Below the pieces are notes generated by a model. It was not told where the DNA came from and ran no database searches. It saw only the letters and a list, made by a program, of their open reading frames with translations. From Gimesia maris (lineage in GTDB: Bacteria > Planctomycetota > Planctomycetia > Planctomycetales > Planctomycetaceae), in the NCBI RefSeq assembly GCF_008298035.1, contig NZ_CP042910.1:2991001-3055000 (forward strand): DNA of 64,000 bases, in the 5' to 3' direction. The position numbers were made by a program, and so were the translations under genes. Shown here one piece after another: positions 1-64,000 of the stretch; positions within the stretch are counted from its first letter, which is position 1, and each line of letters starts with the position of its first letter.

Positions 1-137
1 CACCGCAGAACTTCGCATTTTTTGTACACGGAAAAGGTCATTCTGTCGCGCATGAATCACGCGAGTTGATGTATGGCTGGATGGATTCGCATCTGAAGCC
101 ATCCGCGGCAACAAAAACAAAACTGGTAACACCCTGA
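1..137 (+). CDS. C-terminal end of an alpha/beta hydrolase (partial)
   Basis: The window opens inside a gene; the reading frame uses codons beginning at base 3 and stops at TGA 135-137. The visible 44 residues contain a G-K-G-H segment followed by H-E-S-R-E-L-M-Y-G-W and a D-S-H-L ending. This is how the last helix of secreted esterase or dienelactone-hydrolase-like alpha/beta hydrolases reads in planctomycetes, with the histidine of G-x-G-H a candidate catalytic His. The stop lies 23 bases before the next start, so it is probably cotranscribed with the SixA-like gene. The family call rests on a short tail and is an inference; the substrate cannot be judged. Confidence 0.6.
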   Translation, partial: PQNFAFFVHGKGHSVAHESRELMYGWMDSHLKPSAATKTKLVTP

Positions 138-160
138 AATAAGATGGAAAGCGGAATTAG

Positions 161-652
161 ATGGAGCTGATTATTATCAGGCATGGAAAAGCGGAGCATG
201 CCGGCGTTGTACCTGGAGGAGATTCTGCCAGACCTTTGACCGAACATGGCAGTTATCAGTTTCGCAAGGTGGCGCAATGGATGGTCGAGCATCAGAGTTG
301 CCCTGACTTGATTCTGCACAGCCCGCTGGTAAGAACCACTCAAACCGCACGGATCCTGCAGGAAGTAGCGGAGTTGGATGACGACTTCTGTCATCCTCAG
401 AACTGGCTTGGTTTCGGTTTGAATCTGGAGGAACTGCTCTCGTTCGTCAGTAAGACTGCTTATGAACGTGTCGCAGTCGTCGCACACATGCCTGATGTGG
501 CACGTTGTACTTCGGAACTGATCGGTGGTGGCTACATCACATTCAAACCTGGCAACGCCGCGTGTATTCAGTTTGATTCAGTGATCACACCAGGCCAGGG
601 AAGTTTGAAATGGCATCTGAGTGCACCTCTATTTAATCTTCACTCGTTTTGA
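161..652 (+). CDS. SixA-like histidine phosphatase
   Basis: This 163-residue protein is a branch-1 histidine phosphatase superfamily member of the SixA size class. The RHG catalytic motif is at residues 7-9 (I-I-I-R-H-G-K), and the second catalytic His lies in V-A-H-M-P about two thirds along. The family removes phosphate from phosphohistidine or small phosphoesters; in E. coli, SixA acts on a PTS phosphohistidine protein. No signal peptide is seen, so it should be cytoplasmic. The ATG is preceded by a purine-rich stretch (GGAAAGCGGAA) that can serve as ribosome binding site. Its substrate in this organism is unknown. Confidence 0.75.
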   Translation: MELIIIRHGKAEHAGVVPGGDSARPLTEHGSYQFRKVAQWMVEHQSCPDLILHSPLVRTTQTARILQEVAELDDDFCHPQNWLGFGLNLEELLSFVSKTAYERVAVVAHMPDVARCTSELIGGGYITFKPGNAACIQFDSVITPGQGSLKWHLSAPLFNLHSF

Positions 653-684
653 ATCGCTATCCTCTGATCGCGGCATAGAGAACG

Positions 685-704
685 CTGCTTTTTGAGCAAA
701 GCAG
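685..704. terminator. Hairpin between convergent genes
   Basis: CTGCTTT and AAAGCAG form a perfect 7-bp stem with a 6-base loop, between the convergent sixA-like and HAD genes. There is no clear T-run after it on either strand, so it is only a candidate bidirectional or factor-dependent terminator. Confidence 0.35.
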
Positions 705-705
705 A

Positions 706-1377
706 TTATGAATGTTGAGGCGAGAACAGGTCGAGCACACGCGCATCGGTCAGGCTGTCAGCAATGAACCGAGCCGAACTGAAGTCGCCATAATTACTGT
801 ATTCGTGTGGAATCGAAACCACATATGCCCCTGCTCCGACTCCCGATTTCGTACCTGTCTCACTGTCTTCCAGGACCAGCATCCGTTCGGGGGTGACACT
901 CATTTTTTCAGCAGCAGTCAGATAGATTTCCGGATGAGGCTTGCCGTGGGTGACGTCTTCCGCAGTCAAACTGATGGGAAAACGATGTGTCAGGTCAAAC
1001 TGGACGAGCAGAGTCTCGAGGTAAGGCCGTGGAGATGAAGTTGCGACACACTTGGGGATATCCAACTCTTCCAGGTAGTCCAGCAGCTCAAACAACCCTT
1101 TCATGGGTTTCAGGTGTTCCTGCAATAGCGAACGAAAAATTTCCTGGCTTTCGAGCCAGAGTTCGTGAGGATCTTCCGGCTTCTCCAGATGGCTGGAGAG
1201 ATGTTCAAATCCTTCCAGAGCCCGACGTCCCATCATGCCCCGCAGGATATCGGGGGTCATCGTTTTGCCACGACGCTGCAGGAGTGCATCACCAGAAAGA
1301 AAAAACACGTGTTCGGTATTAAACATTAAACCATCCAGATCAAAGGCGACGGCCTGGATGGGGAGATGATCTGACAT
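706..1377 (-). CDS. HAD-superfamily phosphatase (beta-phosphoglucomutase-like subfamily)
   Basis: The 223-residue protein has the HAD nucleophile motif D-L-D-G-L near residue 13, followed by a helical cap region. Motif II is seen as A-T-S-S and the acidic motif IV as V-L-E-D-S-E-T-G. This pattern is typical of the PGMB, phosphoglycolate phosphatase and GS1 group of HAD hydrolases. It is cytoplasmic. It lies downstream of glcDEF on the same strand, about 180 bases after glcF. A phosphoglycolate phosphatase role, producing the glycolate that GlcDEF oxidises, is attractive but is inference from position only. Sugar-phosphate phosphatase or mutase functions are equally possible from sequence. Confidence 0.75.
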   Translation of the reverse strand: MSDHLPIQAVAFDLDGLMFNTEHVFFLSGDALLQRRGKTMTPDILRGMMGRRALEGFEHLSSHLEKPEDPHELWLESQEIFRSLLQEHLKPMKGLFELLDYLEELDIPKCVATSSPRPYLETLLVQFDLTHRFPISLTAEDVTHGKPHPEIYLTAAEKMSVTPERMLVLEDSETGTKSGVGAGAYVVSIPHEYSNYGDFSSARFIADSLTDARVLDLFSPQHS

Positions 1378-1484
1378 GAGTAAACTCTTTATCGTAAAAC
1401 AGTAACTGGTTAAGCGACTCTGTGGTGTAGATTAGTCGTTCTGCCCAGCGGGTTCAATCGAACGGTACAGACTGTATTCCGTTT

Positions 1485-1503
1485 TCCTGGAGCGGCTCCA
1501 GGA
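1485..1503. terminator. Strong 9-bp hairpin downstream of glcF
   Basis: TCCTGGAGC and GCTCCAGGA are perfect inverted arms around one base. An imperfect hairpin (ACGG.ACAG / CTGT..CCGT, about 1462-1482) lies next to it. Both sit 55-100 bases past the glcF stop, where mRNA from the glc operon would end. No T-run follows on the minus strand, so factor-dependent termination or mRNA end protection is more likely than intrinsic termination. Confidence 0.4.
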
Positions 1504-1558
1504 CGATTGGTGCCGGGGATCAACGCTAAAGAGGCGCTATGATGAACTCTGATGCGAT

Positions 1559-2920
1559 CTAAAATGATGGTTTCTGCCCGCGATAGCTGAGATCGAGCAG
1601 TTCCATGGGATGCGCCACCCAGAGTGGTTGCTGAGACTGGCGGAGTTTGGAATCGATCTGCAGTGTGCAGCCTACATTACCGCTGATGACGATTTCTGCT
1701 CCGGTTTTCAGAATATTGTTCAGTTTGCGTTTGCCCAACTGGTCCGCCATTTCCGGCTGTGTCAGGTTATAGCTGCCTGCGGCCCCGCAGCAGATTGTCG
1801 ATTCGTTGAGGGGAATCAGGTCAAGTGCGGGAATCAATTCCAGCAGCTTGCGGGGCTGATTTTGAACTTTCTGAGCGTGGACCAGATGGCAGGCATCATG
1901 GTAAGTCGCGCGAAAGGGAATTTCTCCCTGGGGGGCAATCGGACCCAGTTCAAACAGAAACTCGGAGACATCCTTGAACTTTGATGCCAGCCGTTTCAAC
2001 TGCTCTCTGTGTTCTTCAGAAACTCCCTCGATTTCCTCTGCGATATGGCCATAATCTTTCAGCATGGCACCACAGCCGGCGACATTGACGATGATGGCAT
2101 CGATATCGTCCAGGTCGAATGCGGAGAGGTTCTGTAACGCAAATTCCATTGCAGCCTGGTCGGCACCGCTATGATAATGGATGGCGCCGCAGCAAGCCTG
2201 GGTCTGGGGAATCACGACTTCGCAACCATTGGCCTGCAGGACTCGAACGGTGGCCCGATTCACATGGCTGTACATCGCTTCTGAGACACAGCCAGTAAAA
2301 AATGCAACCCGGGCGCGTTGCGTACCCTGGGCTGGCAGAACTTCCGGCAGATCGGGTTCCGCCGGCTTGAGGCGTGGCAGCAGATCATTCATGCGCTTCA
2401 GTTTGTCCGGCAGCAGGCTGGTCAGTTTCAAGGCATTCATCAGTTTGTCGATTCGCAGAGCCTGCATGATCCGTGCCGGCACTAATGTCATCCGAATTCG
2501 ACCGGGGTAAGGAAACAGGCGGTAAAGGATCCAGCGGTGGAACCAGTCCTGTTGTGCCCCTTTGCCCTGGCGGGCATCCATTTTCTGAATATCGACGCGG
2601 AAGGGTTCAATCAGGCGGCCATATTGGACTCCGGAAGGACATGCGGTTTCACAACTACGACAGTCCAGGCACAGATCCAGATGTCCGCGCACGGCGTCAG
2701 ATAGTTCAACCCGCTGGTCTACCACGGCTCGCATCAGGTAAATGCGTCCACGCGGGCTGTCGTTTTCATTCCCCGTTTCCAGATAAGTGGGACAGGCTGC
2801 GGTACACAGACCACAGTGAATACAGTCCAGAAATTTCTCGTAAGGGATTTCAGAACCGGGGATTTCTGTGGAATCTTTTGAGACATCAACGGATTGAGAG
2901 AAAGAACTGCCAGGTTTCAT
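1559..2920 (-). CDS. glcF: Glycolate oxidase iron-sulfur subunit GlcF
   Basis: This 453-residue protein carries two 4Fe-4S motifs in its first 120 residues (C-I-H-C-G-L-C...C-P and C-L-D-C-R-S-C...C-P). Two cysteine-rich CCG domains follow (Q-A-C-C-G and I-C-C-G-A-A-G, each preceded by a G-C or D-A-C-H element). This is the GlcF / heterodisulfide reductase CCG layout. It passes electrons from the flavin subunits to the membrane quinone pool during glycolate oxidation to glyoxylate. It is the third gene of glcD-glcE-glcF, 56 bases after glcE. A lactate utilisation complex is the main alternative, but the three-gene order favours glycolate oxidase. Confidence 0.9.
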   Translation of the reverse strand: MKPGSSFSQSVDVSKDSTEIPGSEIPYEKFLDCIHCGLCTAACPTYLETGNENDSPRGRIYLMRAVVDQRVELSDAVRGHLDLCLDCRSCETACPSGVQYGRLIEPFRVDIQKMDARQGKGAQQDWFHRWILYRLFPYPGRIRMTLVPARIMQALRIDKLMNALKLTSLLPDKLKRMNDLLPRLKPAEPDLPEVLPAQGTQRARVAFFTGCVSEAMYSHVNRATVRVLQANGCEVVIPQTQACCGAIHYHSGADQAAMEFALQNLSAFDLDDIDAIIVNVAGCGAMLKDYGHIAEEIEGVSEEHREQLKRLASKFKDVSEFLFELGPIAPQGEIPFRATYHDACHLVHAQKVQNQPRKLLELIPALDLIPLNESTICCGAAGSYNLTQPEMADQLGKRKLNNILKTGAEIVISGNVGCTLQIDSKLRQSQQPLWVAHPMELLDLSYRGQKPSF

Positions 2921-2976
2921 ATGTTAACTCGTATGCGAGATTCTATTAGTCAAAGGAGATTGCGTAGGGCACGATT

Positions 2977-4227
2977 CTAATTTTGGACCAGCTCATTAAA
3001 CCGTTGTGAATTCAGCAGGTGTTCAGGGTCTAACGCATTTTTAAACTGTTTCATCAGATCCCAGCCTGCGGGAGGCGAACAGAAAAGAGGCAGTGAGTCA
3101 GACCAGTCAGACTCACACTGATAGATGTTCAAATAACCTGTTTTCGAGTCAATGGTTGTTTTCAACTGATTAAATATCTGTTGAACATCATCCAGGGAAC
3201 TGGCAGAGTCGGGTAAATGTCCGAATACAATTCCATCAGCGGCGTGTGCCTGTACTGCAATATTCAGCTGAGAAGCCATTTCCACAAATTTCATCATCTG
3301 TGAAGGGAGCAGGATCGCTTTGAGTGTCACCGGGTCATCTGAAGATGTCTGATATTCGGTAAATGCATTGTAAAGCCGTGTGGCTTCCTCGGTCTCCACA
3401 GATTGGACGCTCAGTGGAGAGTACTGCTTCCATTCAGAGGCAATTTGATTGGTCTGCCAGCGAACTTCATTTTCAGGCCCTTCGAAACAGACACACAAAG
3501 TATGATGATCCGCTGGCAGTTCCAGGCGGGCTTCTGCTGCAATTTGTCTGGCTGCTTTGGCATTACAATATTCCACAGCGATCGGACGTGTCCCCGAGGT
3601 CACAACTGCTTCCAGTGCCTGATCAACTGTCTGACAGGAATCGAACTGAAACCAGACCATGGACATCGTCTGTGGTTTTGGTCTCAGGTTGAGCGATACC
3701 TGGCTGATCACGGCCAGGGTACCCAGTGATCCGACCAGCATTTTTCCCAGATCGTATCCAGCGACGTTTTTCACTACACGACCACCCGACTTGAACAGGT
3801 TTCCCTGACCGTCAATCGCAGACATTCCGATAACATAATCGCGAATCGTTCCAAAGGAAAACCGTTTCGGACCACTGGTATTTGTGGCAATCACTCCACC
3901 TATTGTCGCCCGGTTGGATTGCGGGATATCGAGGGGAAGTCGCTGTCCTTCCGCCGAAACCATCTTATTCAATTCGTCGATGCGCATCCCTGCTTCGACA
4001 GTGATCGTTAAGTCTTTGACAGGATAATCTACCACCCGATTGAGTTGTGAGGTACAGAGTTGTATACCAGTCTGGCTGGCGGGACAGCAGACAGCCAGCG
4101 ATGTTCGTCCACCGACAGGAAACAACTGCCTGTGATTTGCAGCAGCATTTTCTGTCATGAAGCGGCTTAATTCCGTTTGGGAAGCGGGAACAAATTCTTC
4201 CTGCGAACCAGATTGGAGCGGGGACAT
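2977..4227 (-). CDS. glcE: Glycolate oxidase FAD-binding subunit GlcE
   Basis: This 416-residue protein belongs to the FAD-binding type 4 (PCMH) family. The PP-loop region includes I-G-G-V-I-A-T-N-T-S-G and the segment G-R-V-V-K-N-V-A-G-Y-D-L, which is very typical of GlcE. It lacks the complete FAD-oxidase C-terminal domain of GlcD and is about 85 residues shorter than it. GlcE forms the second flavoprotein of the glycolate oxidase complex at the cytoplasmic face of the membrane. It lies 71 bases downstream of glcD and 56 bases upstream of glcF on the same strand, consistent with one transcript. Confidence 0.88.
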   Translation of the reverse strand: MSPLQSGSQEEFVPASQTELSRFMTENAAANHRQLFPVGGRTSLAVCCPASQTGIQLCTSQLNRVVDYPVKDLTITVEAGMRIDELNKMVSAEGQRLPLDIPQSNRATIGGVIATNTSGPKRFSFGTIRDYVIGMSAIDGQGNLFKSGGRVVKNVAGYDLGKMLVGSLGTLAVISQVSLNLRPKPQTMSMVWFQFDSCQTVDQALEAVVTSGTRPIAVEYCNAKAARQIAAEARLELPADHHTLCVCFEGPENEVRWQTNQIASEWKQYSPLSVQSVETEEATRLYNAFTEYQTSSDDPVTLKAILLPSQMMKFVEMASQLNIAVQAHAADGIVFGHLPDSASSLDDVQQIFNQLKTTIDSKTGYLNIYQCESDWSDSLPLFCSPPAGWDLMKQFKNALDPEHLLNSQRFNELVQN

Positions 4228-4298
4228 AGTTCTACTTTCAGAAGCCTTGTTGCAATAAATGAATTGTGAATGAATCGTGCGGGCAGAATGTGTCTGGT

Positions 4299-5807
4299 TC
4301 AGTGTGGTGCGCGACGGGCCGGATGTGCCTGGACCACCTTGGGTGAATTCTCTGAAGTATGTTGAGGCAGCACCTTGTCTCGACTGCAGATCTGCCGCGG
4401 GTTAAAAATATTTCGGACCTTTTCCATTGTGGCCAGATCGGTTTCATTGAAAATGCGGCTCATGAAATTGATTTTTTCCACACCAATTCCATGTTCTCCG
4501 GTGACGCTGCCACCCAGTTCAAGACACTTTTCCAGAATCTCCTCGCTGGCTTCGAGCACCAGTTGAATCTGTCCCTGATCGCGTTCATCAAACAGCAGGA
4601 TCGGATGCACGTTACCATCTCCGGCGTGAAAGACGTTGACGATTCTTAAACCATATTTTTCGCTGGTCTGTTCTATAAATTCGAGAATTTCCGGGAGCCT
4701 TGTTCGGGGAACAACTCCATCCTGGGTACAGTAGCTCGGGCTGAGTCGACCGATGGCTCCAAAGGCCTGTTTGCGACTTTTCCAGATCAGCATGCGTTCT
4801 TCAGGAGTGTCAGCACGCTGAATCTCCCGAACATTATTCTTGTTGCAGATTTCCAGGATTTTTGAAACTTCCGCATCCAAAGCGACTTCCAGCCCATCGA
4901 CTTCTATCAGTAACACTGCGCCTGCATCCAGTGGAAAACCAAAGTGAAATGCTTCTTCCACTGCCTGGATAATCCCGTGATCCATCATTTCCAGGGCGGA
5001 GGGAATAATCCCTTCTGCAATAATTTCGGAGATCGCACGGGTGGCGTCACCGATCGTCTGAAAGACAGCCAGCATCGTGCGATGGGCTTCCGGATCACGT
5101 GTCAGGCGGACGATGGCCTTGGTACAGATGCCGAAGGTACCTTCGTTGCCGACATAGACGCCATGCAGGTCATAACCGGGAACCTCCGCGGTGGGGCCAC
5201 CCAGTTCCACAATGGTGCCATCAGGCAGGACCGCTTCCAGTCCCAGCACATGGTTGGTTGTCACTCCGTACTTCAGCGTATGCGGGCCACCGGAGTTGGT
5301 GGCAATATTTCCGCCAATCGTACAAGAACCCTGACTGGAAGGATCGGGAGCGTAATGATAACCGGTCCCTTTCAGGGCATTCGTCAGGTGCAGGTTGACC
5401 ATGCCTGGTTCTACAATCGCGTATCGATCTCTGAGGTTCAGTTCCAGAATTTGTTTCATGCGGGTCAATACGATCATGACGCCGCCCCCTATGGGCAGAC
5501 AACCGCCCGAGAGACTGGTTCCGGCACCGCGGGCCAGGAAGGGAACATTGAATTCGTTGCAGAGTTTGACTGTTGCTGAAACCTGTTCGGTCGTGGTGGG
5601 GAAGACGACAATATCCGGCGCGGATTTATCGACGATGTATCCGTCACATTCGTAAACGAGCAGTTCATCCGCATTATACAGGATGCCGGTTTTTCCTACG
5701 ATTCCGGCTAATTTTTGAATCAGAATGGAGAACGGTCGGCTTCCTGCCTCCAGCTTTTCTAAAACAGGAGCTGACAGGTTGATGGTCTGGCTGGTGTCGT
5801 CAACCAT
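4299..5807 (-). CDS. glcD: Glycolate oxidase FAD-linked subunit GlcD
   Basis: This 502-residue protein has an N-terminal FAD-binding type 4 domain (R-G-A-G-T-S-L-S-G near residue 94, I-G-G-N-I-A-T-N-S-G-G-P near 165). The FAD-oxidase C-terminal domain includes H-A-G-D-G-N-V-H-P and G-S-V-T-G-E-H-G-I-G, the hallmark metal and substrate site of GlcD / D-lactate dehydrogenases. It oxidises glycolate to glyoxylate. It is the first gene of the glcDEF set; its promoter should lie in the 177 bases between its start and the PHP gene. The C-terminal tail after the usual end is slightly extended (about 20 residues, S/P/A/R rich). D-lactate oxidation cannot be excluded. Confidence 0.9.
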   Translation of the reverse strand: MVDDTSQTINLSAPVLEKLEAGSRPFSILIQKLAGIVGKTGILYNADELLVYECDGYIVDKSAPDIVVFPTTTEQVSATVKLCNEFNVPFLARGAGTSLSGGCLPIGGGVMIVLTRMKQILELNLRDRYAIVEPGMVNLHLTNALKGTGYHYAPDPSSQGSCTIGGNIATNSGGPHTLKYGVTTNHVLGLEAVLPDGTIVELGGPTAEVPGYDLHGVYVGNEGTFGICTKAIVRLTRDPEAHRTMLAVFQTIGDATRAISEIIAEGIIPSALEMMDHGIIQAVEEAFHFGFPLDAGAVLLIEVDGLEVALDAEVSKILEICNKNNVREIQRADTPEERMLIWKSRKQAFGAIGRLSPSYCTQDGVVPRTRLPEILEFIEQTSEKYGLRIVNVFHAGDGNVHPILLFDERDQGQIQLVLEASEEILEKCLELGGSVTGEHGIGVEKINFMSRIFNETDLATMEKVRNIFNPRQICSRDKVLPQHTSENSPKVVQAHPARRAPH

Positions 5808-5984
5808 TGTCGGGGGTAGCTTTCAAAAAGGTTGAAAGGGAATAGTTAAGATATTTAATAGATCTATTTTAAATCAAAGTCAGCTCAGGAATCAATTCTC
5901 TGCCTGCTGCTTCATTCAATTCGAGAGGTTTAAATGCTGTATTCGAGTCAGAAAAAACGAAATTCGCCGATTATGCAGAAAAAG

Positions 5985-7481
5985 TCATTTCTGATTGACC
6001 CAGATGGGGCTGGACCAGGCCATCTCGCCATTGGACTGAATGACGCGGACATAGTACCAGTCATCCTGGTTGCCATCACTCTGATCGATGAATGTAAATT
6101 CTGTATTCCACTGATTATGAAATACAAGCCGATGCAGCATAGCCGATTCCCAGGGAAACGGTCGGGTAAATAACATTTCATTGCTGACCGCCAGGTCTGA
6201 AAACTTTTGTGTCAGCTGACATTCACTGGGCTGCTGACAGGAAACCGATATCCGGGTGTCGGCATCTCCCTGAATCCGCATGACGATGGCTTTCTGGGAC
6301 CAGTCATCAACCTGCTGTTTGAGAGCGGTGAACGACTGGACTTTCAACTGCTGAGGTGTCTGTTCCAAAATGCGATCACGGCGGAATTCATCCAGTGGTC
6401 CGGTGGTAAAACAGGTCTGAATCTGCTGGATCTCGCCACCGTCGATATCGACATTGAAATTCCAGTCAGCCGTGCCTCCCCAGCCTAAAGCCGGCCAGGG
6501 ACCCCAGCCATATTCGAAACGCAGAACCACCGGTTTGTCCCAGGGATGGGCTCCATTAGATTTATCAACAGGAAAGTCACGATGAATCACACGTCCATTT
6601 TTCAAAACTTCCACACGATCAATTTCATCCCAGCCCTGCACCTTTACCTTCAGTTCACGTTCATCAGTAAAAGGGAGTTCCTGCCCCATCATCTGATTAT
6701 TGAGATAGAAGTCCAGTTCGATGCGATCACCGGAGACCGCGTAAGTACGGCGATTACGCAATCCGTCGAATAAGGCATCGCGGGTCAGTTCGGATGCTTT
6801 GATGGCAGCCAGGCCTTCGCGGTAACCGCCCGGGTATCCCAGATGATCGTCCGTGCTCGCAACCACTCCGAGACGATAGCCCTGGTTCAGATAATATTGA
6901 AGCGTGTGTTTCGTCCAGCGTCCCCCTTCCGTGTGTCTTTTATAGGGAAAAGGAGCCCGGTCATGTTCGGCACACCCCCATTCGGAATGGATTTCCAGGA
7001 CAGGTGAAACATCGGATGCCAATTTGGTGGCATCAAATCCACGATGGCCCAGGCGATTGGCAGGATGATGGGGAATCATCAGGCAGCCCCGCTGTCTCGC
7101 GAATGCCTGAAGTTCTGCAAGGTCGTCGATGAGTTCGTAGTCTCCCTGAAGGTCCGGAAAGAGAATGTGGTAGTCCCCTTCTTCGGTACCATGTCGTTCG
7201 TAACCCAGGATCGTGACAAACTCTCCCGGTGAATCGAAGTCTTTCGCCAGTTGTACGACTTCCGGCCAGCGGGCGCGGGCGATATGAAATCCATTTTTCC
7301 ATTTGTGCGTGATTTTACCATCGTAATCGACGACATCAGGCCAGTAGGAATGAGGGGTAAAAGCATAGAAATCAAGATGATTTCGCGCGATTTCAAAAGA
7401 GCGGTCGAGTGACCCGAGTGCATAACCTACTTGATTGTGATTATGTAAATCGCCGAAGAAATTCTGATAGTCGGTTGTCAT
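5985..7481 (-). CDS. PHP/CehA-type metallohydrolase-like protein
   Basis: The 498-residue protein begins with a polymerase-and-histidinol-phosphatase-like metal site: G-D-L-H-N-H near residue 12, then T-P-H near residue 42, and further histidines in I-P-H-H-P and E-I-H-S-E. S-T-D-D-H near residue 210 completes a trinuclear-type ligand set. The C-terminal half is predicted beta-rich, with no catalytic motifs that I recognise. No signal peptide is visible. Members in planctomycetes are annotated as hypothetical or CehA/McbA-like hydrolases; the substrate is unknown. It lies upstream of glcD on the same strand with a 177-base gap, so cotranscription is uncertain. Confidence 0.65.
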   Translation of the reverse strand: MTTDYQNFFGDLHNHNQVGYALGSLDRSFEIARNHLDFYAFTPHSYWPDVVDYDGKITHKWKNGFHIARARWPEVVQLAKDFDSPGEFVTILGYERHGTEEGDYHILFPDLQGDYELIDDLAELQAFARQRGCLMIPHHPANRLGHRGFDATKLASDVSPVLEIHSEWGCAEHDRAPFPYKRHTEGGRWTKHTLQYYLNQGYRLGVVASTDDHLGYPGGYREGLAAIKASELTRDALFDGLRNRRTYAVSGDRIELDFYLNNQMMGQELPFTDERELKVKVQGWDEIDRVEVLKNGRVIHRDFPVDKSNGAHPWDKPVVLRFEYGWGPWPALGWGGTADWNFNVDIDGGEIQQIQTCFTTGPLDEFRRDRILEQTPQQLKVQSFTALKQQVDDWSQKAIVMRIQGDADTRISVSCQQPSECQLTQKFSDLAVSNEMLFTRPFPWESAMLHRLVFHNQWNTEFTFIDQSDGNQDDWYYVRVIQSNGEMAWSSPIWVNQK

Positions 7482-7661
7482 TGGACTCTGCCAGTTCTGA
7501 AATAGATGTTTTCTGTGCGAATATGCTGGCTTGCTCCTGTTCGCTCTATCTGAGCGGACTTCAAATTCCTCTGCAGCATTGTGCGGCAGGAATGCAAGAA
7601 ATTCTACTCATTCCAAAGTGAAAAACGGAAGTTCGTGTTACATTCAGTTCATCAATTCATG

Positions 7662-9185
7662 TCAGCGGCTCCAGGTGAGCCATTTATTGAAAATACTTTT
7701 GATCAATGGACTGAGCCTGGTGCGATTGTATTGATCGCCGATTTTTCGGATGGCATCTGCCTGCGTAGGGTAGGGATGAATGACACTGGCCAGTTGTTTT
7801 AACCCCATACCTGATTTCATGGCGACCGAAATTTCAGAAATCAGGTCACCTGCATGGCTGGCGACAATGGTGGCCCCCAGAATTTTATCGGTTCCCTGTT
7901 TGACATGAACTTTTACAAAGCCATTTGTTTCGGCATCCAGAATGGCGCGATCGACGTCTTTCAATTCCTGGATGAAAGTCTGGATACGAATGTTCTTTGC
8001 AGCCGCCTCATGTGGATACAATCCGACGTGTGCAATTTCTGGATCTGTGTACGTACACCAGGGGATCTGCAACTGGCTGGATTTACTTCTCCCTTTGAAC
8101 AGCGCGTTTCCAATGACAATACGAGCCTGAAAATCTGCAGTATGTGTAAACTGATAACGAGAACAGATATCACCGGCAGCATAAATGTCGTGATTGGTAG
8201 TCTGCAGAAAATCATTGACGACTATGCCATTTCGTTCATCGTATTTCACGCCTGCCTGTTCCAGGTTTAAACCCTGGACGTTGGGGGCACGTCCGGTAGA
8301 GATCAGTATTTCATCGGCGATGAAGTCCGTCACTTTTCCTTGAGTGTCGATTTGAATCTTCTTACCGGTTTCGGTTCGAGACACTTGAGTGGTGGTTGCA
8401 TTGAGAAGGATCTTGACGCCATCCTGTTCCAGTTGCCTCTGAATGATTTGCGCCGCGTCACGGTCTTCCCGGGGCAGAATCTGGGGTTTAGATTGAATCA
8501 GAGTGACTTCCGAACCGAAGCGGGCGAATGTTTGTGCTAATTCGCAACCGATGGGGCCTGCTCCCAATACGGCCAGCCTGGGAGGCAGTGCTGTTAATGA
8601 AAAGATGGTTTCATTGGTAAGGAAGCCGGTTTCTTTAAGTCCTTCGATCTCGGGGACAGCCGCCCGGGCACCTGTGGCGATTACTGCTTTTTTGAAATCA
8701 AGCTGACGTTGATCAACTTGAATGATTGACTGGTTGAGAAAGCTGGCCTCGCCGATAAAAACATCCACTCCCAGGTCTTTGAACCGTTGTGCAGAATCGT
8801 GTTTGCTGATGTCGGCCCGCAGTTTACGCATGCGTTCCATAACCTGTGGAAAGTTGATTGCCACTGATTTGCGATCGCTAAGAACTCCCAGTTCGTTTGC
8901 CTGCATGACCGCATGCATTGCCCGGGAAGATCGTATGATGGCCTTTGAAGGCACACAGCCTGTATTCAGGCAATCGCCCCCCATCAGGTGCCGCTCGATC
9001 AATGCCACTTTTGCCCCGAGCCCTGCTGCACCTGCTGCAGTAACCAGGCCAGCTGTTCCCGCGCCGATCACAACCAGATTGTATCTGCCATCCGGTTCAG
9101 GGTTGATCCAGTCCGGGGGGTGGACCTGTTTCACCAGCTGTTGATTAAATTCATCGGGGGGATCAATCTGAAGCGATTCGGTCAT
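7662..9185 (-). CDS. FAD-dependent pyridine nucleotide-disulfide oxidoreductase (MerA-like, lacking mercury cysteines)
   Basis: This 507-residue flavoprotein has an N-terminal FAD motif (V-I-G-A-G-T-A-G-L) near residue 36 and the redox disulfide G-G-D-C-L-N-T-G-C-V-P-S-K near residue 70. An NAD(P) motif (V-L-G-A-G-P-I-G-C-E) lies near residue 206, and the C-terminal dimer domain has the H-P-Y-P-T-Q-A-D active-site His. It resembles mercuric reductase and lipoamide dehydrogenase in the core. It has no N-terminal heavy-metal domain and no C-terminal vicinal cysteine pair, so mercury reduction is unlikely. It is 32 bases downstream of a TVP38 membrane protein, a pairing that occurs as fusions or neighbours in several phyla. 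The physiological substrate is unknown. Confidence 0.8.
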   Translation of the reverse strand: MTESLQIDPPDEFNQQLVKQVHPPDWINPEPDGRYNLVVIGAGTAGLVTAAGAAGLGAKVALIERHLMGGDCLNTGCVPSKAIIRSSRAMHAVMQANELGVLSDRKSVAINFPQVMERMRKLRADISKHDSAQRFKDLGVDVFIGEASFLNQSIIQVDQRQLDFKKAVIATGARAAVPEIEGLKETGFLTNETIFSLTALPPRLAVLGAGPIGCELAQTFARFGSEVTLIQSKPQILPREDRDAAQIIQRQLEQDGVKILLNATTTQVSRTETGKKIQIDTQGKVTDFIADEILISTGRAPNVQGLNLEQAGVKYDERNGIVVNDFLQTTNHDIYAAGDICSRYQFTHTADFQARIVIGNALFKGRSKSSQLQIPWCTYTDPEIAHVGLYPHEAAAKNIRIQTFIQELKDVDRAILDAETNGFVKVHVKQGTDKILGATIVASHAGDLISEISVAMKSGMGLKQLASVIHPYPTQADAIRKIGDQYNRTRLSPLIKSIFNKWLTWSR

Positions 9186-9217
9186 GCTGATCTCTTACGA
9201 TTCTTGTAGAACTCGGT

Positions 9218-10003
9218 TCAAGTCTGTTTCCGCAGTCGATTCACTGATTTCTTCACAAGTAGAGGAAACGTTCCCAGTAGAATAAAGGCAATAATCAGCT
9301 GGGGGGACAAAATCCCGCGGGCTCCCTGGCTGGACAGTTCCTGCAAGGTGGGAACACTCGTGCCAGCGTAGACATAAACGGCGGTCCCGGCAAGCATCCC
9401 CAGTTGACTGACCCACCAGAATGTCCAGACACGAATCGTCGTGAGGCCCATTAACAGGTTGATGAGAAAAAACGGAACCGCGACAACCAGTCTGAGCGTA
9501 AAGAGATAGAAGGCCCCTTCTTTTTCAAACTGTTGATTAAAACTGGTAAAGCGATCGCTGTAGCGATTTTGAATTGCCGCGCGAAACAGATAGCGACTGG
9601 TTAAGAATGCCAGGGTTGCGCCGGCCGTGGATGCAAAGCTGACGAGCAGCAGGCCTTTCCAGAATCCGAAAAACCAGCCATAAGATAAGGTTAATGGGAC
9701 TGCACCAGGCAGGGAGAGGCCGGTGATTCCGGTATAGATCAAAAAGGCAACCAGGTAAATTGAGACCGGGTATTTTGCGGCAAAATCCTGCCAGCGATCT
9801 TCCTGCGTGGCCAGATATTTCAGTGTCAGGAGATCACGGTACTGGAAATAAACCATGCCAGCAATCCCTGCCAGGGCAATCAATAGTATGACACGCAGGT
9901 ATATCGCAGTTCGTTTCTGACCGGGTTTGGCCGCAGGCTGAAGAGTCTGCGATTCACTGGATTCATTATCGTGTGACTGCGAATCAGAATCGGCACGGTC
10001 CAC
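9218..10003 (-). CDS. TVP38/TMEM64 family membrane protein
   Basis: The 261-residue protein has a charged, Q/S-rich cytoplasmic start of about 30 residues, then multiple hydrophobic segments. The SNARE-associated (VTT/DedA-like) core is recognisable: Y-T-G-I-T-G-L-S-L-P-G-A, G-F-W-K-G-L and R-L-V-V-A-V-P-F-F-L-I-N. Family members are inner-membrane proteins, and DedA/VTT relatives are linked to lipid scrambling or transport. It is the first gene of a two-gene unit with the downstream flavin reductase. Upstream, between it and rho, lies an approximately 94-bp palindromic repeat, which may affect read-through from rho. Confidence 0.82.
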   Translation of the reverse strand: MDRADSDSQSHDNESSESQTLQPAAKPGQKRTAIYLRVILLIALAGIAGMVYFQYRDLLTLKYLATQEDRWQDFAAKYPVSIYLVAFLIYTGITGLSLPGAVPLTLSYGWFFGFWKGLLLVSFASTAGATLAFLTSRYLFRAAIQNRYSDRFTSFNQQFEKEGAFYLFTLRLVVAVPFFLINLLMGLTTIRVWTFWWVSQLGMLAGTAVYVYAGTSVPTLQELSSQGARGILSPQLIIAFILLGTFPLLVKKSVNRLRKQT

Positions 10004-10076
10004 CAGTGATATCCTGTTCTAAGGGATCCTGCAGTTGAGCGAATTGCTGTCTTGCTGTGTCCAGACTCCAGCGGAC

Positions 10077-10170
10077 TTAGGCTATGTCCAGTGTTACTGT
10101 AACGTCTCCAAGGCTATTTGAGCCGCGTATAATATTTGGGGAGACGCAATGGTTAAATGATTCGACCTAG
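10077..10170 (+). repeat. Palindromic intergenic element, copy A
   Basis: This is the first of five related elements of about 95 bp. It starts TTAGGCTATGTCC and ends GATTCGACCTAG, with inner arms ACGTCTC and GAGACGC. It sits between rho and the TVP38 gene. Its last four bases, CTAG, contain the rho stop codon (10169-10167 read on the minus strand). It has a 2-base deletion in the right arm compared with the other copies, and a TATAAT in the loop that the others lack. Confidence 0.85.
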
Positions 10171-11798
10171 AGGATGGCGCGGATCTTTTCCAGAAATTCT
10201 TTATTGCTCGGGAATTTCTTGAGGGTACTGCTGAGTTGTTCCATGGCTTCGACCGGGTTCAGGGAAATCAGACTGCGACGGAGCATCGTGACACCTTCCA
10301 GTACTTCGGGGGCCAGGATTTTTTCCTCACGACGTGTTCCGGAGAGCGTGATATCAATGGCAGGAAAGATACGGCGGTCGGACAGTTCCCGACTGAGAAC
10401 CATTTCCATGTTGCCGGTTCCTTTGAATTCCTGAAAGATCACTTCATCCATGCGGCTGCCCGTATCGATCAAAGCGGTTCCCAGTACCGTCAGGGATCCA
10501 CCTTCATCAAATCGACGGGCGGTTCCGAACATCTTTTTGGGAATATCCATGGCTTTCACATCCAGACCACCACTCATGGTACGTCCGGTGTTTCCGACCC
10601 ATTTGTTAAAGGCACGTGCGGTACGGGTGATACTGTCCAGCAGAATGAAGGCGTCTTCGCCTGCTTCCGCCAGTCGCTTACCACGTTCAAAAATCAACTG
10701 ACTGGTGCGGACGTGACTTTCGACATCCCGGTCCATTGAAGAAGAAATGACTTCGCCTTTGATAGAACGTTGCATTTCCGTTACTTCTTCGGGACGCTCG
10801 TCGATCAGCAGCACCATCAGGCGGATTTCGGGGTGATTGGTACTGACTGCTTCTGCGATATCCTGCAGCAGCATTGTTTTACCGGTTCGAGGAGGAGCCA
10901 CTACCAGTGCACGTTGTCCTTTGCCGATCGGAGTGAGCATATCCATGATGCGCATTGTGATCGGCATGGGGCCTGTTTCCAGTTTGATCTGTTCAAACGG
11001 GTTGATAGGAGTCAGCTCATCGAACGATTTGATTTGCATGTATTCTTCGACAGTACGGCCATCAATCGTTTCGATCGATTTGAGTCGAGGACCCTGGCCA
11101 CGAGTACCAGGCCCTACTTCGCCGCGAATCAGAATTCCTTCACGAAGATTGTGTTTTTCGATCAGAGAACTGGAAACGAAAGCGTCGGAATCCTGGGCCT
11201 TGTAGTTGGATTTAGGGTCTCTGATAAAGCCGTAAGCTTTGGGATGTAGCTCGAGTACCCCTTCAATGGTTCCTGAAATATTTTCGTCGACAGGAGTATT
11301 GGAGCGAGGTCTGCGGTTTTGTGTTCTGTTGCCTCCCGCATTGCCGCCGGATCGCGATCGATTTCCGCCACGGTTGTTGGAGTTGGCACGTCCCCGGTTG
11401 CCTGCATTCTGATTTTGGCCACCCTGTCGTCCAGGTCCCTGGCTGGTAGTACCGTCTGATTTTCTTCTGCGTCTCCTCCGACGACGGTTGCCTCCGGATT
11501 TGTCGGATGACTGATCACCGTCTGAGCGGTTTGAGTTGTTATCGCCTGTGGATTCAGAAGAGGTATCTGACATGCTTGCGGGTTCTCTTTCAGGTTCTGC
11601 ATCGCTCTGGTGGGATTGAGTGTTTTCGAACATTTCAAGGTTTTCTTCGGCCTTGCGGCGGTACTCATCCTGCAGGGCGTCGGTCTCACTTTTTTCTAAA
11701 GTGTCTTCCGTCGCGCGTTCAACTTTTTTTCGCGGTTTTGTCGTTTTTCGACGTGCAGGTTTGGGTTTGTCTGAAGTTTCAGAACTTTTAGCGGCCAT
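10167..11798 (-). CDS. rho: Transcription termination factor Rho
   Basis: Rho is the hexameric RNA-dependent ATPase that ends transcription. The ATG at 11798 (M-A-A-K-S-S) is preferred over an upstream start at 11870, because the extra 24 residues are cysteine- and hydrophobic-rich and unlike Rho. The 543-residue protein has about 190 low-complexity residues: first acidic/Lys, then a run of eight arginines and G/N/R/Q repeats. A cold-shock-like RNA-binding domain follows (G-F-I-R-D-P; R-G-E-V-G-P-G), then the ATPase with Walker A P-P-R-T-G-K-T near residue 300, Walker B I-L-L-D-S-I-T-R, and the conserved G-T-G-N-M-E-M. The usual N-terminal helical SAP-like domain is not visible and seems replaced by the basic tract. 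The stop codon lies inside repeat A. Confidence 0.95.
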   Translation of the reverse strand: MAAKSSETSDKPKPARRKTTKPRKKVERATEDTLEKSETDALQDEYRRKAEENLEMFENTQSHQSDAEPEREPASMSDTSSESTGDNNSNRSDGDQSSDKSGGNRRRRRRRRKSDGTTSQGPGRQGGQNQNAGNRGRANSNNRGGNRSRSGGNAGGNRTQNRRPRSNTPVDENISGTIEGVLELHPKAYGFIRDPKSNYKAQDSDAFVSSSLIEKHNLREGILIRGEVGPGTRGQGPRLKSIETIDGRTVEEYMQIKSFDELTPINPFEQIKLETGPMPITMRIMDMLTPIGKGQRALVVAPPRTGKTMLLQDIAEAVSTNHPEIRLMVLLIDERPEEVTEMQRSIKGEVISSSMDRDVESHVRTSQLIFERGKRLAEAGEDAFILLDSITRTARAFNKWVGNTGRTMSGGLDVKAMDIPKKMFGTARRFDEGGSLTVLGTALIDTGSRMDEVIFQEFKGTGNMEMVLSRELSDRRIFPAIDITLSGTRREEKILAPEVLEGVTMLRRSLISLNPVEAMEQLSSTLKKFPSNKEFLEKIRAIL

Positions 11799-12944
11799 AC
11801 AGAAACACCAAATGATTATAAAAATAGTTACGAAATAATTAGAGACACAACTACAGCATGAACGGCTCATGAAGTGACAGACAAATGCTTCAAGACAGAA
11901 TCATTATCAGCAGAGAGCCTGCAATGATACTTGAATGCAGCTGGCATACTTCTGAACGTGTCGACTCTTCATCCAGCGGAAATCAGATCAAAGCCAGCTA
12001 ATGATACTGGCGAAATCCTGATCTCTTGAAGAAAGACTCACACAGTGGAATAACTCGCCCGTCTGCGGACTCGACCATCTTGGCCTGAATATTCCAACTC
12101 TTAGGACAATCGCTTTTTTAAACAGTAAAAAGGATTTGGCCCAGGCATTGAGAACAGAATGCTTTGACAAACTTGTTGACGAATGCCTCTTACAGGGTGA
12201 TCGTCTTGCCGATATCCTTTCAGGCAAAAAATATTGTGGTCAAAAACTGTTACTAGAATTCAATCGTTTCAATCAGGTTCCGTCAACCGATAAATGGTTG
12301 CTAATAAGGAACTTTTAAATGTTTTACTAACTCGACCCGGAATCAGGATTCACTCCGTTGTCATCGAATAAAGGCGACAAAACGACGAAAAGATTTCGGG
12401 GGCCTTCTGATGTCATTTCATCAAAACAGAAGACAGATAACCTTCAGAGGATAATGTTATTTAGCCAGTGAACTGGTCTGGTAGTTTTGCAACTGGTTCA
12501 GATACGTCAATATCTCTCAGCGCGAACATGAAAGAGCAATTACTTTCAAGAAACAGGCGACCGCCCCAATTTAATCGAGGGTGGCGCCGATGAAGACCAA
12601 GGCCCCGCCGGAAACGACTCACATACATAAAAAGCCAAATGGGTAATCAGTAATTTTTTATTCTGATTGGTGGGTTATTGATCTCAAAAAGCGGGGGAGA
12701 TCCTCATTGAAAAACGGCTTTCCTGAGATGTCTTTATCAGTAGTGTTTATCAAAACTATCTCATAGCGTCAATACTAATCGTATCGCCAGCTCGTTCTAC
12801 CGATATCTTAACTTATCCCTGAGCAAAGTCAATTCACTATCTTGTTTCTATCGGATGTTTTGTTCAGGAGCACTTTAATGACTTGTCAATAAACATGAAA
12901 TTTCCGGAATTTCATCAGTTTCCCGTATTCAATTCATTCAATTT
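11799..12944. other. Gene-poor region of 1.1 kb upstream of rho, with a possible decayed reading frame
   Basis: No gene here is convincing. The bases just upstream of the rho ATG contain TATAAT on the minus strand (11820-11815), a possible -10 box with a poor -35. On the plus strand, an open frame from 12022 to TAA 12318 (98 codons) has a protein-like composition, but it has only TTG-type starts and is preceded by an in-frame TGA at 12019. It may be a remnant. From 12320 to 12944 I see AT-rich sequence with no tRNA, no clear riboswitch and no recognisable repeat. A GC-rich patch at about 12565-12620 could hold RNA structure but matches nothing I know. Confidence 0.4.
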
Positions 12945-13793
12945 TCAGGGTTCGAGATCAGGCGGGAGCCCTGATGGATACGCTTGCTGTATGAAATACT
13001 GGATGCGTTCGATACGGTTTCCGGGATCGGGGTGCGTGCTGAAGATTTCAGGCTGCCTGCCGGGACCGGCAGAGCGTTTCAGAATATCCATGACTGCGAT
13101 CATGGCGTGAGGATCGTAGCCTGCCATGACCATCAGTTTGATACCCCAGCGATCCGACTCGAGTTCATCCTTTCTACCATATTTCATATTCACCATTGAG
13201 CCAATCATCGCCGCCAGGCGGGCGCTGCTGACATCTCCGCCGGCCACACCGGCCGCGCCGGCCAGACCTTGTGTGAGTTCCTGTTTTGCCATCTGTTGAG
13301 CACCATGCCGAGACAGGACGTGTCCAATTTCATGTCCCAGTACGCCAGCGAGTTGTCCTTCTGTCTCGAGTTGATTGTACAAGGCAGCCGTGATGAAGAT
13401 CTGCCCGCCGGGCAAGGCAAACGCGTTAACGACCTGATTGTCTTTCAGCAGGTGGAAATTGAACCGATAAGGGTTGTGTCGCCCCTCTTTTGCCAGCGCG
13501 GCATTGAAACTGTCAAGCAGCCGTCGTCCGACACGATCAACATACGCCTGGGCCTGTTGATCGGGGGGTTCTCCCTGATGCTGTTGCAGAATGGCGGGCA
13601 ACGCCTGCAGCCCCAGCGCGATTTCCTGCTGTTCTGTTAAAGCAACCCGCTGATTCTCCCCGGTGACTTCATTGACATCGGACTTCATCAGGTACGAAAC
13701 GTAACTGAACAGTGCGATGCCAACAGCGATGATGAGCCGCATCTTAAACGAGGAATTCCGTGAACCATGAGAGGTTCTGATATACCGTGTCAT
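12945..13793 (-). CDS. M48-family zinc metalloprotease
   Basis: The 282-residue protein starts with a short basic segment followed by one hydrophobic helix (about residues 18-37), so it is membrane-anchored or exported. The zinc site H-E-I-G-H is near residue 152, with the downstream Glu ligand in E-L-E-S-D-R about 60 residues later. The A-G-Y-D-P and S-T-H-P-D-P-x-x-R-I segments close the domain. This is the BepA/LoiP/Oma1-like M48 layout, associated with envelope protein quality control. It lies 41 bases downstream of the large ThuA-cytochrome gene on the same strand, so the two could share a transcript. Confidence 0.87.
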   Translation of the reverse strand: MTRYIRTSHGSRNSSFKMRLIIAVGIALFSYVSYLMKSDVNEVTGENQRVALTEQQEIALGLQALPAILQQHQGEPPDQQAQAYVDRVGRRLLDSFNAALAKEGRHNPYRFNFHLLKDNQVVNAFALPGGQIFITAALYNQLETEGQLAGVLGHEIGHVLSRHGAQQMAKQELTQGLAGAAGVAGGDVSSARLAAMIGSMVNMKYGRKDELESDRWGIKLMVMAGYDPHAMIAVMDILKRSAGPGRQPEIFSTHPDPGNRIERIQYFIQQAYPSGLPPDLEP

Positions 13794-13834
13794 CTTTTTA
13801 ATTATCCTGAAATTTTTCGATCAGAACAGCCGTC

Positions 13835-16800
13835 TCAGTTGTTTCTGAAGGAGCGAGGTTGTTCATCCAGACTCTGAATGTAACGCCAGATGGCCTGGAA
13901 CTGTAGATCCGCATTCCCATCCAGTATGTTGGTAATTTTAGTTGTTTTTCCGTTCGCGGAAAGACGAGGCATTTTGGTGGATATATCAAATCGTGGTGGA
14001 TTGAGGACAAACCGCCGATAGTAGTCATCATCGAGCCGTTCCCGGATGTGTACGAAATTTATCCCAGGTGCGATTTTTGTTTTATCATCACCGGTTGGCA
14101 AGTTGTCTCCAACACCATGACACTGCCGACAGTCGAGAGCGGTTTTCGAAGTCAGTTGATGGCCCAGTTGAATTTGTGTTTCTGACTGAGAAAGTTCGGT
14201 TTTTGAAGACTCATTTGTTGAGTGGATGGACTTTCCATGCTCGGCCGCCATTCCTCGTGCCAGCAGCGCCGCATGTGCGGGAAAGGCGGGCATCCGGGAT
14301 TTCAACCAGGGCCGGGGACGCCAGGAAAGCTGTCCACCTATAAAAGTTTCTGACCAGTGAGGTTTCAGTTTTTCACCCGCCCATGTCAGGCTTGGCAAAG
14401 GTTCCGGAGGTAATCCCGACTCTCCTTCTTCGACAACGATAATTGCACGAGGACTGGATGTGGAATCTCGGGTGTGACAGGCGGAACAACTCAACTGGTG
14501 GAACCATCGCTCAGCAGTTTCCGAATCGCTCCGCCGGAACAGGGAGTCTGATCCCGTTTTTAAGACCGCCTGGATAGCAGCGTATTGTTCCGGATGAAAT
14601 GTGAAGTCGGGAACAGAAGCAGGCCTCTTTTCTGTTTCGGCAAGGCATCCTGCGGAAAGTGATTGTGCTTTGATGGGAACTGGCTGGAGTCCCGTTGCAG
14701 ACAGTTGTGATTCCTGAAGTGAACTATGACATTGAACACATCCCAGCGTTTCATACAACGTCTTACCCCGGTTGGCGGAACCGGCAGGTGGGATCATGGC
14801 ATTCTGGATTTTCCCTTTGGAATTCTCGATCAGATACACTGCGAGTCCGACTGCTTCCTCAGTTGATAATTTGAAATCAGGCATGCGACTCCAACGGTGG
14901 TGTTCGTGTGGTGATTTCAGGAAGCGTATCAGTTGAGAAGCGGTGAATTTACGTTTGATGAATGCGAGTGAGTGCCGTTGATATTCATCTGGTTCCTCGG
15001 CAACTGAAAAGTGATGGCAGTTGATACAGCCCAGTACTTCGTAGGACTTCGTCCCAGCGGTTAGAAACTTTCCGGAGTTGTCTTCCGAACTGAAGTCTGG
15101 TGTTTTGCTGTTATCTGAATCAGGTTTCCGGGCCTGAGACACAAACCAGGCAGTTAAATCGGCTGCTTTCTGGATGGTCTGCTTCTCAGCAGGGTCTCCC
15201 AGTAACGCGGGCATCCTGGAATGTGACCGTAAATTTTGTGGATTCAACAACCAGTGAAATAACCAGCGTTTCGTCACGCGCGTTCCGATATTCTTCAAAT
15301 CTGGTGCAGTTCGTGATAATTCGGGCATCGCGGCACTCTCTGAAAGGAACTGGTCGGCCTGCAGTCGGGCGAGTGTAAATGAGGTGTCTTCGCCTGGCAG
15401 TGTATGGCAGGCGATGCATTTAAACTCTGCGAGCAGTTCACGTCCGTAGCGGACCTGCTGTCGTTCCAGCAGTTGACTGTCATTCCCTGTGTGGCTCAAG
15501 AGTTGAGGTGGAATCGGTTCGGCCGCAAAATCCTCGCCTTTCCAGAGCAACCGTAATCGGGCCCGTCCATCAGGCTGGCTCTGGTAGTCTAACTGTAACT
15601 GGTTGTACCCTTTTTTCAAATGAACGGTCACAGGCTCAGACTGTTTGAAGTCAGAGTCTGTGACCTGAATGATCTGTTTTTGATTCACTTTTAAGCGGGC
15701 AGTTCCCGAACCTTCCAGGCTCAGCTCGTAATCACCTGCAATGGGGACGCGCAGATAGCCTTCTGCAGAAGCGGAAAAACGACCTGGCTTCAGAAAGGGG
15801 GTAACTGGTTCTGCAGGACCGACAGATAATGCCAGCAGACGACTGCTGCGCGCATCAGTCACGAGGGAACCGGCTGACAGATTCTGTTTGAAACGCCAGA
15901 GAATTCCCGGTTTCAGCTGTTGCACCTGAGTTGGCGAGAGCAGCTCATTTTTCTGACGACGTGCCAGAATCGAGTCCTCCATTTTGCGCGAAGAAACCGA
16001 ATTGATCGTATGATAGTAGGTCTGTTTTAATAATTCGCCAGACTGACTGTTCAACTGCCAGGTGATTCCCATCTGCATCACAGGAATCACACGCGGCAAT
16101 TCGAGGAAGACCGTGCGCTGATCAGGCAGCAACGTGGCAGAGATGACTTCAACTTCATCACGACCTTCGGTCTGGGGAGCGGAGACACGATATTCTGGTG
16201 AACCGTAGTTTTGTGACCAGAGATAATTCCATTGTTCAATGGCGTAATTATCGGGGTTCTCAGCTCTTTGACGATCCAATGGGTTCGTAAACGTCAAAGC
16301 AATTCCGTTCTGCATGGTTTTGACGGCGACAGGCAGGTGAACCGGTTTTCCAGTGTAGCGCACACGTTGCAGGCAACCGTCGCGGACCGCATTCGTGACC
16401 CAGCCTCTTAAACCACTGACGTAAAGCTGCCCATCTTCGGGTCTGAACCGCCCCCGCATGATTCCTGATTCAAACTCCAGGGGTAACGTGAGCGTGCCCC
16501 CCTGCGATTGTCCGGCGATGACTTCCCGCAGTGTCAGCAGCAATTTACTTTGACCGTAAGACAGGTGCAGCAGCTGACCTTCCAGCGGGCCCCAGTCCGG
16601 ACTGGTGACCCAGACCTGTCCGCCGCTGGAGTTATCCTGCAGTCGGGGGATCCAGCATAACGGGGGATCATATCCCAACGGTCTGTCCGGCGTGATCTGT
16701 GGACCACCAAAGCCGTAGTAGCCTCCCTGTTTTACTTCTGTGACGTTGGAGGCGGGAGTCCAGTTCCCTTCCTGGGGGGATGCGGTGATAATATTGCCAG

Positions 16801-19800
16801 GGCCCATTCCCATGCCATTGGGGTTGCGAAAGCCGGATGCGATTTGATTCAATCGTTTGCCATTCCGGCTGATTTGCATGACACCCTGCTGCGCATGCAT
16901 GAAAAAAAAGTTCCCGAAAGAATCGGTTTCGAGACAGGTCACATAATCATGGCCACCGACTGATGTCGGGATCTGGTTGTTGAAGCATTCATAGAAGTCC
17001 GCTTCGCCATCCAGATTCTGATCGTGCAGGATCGTGATCTGATCGCGGCCCAGTACATGAATCTTGTTATTCACCACTTTCAATCCTAATGGCTGAAACA
17101 GTCCGGTAGCAAAACGCTTCCACTTCAATTCGGTTAAATCAGCATCAACGCCGCTGACCAGCCAGACATCGCCGTGCACGGTTGAAACCGCCATGTCTCC
17201 ATTTTCCAGGAAGTCATGACCACTTATGAAGAAGAGCGCGTGGTACGGGTTCTTATGCGGAATGGTGAGCGTGTCGACTACATAAGGAGCATTCAGCTGG
17301 CTGAGGACTCCTTCGGTTGTGATTGTTTCGGTCCAGCGAGGTGGTCCCGGGATCAGTTGGGTCTGCAGTGTGTCTGGTATTGAGAGATTGGGAGCGTTGT
17401 AGGCCGTGTCTGGATTGCCGTCCGGACTGATCTGGTAATAGATGAGAAATCGCTGTGTAGTTTTGCGGGGAGGGATCACAAAACTGGCGACCCCCTGCTC
17501 TTTGTTCGGGCTGATGTGGGAATGGATTTCTTCTCCGCCGACGCAGCCGATCATAACCGGACGGTTCTGCTTCGTCATGATCATTCGATGGGGATGATTT
17601 TCTACAGATTGCACCTCGCTGGCGGCAGCAACGTTTAGATTAAGTTCTTCCTGTCCAGGGCCGATTTCAAAGGCACGTGTAAAATATGACTTTTCTGGAG
17701 AAGTCTCATACCAGGGCGTTTCAAATACTGTTGTTTCTCCAATACGGTATTCCAGGGTGACCCGATTTCGATTCACATGAGAACCAACGAACTGACAGGG
17801 TTGTTCCCAGCCAGGCCCCTCTGCTGTCGAAAAATGAATCTGTCCGACCGGTGATGGTGCGCGGATCAGACCAAAGCGTTCCGGGGAAGGTTTGAGAAAT
17901 CCGTTAGACCAGATGCCCCTCACTTTGCCGTGAGCGGTGTCATAGCAGATTGTGGCTGCCTGGTTATTACCGACACGGATCGAGAGCCCTTTTTTAACGG
18001 GACCAGTTGGTAAAGGCACGGTACAGGCCAGCCAGGTGCCCATCTCCGTTTGCTGCCAGCGATTATCACTGGTTTCTTCAACCGGCTGATCGAACCCGAC
18101 CGCATCTTTGCCCCAGTGATCGCGTGCTTTTTCAGTAGTAGCTGTTTCAACGCGAACTGATTTCCCTGGTTCAGATCGATCCGAGATTTTTATTTTATCA
18201 GGCAAGTCAAATGAGAGCAGGAACAGAGTATTGTCATCCTGTTTCAAGGGCGCTGTGGGAACGATTGTAAAATCGCGTGTCCCTTTTGAAATACGAAAAT
18301 CATCCAGCAGGCCATCACAACCAAGCCTGTTTTCGACGAGCCGTCCGAAAGCGATGTTTCGCTGTGCTGGTTCAGTCGATTTTCGTTTCGGGAGTTTCGA
18401 ATCGAGCGCCTGTTTGCCGTCGACATACAGACGCAAACGCGAGTCTTCCAGAATCATGGCGACATAATGCCATTCGTCGTCACAGATATTGATGCCCGTC
18501 TTGAATTCTCCCCCCTGTCCGGGCAGATACACGCTGAAAAAACCGCTGCCGGCATAAGAGTACATCTCCCAATGTGCAGCCGCGCTCTTGGGGTCACAGG
18601 CGAGCAGGATGTTGAAAGCTGATTGACTGTGTAGTTTAACCCAGCCTTCTGCTGTCAATGGGCGGTGGTCTAAAAACCCGGCAGGTGTTTTGGTTAGAAC
18701 AGATCCTGCATTTGCATTGAGGGCCTTTCCCCATTTTCCCGGAACGAGTGTGTTTTGTTGCGCGGGCTTTCTCTTTGGCGCTGGTGGAGCTTCCATTTCG
18801 TGAATGGGGCGCTGGGCGGCCCAGGCGGTGGCGCGGCGCAGGATTTCAGTGGGGGGAAAGGAGTCGTAGGTTTTTTCGCTGTGCCCGAGCAGCGTCTGAA
18901 AAATGCGTCCTTTCCCGTAGTGGTAGGTCCAGGCCAGCGGTTCATTGTTTTTTGTTACTCTGGATCTGGCAGTAATCAGAGGCTCAACCGGTTCTGTGCC
19001 ATCCTGACGAAAGTAGAGTTCATCGGTCACCGGAAAATCATCCAGGTTCCGTGTAAGGGGATGCGTGTCGTCGGTAATCTTTACGGTGAAGTTTCCGAAG
19101 GCGTCGTGTCCGCTTTTCTGCTCCCCCTTGCCATGGTGATTCCAGACTCGCCGGACAATCTTACGATACTCGGGCCAGTCGGACGCTCCTGCCTGGGGTA
19201 GGGAGAAATGAAAGGCACCATTGGCGAAATGGATTAAGATCAGCCCCCCGCCCTGTTGCAGATAATTCATAAATGCGTTGCGCGAGGTTTTACTTAATGG
19301 GGTTTTATCATGCCAGTTGGTATAGTTCTGCACGATGACCTGATAGTTCTGCAAATTCTTTTTCGACAGATCTTCGATGTCATTCGTGATATCCACTTTG
19401 ATGCGCGGATCTCGTTCCAGCTGTTGCTTAATGACTGGGGTGGTTTTTTTCCAGTTATGCCAGGCGTGTGCTTCATTGCCGGCGAACATGAGAACGCGAA
19501 TGGGCTGTGTGTCGACTAACGCGGGTTCAGTTCCCTGCATGCCGGCCAGAGCAGTAGTGATTTCCTGATGCGTGTAATAGCGGGCTTCTACGCCGGATTG
19601 GGGAACGTGAATGCCTGCAGTCCAGGCAATGGCATTGAGAATGAATTTTCGAAAGGCCGCATTTTGCCAGTTGTCATAATAATGTCCGCAGGTTGTCCCA
19701 AAGCCGCGCCCCCCCTGGCTGCGTTCTTTGGCCCAGGCGACAATGTTTCCGTTTTCAGGGCGTCCTTTGAGTTCAGAGACTTCCAATAATGTAGTCAGCC

Positions 19801-20440
19801 GTTGATCTGCAGGCTGGAAGCGAATGTTGTAATAAAACTCCTCGCGAAGCTCAAACGGTTCGACGCCCCGGCAGATCGGATGCTCGGGATGGGGAAGCAT
19901 CACGGGCGCATTGAGTGTTTTAATCGCCGAATACCATTTCCGTTTTCCGTTCTCTTCCCAGTCAAAATAACCGCCAGACCAGTTCTGAATCTGTTTCGCA
20001 TACTGATCGGGGGCGAATGTGGAGAAATGAAATGTCAGGAAACCACAGCCCCGGTCAATCTGCTGCTGGATCTGTTTCAGATGTGCTGCACTGGCAAAGT
20101 GAGGCGCTTCTGTAAATTTCTCGCCGTCTCGGCCATCCGAGATAACCATAATCGTGTCGGCGTCATTCAGCGTCTCCGGATTTTCCGGCCAGCCTTCCAG
20201 ATGATATTCGACCTGAACTTTGTCTCGAATATTGGAATTGTCGAGCATGACCTTGAGCAGTTTGACCGACCAGGGATAATCATGAATTCCGTTTCCCACG
20301 GGCCCATGGCTTTTGGGGCCTGCGATCAGAACAATCTTATGTCGGTCACTGCTTTTCTTTTGGGGAAGCTCTGCAGACAGAATCGACAGCGCCGGTAGGC
20401 AGAGTAAGAACAGGAGTCCAATTAAATATCGTAGAATCAT
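13835..20440 (-). CDS. Giant secreted ThuA-ThuA-LamG-propeller-PA14-pentaheme protein
   Basis: The 2201-residue protein begins with a signal peptide (about residues 1-24). Two ThuA glutamine-amidotransferase-like domains follow (about 35-275 and 315-545). Next come a concanavalin-like LamG domain (about 570-745; D-E-W-H-Y-V-A), a region like DUF6797 (W-L-A-C-T-V-P), and a sorbosone-dehydrogenase-like propeller (about 1080-1400; G-F-R-N-P-N-G-M-G-M-G). A PA14-like domain lies at about 1540-1650. Five C-x-x-C-H haem sites lie near residues 1674, 1804, 1900, 1983 and 2103. Planctomycetes have many proteins mixing such modules, thought to act in periplasmic polysaccharide or sugar oxidation, but the function is unproven. 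It is divergent from the sulfatase across 280 bases. The length is unusual; no frame interruption is seen. Confidence 0.85.
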   Translation of the reverse strand: MILRYLIGLLFLLCLPALSILSAELPQKKSSDRHKIVLIAGPKSHGPVGNGIHDYPWSVKLLKVMLDNSNIRDKVQVEYHLEGWPENPETLNDADTIMVISDGRDGEKFTEAPHFASAAHLKQIQQQIDRGCGFLTFHFSTFAPDQYAKQIQNWSGGYFDWEENGKRKWYSAIKTLNAPVMLPHPEHPICRGVEPFELREEFYYNIRFQPADQRLTTLLEVSELKGRPENGNIVAWAKERSQGGRGFGTTCGHYYDNWQNAAFRKFILNAIAWTAGIHVPQSGVEARYYTHQEITTALAGMQGTEPALVDTQPIRVLMFAGNEAHAWHNWKKTTPVIKQQLERDPRIKVDITNDIEDLSKKNLQNYQVIVQNYTNWHDKTPLSKTSRNAFMNYLQQGGGLILIHFANGAFHFSLPQAGASDWPEYRKIVRRVWNHHGKGEQKSGHDAFGNFTVKITDDTHPLTRNLDDFPVTDELYFRQDGTEPVEPLITARSRVTKNNEPLAWTYHYGKGRIFQTLLGHSEKTYDSFPPTEILRRATAWAAQRPIHEMEAPPAPKRKPAQQNTLVPGKWGKALNANAGSVLTKTPAGFLDHRPLTAEGWVKLHSQSAFNILLACDPKSAAAHWEMYSYAGSGFFSVYLPGQGGEFKTGINICDDEWHYVAMILEDSRLRLYVDGKQALDSKLPKRKSTEPAQRNIAFGRLVENRLGCDGLLDDFRISKGTRDFTIVPTAPLKQDDNTLFLLSFDLPDKIKISDRSEPGKSVRVETATTEKARDHWGKDAVGFDQPVEETSDNRWQQTEMGTWLACTVPLPTGPVKKGLSIRVGNNQAATICYDTAHGKVRGIWSNGFLKPSPERFGLIRAPSPVGQIHFSTAEGPGWEQPCQFVGSHVNRNRVTLEYRIGETTVFETPWYETSPEKSYFTRAFEIGPGQEELNLNVAAASEVQSVENHPHRMIMTKQNRPVMIGCVGGEEIHSHISPNKEQGVASFVIPPRKTTQRFLIYYQISPDGNPDTAYNAPNLSIPDTLQTQLIPGPPRWTETITTEGVLSQLNAPYVVDTLTIPHKNPYHALFFISGHDFLENGDMAVSTVHGDVWLVSGVDADLTELKWKRFATGLFQPLGLKVVNNKIHVLGRDQITILHDQNLDGEADFYECFNNQIPTSVGGHDYVTCLETDSFGNFFFMHAQQGVMQISRNGKRLNQIASGFRNPNGMGMGPGNIITASPQEGNWTPASNVTEVKQGGYYGFGGPQITPDRPLGYDPPLCWIPRLQDNSSGGQVWVTSPDWGPLEGQLLHLSYGQSKLLLTLREVIAGQSQGGTLTLPLEFESGIMRGRFRPEDGQLYVSGLRGWVTNAVRDGCLQRVRYTGKPVHLPVAVKTMQNGIALTFTNPLDRQRAENPDNYAIEQWNYLWSQNYGSPEYRVSAPQTEGRDEVEVISATLLPDQRTVFLELPRVIPVMQMGITWQLNSQSGELLKQTYYHTINSVSSRKMEDSILARRQKNELLSPTQVQQLKPGILWRFKQNLSAGSLVTDARSSRLLALSVGPAEPVTPFLKPGRFSASAEGYLRVPIAGDYELSLEGSGTARLKVNQKQIIQVTDSDFKQSEPVTVHLKKGYNQLQLDYQSQPDGRARLRLLWKGEDFAAEPIPPQLLSHTGNDSQLLERQQVRYGRELLAEFKCIACHTLPGEDTSFTLARLQADQFLSESAAMPELSRTAPDLKNIGTRVTKRWLFHWLLNPQNLRSHSRMPALLGDPAEKQTIQKAADLTAWFVSQARKPDSDNSKTPDFSSEDNSGKFLTAGTKSYEVLGCINCHHFSVAEEPDEYQRHSLAFIKRKFTASQLIRFLKSPHEHHRWSRMPDFKLSTEEAVGLAVYLIENSKGKIQNAMIPPAGSANRGKTLYETLGCVQCHSSLQESQLSATGLQPVPIKAQSLSAGCLAETEKRPASVPDFTFHPEQYAAIQAVLKTGSDSLFRRSDSETAERWFHQLSCSACHTRDSTSSPRAIIVVEEGESGLPPEPLPSLTWAGEKLKPHWSETFIGGQLSWRPRPWLKSRMPAFPAHAALLARGMAAEHGKSIHSTNESSKTELSQSETQIQLGHQLTSKTALDCRQCHGVGDNLPTGDDKTKIAPGINFVHIRERLDDDYYRRFVLNPPRFDISTKMPRLSANGKTTKITNILDGNADLQFQAIWRYIQSLDEQPRSFRNN

Positions 20441-20568
20441 GGTACCTCTGGAACTTAATCATTCAGGGGGATGAGGATCTTCAATTTTGAGCCTGTTTGG
20501 ATGAATCGATGACTCAAGCTTTTATTTTACCGATGCGGATGGGAAATTACTTCCAGCAGATTAGAAAA

Positions 20569-20592
20569 AATCCAATTCGTTCAGGTTGGATT
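20569..20592. promoter_or_regulatory. Inverted repeat in a divergent promoter region
   Basis: AATCCAA and TTGGATT are perfect 7-bp arms around 10 bases. They lie in the 280-base region between the divergent ThuA-cytochrome and sulfatase genes. The position suits an operator, but no binding protein can be named. Confidence 0.3.
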
Positions 20593-20720
20593 CATTTCCC
20601 GACTGGCTGCTACAATCGGTGGATTAACAATTGCGACGTGTCTCTGCATCGTTCATGATGGAGAAATTGTACCGACCGACTGCCATCTTATAAATCCTCA
20701 CCATTCATCTGGAAGTTGAC

Positions 20721-22214
20721 ATGTATCTCAAAAGTGCGCTTGCCCTGCTGTTGGCAACAGTCCTGTTACTTGGTTTGCCTGAATTGCAGGCTGTCGAAAA
20801 ACAACAGGCTGCCAAACCGAATATCGTGATAATTCTCTGTGACGATCTGGGTTATGGTGATCTGGCCTGTTATGGTCACCCCGTGATCAAAACACCTCAT
20901 CTGGACCAACTGGCCTCCGAGGGGATGCGGCTGACGGACTGTTATGCCAGTGCTCCTGTCTGTTCTCCGTCGCGGGCTGGTTTGCTGACGGGACGGACTC
21001 CGAATCGTCTGGGCGTGTATGACTGGATTCCCGAAGGTCATCCGATGCATCTCAAGCGGGATGAAGTCACCGTAGCGCAACTGCTGCAGCAGGCGGGCTA
21101 TGACACCGCGCATGTGGGGAAGTGGCATTGCAATGGCATGTTCAATTCCAAAGAACAGCCGCAACCGGGCGATCATGGTTTTCGTCACTGGTTCAGCACC
21201 CAGAACAACGCCCTGCCCACGCATGAGAATCCCAATAATTTTGTGCGGAACGGAAAGCCACTGGGTGAGATCGAAGGGTTTTCCTGCCAGATCGTCGCCG
21301 ATGAAGGAATTCGCTGGTTGAGTGACTGGCGCGAGAAAGAGAAACCCTTTTTTCTGCATGTCTGTTTTCACGAACCGCACGAGCGGGTGGCTTCTCCCCC
21401 TGCACTGGTGGAAACATATCTCGACAAGAGTCTGTATGAAGATCAGGCACAGTACTTCGCGAATGTCGCAAATATGGACCGTGCCGTCGGAAAACTGTTG
21501 ATAAAACTGGATGAACTGAAGGTCGCCGACAATACACTGGTGTTCTTCACATCTGACAATGGGCCCGAAACATTGAATCGCTATGGGAAAGGCTCAAGAC
21601 GCTCCTGGGGATCTCCGGGTGTGCTGCGTGGCATGAAACTGCATATCTACGAAGGGGGAATTCGTGTGCCGGGCATTGTCCGCTGGCCGGGAAAAATCAA
21701 GGCGGGCCAGGAGATTGCGACACCCGTCTGCAGTGTAGACCTGCTGCCGACCTTCTGTGAAATCGCAGGCGTCGCAGTGCCTGATCAGCGCCCCCTGGAT
21801 GGTGCCAGTCTGCTACCCCTCTTTGCCGGGAATAAGATTGAGAGAACAACGCCTCTGTTCTGGAATTACTATCGTGCATACAGTACGCCACGTGTAGCGA
21901 TGCGCGAGGGGGACTGGAAAGTTGTCGCGCACTGGAGTGGCCCGGAAGGCATCATCCCTCTGGGAGGAAACGTCAATTCCGTTTCACAGGAGATTATCAA
22001 GAACGCGAAGCTGACAAAGTTCGAACTATATAACTTGAAAGACGACATCAGCGAGCAACATAATCTGGCCTGGCAGGAACAGAAACGACTGGACACATTG
22101 AAGAAAAAGCTGGTGCAGAAGTACGCGGCTGTTCAGAAGGAAGGTCCTGTCTGGGATACCAGCGAATACGATCAGAGCCGGAAAAAAACAATGATCAAAA
22201 AAACGTCGAAATGA
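20721..22214 (+). CDS. Secreted formylglycine-dependent sulfatase
   Basis: The 497-residue arylsulfatase-family protein has a signal peptide (about residues 1-24). The N-terminal metal site is P-N-I-V-I-I-L-C-D-D-L-G-Y-G-D, and the maturation motif C-S-P-S-R has Cys81 as the residue converted to formylglycine. Further family elements are G-K-W-H (about 135), D-N-G-P-E and G-G-I-R-V-P. It should hydrolyse sulfate esters in the periplasm or outside the cell, probably on algal or host polysaccharides, as is common in marine planctomycetes. The exact substrate is unknown. It is divergent from the ThuA-cytochrome gene. Confidence 0.92.
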   Translation: MYLKSALALLLATVLLLGLPELQAVEKQQAAKPNIVIILCDDLGYGDLACYGHPVIKTPHLDQLASEGMRLTDCYASAPVCSPSRAGLLTGRTPNRLGVYDWIPEGHPMHLKRDEVTVAQLLQQAGYDTAHVGKWHCNGMFNSKEQPQPGDHGFRHWFSTQNNALPTHENPNNFVRNGKPLGEIEGFSCQIVADEGIRWLSDWREKEKPFFLHVCFHEPHERVASPPALVETYLDKSLYEDQAQYFANVANMDRAVGKLLIKLDELKVADNTLVFFTSDNGPETLNRYGKGSRRSWGSPGVLRGMKLHIYEGGIRVPGIVRWPGKIKAGQEIATPVCSVDLLPTFCEIAGVAVPDQRPLDGASLLPLFAGNKIERTTPLFWNYYRAYSTPRVAMREGDWKVVAHWSGPEGIIPLGGNVNSVSQEIIKNAKLTKFELYNLKDDISEQHNLAWQEQKRLDTLKKKLVQKYAAVQKEGPVWDTSEYDQSRKKTMIKKTSK

Positions 22215-22238
22215 ACAGGCTCCTTTTCAGGTTCATTT
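22209..22238 (+). terminator. Hairpin overlapping the sulfatase stop codon
   Basis: AAATGAAC and GTTCATTT are perfect 8-bp arms around 14 bases. The left arm contains the sulfatase TGA (22212-22214). The arm ends in TTT, but the following tract is short, so it is a weak intrinsic terminator candidate. Confidence 0.4.
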
Positions 22239-22371
22239 ACAGTCCGGGGCAATTAGCGGGAAATCGATTTCCTGGCTAAATCCCTATTCTCAACCGTCGG
22301 CGCGACTGTTAAAGTGAAACCCCGCAGTCATTTTGTCCTACCTGTTTTCATGAAACTGATCTGGTACAGCC

Positions 22372-25300
22372 ATGTCTTATCTACGTATTTTCTGTCTGTT
22401 GTCTGTTTTCTCGCTGCAGACTCTGCCCCGGCTTGCTGAGGCGCAAGCTGTACGCAATGTGGGCTTTGAGCCAACCGTCTTCGCTTTGACGGGCGCCCGG
22501 GTGGTCACCCAGCCGGATAAAACTTTGGAGAATGCGACGATTTTGATCCGCGAGGGGCTGATAGAAAATGTGGGAATGGATCTGAAAATTCCTGCGGATG
22601 CAGACGTGATCGACTGCACGGGATTAGTGATTTACCCGGGTTTCATTGATGCCGCTTCCAGCGAACTGCTCAATAAGGATATCAAGGCCCCCCAGCCGAG
22701 TGAGCGCAAAGTCGATTTTGGGCGCTATGCCCTGGCGGCGACGCGCCCCGATAATCGAAATTATCTCAGTCCGGAATTTCTGGCGAATGAAGCCGTCGTT
22801 CGCAAAAAGAACAGTTTCGAAAAATACCAGAAGGCCGGGTTCACAGCCGTGCATCTGCTTCCCCAGGGAAAGATCGCCAGTGGCCAGGGGACACTGCTCT
22901 CCACCAGTGAGTTGCCTGTACGGGAAGCGACTCTGGTTAAATCGACCATGAGTACCTTTCGTCTGTATGCACCCCGTGGCGATGTTTATCCCACCACTCT
23001 GATGGGCGCCCTTGCCCATTTACGGCAGACCTTATTAGACACACAGCACTACGAGCAACACTGGGATCTGTATCAGGAGCAGAGTGCGTTCATTAAACGC
23101 CCGCCGAGTGATCCTGCTTATGCAGAGTTGAAGGATGTTCTGCATGGCAAAAAAACTCCCGTGTTTACGGCTGACTCGCGGGATGAGATTTTACGGACAC
23201 TCGATTTCTGTGCGGAGTTCCATCTGAAACCGGTGATCTATGGTGGCGAAGAAGCCTACCTGTGTCTGGATCGCCTGAAAAATGAATCGAGCGGCTTGAT
23301 TATCCGGCTGAACATTCCCGAGAAACCGAAAGTAAAAGAACCAGAGGATGAGAAAAAACTGACGACTAAATTTTCTGATCCCGTTCGTGTCCAGCAGGAA
23401 AAACTCCGTCTCTGGAAAGAGCAGATTCAGGGACTCAGTCAGTTGGCAGAAAGCGGTTTACCGGTTGCTGTCTCTTCGGAATCGATGAAAAAACATGTCG
23501 AAGACGTTCTGCCACAATTGCGAGTCGCAGTGAAAGAGGGCCTGTCAGCAGATCAGGCTTTACGTTTTCTGACGCAGGATGCAGCGACTCTGCTCGGCAT
23601 GGAATCACGTCTGGGGACGATTGACGCAGGCAAGCTGGCGCATCTGACGGTGATGTCCGGTTCCTGGGAAAAGAGTGAAACGAAAGTACGCTACCTGTTT
23701 GTAGATGGCCTCAAGCTGGATTTCGAAGAGAAAAAGAAAGAAGACAAAGAAGACAAACCTGAATCCGGGGCTAAAGAGAAGCCTGAACCTGCTATCGTCG
23801 ATTTAGCCGGCCAGTGGGGTGTCGAAATCCAGTCAGCTCAAGGTAAAGTGATTGGTCAACTGCAGCTCGCGCAGGATAAGACGGTCTTGCGAGGTACGTT
23901 TTCCAGTGAAAAGGGGGACGGCAAAGTCACTTCTGGTAAGATTGAAAAGTCACAGTTTGAATTCACCGTGGCCATTGGTGCCGGCGAACATTCGATTGAA
24001 TTGCAGTTTAAAGGCGAACTGGGGAAAGAGTTGAAGCCGGAATCGCTTTCCGGAAAACTGAAGTCGGCCTTTGGGACAGAAACGCAGTGGTCGGCGGTTC
24101 GAAAAGTGAAGACGATGGAACCGGTCGTTGAGAATCCGATCCAGCTCTCGCTGGAGGGAATGGACGACGGTGAAGATCTGCTGGCCGATTCTGACAGCGA
24201 AGTCCTGGTGGCAGAAAAACCGGTTTTCAAAAACGTAGACCGCCCCAACCTGCATCAGTTTAATACGGAACTCAAGGCCGATCGTATCAGCCAGGCGGTA
24301 AATACGGGGGGGAATCTACTGCTGGAAAATGGAACGGTGATCACTGTCACCGGAGAAACAATGCCGCAGACCTCGGTGCTGGTCAAAAAAGGTAAGATTG
24401 TTGCCATTGGAAGCGATCTGAAAGTACCTGAGCAGACAACCGTCATTGATGTCACCGGACAGTATGTGATGCCGGGCATCATTGACACCCACAGTCATAT
24501 CATGATCACAGATGGGATCAATGAGTATTCGCAGTCGATTGTCCCTGAAGTCCGCGTTCGTGATGTCGTGAATACCGCAGACCCGTCTGAGTATCGCGCT
24601 TTAGCGGGGGGCGTGACTGCCGCGCGGTTGTTTCATGGTTCGGCAAATGTGATTGGCGGTCAGGATGCGGTTGTGAAGCTCAAACACGGCAAGTCAGCCC
24701 GGGAGCATATTCTGCACGATGCTCCTCAAGGGGTGAAATTTGCGTTGGGGGAAAATGTCAAATATCGCACCTCGCGTTTTCCCAATACCCGCATGGGGGT
24801 TGAAGCGACGCTGCAACGTGCGTTTCTGGAAGCCATCGATTACCGCCGACAGTGGCAGGAGTATGAAAAGTTACAGAAAAATGAACCGGACATCAAACGG
24901 CTGCCTCCTCGACGGGACCTGAGGCTGGAAGCACTGGCAGACATTGTAAACCATGAAAAGTTTATCCATTCGCACTGCTATCGCGCGGATGAAATTCTGA
25001 TGCTGTTGCGGGTGGCGTCCAATATGGGCATTCGTGTCTGGTCGCTGCAACATGTTCTGGAAGGCTATAAGATCGCTCCCGAGATTCTGGCCCACGGTGC
25101 CAGCTGCAGTACATTTTCGGACTGGTGGGCTTATAAAATTGAGGCCTTCGATGCCGTTCCCTATAACGCGGCTCTGTTGAATGAAGCAGGTATTAATACA
25201 GTCATCAAAAGTGATGACTGGGAACTGATCCGTCACCTCTATCTGGAAGCCGCCAAGACAGTCCGCTACGGAAACATGTCATTCAACGAAGCACTGCGCA

Positions 25301-26820
25301 CCATCACGATCAATCCTGCCAGGGAATTGGGACTCGATCAGCAGATCGGTTCGATCGAAATCGGTAAAGATGGTGACTTCGCCGTTTTCAGTGGTCATCC
25401 TCTGAATGCCTATTCGCGGTGTGAGATGACCATCATCGAGGGAGAAGTCTATTTTGATCGCCGTCAGCAGCCGACAGCAATGACCGAGTCGGCAGAGCGG
25501 CGTTCCAAGGCACCTCAAGTATCGATTGCTGCACAGACCGATGCAAAACTGGATTTGCCGGCGGAGGAATTGACTGAGTATGCGATTACCGGCGCGACGC
25601 TGCACCCGATTGATCGGGGTGATATTGCCCAGGGGACTGTCATCGTCAAAGATAAGAAGATTACTTATGCAGGGCCTGCAAAATCACTGCCCGCAGGGAT
25701 GACGGTGATTGATGCTGCAGGACTCCATATTTATCCGGGGATGATTGATTCCGGTTCCACATTAGGATTAACAGAAATCGACAAGGTCCGCGAAACACGA
25801 GACTATGCGGAAAGTGGTGATCTGCAGCCCGATTTGCGGACGGGCGTTGCGATTAATCCCGATTCCGAGCTGTTTCCCGTGGCTCGTGCGGGGGGGATCA
25901 CGACGGTCCTGGTCAGTCCACAGTCCGGTCTGATCTCCGGTCAGGCATCCCTGGTGCAGACAGCGGGCTGGACTGCTCCTGAAATGGTGATGGAACTGGA
26001 AGCCGGCCTGCAGATTGACTGGAGTACGAAAGAGGAACGTCAGTCGGAACTGAAGGACTTTATCCGGCAGGCACGCCTGTATCAGAAGCTGAAGCAGCAG
26101 ACAAAAGAAAAAGGGACACGGGAGCCGGTCACTGATCCCCGGTATGAAGCGTTGATTCCTTATCTGCAACAACAGAAGCCGGTCTTTATTGAGGCAAATT
26201 CGCGCGAAGCGATTGCCGGCGCCCTGCTGTTTGCGGCAGAAGAAAAGCTGCGGATTGTGATTACTGGTGGTGCGGATGCCTGGAAACTGGCAGAGGAATT
26301 GAAGCAGCGGAAGGTTTCGGTAATCGTCGGTCCTGTGATGCAGAAGCCACAGGACGACTACGATCCTTTCGACGCACCCTATGCGAATCCGGGGCACCTG
26401 TATGATGCAGGAGTTCCATTTTGTATTCGTTCTCACAGTGCCTGGAATTCACGGAACACACCGTTTGAAGCCGCGATGGCAGTGGCTTACGGACTGCCTG
26501 AGCAGGCTGCTTTGCGATCTGTAACACTCTCTGCAGCAGAAATTCTGGGGATTGACAATCAGGTCGGGTCTCTGACCGCGGGTAAACTGGCGAATCTGAT
26601 CATTGCCGACGGTTCGCCACTGCAACATACTTCACATATCAAAGCGGTCTGTGTCGGTGGTAAGTTGCTGCCACCGGAAAGTAAACAGACGCGACTGTAT
26701 GAACGGTACCGTGGTCGTCTGCAGAAGTTGAGAGAATCGCAGGGCGATAAACAGCCTGTACCGATTCCCCTGGAAACTCAGAAAGTGGAACCGGCTAAGA
26801 AACCTGCAAATACTAAATAG
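22372..26820 (+). CDS. Three-module amidohydrolase-family protein
   Basis: The 1482-residue protein has a signal peptide (about residues 1-25) and three imidazolonepropionase-like amidohydrolase modules. Module 1 (about 25-455) has Y-P-G-F-I-D-A-A-S-S and lacks the metal-binding H-x-H. A lysine/glutamate-rich linker and a small beta-rich domain follow (about 480-590). Module 2 (about 640-1040) has I-D-T-H-S-H with H707 and H709, plus later His residues (S-H-C-Y-R, L-Q-H-V-L) and Asp (K-S-D-D), so it looks catalytically intact. Module 3 (about 1060-1450) has Y-P-G-M-I-D-S-G-S-T and again lacks H-x-H. The likely picture is one active periplasmic hydrolase flanked by two non-catalytic copies. 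Its substrate is unknown. It ends 9 bases from the convergent thioredoxin gene. Confidence 0.85.
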   Translation: MSYLRIFCLLSVFSLQTLPRLAEAQAVRNVGFEPTVFALTGARVVTQPDKTLENATILIREGLIENVGMDLKIPADADVIDCTGLVIYPGFIDAASSELLNKDIKAPQPSERKVDFGRYALAATRPDNRNYLSPEFLANEAVVRKKNSFEKYQKAGFTAVHLLPQGKIASGQGTLLSTSELPVREATLVKSTMSTFRLYAPRGDVYPTTLMGALAHLRQTLLDTQHYEQHWDLYQEQSAFIKRPPSDPAYAELKDVLHGKKTPVFTADSRDEILRTLDFCAEFHLKPVIYGGEEAYLCLDRLKNESSGLIIRLNIPEKPKVKEPEDEKKLTTKFSDPVRVQQEKLRLWKEQIQGLSQLAESGLPVAVSSESMKKHVEDVLPQLRVAVKEGLSADQALRFLTQDAATLLGMESRLGTIDAGKLAHLTVMSGSWEKSETKVRYLFVDGLKLDFEEKKKEDKEDKPESGAKEKPEPAIVDLAGQWGVEIQSAQGKVIGQLQLAQDKTVLRGTFSSEKGDGKVTSGKIEKSQFEFTVAIGAGEHSIELQFKGELGKELKPESLSGKLKSAFGTETQWSAVRKVKTMEPVVENPIQLSLEGMDDGEDLLADSDSEVLVAEKPVFKNVDRPNLHQFNTELKADRISQAVNTGGNLLLENGTVITVTGETMPQTSVLVKKGKIVAIGSDLKVPEQTTVIDVTGQYVMPGIIDTHSHIMITDGINEYSQSIVPEVRVRDVVNTADPSEYRALAGGVTAARLFHGSANVIGGQDAVVKLKHGKSAREHILHDAPQGVKFALGENVKYRTSRFPNTRMGVEATLQRAFLEAIDYRRQWQEYEKLQKNEPDIKRLPPRRDLRLEALADIVNHEKFIHSHCYRADEILMLLRVASNMGIRVWSLQHVLEGYKIAPEILAHGASCSTFSDWWAYKIEAFDAVPYNAALLNEAGINTVIKSDDWELIRHLYLEAAKTVRYGNMSFNEALRTITINPARELGLDQQIGSIEIGKDGDFAVFSGHPLNAYSRCEMTIIEGEVYFDRRQQPTAMTESAERRSKAPQVSIAAQTDAKLDLPAEELTEYAITGATLHPIDRGDIAQGTVIVKDKKITYAGPAKSLPAGMTVIDAAGLHIYPGMIDSGSTLGLTEIDKVRETRDYAESGDLQPDLRTGVAINPDSELFPVARAGGITTVLVSPQSGLISGQASLVQTAGWTAPEMVMELEAGLQIDWSTKEERQSELKDFIRQARLYQKLKQQTKEKGTREPVTDPRYEALIPYLQQQKPVFIEANSREAIAGALLFAAEEKLRIVITGGADAWKLAEELKQRKVSVIVGPVMQKPQDDYDPFDAPYANPGHLYDAGVPFCIRSHSAWNSRNTPFEAAMAVAYGLPEQAALRSVTLSAAEILGIDNQVGSLTAGKLANLIIADGSPLQHTSHIKAVCVGGKLLPPESKQTRLYERYRGRLQKLRESQGDKQPVPIPLETQKVEPAKKPANTK

Positions 26821-26829
26821 CAGCTCCGT

Positions 26830-27783
26830 TTAGCGGACGACGCTGCCTTCGACCTCTTCGATTTTCAAGACATGCATTGTACGACTGAAGCGGTCTGGAT
26901 TCTTTTTGAATTCTTCACGGGATTCCACGTCCACAAACAGATACAGGTTGTGATCGTAGTAGGCCCCGTATTTTGTATCGCCGGGAATGGCGCGGTCCTG
27001 CTTATTCAGAATCACAGGGTCGCAGCCCAGTAATTGCGGGGCATAACGTCCTGGGTCAATCTTGAAGATTTCAAGTTCGGTACGGCTGGAGAGCAGATAG
27101 GTAATGCCCTGGTACGGCCAGCTGAATTCTTCTTTGCCTTTCGTCCATTTGCGGTCCCGGGTCAAAGCGATGGGACTGTAGCCTTCCAGGCCGATTCTGG
27201 CAGGATCTGTTGCGACGTAAGTTTTTTCTTCGACTTCCTCCTGCACTTCTATCTCAATCGATTCTTCTTCAACCGATTCACTTTCCTGCTGCTTTCGCGC
27301 CATCAGTTCCTGTTTACTTTTTCGAGCCAGGTAGACTCTGCGGTCGTTTTCATACCGGGAAGCACCGCGCCCGAGGAAACTTAAGTAGGTGTGTTTCTGC
27401 TGCATTCCGCCTGCACGTGTGATGATGGTTCCAGTGGGAGTCAGCAGGATATCACTGGGAAGCGATTTTACGTTGAAACGATCGACCAGTTGCGGATACT
27501 GATCACTGTCGATTTTGACACCGATAATGCGTTTACCGAGAATGTTCTTAAGGGTCTGCGTACTTAGAACCGTCTGTTCCATCTGTTTACAGGGGGCACA
27601 CCAGGATGCATGGAAATGTACGAGCAGCGGAACATCTTTATCTTGTGCGAGTTTTTGCGCAGCCTGAAAGTCATGCAGCCATTCACCGGCGAACGAAGAG
27701 CTGATCGATATCGTAAACAGAGTGAACGCAACTGTTACGATTGATACAAATTGGTGTTTCACGTTTTCGTTGGTGAATCGCAT
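26830..27783 (-). CDS. Exported thioredoxin-fold protein with YHS-like C-terminal part
   Basis: The 317-residue protein has an N-terminal hydrophobic segment (about residues 12-32, signal peptide or anchor). A thioredoxin domain carries the redox motif W-C-A-P-C-K near residue 61 and the cis-Pro region S-L-P-S-D. After a Glu-rich linker, the C-terminal 130 residues contain two YHS-like repeats (G-Y-S-P-I-A-L...Y-A-P; G-A-Y-Y...L-Y-L-F-V...F). This combination is common in planctomycetes; YHS domains are thought to bind metal. It probably handles disulfides in the periplasm. The ribosome binding site GGGGA lies about 10 bases before the ATG; repeat B begins 23 bases upstream. Confidence 0.82.
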   Translation of the reverse strand: MRFTNENVKHQFVSIVTVAFTLFTISISSSFAGEWLHDFQAAQKLAQDKDVPLLVHFHASWCAPCKQMEQTVLSTQTLKNILGKRIIGVKIDSDQYPQLVDRFNVKSLPSDILLTPTGTIITRAGGMQQKHTYLSFLGRGASRYENDRRVYLARKSKQELMARKQQESESVEEESIEIEVQEEVEEKTYVATDPARIGLEGYSPIALTRDRKWTKGKEEFSWPYQGITYLLSSRTELEIFKIDPGRYAPQLLGCDPVILNKQDRAIPGDTKYGAYYDHNLYLFVDVESREEFKKNPDRFSRTMHVLKIEEVEGSVVR

Positions 27784-27805
27784 GAATAATGTCCCCGCAA
27801 ATCTT

Positions 27806-27901
27806 CCAGACTGTGTCCAGTTTTACTGTAGCGTCTCCAGGGCCGTTTGGGCCGAGTTTAACAGGTTGAGAGACGCGATGGTTAAATGTGATTCGCTCTC
27901 G
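27806..27901 (+). repeat. Palindromic intergenic element, copy B
   Basis: This is a 96-bp member of the five-copy family. It starts CCAGACTGTGTCC, has inner arms GCGTCTC and GAGACGC, and ends GATTCGCTCTCG. Both outer TA dinucleotides seen in other copies are mutated here (CCAG, TCTCG), suggesting an older insertion. It lies 23 bases upstream of the thioredoxin-YHS start codon, so it either carries or sits inside that gene's leader or promoter. The remaining gap to pabA (27902-28119) shows no gene. Confidence 0.85.
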
Positions 27902-28119
27902 ATGCATGAACGAACTCACGTTCAGTAAAAACGACAGCAGAGTCATCAATACTCTGATATCTTCGTTTTTATCGGTTGGCTGAGGGGAGGTTGTTGTGAA
28001 GTATTACACTCGATTCAGGACGTGCTGTGAGGAATCGAAAAAAAGGCAGGGTCGTAACGGATTTCGTGGAGTGTCAAAAAGCAAACTTAAACCAGCTTAA
28101 CTAACCGTCACGGGAAAGC

Positions 28120-28725
28120 TCAGTGGATTGTGTCCTGGGTTTGAGGTGTCGTGTCCGGAATATAGGTGAGAAACTTTTCCAGCAACTCCAGTCCGCATTT
28201 GGTGAGAATTGATTCCGGGTGGAACTGTACACCGAATAACGGAGCACTCTGGTGTTCGATGGCCATCGGTATGCCTTCTGCTGTGCGTGCCGTAATCTGC
28301 AGTTCGGCTGGCAGGGTTGCTTCATCGATGATCAGCGAGTGATAGCGCGTGGCCGGGAACGGGTCAGGCAGACTGGATAACAGGCGTGAATTATGATGAT
28401 AGATCAGAGACGTCTGGCCGTGTACGGGTTGTGGTGCTCTGATAATTTTTCCCCCCAGACTGGCGGCGATCGATTGATGCCCGAGGCAGACGCCAAGGAT
28501 CGGGATCTGTCCGGTAAAGTGACGGACCAGTTCCTGGCTGAGGCCTGCTTCTTCTGGAGTACAGGGGCCCGGTGAGAGAACCAGGGCAGACGGTTTCAGT
28601 TCCGTTGCCTGTGCGAGGGTGATCTGATCATTGCGGATGACCTGTGTTTCCTGACCGAGCTCTTCAAAATAGCGTGCCAGGTTAAACACGAAGCTGTCAT
28701 AGTTATCAATAATCAGGATCATCAA
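28120..28725 (-). CDS. pabA: Aminodeoxychorismate synthase glutamine amidotransferase, PabA
   Basis: The 201-residue protein is a class I glutamine amidotransferase: D-N-Y-D-S-F near residue 7, nucleophile Cys in G-V-C-L-G-H-Q near residue 80, and catalytic His-x-Glu in F-H-P-E-S near residue 169. It feeds ammonia to the PabB subunit to make 4-amino-4-deoxychorismate, the precursor of p-aminobenzoate. The gene starts 20 bases after pabB on the same strand. It could also serve anthranilate synthase, as PabA/TrpG subunits are often shared. A second Met at residue 2 makes the start ambiguous by one codon. Confidence 0.9.
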   Translation of the reverse strand: MMILIIDNYDSFVFNLARYFEELGQETQVIRNDQITLAQATELKPSALVLSPGPCTPEEAGLSQELVRHFTGQIPILGVCLGHQSIAASLGGKIIRAPQPVHGQTSLIYHHNSRLLSSLPDPFPATRYHSLIIDEATLPAELQITARTAEGIPMAIEHQSAPLFGVQFHPESILTKCGLELLEKFLTYIPDTTPQTQDTIH

Positions 28726-28745
28726 ATTAATTCTGTAGCAGTCAT

Positions 28746-30230
28746 TTAATTGTGAAGTGCGGCAATCATCCCCGCCGCCTTATGCAGGGTTTCTTCGTAT
28801 TCCAGTCGAGGCTGACTTTGAGCGATAATACCGCCTCCCACCGGGAACTGAATCCAGCCCTTCCGCACGGTGAAGGTCCGAATCAGAATGTTGCTGTCGA
28901 ATTCTCCATTGAGGCCAGCATAAAACAGACAGCCACAATATGGGCCTCGGACCGTGGGCTCGAGTTCGGCGATGATTTCCATTGAACGCACCTTGGGAGC
29001 CCCCGTAATGGAACCACCGGGAAAAGAGGCAGCGAGCAGATCCCAGACTGTTTGATCGGGTTTGAGTTGTCCACGAACTTCTGATACCAGGTGTTGTACT
29101 GTTTCGTATGTTTCCACTGAGCAGAGGTGGGGCACTCGGATGCTCCCGGGCAGGCAGACGCGCGACAGGTCATTGCGGAGCAGATCGACGATCATCACAT
29201 TTTCGGCCTGGTCCTTTTCGCTTTCCCGCAGTTCATCACGCGTGAGCAGGTCGGCTTCGGGAACATACTTTCGGCGTCGGGTCCCCTTGATGGGGCGCGT
29301 TTCCACTTCGTTCCCAGAGACATTCAGAAAACGTTCAGGGGAAGCGCTGAGGACTGCCCAGTCCTCCCAGCCAAAATAACCGGCAAAAGGAGCGGGATTC
29401 TTCGAACGTAAATTCAAATACAGTTCTGCAGGATGAGTGGTAGTTTGACTGAGAAGTCGATGCGAAAAGTTGGCCTGAAAAATATCACCTGCGTTAATGT
29501 ATTCGATTATACGTGCGACATGATCCTGAAACTGCTGTTTACTGAAATTGCTGAAGATATGAGGATAACCTTCCAGCGGAAATGCAGAAGAAATCGCTTC
29601 CCGAGGCAGTGGAGGCTCCGTATTCCACTGCGGCAGCGGATCGATCCTGCTGCTACGATCAAAGAGGACTGAATCAATGCGTGCTTTGACAGACTGACAG
29701 CGTTGGGTCGCTCGTTCGTAGCTCTGTGAATTCAGACTCTCGTCAAATCCCTGGACGATCAGCCAGGCGCGATGCTGGTGATGATCCCAGGCGACGACCC
29801 AGTCGTAAAAGCCGACGGCGAAATCGGGGAGCTGAAATTCATCTTGTGGTGCGCGGGGAAAATCCTCCCAGCAGCGCCCCAGTTCGTAGGAGAGTAACCC
29901 GGCGAACCCACCCTGAAAAGGGGGCAGTCCCGGAACCGATTCGACGTGATGACGTGCCTGTACTTCGCGCATCAGCGCAAAGGGATCTGTTCCCAGTTCA
30001 GCGGTCTGAATTTGAGTCCGCGTGAGAGGATTGCACATTAAGTACGAAAAGTGGCCCTGCGAGGAGGACTGGCGGGCACTGTCCAGAACCAGCAGGTTGT
30101 CCTCGCCGGCGAACTCGAGCAGCAGTTGTTCCAGGTCCGGACAGGGGATCAGTTCTTCCACAAGCGGGAGCTGGTCCGCGATGGGGCTCCCCTGCTCTTG
30201 AGACAGATCCTGAGATAATTTTCCAGACAT
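28746..30230 (-). CDS. pabB: Aminodeoxychorismate synthase component I, PabB
   Basis: The ATG at 30230 (M-S-G-K-L) is preferred over an upstream start at 30278 that adds 16 atypical residues. The 494-residue chorismate-binding enzyme has the P-I-K-G-T motif. This lysine is the PabB nucleophile, while anthranilate synthase has P-I-A-G-T, so PabB is favoured over TrpE. Further signatures are S-E-K-D-Q-A-E-N, D-L-L-R-N-D-L, and G-G-S-I-T-G-A-P-K near the C-terminus. It converts chorismate with ammonia from PabA to aminodeoxychorismate. It lies between the DHPS-like gene and pabA. Confidence 0.92.
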   Translation of the reverse strand: MSGKLSQDLSQEQGSPIADQLPLVEELIPCPDLEQLLLEFAGEDNLLVLDSARQSSSQGHFSYLMCNPLTRTQIQTAELGTDPFALMREVQARHHVESVPGLPPFQGGFAGLLSYELGRCWEDFPRAPQDEFQLPDFAVGFYDWVVAWDHHQHRAWLIVQGFDESLNSQSYERATQRCQSVKARIDSVLFDRSSRIDPLPQWNTEPPLPREAISSAFPLEGYPHIFSNFSKQQFQDHVARIIEYINAGDIFQANFSHRLLSQTTTHPAELYLNLRSKNPAPFAGYFGWEDWAVLSASPERFLNVSGNEVETRPIKGTRRRKYVPEADLLTRDELRESEKDQAENVMIVDLLRNDLSRVCLPGSIRVPHLCSVETYETVQHLVSEVRGQLKPDQTVWDLLAASFPGGSITGAPKVRSMEIIAELEPTVRGPYCGCLFYAGLNGEFDSNILIRTFTVRKGWIQFPVGGGIIAQSQPRLEYEETLHKAAGMIAALHN

Positions 30231-30326
30231 GATGCATCTATATTGAATAAAAACACGCTGTGAGCAACCGACAAACAAGGGCCACCAGGCCCACAGTATA
30301 ACAGGACCCGAATCGAGAAGGAATCA

Positions 30327-31739
30327 TCAGCGAGGTCCACATTGCGTGTCTTCACCCTGCTCGCGGCGGCGGTCCAGTGCGCTGAGTTCCGCCTGCGTTA
30401 AGAAGCCCCAGTTTAAGGGCTGATCCTGCTGATATTGTTTTCCCAAGGTTAATGCCGTCATTGCTTTACACATTTCGTAGCCCAGATAAAAGGCATGCGA
30501 TGCATCCAGATCTTTCGGATGGGCTGCCTGGAACTGATCAAAGAGTTCAAACGGATCGGTGCCTTTCCAGTAGCCATCCCGGTTCATGATGTGTAAAGCA
30601 TTTTCTTCTGCAAAAATCCGATAGTTCGGGTCCCGGATCTGAGCTGCCAGGTTCTCCAATGCTTCTGAGCCGAGTTCTTTGAGCTTCGGATCGCGCAGCA
30701 TGACCAGTTGGTAATCGACGTGCTTCGGGAGTGTCTGATTATCGATGGCATACTTGACCAGACGCCGGGCGTGATCGAATTCGGCGATCGCACTGCGGGC
30801 CCAGTTAATGACTTCGGTTGCGAGAACGCTATGAATTTTCAATTCCTGGCAAAACGCAGCCAGCAGCACGTTCATGCCGGCAGTATCCACTTCTGTCAGT
30901 TCGGTCAGATTGCCGATACCCATCATGATTTTCACATCCGGAAATTCTTTGCGGGCTCGATAGAAGCGTTCCAGAGATGCTGCAAAGCCATAACCGATCG
31001 GTTCGAGGATCGGGTCGATGCGAAAGGGCGTGTTCTGTTTTGTGAGTTGATCCACGATCGTGTGCAGCGACTCAAAATCGCTGGGGACATCGGGGATGGC
31101 GACGACTTCGACGCCCAGTCTGGAAACCCAGTCCAGGTTGGTGTGGTTACAGCTCAGAATGAGTTCTGCTCCGTTTGCGACCGCTGCTTCTACTTCGGTG
31201 CGTTCAAAACTGTCGATCGAAATCCGATGGCCTGCCGCGACCAGTTTCTTGACAATTTCTCCCGTGCGAGCCCAGCTTTCTCCGGGAACACAGCCGACGT
31301 CGATCAGGTCTGCACCATTATCGCGATAATGGTCTGCCTGGCGCAGTATTTCTTCGTCGGTCAGAAAAGGAGCATGATTGATTTCTGCCAGAATTTCGAT
31401 GTCAAACCGGGAGAGATCTTTAGGGGGACGATCTGCCTGTCCGAAATATTCGGGCAGGTCAAAATGATCTTTGGGACCTCGTTTGAAGGGAACGCCGAAA
31501 TGATCGGTGAGCGTCTGCAGATCTCCTTTGCAGAGTCCGGGCAACATGACCCAGTCGATCCCTGCAGGAATGGTAAGCCTGCGCTGGATCAGTGGGACAT
31601 GCATCAGGGCGGCGACCTGGACATTCAAAACGACGACCTCAAACTCAAAGCCGACCCGAGGGGCCAGTTTGTCTAAGACGCCACGTAATGAAAATTCAGC
31701 CAGCCTGCCGGTTACGAACAGGATGCGTTCCTGTTTCAT
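30327..31739 (-). CDS. Dihydropteroate-synthase-like protein (DUF6513 / H4MPT type)
   Basis: The 470-residue protein has an N-terminal domain of about 120 residues (L-F-V-T-G-R-L-A) that I recall as DUF6513. A TIM-barrel pterin-binding domain like dihydropteroate synthase follows: E-I-N-H-A-P, G-A-D-L-I-D-V-G-C, R-I-S-I-D-S-F and I-L-S-C-N. It is longer than true FolP (about 280) and resembles the dihydropteroate synthase-related proteins found with tetrahydromethanopterin genes in archaea, methylotrophs and planctomycetes. Downstream pabB/pabA and upstream pterin dehydratase support a role in making a folate-like C1 carrier. The exact reaction is not established. Confidence 0.8.
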   Translation of the reverse strand: MKQERILFVTGRLAEFSLRGVLDKLAPRVGFEFEVVVLNVQVAALMHVPLIQRRLTIPAGIDWVMLPGLCKGDLQTLTDHFGVPFKRGPKDHFDLPEYFGQADRPPKDLSRFDIEILAEINHAPFLTDEEILRQADHYRDNGADLIDVGCVPGESWARTGEIVKKLVAAGHRISIDSFERTEVEAAVANGAELILSCNHTNLDWVSRLGVEVVAIPDVPSDFESLHTIVDQLTKQNTPFRIDPILEPIGYGFAASLERFYRARKEFPDVKIMMGIGNLTELTEVDTAGMNVLLAAFCQELKIHSVLATEVINWARSAIAEFDHARRLVKYAIDNQTLPKHVDYQLVMLRDPKLKELGSEALENLAAQIRDPNYRIFAEENALHIMNRDGYWKGTDPFELFDQFQAAHPKDLDASHAFYLGYEMCKAMTALTLGKQYQQDQPLNWGFLTQAELSALDRRREQGEDTQCGPR

Positions 31740-31807
31740 CGTTGATCTTTCTTCAAAGCTGCATCCTGTTATCTCTGGTCAATCAAAATCGATGGATTTG
31801 ATTTCAA

Positions 31808-32152
31808 TCAGTGGACCCATTTTTTAGGATATCCGTCCAGCGCGGAATCTGCTTCCGGTTGCCAGAGTACCGTTTCTTCAATTTTTTTCGCGAGGCTGAT
31901 GTCTTTCCCTGTGATGGCGTGCACTTTGTGTGTCTGCAGTTTCACTGTGACCGCTGCATAGCCAACACTCAGGTCTGGATGATGATTTCCTGCTTCTGCC
32001 AGATATCCGATTGTGTTGACCAGCATCAAAGTATGCGCCCAGCCGGGAGTGCCATATTTTCTGCGAATCCAGCCATCGCGGAGTTCCCAGTTGGAGTAAG
32101 TGTTCAGGAATTCCTGGATTTCGGCCTCAGTGAGAGCTTGATCTTCACTCAT
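31808..32152 (-). CDS. Pterin-4a-carbinolamine dehydratase
   Basis: The ATG at 32152 (M-S-E-D-Q) is chosen over an upstream start at 32197; it gives 114 residues, the usual family size. The PCD active-site signature is clear: E-A-G-N-H-H-P-D, then a Tyr-containing strand, L-Q-T-H-K-V-H and the later G-K-D. The family dehydrates 4a-hydroxytetrahydropterins or acts in pterin biosynthesis. It heads a minus-strand set with the DHPS-like gene (68 bases on), pabB and pabA. No aromatic amino-acid hydroxylase is nearby, so a pterin cofactor synthesis role is more likely here than hydroxylase support. Confidence 0.88.
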   Translation of the reverse strand: MSEDQALTEAEIQEFLNTYSNWELRDGWIRRKYGTPGWAHTLMLVNTIGYLAEAGNHHPDLSVGYAAVTVKLQTHKVHAITGKDISLAKKIEETVLWQPEADSALDGYPKKWVH

Positions 32153-32577
32153 GATTCCCCCTGTTTTTCTAATCCTGTCGGATGATGATTCGGTCAAACC
32201 AGTTTGAGATTCAGCCGATATTATTATTAACCTGTTTCCAGAGACTGATGCAGTAGCCGAGCTTCCTTTTTTATGGCAAGCTCAGTCAGTACAGGCAGTT
32301 ATCCCGGTAAACAGGACAGCTTGATTGCTACTGTACTGCATTTTGGCTCTGTTTTAAATGGGGCACCGGGCGGGATTTTCACAACAATGTTAAGAATACA
32401 GATGAAAATGAATCGAACTAAACCTATGCTTCAAAAGGTTTAAGTGCAAAAAGCAGGCTACACTTTGCGTCTCTGGCAGAGTAGAATAACAGACAGAGGA
32501 GTTGACTGGCTCGCCATCAGGTAATCTCCCTCCCTCCCTTATTTTCCCACCACGGTTTCACTGAGAAAGAGTTGAAA
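32153..32577. other. Divergent intergenic region, 425 bp
   Basis: This lies between the pterin dehydratase and DUF1549/DUF1553 gene starts and should hold both promoters. The clearest structure is an inverted pair CAGTACAG (about 32287) and CTGTACTG (about 32333), 8-bp arms about 38 bases apart. Pyrimidine-rich sequence (about 32527-32545) precedes the downstream gene. I see no gene. Confidence 0.4.
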
Positions 32578-35493
32578 ATGAAGCGGCCTTGGATTCTGTT
32601 TCATCCATCATCAAAATCTGGCTTGGCATCAGGCATCTGCTGGTTAACCGTTTTTGTTTTTTCTGCGTTGTCAGCACCCGGTTTGAGCGTTGCTGCCAAT
32701 AATAAAAAAATTCCTGCCGAGCAGATTGAGTTTTTCGAAAAAGAAATTCGTCCGGTTCTGGTGAAACGCTGTCATGCCTGTCATGGTGCTAAAAAACAGG
32801 AAGCGAGCCTGCGTCTCGACACTCACGCCTGGATGATGAAAGGCAGTGATTCCGGCGCAGCGGTTGTACCGGGAGATCCTCTCAAGAGTCGTATTATTCA
32901 GGTCATCCAGTACCATGACGATGACAGTCAGATGCCTCCTGAGAAAAAAATGCCGGACAATGAAATCGCGGCATTGACGCGTTGGGTGAAAATGGGCACG
33001 CCCTGGCCGTTTTCTGAGAAGGATGCCAAGCTGGCTCCCACCAATGGCGCTTATGATTATGAAACGCTGGCAGAAAGCCACTGGTCATTTCAGCCTGTGA
33101 CGAAACCACAACTGCCTGAAGTAAAAGATTCGCAGCGGGTCTCATCGCCGGTTGATCCGTTCGTCATCAAACGTCTTGAAGAGAAAGGCCTGAGTCTGTC
33201 ACCTGCCGTTGATCGCCGCAAACTGATTCGTCGCGCGACCGTCGATCTGATCGGCCTGCCTCCCACTTATCAGGAAGTGGAAGCATTCGTGAATGATCAA
33301 TCACCGGATGCTTACGAAAAGCTGATTGATCGTCTGCTGGCTTCTCCCCATTATGGAGAACGCTGGGGTCGGCACTGGCTGGATGTAGCCCGCTATGCGG
33401 ATACCAAAGGTTATGTGTTTACCTCGGAACGTCGCTACCCTTATTCCTACACGTATCGCGATTATGTAATTCGTGCGTTTAATGAAGATCTCCCCTATGA
33501 CCAGTTCATTCGAGAACAGCTGGCGGCTGATCAGCTCGACCGCAAAGGCGATGACCGTTCGCTGGCAGCGCTGGGCTTCCTGACCGTGGGACGTCGTTAT
33601 CGGGGAAATATTCATGATATTACCGACGACCGGATTGACCTCGTTTCCCGCGGCCTCTTGGGATTGACGGCATCATGTGCCCGCTGCCACGACCATAAGT
33701 TTGATCCTGTTCCCACCAAAGATTATTACGGGCTGTATAGCGTGTTCATCAGCAGTTATGAACCGGAAGAGAAAGATCTGCCTCTGATCGGGAAACCGAA
33801 ATCAGAAAAGGCCTACAAAGAATATCAGACCGAGCGGGCCAAACGACAAAAGAACGTCGATGATTATATTCATGTCGAAGCAGAGAAGTTCAGGGCGACC
33901 GCTCGATTGAGCGTAGGTGATGTGCTGCAGGCAGTGGCTGAAAAACAGAAACTGGCAGCAGGCGACCTGAAGCCTGAGTATGCAGGCAAGGAAGCGCCTC
34001 ATCGACGGTACGTCGATCTCTGGCGTTCTTATCTGGCGCGGAATGCCAAATCACAGCGGGCAGTGCTCGCCCCGTGGAACCAGTTTGCCGCTTTGAAAGT
34101 GAAGCCCGACGAATTTCCTGCGCGTGCAGCGGAGATCGTTCAGAAACTGTCACTGCTGGAGGCAGAAACACAGGCCGACAAACGAGTGAACCGTCTGGTT
34201 GTGCACGCATTGAAGAACAATCCACCGGAAAACATTTATGATGTCTGCCGAGCTTATGGAACTGCGTTCAAAGAAGTCGAGCAGGCGTGGTTGAAAGAAC
34301 TGGCAGAAGCAGAGAAAGCGAAAAAACCTCATCCTGAAAAACTGGAAGATCCAGCGGCAGAAGAATTGCGGCAGATTCTGTATGATACGGATTGTCCTGC
34401 TGCCAGTAAGGATGAAGTGGCAGCGTCAATGTTTAATCGGGCGCAGCGGAATAAAATTCGCCAGTTGGAGAAGCAACTGGAAACGCTGGATGTAACATCA
34501 CCGGGCGCACCGCCGCGGGCGATGGTGATGCTGGATAAAGATAAACCGGTTACTTCTCATGTACATTTGAGAGGAAATCCGGGCCGTCGGGGAGATCAGG
34601 CACCGCGACAGTTCTTCCGGATTCTGGCCGGCGAAGACCGCAAACCGTTTGAAAAAGGAAGTGGTCGCCTGGAACTGGCAGAGGCCATCGCATCGAAAGA
34701 GAATCCCCTGACCGCACGGGTATTCGTCAATCGAGTCTGGCTGCATCATTTTGGCGATGGGCTCGTAAAAACTCCCAGTGATTTTGGTGTCCGCAGCGAT
34801 CCGCCTTCCCACCCGGAGTTGCTGGACTATCTGGCTTCCCGCTTTATGGAAGAAGGCTGGTCGGTAAAATCGCTGCATAAAATTATCATGTTGTCTGCGA
34901 CGTATCAGCAGGGAACGCAGGAAAGTCAACAGGCACGCCTGATTGATTCCGATAACCGCCTGCTCTGGAAACGATCTCCCACGCGACTCGACTTTGAGGC
35001 AATGCGTGATTCCCTGTTGGCAGTTTCGGGACAACTGAGCGATGAAACCGAAGGCAGAGGCTTCCTGATTGATCAGATGCCGACCGAACCAAAACGGACC
35101 GTTTACAGTTTTGTGGATCGTAATAATCTGCCCAACGTTTTCCGGACATTCGACTTTGCGAATGTCGAATCCAGTACGGCACAGCGGCCTTACACCACCG
35201 TGCCTCAGCAGGCACTGTTTGCCATGAACAGCCCCCTGTTAATTGAACAGTCACGCTTCCTGGTAAAAGATCTGGATCTGGAAAAAGTAGCGAAAGACCA
35301 GGGCGTGGAGGCAGCCGTCACGAAGTTGTATCAGCGGGTCTTGTTAAGAAATCCTGCTGCGGAAGAACTGGAGCTGGGTAAGCAGTTCCTCGCGCATCAC
35401 CATGACCAGATTGAAACGCCAATCCGCATGACCGGTTGGGAGAAGTACGCTCAGGTGCTGTGCACTTCCAACGAATTCATGTTTGTTGACTGA
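32578..35493 (+). CDS. Secreted PSCyt1-DUF1549-DUF1553 protein
   Basis: The ATG at 32578 (M-K-R-P-W) is preferred over an in-frame TTG two codons earlier. The 971-residue protein has a signal sequence (hydrophobic to about residue 40). A planctomycete cytochrome-C-like module carries C-H-A-C-H near residue 66 and M-P-P-E near 120. The DUF1549 domain follows (about 190-400; Y-G-E-R-W-G-R-H-W-L-D, C-A-R-C-H-D-H-K-F-D-P), then a charged linker, and DUF1553 (about 690-950; N-P-L-T-A-R-V-F-V-N-R). The family is expanded in planctomycetes and is found next to DUF1501 genes, as here (42 bases on). It is thought to be periplasmic and redox-linked; the function is unknown. Confidence 0.9.
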   Translation: MKRPWILFHPSSKSGLASGICWLTVFVFSALSAPGLSVAANNKKIPAEQIEFFEKEIRPVLVKRCHACHGAKKQEASLRLDTHAWMMKGSDSGAAVVPGDPLKSRIIQVIQYHDDDSQMPPEKKMPDNEIAALTRWVKMGTPWPFSEKDAKLAPTNGAYDYETLAESHWSFQPVTKPQLPEVKDSQRVSSPVDPFVIKRLEEKGLSLSPAVDRRKLIRRATVDLIGLPPTYQEVEAFVNDQSPDAYEKLIDRLLASPHYGERWGRHWLDVARYADTKGYVFTSERRYPYSYTYRDYVIRAFNEDLPYDQFIREQLAADQLDRKGDDRSLAALGFLTVGRRYRGNIHDITDDRIDLVSRGLLGLTASCARCHDHKFDPVPTKDYYGLYSVFISSYEPEEKDLPLIGKPKSEKAYKEYQTERAKRQKNVDDYIHVEAEKFRATARLSVGDVLQAVAEKQKLAAGDLKPEYAGKEAPHRRYVDLWRSYLARNAKSQRAVLAPWNQFAALKVKPDEFPARAAEIVQKLSLLEAETQADKRVNRLVVHALKNNPPENIYDVCRAYGTAFKEVEQAWLKELAEAEKAKKPHPEKLEDPAAEELRQILYDTDCPAASKDEVAASMFNRAQRNKIRQLEKQLETLDVTSPGAPPRAMVMLDKDKPVTSHVHLRGNPGRRGDQAPRQFFRILAGEDRKPFEKGSGRLELAEAIASKENPLTARVFVNRVWLHHFGDGLVKTPSDFGVRSDPPSHPELLDYLASRFMEEGWSVKSLHKIIMLSATYQQGTQESQQARLIDSDNRLLWKRSPTRLDFEAMRDSLLAVSGQLSDETEGRGFLIDQMPTEPKRTVYSFVDRNNLPNVFRTFDFANVESSTAQRPYTTVPQQALFAMNSPLLIEQSRFLVKDLDLEKVAKDQGVEAAVTKLYQRVLLRNPAAEELELGKQFLAHHHDQIETPIRMTGWEKYAQVLCTSNEFMFVD

Positions 35494-35535
35494 TTATAAA
35501 AGACCAATATTTTAATATCGCAGGAGCCTGTTATT

Positions 35536-36999
35536 ATGGCTGATCAAATTCCACATTTTAATTGTGATCCCATCGTTACCCGGCGGCAGATGCTGCAGCG
35601 TTGCGGGACCGGTCTGGGGTCTCTCGGACTGGCTTCCCTGATGGCTTCTGAAGGGATGTTGAATCAGGCGGCGGGTGCCTCAGCAGGCAGTCCGACCTCG
35701 CCGATGGCGCCGAAGATGGCACACTTTCCAGGTAAAGCCAAGCATGTGATCCATATCTTTCTGAATGGGGGAGCCTCACAGGTTGATACTTTTGATCCCA
35801 AGCCTGCTCTGGCAAAATATGCCGGCAAAAAATTACCGATGGAAAACCTGCGGACAGAACGTAAAACAGGTGCCTCCCTGCCCTCACCCTTCAAGTTTAA
35901 GAAGTATGGCGAAAGTGGTCTGGAAGTCAGCGAACTGTTTTCTGAACTGGGAGAATGCGTGGATGACATTGCGTTTGTCCGCTCCATGTATACCAACGTG
36001 CCAAATCACGAACCTTCGTTGATGATGATGAACTGTGGTGACCTGATTCAGCCACGTCCGAGTATGGGAGCGTGGGTGACCTATGGTCTGGGAACGGAGA
36101 ATCAGAATCTTCCCGGGTTCGTAGTGATGTGTCCGGGTGGATATCCGATTACGGAATCGGCCAACTGGCGTTCTGCCTTTCTGCCTGGAGCCTATCAGGG
36201 AACTCATATAGACACGAAACACACGGATATCGAAAAGCTGATTTCAAATATCAAAAACAAACAGCAGGCTTTACCCGAACAGCGTCGTCAGCTGGATCTT
36301 CTGCAGGCATTGAACCGCCGTCATCAGTCGGTGCGGTCTCAGGAATCTGCGCTGGAATCGCGGATTCAGTCATTTGAACTGGCGTACCGGATGCAGATGC
36401 AGGCGTCGGATGTATTTGATGTAAATAATGAACCGAAACACATTCACGAAATGTATGGCCAGGGTGTGCATGCACGACAGATGATGATTGCCCGCAGACT
36501 GGTTGAGCGGGGAGTTCGCTATGTACAACTCTGGCACGGCGCTGGGCAACCCTGGGATAATCATGATGAAATCGAAAAGAACCATCGCCGATTAGCGAGG
36601 GATTGTTCGCAGGGCATTGCTGCTCTGCTGAAGGATCTCAAGCAACGAGGTCTGCTGCAGGACACGATTGTGATGTGCGGTGGTGAATTTGGACGCACGC
36701 CTGTCGTGGAATTACCGACTCCCGGTGCGAATGCCGGCAAAATGAATGGCCGCGATCATAATAATCATGGTTTTACAGTCTGGCTGGCTGGTGGTGGGGT
36801 CAAAGGCGGACAGGCTTATGGTGCCACCGATGAATTTGGATTTGCCGCGGTGGAAAATAAGGTTCACGTCCATGATCTGCACGCGACCGTGCTCAAATTA
36901 CTGGGCTTCGACCATGAGCAGTTGACTTATCGTTTCTCAGGCCGCGACTTCCGTTTAACTGATGTTCACGGCAAAGTCGTTGAAGATCTGATTGCCTGA
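35536..36999 (+). CDS. Tat-exported DUF1501 protein
   Basis: The 487-residue protein has a twin-arginine start (T-R-R-Q-M-L-Q near residue 16, then a mild hydrophobic segment), so Tat export is predicted. The body has sulfatase-like alkaline-phosphatase-fold elements (F-L-N-G-G-A-S-Q-V-D-T-F-D-P-K; M-C-G-G-E-F-G-R-T-P; G-R-D-H-N-N-H-G-F), the DUF1501 pattern with plausible metal ligands. It follows the DUF1549/DUF1553 gene by 42 bases with an AGGAG-like ribosome binding site. The pairing is conserved in planctomycetes, suggesting a joint envelope function that is still unknown. Confidence 0.9.
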   Translation: MADQIPHFNCDPIVTRRQMLQRCGTGLGSLGLASLMASEGMLNQAAGASAGSPTSPMAPKMAHFPGKAKHVIHIFLNGGASQVDTFDPKPALAKYAGKKLPMENLRTERKTGASLPSPFKFKKYGESGLEVSELFSELGECVDDIAFVRSMYTNVPNHEPSLMMMNCGDLIQPRPSMGAWVTYGLGTENQNLPGFVVMCPGGYPITESANWRSAFLPGAYQGTHIDTKHTDIEKLISNIKNKQQALPEQRRQLDLLQALNRRHQSVRSQESALESRIQSFELAYRMQMQASDVFDVNNEPKHIHEMYGQGVHARQMMIARRLVERGVRYVQLWHGAGQPWDNHDEIEKNHRRLARDCSQGIAALLKDLKQRGLLQDTIVMCGGEFGRTPVVELPTPGANAGKMNGRDHNNHGFTVWLAGGGVKGGQAYGATDEFGFAAVENKVHVHDLHATVLKLLGFDHEQLTYRFSGRDFRLTDVHGKVVEDLIA

Positions 37000-37039
37000 T
37001 GCAAAAAGTGAACGGAATCATGGTCAATACAATCGCTGC

Positions 37040-37059
37040 TATTTGTTCATGAACAAATA
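37040..37059. promoter_or_regulatory. Perfect 20-bp palindrome upstream of the HEPN gene
   Basis: The core is TTGTTCATGAACAA, and symmetry holds over all 20 bases. A second TTGTTCATG occurs 82 bases downstream at 37125-37133, inside an imperfect GATTG/CAATC inverted repeat. Both lie between the DUF1501 stop and the HEPN gene start. They could be operator sites for a dimeric repressor; the first could also act as a 3' hairpin of the upstream gene. No regulator can be named. Confidence 0.45.
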
Positions 37060-37212
37060 AATCCCCTGCTTTGCATGGTTTATGGTATATCGGTCCTTGA
37101 CCTTCTCCTGAAATCAGGGAATGATTGTTCATGCAATCCAGAATGGGGGGGGATTGGGGGCGCATCCTTTATCTCGTCATTCTGAGCCAGTAGCATCTTG
37201 TGGGGGAAATGA

Positions 37213-37953
37213 GTGGCTGGAGATAATGAACGCATCAAACGAACTCTGGATTTACTAGGGGTCGGGCTCTATCCCATTATTGAAGAGGAAATGAAAGCCG
37301 TCTACAAGGACGACTGGATTGACCGGGCTAAAGAAAGCTTTCGTAATTCTCCACTGACCTCTCAACCTGAGGGCGATGCCATCAGGTGGGATGCCCACTC
37401 AACTCTGCTGATTTTGTGGGATCACTGGAATAGTGTTTTCCGCAACCGTCTGTCTCCCCTGGAGCGAAGTTTTGTTGGGGAGTTGCGAGAATATCGGAAC
37501 CGCTGGGCACATCAAAGTCAGATCAGCACCGATGATACTTTGCGGATCCTGGATACGGCGGCCCGACTGTTGCAGGCGACGGGAGCGACTCAGGAGGCCC
37601 GGCAACTACAGCGGGAACGGGATCAGCTGCTGCATCAAATCATGCAATATCAGGAGCAGATCGTCGTTGATTCTGAAGACCATCGTCGTGAACGGAAACG
37701 TGATGCCTTCATCTTTCTGGTCTGTGGTATTGCCATCGATCTGGGAATTTTCTTTTCTTATGGGACCGGCGGCCTGGCCATCCTGTTTGCAGTCTTCGTC
37801 GCAGCGGTCTTTGCGTTCCTGGCTTACCAGCGGTGGGTGACCCCAGATCGTCCCGCGTATGGTGCCCACGAATGTACCAATTGCGGGAAGATTATTTACG
37901 GCGAAAACTGTCCGTACTGCAGTGAAAATCTCCCGCCGAATCAGGCAGTGTGA
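37213..37953 (+). CDS. HEPN-like (Swt1-type) protein with membrane segments and C-terminal zinc ribbon
   Basis: The start is GTG at 37213; the ATG at 37210 is out of frame and closes at once, and a GGGGG purine run precedes it. The 246-residue protein has an N-terminal helical domain (about 1-115) ending R-N-R-W-A-H. This fits the R-x4-H motif of HEPN ribonucleases and the Swt1-like HEPN group. A Gln/Arg-rich coiled coil follows (about 118-160), then two hydrophobic helices (about 165-205), and a zinc ribbon C-T-N-C...C-P-Y-C near 221-237. HEPN domains often act as RNases in stress or defence. Membrane tethering plus a zinc ribbon is unusual. Catalysis is inferred from the motif only. Confidence 0.65.
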   Translation: MAGDNERIKRTLDLLGVGLYPIIEEEMKAVYKDDWIDRAKESFRNSPLTSQPEGDAIRWDAHSTLLILWDHWNSVFRNRLSPLERSFVGELREYRNRWAHQSQISTDDTLRILDTAARLLQATGATQEARQLQRERDQLLHQIMQYQEQIVVDSEDHRRERKRDAFIFLVCGIAIDLGIFFSYGTGGLAILFAVFVAAVFAFLAYQRWVTPDRPAYGAHECTNCGKIIYGENCPYCSENLPPNQAV

Positions 37954-37967
37954 GATTGAAAGCTGCT

Positions 37968-38330
37968 TCAGTCAACCCACTCGTCTGCCGGATCGAATTT
38001 GGGGAAGACGATATTGATGATTTTCATTGATCCGAGAGCACGGTGCCGTACTCCGGGGGGAATCACAATGGCCATCCCCGCATGGACGGGAATAATTTCA
38101 TCGTCCAACTGCATCTGCGCATCACTGCCACATTCGAGAAAGTAATAAGTTTCCGTCAGTTTTTTGTGATAATGCAGTTCTGCATCTTCTGAGATTTCGG
38201 TGACGTGCAAAGTGCCGGGAAATTCAGCGACGTCAGCAAAAGCCCGCCGCGCAGTACCACAGGGACAGGCTGTGCCCGGGATCTCTGCGAAATCGGCAAG
38301 ATGATATTTTTTCTGGGTCGATTCTGTCAT
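37968..38330 (-). CDS. Cupin-domain protein
   Basis: The ATG at 38330 (M-T-E-S-T) is chosen over an upstream start at 38435 that would overlap the neighbour's end with unlikely sequence. The 120-residue protein is a single cupin: motif 1 with L-H-Y-H-K and E-x-Y-Y-F, motif 2 with I-P-P-G-V-R-H. The His residues and Glu are plausible metal ligands. It lies 101 bases downstream of the TIGR00300 gene on the same strand. Small cupins cover dioxygenases, isomerases and sensors, so the reaction cannot be assigned. Confidence 0.8.
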   Translation of the reverse strand: MTESTQKKYHLADFAEIPGTACPCGTARRAFADVAEFPGTLHVTEISEDAELHYHKKLTETYYFLECGSDAQMQLDDEIIPVHAGMAIVIPPGVRHRALGSMKIINIVFPKFDPADEWVD

Positions 38331-38431
38331 TTCGAATATTCCAGTCGAGATCTTTGATTTGCTGTCTGAACTCTTTCGTCGCTTCAGTAACTTTCCCTGA
38401 TTATAACGGGTTGTCAGGGAAAGCAAAACGT

Positions 38432-39706
38432 TCATTCTGTTTTATTGATTTCGTGCAGCAGAACACGCAGGAACGGCTCGACATCAGTGACGAGTCCGAC
38501 GGTCTGAAATGTGCCACGATCGGCCAGTTTGGTGACGGTGGCCGGGTTAATGTCAACACAGACGACTTTCACGCTGGCCGGCAGCAGATTCCCTACCGCA
38601 ATGGAATGCAGTGTGGTAGCGATCATCAGGCAGAACGAGACGTCCTGTACCAGTTCACGCATCTGGTGCTGTGCCTCAATGGTATCCGTGATGACATCCG
38701 GCAGCGGTCCATCATCGCGGATACTGCCGGCCAGCAGGAAGGGAACCTGATTCTTAATGCACTCATACATAATACCGGAATTCAGTACTTTCTGATCGAC
38801 GGCATTCTGGATGCTGCCCAGGCGGCGAATGCGGTTGATGGAACGCAGGTGATGCTCGTGTCCTTCTTCACTGGAACCGCCGTGTTCCATGGAAATGCCC
38901 AGGCTTGTGCCATAAAAGGATTCCTCTATATCGTGAGTGGCGAGCGCGTTACCGGCGAACAGCAGATTCACATAGCCTTCCCGAATCAGCTGGCTGAAGT
39001 GATCTCTGCTTCCGGTATGCACGACAGCGGGGCCGGCGACTACCAGAATTTTACCATTTCCCTTTCGTGCCCTCCGCATTTCAGAGGCAATTTCTCTCAC
39101 GGTTACCCCTTTGGGTTTTTCGCTGGAGACTGTGCTGTTCATGAATGAGAATCCGGAAACCTCCGGTGTACTTCTCTCTGTGGGCAGAACCCGTGTACCT
39201 CGATTTCCAATCACCACGAGTTCTCCCTGTTTGACATCCGCCATCGGCAGGCAGTGGGCCGACTTTCTGTCCGGACTGACGACGACGCCGCAATCCATTT
39301 CCTGTAACTCAACGGGAATCCACTCTTCCGCGATACGGATTTCCGTCTTCTGATTGGTACTGCAGTAAAACCCTTCCGGAAAGGCACCATTCATGTCAGC
39401 TGGTTCCAGAATACAGTCATGCTGCTCGATGGGAACGGCGCCGTGCTGGGCGATTTGTGTCAGGATTTTCTGCAGAGTGGCATCATCCGGTGCCGAGACT
39501 TTAATCTGCGCCCGACTGCTGTCTGTCCGCAGTTGACCGATGGAAATATCATCAATGGCAAAGTCTCCGCCCAGTACGGTAATCTCATCCAGAATCTTTG
39601 GCAGCAGCAGGCTGTCGATAATGTGACCCTGTAGTTCAATCTCTTCACTGAATCGGGCGGATTCCCCGGGTTGTTCTTGAGGAGAATGGGTAGATCGATT
39701 GTCCAT
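38432..39706 (-). CDS. TIGR00300 family protein (archaeal-type ornithine cyclodeaminase-like)
   Basis: The 424-residue protein matches the pattern I know as TIGR00300 or LOR/SDH: an N-terminal G-H-I-I-D-S-L-L-L-P domain, a central region with C-G-V-V-V-S-P, and a C-terminal Rossmann-like part with V-A-G-P-A-V-V-H-T-G and I-A-T-T-L-H-S-I-A-V-G-N. A methanogen member was shown to be an ornithine cyclodeaminase, and the domain forms the C-terminal half of cyanobacterial arginine dihydrolase fusions. Here it stands alone, without the dihydrolase. It probably converts ornithine to proline with NAD. That reaction is inferred from the family, not shown by this sequence. Confidence 0.75.
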   Translation of the reverse strand: MDNRSTHSPQEQPGESARFSEEIELQGHIIDSLLLPKILDEITVLGGDFAIDDISIGQLRTDSSRAQIKVSAPDDATLQKILTQIAQHGAVPIEQHDCILEPADMNGAFPEGFYCSTNQKTEIRIAEEWIPVELQEMDCGVVVSPDRKSAHCLPMADVKQGELVVIGNRGTRVLPTERSTPEVSGFSFMNSTVSSEKPKGVTVREIASEMRRARKGNGKILVVAGPAVVHTGSRDHFSQLIREGYVNLLFAGNALATHDIEESFYGTSLGISMEHGGSSEEGHEHHLRSINRIRRLGSIQNAVDQKVLNSGIMYECIKNQVPFLLAGSIRDDGPLPDVITDTIEAQHQMRELVQDVSFCLMIATTLHSIAVGNLLPASVKVVCVDINPATVTKLADRGTFQTVGLVTDVEPFLRVLLHEINKTE

Positions 39707-39938
39707 GAGTGCTCATCCCTGCCAGGTGTTTTCGATAAAAAATTTAATGCGAAGCGACGCATTTCTGCCAGTAGTCTTTGATTGTTTTCTTCTATTTTAC
39801 GTTTTCCGGATTAAAAACATACAGACAAAATATTGTTTTGAGTCATGACTATCATATTCCCAGCTGACTTTTTACTATTTTGCAGACAGATCGAATCATA
39901 AATCCCGAAAACCGTACAGGAGCAGGAGTTTGCCCTTT

Positions 39939-41045
39939 ATGTATCTGGCTGCGGAGCCGCTCGAATTTTTGCGAATCTTTATTGGACTGGATGCGCCTGC
40001 GTCAATTCTCTATTGCAGTTTATTAATTCTGCTGGGAATGCTCAGTATTACCAAAGGAGGGGATCTGTTTACGGACAGCTCTGTTGAGATCGCCAGGCTG
40101 ACACGAATTCCCCCAGTGATTATCGGGGCAACGATCGTCAGTATGTCGACCACGTTTCCGGAGCTGATGGTGTCGGTCACGGGTACTCTGGCAGGCAAAG
40201 GTGATCTGGCAGTGGGGAACGCGTTGGGATCCTGTTTGTGTAACATCGGTCTGATCATTGGTTCCTGTGCCTTATTGAAAGGTTATCTCTCCCGAAAAAG
40301 AAAAACCGAGAGCGGAATCCCGGTTTCACGGCTCACCATTGTAGGGCCTGGCTTTTTTATGCTGTTTTCCGGAGTTCTCGTCTGGGTCTTCAGCCTGTTC
40401 TCAACAGGTGGTGCGGTCACACAGACGGGTGCACCAGCTGAATTTGCGATTGCGCGCTGGCAGGCAGTGATTTTGTTATGTGTTCTGGCTGCTTATATCC
40501 TGTTTTCGCTGAGAGTAGCGATGGCTTCACGTCATGATTTCGGTGAAGAACAGGAATTACCGCCCCTGATTGAAAACCAGATCGCTTATTTTTTCAAGCT
40601 CGCATTGATGTTTTTTTGTGGTGCCTGTCTGGTAGTGCTGGGAAGCCGACTGCTGGTCACGAACGCCGTAGTGGTAGCCCGGTATTTTGAGGTTTCTGAG
40701 TTATTGATTGGTCTGACAATTCTGGCCATTGGTACTTCGCTGCCTGAATATACAATTTCCGTTCTGTCGATTATCAAAGGTCACGGTGCCCTGGGAACCG
40801 GGAATATCATCGGGGCCAACGTACTGAATATCAATATGGTTATCGCGATTTGTGCCCTGATTCACCCCTTACCCATTCAGCGGCAGACCGTCATCCTGGA
40901 TGGTCCTGTTGTGATTCTGCTGATTGTGGCAATGCTGGGGCTGGCGTGGAGGAAAAAGCGGATCTCTACTGCCAGTGGGGCTGTACTGCTTGCGATTTAT
41001 GTCGGGTATCTACTGCTGGCAACATTCTGCTTCGCCAGCAGCTAG
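39939..41045 (+). CDS. Sodium/calcium exchanger family membrane protein
   Basis: The ATG at 39939 is preferred over a TTG at 39930, because the AGGAG site ends at 39928, ten bases before the ATG but only one before the TTG. The 368-residue protein has about ten hydrophobic helices and two inverted alpha-repeats: S-T-T-F-P-E-L with G-N-A-L-G-S, and G-T-S-L-P-E-Y with G-N-I-I-G-A-N-V. These are the ion-binding motifs of the CaCA superfamily (YrbG-like). It should exchange Ca2+ for Na+ or H+ at the cytoplasmic membrane. AGTCATGACT, a perfect palindrome, lies about 90 bases upstream (39841-39850). The stop TAG lies within the first bases of repeat C. Confidence 0.88.
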   Translation: MYLAAEPLEFLRIFIGLDAPASILYCSLLILLGMLSITKGGDLFTDSSVEIARLTRIPPVIIGATIVSMSTTFPELMVSVTGTLAGKGDLAVGNALGSCLCNIGLIIGSCALLKGYLSRKRKTESGIPVSRLTIVGPGFFMLFSGVLVWVFSLFSTGGAVTQTGAPAEFAIARWQAVILLCVLAAYILFSLRVAMASRHDFGEEQELPPLIENQIAYFFKLALMFFCGACLVVLGSRLLVTNAVVVARYFEVSELLIGLTILAIGTSLPEYTISVLSIIKGHGALGTGNIIGANVLNINMVIAICALIHPLPIQRQTVILDGPVVILLIVAMLGLAWRKKRISTASGAVLLAIYVGYLLLATFCFASS

Positions 41046-41138
41046 ACTGTGTCCCATTTTAACTGTAGCGTCTGCAAAATCATCGGTGCCGAATAGAATC
41101 GATCGGCAGACGTGATGCTCAAATATGATGCACTCTCG
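41042..41138 (+). repeat. Palindromic intergenic element, copy C
   Basis: This 97-bp member begins CTAGACTGTGTCC and ends GATGCACTCTCG. The inner arms are CGTCTGC and GCAGACG, whereas the other copies have CGTCTC and GAGACG. The base change in one arm is matched by the complementary change in the other, which supports a conserved hairpin. Bases 41043-41045 are the TAG stop of the cation exchanger gene. The following bases to 41414 hold no clear gene. Confidence 0.85.
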
Positions 41139-41414
41139 CGGCTTTTCCGGCGTGGAAATGCATGTTTGCTGAAATTGACCGCATACTCGTTGGGCTGCCA
41201 GATCTTGATCCGCTGTCAATTCCGGATTGACGGACCACTGGTCTTTTGGCTTCTATTGAGTATAGGCTTGATTCACAAACCAAAATAAGAATATGATGTC
41301 TTGCTTAGCTTTGTTTCTTTTGGAGAGTTCACTATAGACCGATCAGGTCATCCTCTTGAGCTCACTGGATGTTCTCGTTTATCAGTTTTTCCCAGAATCA
41401 GTAATGTTCCCGAT

Positions 41415-42404
41415 ATGGTCAGAATTGGAATTATAGGGCTAGGCCCATATTGGGAACAGCGCTATGAACCTGCTTTGCGAATGATGGATCAGCGTATCCA
41501 GATCAAGGCAGTCTACGATCCGGTTCGCAGTCGTGCAGAACAGGTCGCTGCACAATGGGATGCGGCAGTCGTTTCAGGAATCGGCTGCCTGGCGACTCGA
41601 TATCCGCTGGATGCATTTTTACTGTTACATTCCGACTGGATGAATCATTACCCGTTGACCATTCTCAGCCAGCAGCACCGCCCGGTCTACATTGCCGGCA
41701 GCCTGGGGGAAGACCTGGAACTGCTGGAAATGATTCACGCCCGGGCCACCGAACAGCTGGTAACTCTGATGCCCGAGTTCAGCCGACGTTACTGCCAGGC
41801 AACCAGCCGTCTGTTTGAACTGGTCGTCACACAGCTGGGAAATCCAGTTTCGATTCAGCTGGAAACCTGCTGCCCTGCCGATGATCAGCAGGTGGAAGTT
41901 CCCGGTCAGAAAAATGAGACCGATTTTCTAGTCGGATTAATGGACTGGTGCTGTTATGTGATGCGCACCAGGCCGGTTCGCGTGGAGACAACTCTACAGT
42001 CCGATTCGAGCGATCGCTCTGAAGATTATCGGCAGATAAAAATTGAATTTCTACCAGATCCGGTGACCGCAGTGGAGCGGGTTGCCTTGATCAAAATTAA
42101 AACCCATCAACGCGAGATGGAACCGCTTTTTCCCCGGCATCTGATCCAGTGTCGCAATGGGCAGGCTGAATTTCATTCCCCGGATGAAATCCACTGGGAG
42201 AATGCTTCACAGTCTATTACAGAGTCGTTAAAAAGTGATCGACGGGAACTGGAAGTGATGTTAGATCATTTCTGCCGCCGAGCCGTAGGCGGAATTATCC
42301 CTGTCGCGAACATTAGAGACGTCTGCCAGGCGATTCAACTGGTACGACTTTCGCGTGCCAGTCTGGAGGCGGGAAAACCGCTTGATTTTACCGCAGCGAA
42401 ATAA
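41415..42404 (+). CDS. Divergent Gfo/Idh/MocA-type oxidoreductase
   Basis: The ATG at 41415 (M-V-R-I-G-I-I-G-L-G) is preferred over a TTG at 41301, since the Rossmann fold begins directly after it. The 329-residue protein has the dinucleotide loop G-L-G-P-Y-W and an Asp after the second strand (V-Y-D-P-V-R-S-R-A), and it is the expected length. The usual E-K-P motif after the fourth strand is replaced by I-A-G-S-L-G-E-D, so the catalytic lysine seems absent and activity is doubtful. It may be a sugar-derivative oxidoreductase relative or a non-catalytic member. It runs toward the xer gene with 22 bases between stops. Confidence 0.7.
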   Translation: MVRIGIIGLGPYWEQRYEPALRMMDQRIQIKAVYDPVRSRAEQVAAQWDAAVVSGIGCLATRYPLDAFLLLHSDWMNHYPLTILSQQHRPVYIAGSLGEDLELLEMIHARATEQLVTLMPEFSRRYCQATSRLFELVVTQLGNPVSIQLETCCPADDQQVEVPGQKNETDFLVGLMDWCCYVMRTRPVRVETTLQSDSSDRSEDYRQIKIEFLPDPVTAVERVALIKIKTHQREMEPLFPRHLIQCRNGQAEFHSPDEIHWENASQSITESLKSDRRELEVMLDHFCRRAVGGIIPVANIRDVCQAIQLVRLSRASLEAGKPLDFTAAK

Positions 42405-42426
42405 TGTTCAGACTGATCAATCCGAC

Positions 42427-43368
42427 TTATTTTTTCGAGCGTTGCGCGTGTGGGTGTGCTTTTTCATAGGTTTCAAGCAGACGCTTGGTACTGACATGCG
42501 TATAAATCTGAGTGGTCGTCAGGCTCTTATGCCCCAGAAGTTCCTGCACGCTGCGTAAATCTGCTCCGCCATCCAGCAGATGTGTGGCAAAAGTGTGTCT
42601 CAAGGTGTGAGGGCTGGTTTTTTTGTCCAGTCCGGTCTGCAGGAGATACTTTTCCAGCATCCGTCCGACACTTCGCGAAGTTAGCCTGGTTTTCAGACGA
42701 TTGAGAAACAGGGCATCGGAATCGGGATGAGCGCCCGGTTTGGCTTCGCGCTCTTCCAGCCAGTGTGTTAAAGCTTTGGCGGCGAAACTACCAATGGGTG
42801 CGATGCGTTCTTTCCGCCCTTTACCCAGGACGCGAATGATGTTGGCATCCTGGTCCCAGTCACTCACGTTTAATGCCACCAGTTCAGAAACACGCAGTCC
42901 GGCAGAATAGAGCGTTTCCAGAATCGCCCGGTCGCGCAGACCCATTTTCTGATTGGCCGGCGGTGCTTCGAGTAACGTTCCAATCTGATCGGTGGTTAAA
43001 AAATGAGGTAATTTTCTACCCGTCCGCGGCGTGCGAAGCGGTTTGGCGGGATTGGTTTTCGAGTACCCTTCCCGGCAGCAGTAGCGGAAAAAACTGCGGA
43101 GGCAGGCCAGACGCCTGGCAATTGTCGTTTTTTCGTACTGGCATTCATGCAGATACGCAACGTACCGTCTGAGTTCACTGATTCCGATCTGATCGGGAGG
43201 GAGTAACGCTCCTTCGTATTCAGTGAGATATTCCACCAGGCTTTCCAGATCTTCCGCGTAAGACTTCAAAGTCAGGTCTGAAGAATTTCTTTCGATTTGC
43301 AGATATCGCAGAAAGTGGTCAATCGCATCATGAAGGTCGATCGACCTGACTGCTTGCGAAGAGATCAT
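42427..43368 (-). CDS. Tyrosine recombinase XerC/XerD
   Basis: The 313-residue protein has the N-terminal SAM-like core-binding domain (about 12-100) and a C-terminal catalytic domain. The catalytic set is complete: Arg in G-L-R-V-S-E-L, Lys in [22 protein letters not shown], and Tyr in T-T-Q-I-Y-T-H-V. Length and motifs match chromosomal XerC/XerD, which resolve dimers at dif near cell division, rather than phage integrases. No attachment sites or mobile genes are seen near it. XerC and XerD cannot be separated from sequence alone. Confidence 0.9.
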
Positions 43369-43437
43369 GTTACATTCAAAATCGTCTGGTGGTCATAGTG
43401 GAGCGAATTCACGTAAGGAGATTTTACCGTGTTCGCA

Positions 43438-43668
43438 TCAGGCCGTTTTACGCAGGCGACCTGATTGTTCCTCGAGTTCTGCTTCCCGCCGAAGTTTACG
43501 AACTTTCTGGCTCATGACAGCCGCGTCATACCAGGTAAAACTCAAGTCTGTGTCAGCCGCATATTGCCCGAGTGTCTGCAGCATCTGTGAAGAACTTGCA
43601 TCATCGTAGAGAAACACATAACGTTCGGAATCTTTAACTAACGCAACGACATTCATTTGTTGTTTCAC
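43438..43668 (-). CDS. Small protein of unknown function
   Basis: I do not recognise this 76-residue protein. A GTG start at 43668 is preferred, because an AAGGA site lies 8 bases upstream of it; the ATG four codons later and an upstream start at 43734 fit less well. The N-terminal half is beta-rich with Y-V-F-L-Y-D-D, a middle segment reads D-L-S-F-T-W-Y-D-A, and the C-terminal third is a charged helix (K-V-R-K-L-R-R-E-A-E-L). No signal or membrane segment is seen. It lies between xer and the lipoprotein gene on the same strand. The good ribosome site supports it as a real gene. Confidence 0.6.
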   Translation of the reverse strand: MKQQMNVVALVKDSERYVFLYDDASSSQMLQTLGQYAADTDLSFTWYDAAVMSQKVRKLRREAELEEQSGRLRKTA

Positions 43669-43773
43669 TGTAGCAGTCCTTTGTTTATCGTCAGAGCACT
43701 GGAATCTAAGACTGGATAGGTTGGGAGTGCTCATAAAACCGCAATAGTAAATATCGGCTTCTGAGCGGTGGGA

Positions 43774-44967
43774 TTATCGATATTTTCTTACTTTGAAGAT
43801 GATCTGACGCTCAGCTTGTCCGCCGTGCAGTGTTAACATCTCTAGAATCATTAAATGTGATGTAAACCGTATAAAGTCCTCACTCCGGTGCAGATAGGCT
43901 TCCCAGCCACCACTGCGGCGGTCTCCACTGACTTCGAGATAATCACGTAAGTGTGCTACCAGAGCCGCGTCCGCACCATCGAAGAGACGTGTATACGACA
44001 TGAAAGGCTGGCGGGGATCATACGTTCCGACCTGAGTGGGAGGACAGTAGTCTTCTAACTGCTTCACAACCGAAGTATTATTTTGAGGCGGGAGGGGAGA
44101 AACGGAGAGTTTCGGTTTCGGAGCAGCGAGAGTTTCCTGCCCTGCCCCGACTTTTGTTTGTGAATCAGCAGGCAAAGGAGCGTGCAGTGGGGCGTTGAGG
44201 GACTGTGAACCCTGATTGGCTTGTGCAGCAGCTTGAATGATTCCGGTTTGATTCTGTGTGTAAGGCCAGGAGTCAAGCGAATCCGTTGACTGGCCTCGGA
44301 TCACCGTATTCACACCGGCAGGTGGTTCAGAGAGATCAACTGGACAGCCTTCAGGGCAGTCCATCATACCCGTTTTATGGAGCTCTTTTTCTGCTTTTCG
44401 GATTTCTTTTTTCTCAATATGACCAGCATGCCTGAGTTCTTTATTCAGTTGATGCTCTTCCTGTCTCATTTCCCGGGCTGCGACGCGATCCATTTTGAAC
44501 ATCTTGTTCCACATTGATGTTTCTGCGTGCCGCTCTTCTACCATGAGAGGCATTCCCGGGATGAACTCCTGAGAATGGGGAGAATACCAGGAGACCTGCA
44601 TCCCAATGCGGGGCGGATAATAGGGTGAGTAATCTGTAATTGCACCGATGACAACCGCATCCACGTTCAGAATTTTGGCCAGTTTCAGCACATCATCCGG
44701 ATTGTTCATCTGCAGTTGATTTTCCACCATCGCGACTTCAGCGACTCCCAGAGGTAATACCTGAAATCCTGGTACTTTCTGGAGTTCTGAGTAATAGGCG
44801 AGCGCAAAGCGGCGGCCGTCGACATCCGGTTCCTGACTCAGATTAAAAAATGGGACCAGGGCCACAGTTTTAAGTCTGGGATTGGGATTGGTGACCGAAG
44901 TGTGCATAATTACACACCCAGACAGGCTGCCAAAGCAGATCAGCATTAATAATATGCGTGTCAGCAC
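43774..44967 (-). CDS. Predicted lipoprotein of unknown function
   Basis: The 397-residue protein has a lipoprotein signal peptide with lipobox L-S-G-C (Cys18). Residues 30-125 (V-A-L-V-P-F-F-N-L-S-Q-E; V-D-A-V-V-I-G-A-I-T-D-Y) look like the TolB-N/CsgG-related or GNA1162-like fold of envelope lipoproteins. The middle (about 155-200) is a charged helix rich in K/E/H. A Pro/Gln-rich linker follows, and a conserved-looking C-terminal domain (about 310-397). It is probably anchored in a membrane facing the periplasm. The exact role is unknown. Confidence 0.7.
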   Translation of the reverse strand: MLTRILLMLICFGSLSGCVIMHTSVTNPNPRLKTVALVPFFNLSQEPDVDGRRFALAYYSELQKVPGFQVLPLGVAEVAMVENQLQMNNPDDVLKLAKILNVDAVVIGAITDYSPYYPPRIGMQVSWYSPHSQEFIPGMPLMVEERHAETSMWNKMFKMDRVAAREMRQEEHQLNKELRHAGHIEKKEIRKAEKELHKTGMMDCPEGCPVDLSEPPAGVNTVIRGQSTDSLDSWPYTQNQTGIIQAAAQANQGSQSLNAPLHAPLPADSQTKVGAGQETLAAPKPKLSVSPLPPQNNTSVVKQLEDYCPPTQVGTYDPRQPFMSYTRLFDGADAALVAHLRDYLEVSGDRRSGGWEAYLHRSEDFIRFTSHLMILEMLTLHGGQAERQIIFKVRKYR

Positions 44968-45105
44968 CAGAAAGTTCCCGTGGGATGAAGATAGAAATAA
45001 TCGATATCAACGTTATCGGCATAACCGGTAGAGTAACTTCAATAAGAAATGTTTAAGTAGATCCCCTATATTTACTTTTACAGTAAATTCCCTGTTTTCA
45101 GCTGG

Positions 45106-45201
45106 TTAGGCTGTGTCCCGTTTTGCTGTAGCGTTTCCAAAACCATTTGGAGCGAGTCAAAGAGATCGACTGATGCCATGGTTAACTGTGATGCGTGCTA
45201 G
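45106..45201 (+). repeat. Palindromic intergenic element, copy D
   Basis: This 96-bp member begins TTAGGCTGTGTCC and ends GATGCGTGCTAG, so both outer TA dinucleotides are intact. The inner arm pair GCGTT / GATGC keeps pairing through G-U-type differences. It lies in the divergent region between the lipoprotein and dus genes, with a small AT-rich hairpin (45070-45088) beside it. It ends 66 bases before the dus start and does not touch a coding region. Confidence 0.82.
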
Positions 45202-45267
45202 AACCTGAGAGAATCTCAAAGGGGGCATTTGCAGACTCTGGCTTGACTGATAAAATGCGTTGAGTTA

Positions 45268-46392
45268 ATGATTTGCAGCCCTCTTCATAATTTGATGAAT
45301 GAATCGATGAAACCAGCTTGTCCGCCGAAGCCCGATCACCGTCCGCCTGTTTGTTACGGTGCACTGCAGCTGGAATCACGCTATCTGCTGTCTCCGCTGG
45401 CGGGGTATACGAATTTACCATTTCGGCGAATTGTGCGCGAACTGGGAGGCGTCGGGCTGGCGACGACTGATCTGGTGAATGCGCGGGGACTGCTGGAAGG
45501 GAGTGAGAAAACACTCCAGCTCACCCAGACCTGCCCTGAAGATTCCCCGTTTGCTGTCCAGATTTTCGGAAGCGAACCTCAGCAGATGAAGGATGCGGCG
45601 CAGTTACTTGAGTCGCGCGGCGTCCATTCGATTGATATCAACATGGGCTGTCCGGTGAATCGGATTGTGAAAGGGGGCGCCGGGGCCAGCATGATGTGTC
45701 GGCCGAGCGATACAGTTTCACTGGTGCAAACGGTGGTCGAAGCAGTCAAGATCCCGGTGTCGGTGAAGATGCGACTGGGCTGGGATGACAGTGAGCTGTC
45801 TGCCCCGTTTTTCTCTCGCGAATTTGAAAAAGTGGGTGTGGTCGCGGTCGCCATTCATGGCCGGACCCGGGAACAGGGATTTCGGGGTGTTGTGAATCAC
45901 GATGGGATTCGCCGTGTGGTGGAAGCCGTCGATTCGATACCGGTGATCGGGAATGGCGATGTCACGAATGTTGCTGAAGCCGACTTCATGTTGAAAACAA
46001 CTGGATGCGCGGGGGTTTCGATCGGCCGTGGTGCGCTGGCGAATCCGTGGATTTTTCGACAACTGGTACAGTGGGAGCAGACCGGGACATATGATCCACC
46101 CGGGAATTTTGATGATCGCCTGGAACTGCTGCTGCGACAGTTTCGTTACCTGCTGGAGATGACCACTGAGAAACGGGCTATTTCCATGTTCCGGAAAATG
46201 GGACACTGGTATTTGAAGTCGATGCGCGTGAAACCCGCGATGCGACATGAATTTCAACTGGCATCAAATCTGGATGAGTTTGGTCAGGCGGTGCGAAAAA
46301 TCGCCGCAGAGGGGCCTGCAGTCGGTTCTCGCAGCGGTGTTCTGCCGGAGATGCATATTCCCGTGCCCGGCGGACCGGTGGAACGCTGGTAA
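45268..46392 (+). CDS. tRNA-dihydrouridine synthase (DusB-like)
   Basis: The enzyme reduces uridine to dihydrouridine in tRNA with FMN and NADPH. The TIM-barrel is clear: S-P-L-A-G-Y-T-N-L-P-F-R near the start, D-I-N-M-G-C-P-V with the catalytic Cys, K-G-G-A-G-A-S-M, V-K-M-R-L-G-W, H-G-R-T-R-E-Q, and G-N-G-D-V. The C-terminal helical RNA-binding part follows (M-R-K-M-style helix with F-R-K-M-G-H-W-Y). The start is uncertain: ATGs at 45268, 45298 and 45307 are in frame, and none has a strong ribosome site. The first gives 374 residues. It lies 18 bases from the convergent hlyC-like gene. Confidence 0.9.
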   Translation: MICSPLHNLMNESMKPACPPKPDHRPPVCYGALQLESRYLLSPLAGYTNLPFRRIVRELGGVGLATTDLVNARGLLEGSEKTLQLTQTCPEDSPFAVQIFGSEPQQMKDAAQLLESRGVHSIDINMGCPVNRIVKGGAGASMMCRPSDTVSLVQTVVEAVKIPVSVKMRLGWDDSELSAPFFSREFEKVGVVAVAIHGRTREQGFRGVVNHDGIRRVVEAVDSIPVIGNGDVTNVAEADFMLKTTGCAGVSIGRGALANPWIFRQLVQWEQTGTYDPPGNFDDRLELLLRQFRYLLEMTTEKRAISMFRKMGHWYLKSMRVKPAMRHEFQLASNLDEFGQAVRKIAAEGPAVGSRSGVLPEMHIPVPGGPVERW

Positions 46393-46410
46393 GCAGCAAT
46401 CGGACCCTTA

Positions 46411-47721
46411 TCAGTTGTCCGTGTCGTACTCTTCCACCAGTGAAGTGTCCAGTTCAATGCGGAGCTTATTGATTCTGCGTTCGTCGGACTCAAGCACTTC
46501 GATTCTTAACTGCTGCCAAGTCAGTGTTTCACCAGGTTGAGGGACTTTCCCGATCTGGGTAATTACAAAACCGCCTATCGTGTCGAAATCTTTACCTTCC
46601 GGCAGATTGTAATTGTATTGCTCATTCAGGTCATCAATGTGTACCCGGGCATCGACTTCAAGTGTATTTTGGCCGGTTTCAAAAATCATCTGTTCTTCTT
46701 CTTCGTCGAATTCATCGACAATGTCGCCGACAATTTCTTCCAGCACGTCTTCCATTGTGACCAGTCCGGCGACCCCTCCGTATTCATCAATCACAATCGC
46801 CATGTGGACATGCTCTTTCTGCATGGTCTCCAGCAGTGAGTCGATCCCCGTGGTTTCGGGAATATAAAAAGGAGAAAACATCAGTTTCTGGATGGTTAAC
46901 TCTTCGGGAGATTCGGAATTCTGATTCTCTTTCGAGAAATGCTTGAGCAGTTCCCGCGCATAGAGGATTCCCACGATGTCATCTGTGGATTCACCAATGA
47001 CGGGAATACGGGAGTGACCGACATCGATGAACTTCAGCAGGGCTTCATCCAGCGTTGCATTCACAGAGATGTATTCCATATCCATACGCTGGGTCATGAT
47101 GGCGCCGACATCTTCATCCTGAAGTTCCATCACGCGCTGGATCATTTTACCGGCTTCCGATTCGAGGATCCCTCCGCGGGCCCCTTCTTCCACGACAGAC
47201 AGAATCTCTTCACTGATATTGGCTTCCCGACCGTTTTTGTTGTCTTCTTTGCCAGCCAGTCGATGGGAGAACTCATCAATTTTCCAACAGAGCCAGATCA
47301 CGGGGCTCAGGAAGACCGGCAGCAGTTTAATGACAGGCCAGAACAGCTGCAGGAAGCGTTCTCCGGCAATCCGCGAGATTGTCCAGGGAATGACCATCAA
47401 CAGCAGAATCCCCGTGAGCAGGATCAACAGGATCTGAATGGAAAACTGTATGGTAACTGCGGGAGTACTGAAGTTTCGCGGGACTTCCAGATATTTATGA
47501 GTGAAAATAATCGAGATCAGAATCACGCCCGTCAGCCAGAACAGGTCGGCGGCCAGCAACATGGTGGGGTGAGAGCGTAATATTTCGCTGAATCGATCGG
47601 GGACCTCAGCTTCGTTACACAGTGTTTCCAGGCGACTTCGAGAGAAATCGCGCAATGAAAATCCTGACAGGGCGGCTGTCAGAGTCAGGAGTAACAGAAC
47701 AGAAAGAGTCAGCGGGATCAT
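46411..47721 (-). CDS. Hemolysin C/CorC-family membrane protein with CBS pair
   Basis: The 436-residue protein has a DUF21-like N-terminal membrane domain with about four helices (residues 3-20, 55-75, 92-112, 128-146). A CBS pair follows (about 205-330; R-I-P-V-I-G...V-G-I-L, V-I-D-E-Y-G-G-V-A-G-L-V-T-M-E-D-V-L), then a C-terminal CorC/HlyC domain. Relatives act in Mg2+/Co2+ homeostasis or export. It is the last gene of the phoH, pgpH-like, ybeY unit and lies 113 bases after ybeY; PhoH-YbeY-CorC neighbourhoods are widely conserved. Confidence 0.87.
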   Translation of the reverse strand: MIPLTLSVLLLLTLTAALSGFSLRDFSRSRLETLCNEAEVPDRFSEILRSHPTMLLAADLFWLTGVILISIIFTHKYLEVPRNFSTPAVTIQFSIQILLILLTGILLLMVIPWTISRIAGERFLQLFWPVIKLLPVFLSPVIWLCWKIDEFSHRLAGKEDNKNGREANISEEILSVVEEGARGGILESEAGKMIQRVMELQDEDVGAIMTQRMDMEYISVNATLDEALLKFIDVGHSRIPVIGESTDDIVGILYARELLKHFSKENQNSESPEELTIQKLMFSPFYIPETTGIDSLLETMQKEHVHMAIVIDEYGGVAGLVTMEDVLEEIVGDIVDEFDEEEEQMIFETGQNTLEVDARVHIDDLNEQYNYNLPEGKDFDTIGGFVITQIGKVPQPGETLTWQQLRIEVLESDERRINKLRIELDTSLVEEYDTDN

Positions 47722-47834
47722 ATGTCTTGTAAACGTTCAGATAAGATGTTTCGAAACTGATTCTGATTCACAGACAGAATCGCGTTATAGTTATACTGGT
47801 AATTATTCCAGGTGTCATTCTCAATCATCTGTTT

Positions 47835-48332
47835 TTACTCTTCGCGTCTGGGGATTGAGATCTGCCAGTGATCGAAGATCTGTTGCTCACGTTGCCGCAT
47901 GATATGCAGTTCTTCTTCCGTAAGGTCATCATAACCGCATAAATGCAGCAACCCGTGGATCACATACAGCAGAAGTTCCTGTTCCGCGGGCCATTGGTAT
48001 TCTGCAGACATCGCAACCGCCATTTCCGCGGAGACAATGACTTCACCTTCAATCTGCCTGCCTGCCCCACGAAATTCCACCTGGTTCGTATCCATTGCGG
48101 TATCGCAGTCCAGCAGAAAACTCAGAACATCAGTATCGTAATCATGTTCCAGGTATTGCTGATTCAACTGGCGAATGGTGGGATTGTCGACGATTGCCAG
48201 GCTGATTTCCGCCTGGTTTACCTGTTCGGACTGCAGCAGAAAACTGATCGCTGTTTTCAGCTGTGTTTCGTCGATGGCAAGGTGCGTTTGTGAGTTTTGA
48301 ATCTCGATCTGAAACTGGTCTATTGTATTCAT
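47835..48332 (-). CDS. ybeY: Endoribonuclease / rRNA maturation factor YbeY
   Basis: The 165-residue protein has the YbeY pattern: D-V-L-S-F in the middle, G-E-V-I-V-S, and the metal motif H-G-L-L-H-L-C-G-Y-D-D. In most bacteria this motif ends G-x-D-H, with three His zinc ligands. Here the third ligand position is Asp, so the zinc site may be His-His-Asp. YbeY takes part in 16S rRNA 3' processing and ribosome quality control. The gene starts 18 bases after the pgpH-like stop and is the third gene of the phoH unit. Confidence 0.9.
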   Translation of the reverse strand: MNTIDQFQIEIQNSQTHLAIDETQLKTAISFLLQSEQVNQAEISLAIVDNPTIRQLNQQYLEHDYDTDVLSFLLDCDTAMDTNQVEFRGAGRQIEGEVIVSAEMAVAMSAEYQWPAEQELLLYVIHGLLHLCGYDDLTEEELHIMRQREQQIFDHWQISIPRREE

Positions 48333-48350
48333 TCCGTTTTCAATCGGGGA

Positions 48351-50726
48351 TTAAGCGGAGCGCTCTTCCGGGTATTTAATACGTCCGTGGTAAATACCGA
48401 TCAGGGATTTTACCAGCGATTCTTCCACAACATTGATTTCACTCAAAGTGAGTGAGCATTCATTAAACTGCCCGTCAAGCAGTCGTTTCATCACAAGAGA
48501 GTGTACCAGAGATTTGATACGTTTGGGCGTCGGATCACTCAGTGTGCGGCTGGCACTTTCGACCGCGTCGGAAAGCATCATCACTCCCGCTTCCCGGGTC
48601 TGCGGTTTGGGACCGGGATACCGGAAAGAAGACTCTTCGGCATCGGTTTTGTGATCCGGGCTGAGATCCGCCTGCTTTTCTGCTTCGCGGAAGAAATATT
48701 CCACCAGCGTAGTCCCGTGATGCTGTTCAATAAAATCGATAATCGGCTGAGGCAGGTTGTGCTGACGGGCCAGATCCACGCCATCTTTGACATGGCCGAT
48801 GATAATCAGGGTACTCATCGCCGGAGCGAGGTTGTCGTGCAGACTCCCACTGCCTTGTGCCATATTTTCAATGAAGTACTGAGGCTTCAGCATTTTTCCG
48901 ATATCATGATAATAGGCGGCAACGCGTACCAGCAGTCCGTTGGCGCCAATTTTGTCGGCAGCGGCTTCTCCGATTGTGGCCACAGAAATGGAATGGTTAT
49001 AGGTCCCCGGAGCACGACGCACCAGTTCCTGCAGCAGCGGATGTGAGACATTGCTCATTTCCAGAAGACTGATGTCGGTAACCACTCCGAATAGAGATTC
49101 AATAAAAGGCAGACTGCCCGCGACCAGATATCCAGCAGCCAGGCACCACCCTGCCCCTTGAAGACTTTCCCAGACGATCTGCTGATCAAAGAAACCGTTT
49201 GAGAGTTCCTGACTGTTGATCAGGTTGATCCCCCAGTAGACCAGGAAGTAAGTCAGTCCCATCCCGAAGCCGAGTTTGATCAGCGTGGATCGGGAAGAGA
49301 CGTTGCCCAGGGATGTCACCGCGACGGCAGAGACACTCATCAGCACGACGAAATGTCCCAGTGCGGCACCTGTCGACAGGCAAATCACCAGTGACAAAGA
49401 CAAGGCGGTCAGGATGGCCATCATCTGGTCGTAGACAATCGCAAACACCATGACCGTCACAACCAGCGGCAGCACTTCCGCGCGCCAGGGGTCATAGGAA
49501 AGCAGACGAGCCAGGAAAATGGTCAGAATGATCACGCTGAGATAGATACTTAACCGACTGACTGTTCGGGCGACCGCTTTTTTATTCCGCAGCAGATGAT
49601 ATCCATTCAGGACCGCCAGGACGACCAGCATGAGAAAGATGATGGTCACGCGAATGACCCGCTCATATGTCGGTACGGCTTTTTCCCTGGCTTCGTATTC
49701 CGCACGCAGTAAAGCAAGTTGATTGTCGTCGATTAACTGACCCGGCTCCACCAGAATCGTGCCACGCTGGAAGGTGTCAAAAATTTCTTCCACCTGATTT
49801 CTTGCCTGGGTCCGTTCCTTGAGCGTTCGCTGGGCATCGTAAGTCAGAGTGGTGGGCGCCTGGAAATAAATCCAGTGCGTAAGCACTGCCTTCAGCGGGG
49901 CCAGGCGTTGGAAGGCCTTGTTATCGAACAGTCGGCCGACGCCCCCGCTTGCTGAGAGTTGATCAGGCAGACGAATATCAAAAGTGGCGACTTTGGTGAC
50001 TGTGGTAACTTTGCTATGGTCACTTTTTTTACCATCTTTTTTATCATCTTTATCAGAGCTTTCGTTGATAATGGCAATCTCATCACCAACTCTGATCTGG
50101 TTTTGGATCAGATCATTTTCGTTCACAATTCCATAAGTAGCCAGATCTGTAATCAGTTTAGTAAAGTCATTGATCAGGTCTTCAATTTTTTTAGTATCAT
50201 TGGAATCGGGGCTGCTGACCAGCGATTTCAGTTCGGCAAAGGTCTGTTCTGGTTCTTCTGGAAACTGGCCTACAAACTGTTCCAGTCGGCGGGACGGAGT
50301 GAGCCCCAGTTCCGCCCGGGTGTCAGCATTCAGCTCATCCAGCGATTTGGCATTGGCAATCCTAACCAGATCTTCCTTCAGCAATCCTGGCAACTTGTCG
50401 ATCAGGTCCGGCTGATTTTTGAAGTAATAGGGAACTTCTGTCTCTTTCTGGGTCCGTTGCCGGTCTGTTTCAATCGGATTGGAGACTTTGAACGTGGAAT
50501 TGGCCACAATCCCATGCTCGGAAAACATGCCCAGTCGATAGGGGAACGGGGCTTTCCAGCTTTCTACTGCCACCATCAGAATCAGAATCGTCAACAGGCA
50601 GACACTCAAGCGTGAGAGCGTCCCCCGGTTACTCAGTAATTCGCGCAATCTCGAACTCAATTTGGAAGAATCGCGCAAACTGGCAGCAAGTGCAGTTCGG
50701 GATTTCTTTGAGCCAAAAAAAGCCAT
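48351..50726 (-). CDS. 7TM-HD phosphodiesterase, PgpH-like (c-di-AMP hydrolase family)
   Basis: The 791-residue protein has an N-terminal helix (about 40-58). A large extracytoplasmic 7TM-HDED domain follows (about 60-355; a lysine/aspartate-rich insert near 225-235), then seven membrane helices (about 360-520). The cytoplasmic HD domain carries H-S-I-S-V-A, Y-Y-H-D-I-G-K and later metal ligands (I-I-I-G-H-V, E-Q-H-H-G-T). PgpH in Firmicutes degrades the second messenger c-di-AMP, and its gene sits beside phoH and ybeY just as here. The c-di-AMP role is inferred from family and context. The C-terminal helix ends R-S-A, 18 bases before ybeY. Confidence 0.88.
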   Translation of the reverse strand: MAFFGSKKSRTALAASLRDSSKLSSRLRELLSNRGTLSRLSVCLLTILILMVAVESWKAPFPYRLGMFSEHGIVANSTFKVSNPIETDRQRTQKETEVPYYFKNQPDLIDKLPGLLKEDLVRIANAKSLDELNADTRAELGLTPSRRLEQFVGQFPEEPEQTFAELKSLVSSPDSNDTKKIEDLINDFTKLITDLATYGIVNENDLIQNQIRVGDEIAIINESSDKDDKKDGKKSDHSKVTTVTKVATFDIRLPDQLSASGGVGRLFDNKAFQRLAPLKAVLTHWIYFQAPTTLTYDAQRTLKERTQARNQVEEIFDTFQRGTILVEPGQLIDDNQLALLRAEYEAREKAVPTYERVIRVTIIFLMLVVLAVLNGYHLLRNKKAVARTVSRLSIYLSVIILTIFLARLLSYDPWRAEVLPLVVTVMVFAIVYDQMMAILTALSLSLVICLSTGAALGHFVVLMSVSAVAVTSLGNVSSRSTLIKLGFGMGLTYFLVYWGINLINSQELSNGFFDQQIVWESLQGAGWCLAAGYLVAGSLPFIESLFGVVTDISLLEMSNVSHPLLQELVRRAPGTYNHSISVATIGEAAADKIGANGLLVRVAAYYHDIGKMLKPQYFIENMAQGSGSLHDNLAPAMSTLIIIGHVKDGVDLARQHNLPQPIIDFIEQHHGTTLVEYFFREAEKQADLSPDHKTDAEESSFRYPGPKPQTREAGVMMLSDAVESASRTLSDPTPKRIKSLVHSLVMKRLLDGQFNECSLTLSEINVVEESLVKSLIGIYHGRIKYPEERSA

Positions 50727-50777
50727 GAAATTAACCTGAGATGATCTGGATGAATAACGAGGGTAAGCGGATGAGAA

Positions 50778-50873
50778 TCAGACTGTGTCCAGTTTTCTTT
50801 TAGCGTCTCCAGGAACGTTTGGACCGAGTCGAATCGCTTGAGAGACGCTATGGTTAAATGTGATACGGTCTAG
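50778..50873 (+). repeat. Palindromic intergenic element, copy E
   Basis: This 96-bp member begins TCAGACTGTGTCC and ends GATACGGTCTAG. The two 31-base arms match at about two thirds of positions when one is reverse complemented, and several differences are G-U-type. The inner arms are TAGCGTCTC and GAGACGCTA. It is inserted inside the phoH operon, between phoH and the pgpH-like gene. Its terminal CTAG holds the phoH stop codon (50872-50870 on the minus strand). Confidence 0.88.
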
Positions 50874-51835
50874 TGTACGAGAGTGTCTTCGTTCTGGTAG
50901 GCCTTCACGATTTCTCCGACCAGTCTGTGTCTTACAATATCTTCGTTTTTTAATTGAGTGACTCCCACGCCTTTAATGTTTCGCAGACGATTGATGGCAT
51001 CTGTCATGCCGCAGGAAACGTCAGGTGGTAAGTCGATTTGCGAAATATCTCCAGTGACCACAATTTTTGAACCCATGCCCATCCGGGTCAGGAACATTTT
51101 CATCTGGGTGACCGTCGAGTTCTGTGCTTCATCCATAATAATGAATGTGTTGTCCAGAGTTCGCCCACGCATGAATGCCAGAGGGACGACCTCGACGATA
51201 TCATTTTCCATGTATCGAGTGACCTGATCGTAATCGAGCAGGCTGCCGAGTGCATCGAGCAGTGGACGCAAAAACGGGTTCACCTTTGCCAGCATGTCTC
51301 CCGGCAGAAAGCCGAGCTTTTCACCCGCTTCAACGGCAGGACGCACGAGTACAATCTTACGGACCTGTTCCGTCCGCAGTGCATTGATGGCCATGGCGAC
51401 CGCCAGAAACGTTTTCCCACAGCCTGCAGGGCCTGTACAAAATACAAGATCGTGCTCGGCAATGTTCTTGATGTAGTCTGACTGACCTGGTGTTCTGGGA
51501 TGTACTTTTTTGGTTTTCTCGAAGAGGTCAATCGAGGATGGCGTGGCGACGGGAGCCTGCTTGGACTGTTTTCCAGAGGAATTACCGTTGGAGAGCGCGG
51601 TTTGCACCTGCTCACTCTTCAGTTGTTTCGTGCTTTCAACGATTGCTCTCAATTCAGAGAAAATACGGAGTGACTTCTGAATCTGGGCATCATCGCCGAT
51701 AATTCGCAGTTCATCGCCTCGATGAACCACGTCTACACCCAGTGCATCCTGAATGAGTCGTATATGACAGTCATGTGTGCCCAGTAATATGGGAATCTGA
51801 TCAGGATCAGAAAAGGAAAGAGTGGCTTCTGACAT
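50870..51835 (-). CDS. PhoH-family ATPase
   Basis: The 321-residue protein has an N-terminal KH-like RNA-binding part (about residues 15-75). After a Ser/Gln/Lys linker comes the PhoH ATPase: Walker A G-P-A-G-C-G-K-T-F near residue 136, V-R-P-A-V-E-A-G-E-K-L-G-F-L-P-G-D, Walker B I-I-M-D-E-A-Q-N, and T-G-D-I-S-Q-I-D. PhoH/YbeZ proteins work with YbeY in RNA metabolism. It is the first gene of the unit phoH, pgpH-like, ybeY, hlyC-like. Its stop codon is the terminal CTAG of repeat E, so the repeat abuts or reset the C-terminus; the end D-T-L-V-H looks complete. Confidence 0.92.
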   Translation of the reverse strand: MSEATLSFSDPDQIPILLGTHDCHIRLIQDALGVDVVHRGDELRIIGDDAQIQKSLRIFSELRAIVESTKQLKSEQVQTALSNGNSSGKQSKQAPVATPSSIDLFEKTKKVHPRTPGQSDYIKNIAEHDLVFCTGPAGCGKTFLAVAMAINALRTEQVRKIVLVRPAVEAGEKLGFLPGDMLAKVNPFLRPLLDALGSLLDYDQVTRYMENDIVEVVPLAFMRGRTLDNTFIIMDEAQNSTVTQMKMFLTRMGMGSKIVVTGDISQIDLPPDVSCGMTDAINRLRNIKGVGVTQLKNEDIVRHRLVGEIVKAYQNEDTLVH

Positions 51836-52460
51836 CAGAATTTCTACGTGCGCCTCCTGGGGCCTAAGGAATACATTTCAGAGCTTGAAAATAATGACAG
51901 GTCAATTTGTATTTCGCTACACTGAAATCTATGAAAAATACAATAAAACCGAGACTGAAATCAGCCGACAGATTTGGTCTGTTGTTGCTAAGACATAAAG
52001 TCTACTCCAGCAATCCGGTAAGAGAAAGGAGAGAGTTGCTTCTAAACTGCGGGATTTTCGTAAATAAAGAAAAAGAAAAGAGTTGTGTGATGCGGAAATT
52101 CTTCAAAATGCCCCGGATTTTACCCGGAACGCTTCAATTCAGTGAATCTCAGGCTTCCCGTTCTTTTGGTTTTTTTGCAGGTTACCCAGTTTGGACAACC
52201 GGCAATGTTTCGTATTCTGAGCGGCACTTGAATGTCAAGATCTATGGTTTGGGTAATGCGCTTGAGAGACCCTGATCAGATACTGTCGATTGTATTGGTA
52301 ATACTCAAGAAGAGACCATAACCTGTTCGATGAATTGTTCATACAGAGCGAGATCAATCACGATGAGAGATGCGCTGTCTGTTCTGTTCCTCCGTTCAGA
52401 ATCAAAACATCCAGTCTCCCGCGGGAACTGATGCAATAATACGTGAAAAGGTTTTTGGAA
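51836..52460. other. Intergenic region of 625 bp between divergent phoH and ExeA-like genes
   Basis: It must contain both promoters. A plus-strand frame from TTG 51907 to 52275 (122 codons, K/R-rich) has no recognisable motif and no good ribosome site, and I do not call it. An AT/purine-rich stretch lies at about 52025-52085. No tRNA, repeat copy or clear terminator is seen. Confidence 0.4.
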
Positions 52461-54404
52461 ATGTACGAAACAAATTTTGGGTTCACGGATCGACCCTTCA
52501 CCGTTTCACCTTCACCTGCCTGTTATTTTGAGGCAGCAGAACACCAGCACGTTCTGGAAGAATTACTGGTAACGATTTCAAGTCTGAATGGGATCACAAT
52601 ATTGACCGGTGATGCCGGCACGGGAAAGACGGCTGTCTGTCGGCAGTTGGTTGCACGGCTGGAAGATCAGTTTCAGATTCAGTTTGTAGAACACTGCAAT
52701 TTTCCGACAGTCAGGGCACTATTGCAGACCCTGCTGTACAACCTGACCGACTGTTATGAGAAAGTCAGCGAACAGGAATTGAGACTGGCTTTGACGGCGG
52801 AAGTCCGTTCCTCCTTTTTAAACCATGGTCAGCCTCTACTGGTACTCGTCGACGAAGCACATCTTCTCAGTGTTTCGTTTCTGGAAGAATTACGTGTCCT
52901 GTCTGATATTGCCTTCGATGGCAAACCGGCGCTGCAGTTACTGCTATGCGGGCAGACTTCTCTGGAAGAAACATTGATTCAACCTGCCCTGTCCTCTCTG
53001 AATCAGCGGATCGGCTGCCAGGTTTATCTGGACCGGATGACACGCCAGGAGTCAGAGGCTTACATCGCCTATCGAATTCAGCGTGTTTCCACAGACAAAC
53101 GGTCCTGTTTTACAGACGAAGCCATCAAATTTATTACGCATGTCAGTGATGGTCTGCCGCGCTGTCTGAACCAGATCTGCGATCACAGCCTGATGCTGGC
53201 CTATTTACAGGACTCTGCTGTTGTCAATGAGCCGATTGCCCGGGAAGCCTTTACCGATCTGCAACAACTGCCGTTACACTGGAATGATCCACTGCCTGCC
53301 GCCTCTCCACTGGATGAGTTACGTAAAAGCCAGACCGGTTCCGGCTCAAAACCAGCACAGGCAGACTCGACCCTGGAGGCATATGAAGCAGGGTACGAGA
53401 TTGATTCTGATCTGGAAGATCAGCTGAATCAACTGGTGGAAAATTTAGAAGAGGATTCAGTGTCCGTTTCAGAAGACTCCAGCTGGGATTCCGCTGATTT
53501 ATTCTCCTTTGGAGAAGGGATTGAGGCGATCGAAATCGGCAGCGAATCAGAAAGAGAAGAGATCCGGGAAGCAGTACCGGAATTACAGAACCAGCGTGAA
53601 ACACCTGCCCCGGTAGAGAGTGAGCCTGTAGAACCTGAACAGATTCAGGCGGCTGTTCCTCCGCGGGAAATCAGGGAAACAGTTACATCTCCAGAACTGA
53701 ATGCCGGTTTCACTGAGATCATTGATCGCTATGCCGCCATTGATGCCGGCATTGACCCTGCGACTCTACCGCCAGAACCACGCAGAAAAAACAATCAGAC
53801 TCTGCAACTGCGACCTCCTCAGTTTCAATCTGTGTCGAAACCGCAGCAGGTCGACCAGGAAGAATTCATATCGACAGAAGAGTCCACTGCTGCTGCCTTA
53901 ACCGAATTTGCAGAAATATTTGATATGGATGCAGCGGAAATTCCAGATGTGCCGGCGTTTGATTTTGATAATGCAGAGCTGAACCATCTGAGTTCCGATG
54001 TACTGGAAGAACTCTCGCGGGAAATCTCAGGAGGAGACGGTTCGTTTGAAGACCTGCTGGCCGCTCAAGTCTATGAAGTCTGTGCGGAGAGCCGGAAAGG
54101 GTTGTTCAACGCTCTGAATGATATTCGAAACTATTCCGAAACGACGTCTATCGAAGTGTCTGAAGAAGAACTTGAGATTTATGATGCCGTTCAGCCTGAA
54201 TATGAAGAACCTGGATACTCCGAGCCGGAAAGCCCTGCTTTCTCCAGTGAACAGTTCGATCTGCCATCAGGCAACTCAGTCCGCATCGATTCTCAGACCG
54301 CTACACACAACCGGTCTTCAGCAACTGCCCACCTGAAAGGTCCGGCACTGGGACGATATAAGAATCTGTTCAGCCGTCTGCGAAGTAAACAGAAGACGAG
54401 CTGA
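52461..54404 (+). CDS. ExeA/GspA-like AAA ATPase with long acidic C-terminal region
   Basis: The ATG at 52461 (M-Y-E-T-N-F-G-F) is preferred over a GTG at 52443; AAAAGG lies about 9 bases before it. The 647-residue protein begins Y-F-G-F-type as in ExeA and MSHA MshM ATPases. Walker A G-D-A-G-T-G-K-T-A is near residue 54, Walker B V-L-V-D-E-A-H-L-L near 133, and a sensor region (R-I-G-C-Q-V-Y-L) near 190. After about residue 275 it becomes acidic and Glu/Pro/Ser-rich with no recognised fold. ExeA usually ends in a peptidoglycan-binding domain, which is missing; the next gene encodes a LysM protein. A role in envelope assembly is inferred. Confidence 0.8.
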   Translation: MYETNFGFTDRPFTVSPSPACYFEAAEHQHVLEELLVTISSLNGITILTGDAGTGKTAVCRQLVARLEDQFQIQFVEHCNFPTVRALLQTLLYNLTDCYEKVSEQELRLALTAEVRSSFLNHGQPLLVLVDEAHLLSVSFLEELRVLSDIAFDGKPALQLLLCGQTSLEETLIQPALSSLNQRIGCQVYLDRMTRQESEAYIAYRIQRVSTDKRSCFTDEAIKFITHVSDGLPRCLNQICDHSLMLAYLQDSAVVNEPIAREAFTDLQQLPLHWNDPLPAASPLDELRKSQTGSGSKPAQADSTLEAYEAGYEIDSDLEDQLNQLVENLEEDSVSVSEDSSWDSADLFSFGEGIEAIEIGSESEREEIREAVPELQNQRETPAPVESEPVEPEQIQAAVPPREIRETVTSPELNAGFTEIIDRYAAIDAGIDPATLPPEPRRKNNQTLQLRPPQFQSVSKPQQVDQEEFISTEESTAAALTEFAEIFDMDAAEIPDVPAFDFDNAELNHLSSDVLEELSREISGGDGSFEDLLAAQVYEVCAESRKGLFNALNDIRNYSETTSIEVSEEELEIYDAVQPEYEEPGYSEPESPAFSSEQFDLPSGNSVRIDSQTATHNRSSATAHLKGPALGRYKNLFSRLRSKQKTS

Positions 54405-54475
54405 TATGCTTGATTCGAGACGGTCTGCAGCCTGCAGGATGCGGCTCCCGGAATGTGATAACAGTTGCGTGTTCG

Positions 54476-54510
54476 CCAGTTGATATAACCGTTACAAGCC
54501 TATCAACTGG
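54476..54510. promoter_or_regulatory. Perfect 10-bp inverted repeat between the ExeA-like and LysM genes
   Basis: CCAGTTGATA and TATCAACTGG are perfect arms around 15 bases. It is 72 bases past the ExeA-like stop, and no T-run follows. It is either an mRNA 3' hairpin or an operator for the LysM gene. Confidence 0.4.
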
Positions 54511-54592
54511 TGAGTCTGTTTCGACCGTTCGCCATATTTTCTGCATGATCGACTCAAGTGTGATCCTGTTAAGTTGATCTTGCTGCGCTGAG

Positions 54593-54621
54593 CCGATCTT
54601 GAAAAAATCGGTTTTTCTTTT
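54593..54621 (+). terminator. Weak intrinsic terminator before the LysM gene
   Basis: CCGAT and ATCGG form a 5-bp stem around an A-rich loop, followed by TTTTTCTTTT. The T-tract is good but the stem is short. It would stop ExeA-like transcription about 55 bases before the LysM start. Confidence 0.4.
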
Positions 54622-54677
54622 AAAGAATTTCGCCCGATACGCTTAATACACAGCGTAACATTCGAGGCGAGGTTCAA

Positions 54678-56027
54678 ATGCATCAAGATAAAAAAGTAGG
54701 TTTAGCACTGGCATTGCTGGTGATTGGTTTTGTAGCGGCATTCTGTTTGAGGCAGGATCGCAATACAACGGTTCAAATCCCCGAGCTGAACGACCCGCAT
54801 TACCTCAACGAGCAGATTGCCGATAAGGATCGCACTCCCTATCTGGATACACAGTCAAAAAAAACTATTGAAACCCAACTGGGAAATGATCAGGCTTTTA
54901 CATCGCTGACAGACAATAGCGAGCCCTCCGGAAACTCCCAGGTTGCCGTCCCGACCATTTCGCATACGACTCCTGCCGGACAGAACGGTACTGCTTCCAA
55001 AGCGGAGCGCTGGGGGCCGATTCCTGAATTTCTGAAGGATGTCGATCTGCCTCAAGAGCAGTTTTCGAGCCCGGAGCCTTCCGATTCGGTATTTGAACCG
55101 AATCCGCCTCAACCCGAGGCAAAGCCCATATCACAAAATTCAACACCAAAGCCGATTACCGGTATCGAGAATATCAAGCCGGAACATAATAACGCGTGGG
55201 AAGTGAATCCGTCACAACAGAGACCGGAACCTGCCCGCCCTGCACCAACGCCGGCTCCTCAAATCCGGATTCATACGGTCAAGGCAGGAGAAACACTCTC
55301 TGAAATTTCGATTCGCTACCTGGGGACCAGTCGCAAATACCGTGAGATATTCAATCTGAACCGTGACCAGCTTCGTAGTCCTAACGACATCCGTGAGGGA
55401 ATGAAGCTGAGGATTCCTGTCTACCGCGCTCCGGAAACAGCACCTCAGTCTGCTAATCGACAGACGAATGTGGAATCTCCGGTGATGACCGGCAAGCGGA
55501 CGATGGGGCAAATGGTGTCTCAGCCGACTCTGAAATCAGATGCTGCTTCTTCAACAGTTCAGTTCGAAGGATTGATAGAGTCGCTTTCCACCGCTCCCTC
55601 GAAAAAAACAATGGGTCAACTGGATCAGCAAGAGATGATTCAGGAGTTGGAAGAGTCCGTTCAAACTGAGAAACTTCCAGCAGGAATAAAAAAGGTCCCG
55701 GATAACTATCGAAAATTTATTCCCGTACCCCGCTCTCCCTTTACTCATAATAATGGAGCGACTTCGGGTTCGGGCCGTTCCCTGTCCCAGGTTCAACCAG
55801 AGAACGTGGATCAGATCGTTGATGATCTGTTCGGTGAGCAGACTGAGCCAGCCAGTCAGACGGCACAGCCGAAAACCTATACGATTCAGCCTGGCGACAC
55901 CCTCGAATCCATTGCACTGGAAATCTACGGTAAACGTTCTGTTGCCTTCAAAATTTATCAGCAGAACCGGGATCTTCTGAAGAACGCCAATTATATCCGT
56001 CCGGGAATGAAGCTGCAGCTGCCGTAA
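54678..56027 (+). CDS. Membrane-anchored protein with two LysM domains
   Basis: The 449-residue protein has one N-terminal helix (about residues 7-25) with few basic residues before it, so it is an inner-membrane anchor or uncleaved signal. A Pro/Gln/Ser-rich region follows. LysM 1 is at about 198-248 (H-T-V-K-A-G-E-T-L-S-E-I-S; G-M-K-L-R-I-P). After a second low-complexity stretch comes LysM 2, at the very C-terminus (about 397-449; Y-T-I-Q-P-G-D-T-L-E-S-I-A; G-M-K-L-Q-L-P). LysM binds N-acetylglucosamine glycans such as peptidoglycan. The ATG follows GAGGCGAGG. It lies 273 bases after the ExeA-like ATPase and may be its envelope partner. Confidence 0.87.
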   Translation: MHQDKKVGLALALLVIGFVAAFCLRQDRNTTVQIPELNDPHYLNEQIADKDRTPYLDTQSKKTIETQLGNDQAFTSLTDNSEPSGNSQVAVPTISHTTPAGQNGTASKAERWGPIPEFLKDVDLPQEQFSSPEPSDSVFEPNPPQPEAKPISQNSTPKPITGIENIKPEHNNAWEVNPSQQRPEPARPAPTPAPQIRIHTVKAGETLSEISIRYLGTSRKYREIFNLNRDQLRSPNDIREGMKLRIPVYRAPETAPQSANRQTNVESPVMTGKRTMGQMVSQPTLKSDAASSTVQFEGLIESLSTAPSKKTMGQLDQQEMIQELEESVQTEKLPAGIKKVPDNYRKFIPVPRSPFTHNNGATSGSGRSLSQVQPENVDQIVDDLFGEQTEPASQTAQPKTYTIQPGDTLESIALEIYGKRSVAFKIYQQNRDLLKNANYIRPGMKLQLP

Positions 56028-56054
56028 GCGGTGGTGTTAGGTATGGCACCAGGT

Positions 56055-56882
56055 CTAATGTTCTGCAGCCAGTCCGTGGAGTGGTAATGACAGGCCGTCG
56101 TATGCGAGTTCGACATGATCGGGCAGATTCGCATTTGTTTCTTCGTGTTCCAGCGAGTGCGAGATGTGTGTAAAGTAAGTCCGTTTGGGTTTGACCCGTT
56201 CGACCACTTCCAGGCTCTGTTCCAGGCAAAAATGCGTGGGGTGTGGTTTAATCCGCAGCGCATCAAGAATCAGGTAATCCAGTCCTTCCAGGTACTGCCA
56301 GCTCTCCTCGGGTATTTCACTGACATCAGTACAGAATGCAATGTTGTTGATCCGGTATCCAAGGATCGGCAGAGTACCATGCATCAGTCGAATCGGCTGG
56401 ATTCTGAGTCCCAACAGATCAAACGGTTCCAGTGAGATCGTTTTGAAATCAAGATGAGGGCGCGACATATGATGTCGATTGTGTGTCGGTTCCTCGAATG
56501 CATAGTTGAAGGAACCCCGGATCTGTTCTTCCACGGCTTCTTCGCAATAGAGCTCGATGGACTTTTCCAGCCGGTATCCGCTGATGCGCACATCATCGAG
56601 ACCGAAAATATGATCGGCGTGGCTGTGGGTATATAATACGGCGTGCACCCAGGGAATATGTTCTCGCAGCAGTTGCAACCTGAGCTCCGGTGGAGTGTCG
56701 ATCAGAAAGCCCCCTTCCGGGGCACCGATATAAACAGAAGTGCGCCCTCGCTGATTTTTGGGGTCAGGTGACTGACAGACTTCACAATCACAGCCAACAA
56801 TGGGGATCCCCACGCTGGTCCCAGTGCCCAGCGTGATGAACTCACCTGGTTTCTGAGAAAATAAATTCGATTCCTGTTGCAT
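56055..56882 (-). CDS. Metallo-beta-lactamase-fold hydrolase (PhnP-like)
   Basis: The 275-residue protein has G-T-G-T-S near residue 20, a C-D-C-E-V-C-Q zinc-type cluster near 32, and the core metal motif T-H-S-H-A-D-H near 85. Further ligands lie in M-H-G, F-C-T-D-V-S and T-H-I-S-H-S. This is the arrangement of PhnP-like phosphodiesterases, which cleave cyclic phosphates such as ribosyl cyclic phosphate, and related tRNase Z-type hydrolases. No phn genes are nearby, so the natural substrate is open. It is cytoplasmic. It converges on the LysM gene with 27 bases between stops. Confidence 0.85.
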   Translation of the reverse strand: MQQESNLFSQKPGEFITLGTGTSVGIPIVGCDCEVCQSPDPKNQRGRTSVYIGAPEGGFLIDTPPELRLQLLREHIPWVHAVLYTHSHADHIFGLDDVRISGYRLEKSIELYCEEAVEEQIRGSFNYAFEEPTHNRHHMSRPHLDFKTISLEPFDLLGLRIQPIRLMHGTLPILGYRINNIAFCTDVSEIPEESWQYLEGLDYLILDALRIKPHPTHFCLEQSLEVVERVKPKRTYFTHISHSLEHEETNANLPDHVELAYDGLSLPLHGLAAEH

Positions 56883-57009
56883 TATACTTAAATCGCTCTT
56901 GCGCGGGGTTCACTCTGATCTGGTCAAGCTGGGACCCAGTTTAAATTATTGGTGGCTGGAATGGTACCGATGCATGGGTATGGGGATACGTTTTGCTGTG
57001 GAATCGAGT

Positions 57010-58317
57010 TCAGCTCACGCCACAATATTCGCTGACCCCGTCTGCTGTGACTACCAGTAACTGATCGGTGAGTGGATGGTCCATATTCAGATAATCGTTG
57101 GCGATATTATGCTGAATTTTTTCGATGACCTGCGATTCACTCAGACTCAGTGCCAGTAAAAAATCACGATTAGGGACACCTGCCAGAAATTCGCTTCCCA
57201 GAAACTTACGAGCCTGCCGGTAAAATGAGGGACTCAGGACCTGGCTTGCATTATACGCGTCTGCCTTGTTCTGAATAATCATATTAGGGCCCTCTTCCCG
57301 CGACATGCAGATCAGCTCAATTTCGTTCTGTAGAAAATAATGATCCAGATTGGCCAGCGCGATTTCGTGCAAGACTTCCTGGCTGATCTGCCACTTATGC
57401 AGCAGCTTTTCATGAATATACCAGTAAGCCCGGGATTCATCCACCACGTAGAGAATGGCCAGGTTTGCGATCCAGTTCTCGCCGACAAAGTTCGGGAAAT
57501 GAGTTTTCCATGATTCCTGCGAGATCAGGATCGGCATGATGCGGTCCTGAATGTCGATCAGTTCCGGTTCTGTCTGTTCATCCCCCCATTCATTGATTTG
57601 CAGTACGGTTGCCAGTGCGGAGACAATATTCTGTTCGTAGTCTTCTGGAGCGCTCAGGTATGACCGGTAAAAATTGTTCAGATTCAGTTCCGATTCACCA
57701 AATTTGATGCGAAAGCCGGGAATAATCTGCGAAGAAATCAAGGGAAATTTTTTCCGGGCCAGTTGCAGGACATCGTGGGCAAACAGTTCGGGAGGATTTG
57801 CCGGATTTAAATTCAATTCAACCGAATGCAGAATTCTCTGCACGGTATCAAACAGTTCTTCATGATCCTGGGGTTCGTAAAAAAACGTGACGACCATTTG
57901 AATGGAGCGTTCGCGGATCAGCCAGAGATTCCAGTGATGCCAGTTTTTCTGAAAAAAGGCAGACTGTGTCAGCAACGACTTCCACCAGGATGAATTCTTC
58001 TTAATGATGGCTTCACCGGAATAGGCCACTGATTCATGTTCAATCGCCAGCGGCGGTCGTTTGCTAATATTCCGATGTCTGACAAAAAGCTGATCGAAAT
58101 CGACATCAAGGCCTGCTCCGGACTGTGTGTGAGGGAGGACCGATTTCCAGTGGCAACTGATTGTTAACGTGGCGTTCCCACCGGGTGGGCTGAGTTGAAG
58201 TACTCCATCCTGATCATCCTTAATCCAATCGGAAGGAAATGCGAGAGAATACCAGTTGGCGGGACCGGTGTATTGCGCCCATTGTTCGAGATGAAAGTCC
58301 GACAAAAAAATCACCAT
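57010..58317 (-). CDS. DUF1444-like protein with an extra N-terminal domain
   Basis: The ATG at 58317 is chosen; a TTG at 58359 would add 14 residues. The 435-residue protein has an N-terminal part (about 1-170) with W-Y-S-L-A-F-P-S-D-W, a pattern seen in PsbP/DcrB-like lipid-layer folds. A C-terminal part of about 250 residues resembles DUF1444 (YtpQ type): I-P-G-F-R-I-K, I-Q-D-R-I-M-P, A-I-L-Y-V-V-D and a late D-A-Y-N-A-S-Q-V-L. No signal peptide is seen. The function of both parts is unknown. The homology call is from memory of the family pattern. Confidence 0.55.
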   Translation of the reverse strand: MVIFLSDFHLEQWAQYTGPANWYSLAFPSDWIKDDQDGVLQLSPPGGNATLTISCHWKSVLPHTQSGAGLDVDFDQLFVRHRNISKRPPLAIEHESVAYSGEAIIKKNSSWWKSLLTQSAFFQKNWHHWNLWLIRERSIQMVVTFFYEPQDHEELFDTVQRILHSVELNLNPANPPELFAHDVLQLARKKFPLISSQIIPGFRIKFGESELNLNNFYRSYLSAPEDYEQNIVSALATVLQINEWGDEQTEPELIDIQDRIMPILISQESWKTHFPNFVGENWIANLAILYVVDESRAYWYIHEKLLHKWQISQEVLHEIALANLDHYFLQNEIELICMSREEGPNMIIQNKADAYNASQVLSPSFYRQARKFLGSEFLAGVPNRDFLLALSLSESQVIEKIQHNIANDYLNMDHPLTDQLLVVTADGVSEYCGVS

Positions 58318-58489
58318 CAGCACAAGAAATGTTTCTGATTCCAGAATAACCGGCGACAAAGAATATTGCGGCCTGGGGTTATTTCAACGGTGTCTCACTG
58401 TGTCTTTTATGGTAGACGATTTTTGAAATGATGACTATCGGAAAATGGGGCTGATTCTTTGGGCCATGCTGCTGTTAATCTAAGCAGCG

Positions 58490-58512
58490 AAATGCCCTTC
58501 TGGAGGGCATTT
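58490..58512 (-). terminator. Probable terminator after glgB
   Basis: AAATGCCCT and AGGGCATTT are perfect 9-bp arms around TCTGG. The T-tract after the stem is short on both strands (TTT included in the stem). It separates glgB from the DUF1444-like gene on the minus strand. Confidence 0.5.
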
Positions 58513-58776
58513 TCGGAGAAAATGAAACGTCGCTGGATTATTCAGATATTAATTTGATGCCATAAGTTGTATTTAATGAAAGGCTTATGGAAATCTGTCT
58601 GAGATGATGTGTCAGCTGGTACGACGTTTGCTTAAGAGATAATTACAGACAGAGAAAAGAGCAACTTCTACTGTCTGACTTGAACTTCACCAAAGGATAC
58701 GCTGCTGGGGAGTATAGCCGAACTTTCCCTTGTCGGGACTGTTTGGGCGAGCGCCTATACACTCAGCGGCGTCCTT

Positions 58777-58810
58777 TTTTTTCAGTCGTGTCAAGATACG
58801 ACTGAAAAAA
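58777..58810. other. 13-bp perfect hairpin with U-run 5' and A-run 3'
   Basis: TTTTTTCAGTCGT and ACGACTGAAAAAA pair perfectly around an 8-base loop, 77 bases past the glgB stop. The T-run precedes and the A-run follows the stem on both strands, the reverse of an intrinsic terminator. mRNA end protection is a possible role. Confidence 0.55.
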
Positions 58811-58886
58811 CCATCATATAGAGGTTCCTCTCCGTTTACCAGTCTTTTCTGGTAAGAATTATCCCCTTTGATCTCCAATGATCACG

Positions 58887-60887
58887 CTACTTTTCAGCTG
58901 GTTTTTTTGCAGTAGCTACCGGCTTCATGATCAATAAGCCCAGTGGTGGCAGATTGAGCGTGATGCTGTGGTCCATGCCATGGCTGCTGATTTTCTCACT
59001 ATAAACTCCCCCGGCATTCCCCATATTGGATCCACCGTAAATTTTGGCATCACTGTTGATGATTTCGTGATAAAAGCCTGGTTTGGGGACACCAATTCTG
59101 TATCCATCGCGGGGAACGGGAGTAAAATTCGCGACTACAATCACATGCTCTTCCGTGTCCGTGGCGATACGCTGGAAAGCAAAGACGCTGTTTTTGGAGT
59201 CATCACACTGAATCCAGGCAAATCCTTCCTGTGTAAAATCGGTTTCATACAGCGCTTTTTCTGAGCGGTATAAATGATTCAGATCCCCGATCAGGCGACG
59301 GATTCCATCGTGTTTTTCGTGGCCGATGAGTTTCCAGTCCAGTTCCTGATCGTGATTCCATTCGACCCACTGGGCCAGTTCGCCTCCCATAAACAGCAGT
59401 TTCTTGCCTGGCATCGTATATTGATAGCCGTATAACAGTCGCAGATTGGCAAACTGCTGCCACAGGTCGCCGGGCATTTGGGAAATTAACGCACGTTTGC
59501 CGTGCACCACTTCATCATGCGAGAGCGGCAGTACGAAGTTTTCCGTAAACGCATAGATCATGCGGAAAGAGAGTTCGCCCTGATGGTGCGAGCGGTAGAT
59601 CGGGTCGAAATGCATATAGCGGAGCGTATCATTCATCCAGCCCATATCCCATTTCATATTGAACCCCAGCCCGCCATTATAAACCGGGTGAGACACACCG
59701 CCCCAGGAAGTGGATTCCTCAGCGATTGTCAGGATGCCTGGATATTCTCCGTGCAGACTGATATTGGCATCTTTCAGGAACTGGATGGCTTCCAGGTTTT
59801 CGCGTCCGCCACTCGGGTTGGGCACCCATTCCCCTTCTTTACGTGAATAATCCAGGTAAAGCATCGAAGCCACAGCATCCACGCGAAGGCCGTCAAAGTG
59901 ATATTTATCAATCCAGAAATGCGCACTGGAGAGCAGGAAGTCGCGGATTTCATTTCGGCCGTAATTAAAGATGTAGGTTCCCCAGTCCGGATGGAACCCT
60001 TTACGGGGGTCCGCGTGTTCGTACAGACACGTTCCGTCAAAGCGACCCAGAGAGTGACCATCAGTGGGAAAATGGCCGGGAACCCAGTCGAATAAAACTC
60101 CGATGCCAGCCTGATGGCAGTAATCGACGAAGTACATCAGATCATGGGGGCTACCGAAGCGGCTGGTCGGCGCAAAGTAACCGGTGGTCTGATAACCCCA
60201 GGAGCCATCAAACGGGTGTTCCGTGATCGGCATTAACTGAATGTGGGTGTAACCCATCTGCTGGACATATTCGACCAGCTGCTTGGCCAGTTCGCGGTAG
60301 GTAAAAAACTGGCGGCCATCCTTGGGGCGTTTCCACGAACCAAGATGGACTTCATAGATCGTAATCGGCTGTTCATGCCAGTTGGTTTCGGCCCGTTTCT
60401 GAATCCATTGATCATCCTGCCAGGGAAAATTCTCCAGGTCGTAAACAATTGAGGCGGTCTTGGGACGCAGCTCCGAGTAGAATGCATACGGATCACTTTT
60501 TTCGAAATACTCGCCGTTCTGACCACGCAGGCTGTATTTATAAGCGTCTCCATTCGAAACGCCAGGCATAAAACCGGACCAGACTCCTGCATCGCTGGAG
60601 TTCAGATAGAATTCACCATGTTTCCAGTGATTTTTATCGCAGACAATACAGACTTCCTGTGCATTCGGAGCCCAGACTGCAAAACGAGTTCCTGAGATTC
60701 CGTCAACTTCGTCCGGGTGAGCCCCCATAGATTGATACATGGTACAGTGCATTCCTGTCTTTAGTGCATGAAGTTCCGCAGATGTAAATAAAGGCCGCCT
60801 GGTCTGAGATGGTGACTGCTGGCTTTGTGATCGCCTCGGCGTCGTGGAGCGGCTGGAGTTCGATTCAAAATGAGAAGGTTGACTCAT
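58887..60887 (-). CDS. glgB: 1,4-alpha-glucan branching enzyme GlgB
   Basis: This 666-residue GH13 enzyme makes alpha-1,6 branches in glycogen. After a Ser/Arg/Gln-rich start of about 35 residues, a CBM48 domain is seen ([11 protein letters not shown] near 67). The catalytic barrel follows: [10 protein letters not shown] with the nucleophile Asp near residue 337, I-A-E-E-S-T-S-W with the acid/base Glu near 390, and [11 protein letters not shown] near 456. The C-terminal all-beta domain ends P-P-L-G-L-L-I. It lacks the extra N-terminal domain of longer GlgB types. No other glycogen gene is within the window. Confidence 0.95.
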
Positions 60888-61293
60888 TAGAGTGCAAATT
60901 TCATCAGCAGAGTTGTAATAGACGCGAGCCTTGAAACCATCATAATCAGTAAACCCATTATAACAAGATTTCGACCAGATTGTTACTCTGCCTTAATATG
61001 CTTTTGGCGTTAAATGACGTTCAGCTCTTCTCTTTTGCGTCAGGATGTCAGACAGAGATGCGTCAGTCTGTCAATCCCCTGCTGATTGTGATGTCTGGGT
61101 AATTTACGGTGATCAAGTCGAATAATGCGGACGCGGGATCGTCAACCTGTGACTATTTCCAGATTCCCGCAGTCTTTGCTCAAGTGGTACGACCTGCAGC
61201 AAACTATAATTAAGCATACATCGATTTAACCTGAATCGCTTTAAAGAGCTGGCTTGGTGGATTTCACCAGATCTGACTGAATGTGAGTATCGC
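60888..61293. other. Divergent intergenic region, 406 bp
   Basis: It holds the promoters of glgB and the DUF1570 gene. A TATAAT occurs at about 61205, about 90 bases before the DUF1570 start, without a good -35 at normal spacing. Two direct TGCGTCAG copies lie near 61037 and 61060. No gene or RNA is recognised. Confidence 0.35.
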
Positions 61294-62277
61294 TTGTCTG
61301 TGCATCGGAATGCATTACTGATCGCAGGACCATTTGTCCTGATGACGGGCTTTTATTTTCTGATCTTCTCCGGAGCTCAGGAAGGAAGAGCCTCTGCGAA
61401 TGCGGTGCGCCTCAGCCCCCCCGAGCCTTTCAAAGCACCACCGGAAATCAAATCTCGCGCGCCGAAACCGCGGCTGCAGACCGCCTGCGAAACCAAAGCA
61501 GCCTGGCTCAGAACCCGTATCAGCATTCCCGTCAATGTGCTGATTCAAACACCGTATGTGATTGTCGGAGATTATGAAGTCTCAACCCTGGAAGCGCTTT
61601 ATCAGAAAGCGATCTCTCCCACTGAGTATGCGTTGAATGTTTCATACTTTGATACGCCCCCCGATCGTCCCATTACAATTGTCGCACTCTCTTCCCAGGA
61701 GCATTATCAGCAGGTGGCCATGGATCTCGACCAGAGAAAAACTGGTTCCTACTACGGATATTTTCAGTCGAACGACATGCGGATCGTCCTCAATCTCTCT
61801 ACAGGTGGTGGAACTCTTGGACACGAGTTGACCCACGCACTGGCGGAAATCGACTATCCTGCCATGCCGGAATGGTTTGATGAAGGACTGGCGTCGCTGC
61901 ATGAGCAATGCGAATTTTCTGACGAGCAGACACAGTTGATCGGCATTTCCAACTGGCGCGGGCAGCTCCTGCTTTCTGCGCTCGACCGCAATCAGCTGCC
62001 CCCCCTGTCTACGCTGGTAGAGCAGGTCAGAATCGACACCCGACGCGAAGCATTAACCTATGCTTATGCTCGTTACTTCTGCCTGTACCTGCAACAGAAA
62101 CGGCTCCTCTCGCCCTTTTATCGCAAGTTGAGAACCAGTCAGGAATACGATGACACCGGCGGGCAGACCTTAAGGCAACTCCTGAATATCAACGATCTGT
62201 CCGATATTGATGAAGACTTCCGCCTCTGGCTCACCGGATTTCGCCAGCTAAAGACGCCGGCAGATACGTCCAGATAA
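61294..62277 (+). CDS. DUF1570 putative zinc peptidase
   Basis: The 327-residue protein starts at TTG 61294 or GTG 61300; neither has a strong ribosome site. One hydrophobic helix at about residues 9-26 acts as signal or anchor. The zinc peptidase site H-E-L-T-H near residue 178 is followed by E-W-F-D-E-G-L-A, whose Glu is the expected third ligand, as in gluzincin-like DUF1570 proteins common in planctomycetes. It is predicted to be periplasmic or membrane-bound; the substrate is unknown. It precedes hemD by 130 bases on the same strand. Confidence 0.8.
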   Translation: MSVHRNALLIAGPFVLMTGFYFLIFSGAQEGRASANAVRLSPPEPFKAPPEIKSRAPKPRLQTACETKAAWLRTRISIPVNVLIQTPYVIVGDYEVSTLEALYQKAISPTEYALNVSYFDTPPDRPITIVALSSQEHYQQVAMDLDQRKTGSYYGYFQSNDMRIVLNLSTGGGTLGHELTHALAEIDYPAMPEWFDEGLASLHEQCEFSDEQTQLIGISNWRGQLLLSALDRNQLPPLSTLVEQVRIDTRREALTYAYARYFCLYLQQKRLLSPFYRKLRTSQEYDDTGGQTLRQLLNINDLSDIDEDFRLWLTGFRQLKTPADTSR

Positions 62278-62407
62278 CAGTACGTCCCGCTGCGAAAACC
62301 GGCTTCTGGCGAAGAAAGCGATGTGAGGCTGTTTTCTGTGCTCCCCTGTCCGTCTATAATGGAATGGTTGTCTCTGAAGATCCTCTAATCACCTGTGAGC
62401 GTTCGCT

Positions 62408-63238
62408 ATGAATCCATCCGCCTTAAACGTCTGCAGTTTCGAAAGTCGCAAAAGCGACGCCATGACCTCCCTGATTGAGCGTAACCAGGGGAACCCGACG
62501 CTCGTGCATTCCATGGATGAAATTCCGCTGGAAGACAACGCGCAGGTGAAGTCGTTCTGCGAGAAACTGTTTCGAGGCGAGATTGATGTGATTGTTTTCA
62601 TGACCGGTGTGGGAGCGACCGCCTTGCTGAATGCGGCAGAGCTTTACTTCCCGCGTGAGCAGGTTCTGGCTGCGTTCCGTAAAATTATTGTCGTGGTGCG
62701 TGGTCCGAAACCAACGGTTGTACTGCGGAACTGGGAAGTTCCCATCCATTACTCAGCTCCGGAGCCCAATACCTGGCATGAGATCATTTCCGTATTAGAC
62801 GATAAAAAGTTTTCTGTCACCGGCAAACATATCGCCGTTCAGGAATACGGGAAACCGGTTGAAGAATTTTATAAAGCACTGCGGAACCGTGGTGCCCAGG
62901 TTTTGCCGATTGCCGTCTACCGCTGGGCCTTACCCGATGATACCAGCGGGCTCCGCAATGCCATTCATGCGACCATTCGTGGTGATTACAACGTGCTGAT
63001 GTTTACCAGCGCGCAGCAGATTACACACGTCCTGCAGATTGCCGAAGAAGAACAGGTCAAGGAAGACTGGTTACTGGCGGCGTCCAAAACGATGATTGCT
63101 TCGGTAGGTCCCGCCTGTACGGAAGCATTGCAGGAAGTGGGATTGCCTGTCGATTTTGAATCGAGCCCACCCAAAATGGGGCCGCTTGTGAAAGATGCGC
63201 TGCAGGCGGCTCCCGAAATTCTCTCTCGAAAAGGCTGA
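62408..63238 (+). CDS. hemD: Uroporphyrinogen-III synthase HemD
   Basis: The 276-residue protein has the two-lobed HemD pattern: an N-terminal lobe with [10 protein letters not shown], a linker with V-V-V-R-G-P-K-P-T, and the C-terminal lobe with [14 protein letters not shown] and [12 protein letters not shown]. It closes hydroxymethylbilane to uroporphyrinogen III. The next gene, 125 bases on, is hemE, which uses this product, so context supports the call. Sequence similarity within HemD is low in general, making the neighbour valuable evidence. Confidence 0.88.
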
Positions 63239-63363
63239 TTGACTCACCTGGCTTTCCTCTGTTTCCGGGAAACTCCGCGGCGCTGAATTTCAGTTCGCGG
63301 GGAATCCTGTTAGAATCACCTCACATCGCAGAATACCCAATATTAGTAACCGAAAGAAGAAAC

Positions 63364-64000
63364 ATGGATGCCCCCATGGCCGAGACCGCCCGCTATCAGA
63401 ACAGTCGATTCATGAAAGCGGTCCGCCGCGAACCCGTTGATACGACACCCATCTGGATCATGCGTCAGGCGGGTCGTTATCTACCCGAATACATGGAAGT
63501 TCGTAACAAGGTGACTTTCATTGAGCTCTGTAAAACACCTGCACTGGCTGCCGAAGTCACACTCACCGCACAGCGCGTGCTCGGCGTTGACGCCGCGATC
63601 CTGTTTGCCGATCTCCTGCCGATCCTTGAACCAATGGGGCTCGACCTGGAATACCTGAAAGGGGAAGGCCCGGTCATACATAATCCGATCCAGGATGCAT
63701 CCCAGGTCGACCGGCTGACCGATATTGCCGACATGGACTGCCTCGACTTCGTCTTCCAGGCGGTCAAACTGATTCGCGCCGATCTGCCCGCTGACATTCC
63801 CCTGCTCGGCTTTGCCGGCTGTCCCTTCACACTGGCCAGTTATGCCATCGAAGGGGGCAGTTCCAAAAACTACCGCCGCACCAAACAGATGATGTATAAC
63901 GACCCCTCCGCCTGGAACGCGTTGATGAATCGTTTTGTGGATAACCTGATCGTCTACCTGCAGCGTCAGATCGCCGCCGGATGTCAGGCTGTGCAGATCT
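63364..64000 (+). CDS. hemE: Uroporphyrinogen decarboxylase HemE (partial, runs off the window)
   Basis: The ATG at 63364 opens a frame that stays open to the end of the window (212 codons). Typical HemE elements are present: [15 protein letters not shown] near residue 30, F-A-D-L-L-P-I, and [12 protein letters not shown] with E-G-G. It decarboxylates uroporphyrinogen III to coproporphyrinogen III in haem synthesis. A second in-frame ATG at 63376 is an alternative start. About 40 percent of the usual 350 residues lies outside the window. Confidence 0.95.

Follow-up and report, generated by a model that had tools for sequence, protein, structure and literature searches.

A 64-kb stretch of Gimesia maris DNA, referred to below as the window, carries several near-palindromic elements of about 95 bp, and the question that it raises is what these elements are and how they reached their positions. 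In our view it is very probable that they belong to a family of MITEs of the IS630 type that was mobilised in trans.

Copies in the window, the genome and the genus

The five copies (A to E) that a sequence-only reading had described are all present where it placed them. They align over 97 columns with a mean column identity of 82%, and a covariance model (CM) built from them scores the same five at 91–109 bits, as is to be expected by construction. A search of the window with this model also returned a sixth copy, which the sequence-only reading did not contain. The six copies are as follows:

1467–1562, plus strand: sixth copy, decayed; CM score 53.5 bits; the CTA of its right end (1559–1561) is the stop of the minus-strand ORF 1559–2920
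10077–10170, plus strand: copy A; 91.1 bits; its right-end CTAG gives the stop (10167–10169) of the minus-strand ORF 10167–11870
27806–27901, plus strand: copy B, intergenic; 108.6 bits
41042–41138, plus strand: copy C; its left-end CTAG gives the stop (41043–41045) of the plus-strand ORF 39930–41045
45106–45201, plus strand: copy D, intergenic; CM match
50778–50873, plus strand: copy E; its right-end CTAG gives the stop (50870–50872) of the minus-strand ORF 50870–51835

An element end is thus a stop codon in four of the six copies. The tetranucleotide CTAG occurs nine times in the whole window, where about 249 occurrences would be expected from base composition.

The family, which had been described with five members, extends throughout the genome. 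In the G. maris genome (7,816,689 bp, one contig), the covariance model yielded at least 150 whole-model matches of 48–109 bits among 948 candidates, and a search with just the 22-nt left end, allowing up to three mismatches, gave 133 occurrences, as against two for a reversed control. We extracted 149 of the 150 matches with their flanks for column analysis, and built an HMM from those whose length is exactly 96 nt (117 copies; the 32 of other lengths were left out). At E ≤ 1e-3, this HMM found 181 distinct copies in 683 kb of fetched G. maris DNA. Sixteen of the 181 lie in places that had not been chosen for holding a copy, and extrapolation from these 16 suggests a total of very roughly 350, the flanks of known copies being a non-random sample.

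Across the 149 copies, conservation sets in sharply at YTAG, and the element ends with CTAG followed by two A/T-rich positions. Consensus position 1 is C in 45 and T in 58 of the 117 copies of 96 nt, while position 93 is C in 100 and T in 15; because the two compositions differ, the duplicated sequence is TA, and a 4-bp duplication of CTAG is ruled out. From this column pattern, the mobile unit would be the 90 bp (5'-GACTG...GCTC-3') between the duplicated TA, and the target preference is Y-TA-G-W-W. The terminal inverted repeats are extensive, with consensus arms that pair at 28 of 33 positions, G-U pairs counted. Short, present in many copies, bounded by terminal inverted repeats and a TA duplication, and sharing its ends with an autonomous element (see below), the element is a MITE, that is, a non-autonomous DNA transposon. 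The G. maris copies are old and decaying; the 117 copies have a mean pairwise identity of 76% (highest 95%), and their identity to the consensus ranges from 74 to 97%.

At E ≤ 1e-19, the model matched 8 of 25 genomes, all of them in the same genus and G. maris included (16 of the 25 belong to that genus). A class-wide draw of 79 genomes, searched at E ≤ 1e-6 with stricter filters, also gave eight, seven from the same genus (again with G. maris) and one, G087, from another genus of the family. This genome has 28 matches, the best at 54 bits; the four copies examined are full length with TA at both ends, and their consensus shares 65 of 96 positions with that of G. maris. In the sister species G014, 45 copies were found in the fetched loci, of which the 39 full, ungapped ones average 93% identity, an upper view as these loci come from the highest scorers. 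The G014 consensus equals the G. maris consensus at all 96 positions, and three identical 96-nt copies sit at different G014 loci, which we count as evidence of mobility. The G014 copies are a young set.

Filled sites, empty sites and the hairpin

With the 13.5-kb part of the window that contains copies C, D and E as query, we searched 17 genomes of the genus (one of them G. maris itself) and compared the orthologous stretches. At the site of copy E, G014 is empty and has one TA, and G006 and G011 are filled, with the element between two TA; in G. maris itself, the left TA has mutated to CA. Copy C is present in G. maris and G014 and missing from G006, which reads CTAG at this site, the stop of the upstream gene, with a diverged right flank adjoining it. 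The site of copy D is empty in G014, G006 and G011, which read TTCG or TTTG and not TTAG, and here the TA must have arisen in the G. maris lineage before insertion. Empty orthologous sites, proposed by the sequence-only reading as a check, thus exist in relatives; as for the single TA, it is clean at E, G006 has it at C, and it is missing at D.

Tandem arrays carry the same signature. In G014, copies arranged head to tail repeat with a period of exactly 92 bp, adjacent copies having one CTAG with its TA in common; this is the period expected if the element inserts into the TA at its own end. The TA duplication is therefore observed directly at copy E, in the tandem period and in the column composition. 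The left flank of copy E groups G. maris with G014 (support 100/99), though G014 is empty, and the right flank does not resolve the grouping; a precise loss of copy E in G014 is possible.

These empty sites in close relatives mean that the element is dispensable at the places concerned, and they speak against an explanation in which the repeats are functional RNAs or regulatory hairpins whose fold is kept by selection in each copy. The sequence-only reading had proposed that the fold is either under selection or was copied as a unit, and the matched change that it had noted in copy C is real. The two strands also differ in folding: the plus strand of the consensus reaches −34.4 kcal/mol compared with −22.1 kcal/mol for the minus strand, the 33 opposed positions of the plus strand comprise 21 Watson-Crick pairs, 7 G-U pairs, 1 A-C and 4 others, and of the 117 copies, 103 have their better fold on the plus strand. 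Yet the same 117 copies show no compensatory excess, with 33 matched-double-change cells against 30.8 ± 4.8 in shuffles (361 of 1000 shuffles reach this count) and 3370 of 3978 paired cells against 3364.7 ± 7.5. The mean fold energy of the real copies is only slightly better than that of column-shuffled copies (−28.4 versus −27.5), and none of the 45 strongest covarying column pairs by mutual information falls on the main helix (positions summing to 97). Rfam returned no match at the gathering score for the window or for loci L254 and L184, and copies between tandem genes show no orientation bias relative to these genes (44 same, 57 opposite). The hairpin shape is a feature of the master sequence that the copies inherit; no maintenance in the individual copies was measurable. 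Copying as a unit fits these data, selection on the fold of individual copies was not detected, and we consider a family of selected RNA hairpins quite improbable.

All six window copies lie on the plus strand, in keeping with the single orientation reported by the sequence-only reading, but the rule does not hold genome-wide, where 97 copies are on the plus and 78 on the minus strand (175 copies with more than 60 positions matched). The impression of a uniform orientation probably comes from the bin at 3.0–3.5 Mb, where 13 of 14 copies are on the plus strand. A runs test on strand gave p = 0.026, and the agreement between neighbours was not significant in five distance ranges, on which ground a strand rule was rejected; strand clustering is at most weak.

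A probable IS630-family partner

According to the explanation that we favour, an IS630-family (Tc1/mariner superfamily) transposase would have moved the 90-bp unit in trans, with duplication of TA. Matches to DDE_3 were found in 10 of the 17 genus genomes, and the G. maris genome gave none at E ≤ 0.01. Among 30 fetched DDE_3 loci, the transposase is bracketed by MITE-like ends in two, which come from two sister species (G025 and G001), and a single such end is present in three others (L265, L266, L280). The two elements are:

G025:C1:2345921–2346945: IS630-family element, 1025 bp, MITE-like ends on both sides
G001:C1:5029822–5030846: IS630-family element, 1025 bp, MITE-like ends on both sides

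They are 98% identical and apparently intact. Each comprises a 111-aa HTH frame and a DDE frame that overlap at a run of eight A, an arrangement suggesting that the two frames are joined by frameshifting. The DDE frame scores above the cut-offs of the IS630 family (NF033545, E = 2.4e-42; DDE_3, E = 1.8e-33), and the HTH frame lies above the cut-off of HTH_Tnp_IS630 and below the whole-protein cut-off of NF033545.

The right end of the MITE matches the ends of these elements at 24–25 of 27 positions. The left end matches them at 16–18 of 27, and a deletion derivative in G. maris at 19 of 27. In a shuffle test over the 23 positions beyond TAGA, evaluated against the best of the compared IS ends (G025 and the G. 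maris derivative), none of 20,000 shuffles matched as well as the right end, and 2 of 20,000 matched as well as the left end. The end match is thus a direct observation; with only 16–18 positions shared at the left, simple internal deletion of this IS element would not yield the MITE.

A DNA search with the IS630 element returned matches in 7 of the 17 genomes at E ≤ 1e-20. In G. maris, the derivative (2649093–2649609) joins positions 1–443 of the element to positions 948–1025, is 91–92% identical and keeps both ends, and two end fragments are present as well; the DDE_3 and DNA searches found no intact partner there. The sequence-only reading had ascribed the ends to an IS630/Tc1-mariner-type transposase. 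They do match those of an IS630-family transposon; apparently intact copies of it were found in sister species and not in the same genome. The partner would be of the 1025-bp type seen in G025 and G001, of which only the deletion derivative and the end fragments were found in G. maris. G011 has truncated copies of the IS630 element, including a 241-bp remnant beside another insertion with a DDE_Tnp_1 match, and in two loci of Gimesia sp. SAT87 (L351 and L353), a transposase segment of 90% identity accompanies a related end that differs at 3 of 20 positions.

For the young G014 set, no intact partner was found either, the search at E ≤ 1e-20 returning only a 188-bp IS remnant. Three other DDE_3 matches in this genome have no MITE-like ends nearby, and one of these genes could be the recent mobiliser. 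Solitary element ends were considered as signs of a full-length partner and rejected in both genomes. All 20 right ends fetched from G014 outside the listed CM matches are MITEs, one of them partial, and 13 of 16 left-end loci fetched from G. maris outside the 150 are decayed MITEs (model match at E ≤ 1, the weakest at 17 bits). The remaining three left-end loci (L162, L168, L175) have no model match at that place, and the sequence continues into other DNA.

Two other kinds of transposase were weighed as the mobiliser. One is a DDE_Tnp_1 transposase, which we take to be IS5-like and which also inserts at CTAG: at two G014 loci (L203, 1981–3220, and L216, 950–2130), an IS of about 930 bp sits exactly at the CTAG of MITE ends. 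However, both loci had been fetched for their MITEs, the copy of this IS in L259 has no MITE in the flanks examined, and its ends (GAGGTGGTCCGAAAAC) differ from the MITE ends, while the IS630 ends match at 24–25 of 27. We regard this assignment as highly improbable. Still less probability, close to none, attaches to REP/REPIN elements moved by a RAYT (Y1 tyrosine transposase). Such elements are likewise palindromic, intergenic and of high copy number, and Y1_Tnp matches exist in G. maris (five) and G014 (four), but the size of the Gimesia element, its TA duplication and its match to IS630 ends are all at odds with them. Eight of the nine Y1_Tnp loci are without a copy at E ≤ 0.01, and the ninth has a partial copy about 500 bp away that does not flank the gene on both sides. 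The CGTC/GTAG REPs (PMC3733652) were set aside on size and TA duplication.

Gene ends, stop codons and related systems

The gene context was analysed with genes from a simple codon-based caller, which may overlook genes that a copy has interrupted. Of 170 near-full copies, 101 lie in tandem gaps, 38 in convergent and 25 in divergent gaps, 2 inside called genes and 4 in places that could not be resolved. Gap use departs from intergenic length by type (p = 0.0003, with gap lengths that include the elements), convergent gaps being over-used and divergent gaps under-used. Where a gene 3' end faces a copy, it lies within −6 to +1 nt of the element in 49 of 177 cases (21 at the left end, 28 at the right). 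In 46 of the 164 intergenic copies, a gene 3' end (46 in total) is located at −3 or −4, so that the element end forms the stop codon. YTAGWW sites outside elements are found at stops in 14 of 229 cases, the other 215 being elsewhere in intergenic DNA, and the odds of placement at a stop codon are 6.0-fold over this target supply (p = 3.5e-9). TAG accounts for 45 of the 54 stops that lie inside an element or up to 4 nt from one, compared with 56 of 453 elsewhere.

This coincidence of element ends and stops is observed directly, and the excess probably reflects purifying selection. The unit has G as its first and C as its last base, each next to the TA, so that its insertion into a TAA or TAG stop rebuilds TAG from either side; the 46 copies counted above occupy just this position. 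In two cases, relatives without the copy already had the stop, namely at copy C (TAG, in G006) and at copy E (TAA, in G014, minus strand); at other copies, the element end may have truncated a gene instead. The 683 kb of fetched G. maris DNA contain 216 CTAG, where one per 256 would give about 2667, of which 102 are outside the elements and 114 are inside one or no more than 4 nt away; this sample is enriched in elements. One may speculate that the element has a safe-landing device made up of its G...C ends, its TA duplication and its preference for YTAG, by which stops are a favoured harbour in a CTAG-poor genome because TAG is rebuilt and the protein is left unchanged, and that the 96-nt master persists unchanged in separate species and re-amplifies when an IS630 partner passes. 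We put this forward as a tentative idea that is on balance rather doubtful.

The closest known system is RUP of Streptococcus pneumoniae (PMC2229807), an element of 107 bp with 108 copies and IS630-Spn1 as its partner. Both families are about 100 bp long and intergenic, number about 100 copies or more, target TA, and have terminal repeats matching those of an IS630 element. They differ in host, in the Gimesia arms pairing over most of the element, in the Gimesia intact partner being found only in sister species, and perhaps in the many Gimesia copies that form stop codons, the comparison being one of descriptions. The TA duplication and the DDE transposase are shared with IS630/ISY100 of the Tc1/mariner superfamily (PMC2170065), and the reference list of that paper includes ‘Preferential transposition of an IS630-associated composite transposon to TA in the 5'-CTAG-3' sequence’. 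IS630/ISY100, however, is an autonomous element, whereas the 96-nt MITE has no transposase gene. ERIC and Correia/NEMIS (PMC2229807 and PMC10969869) are likewise small repeats with TA at their ends that fold as RNA; no selection on the fold was seen in Gimesia, and the separation from them relies on their published descriptions and on the Rfam search without matches.

In the open-licence PMC literature on Gimesia transposons, transposases and inverted repeats and on Planctomycetes MITEs, the element occurs in no title or abstract opening among the matches listed. We read the family as a new one among the MITEs of the RUP type, probably dependent on IS630, with a well-matching partner and a marked habit of forming stop codons. 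This indicates that the parasite-of-a-parasite relationship of RUP and IS630 operates in the planctomycete genus Gimesia. Here, filled and empty sites, an apparently intact partner in sister species, the broken partner in G. maris itself and the young burst of copies in G014 are linked in one place, and the loss of the partner as against the persistence of the MITE can be tested directly across the genus. Many genes have a stop codon formed by a copy, and a considerable fraction of the scarce CTAG sites lies in copies, which matters for annotation and for the interpretation of TAG usage in these genomes.

Two minor observations concern the copies themselves. The inner CCATTTGG (element positions 38–45) is exact in 33 of 117 G. 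maris copies, in 2 of 12 copies of G004 and in all 4 of the diverged copies of G087 that were examined (L401–L404). Several neighbouring G. maris copies are 1.8–2.4 kb apart (for example, 1833, 1947, 1954, 1960, 2035, 2056 and 2144 bp), a spacing that may correspond to single genes between two insertions.
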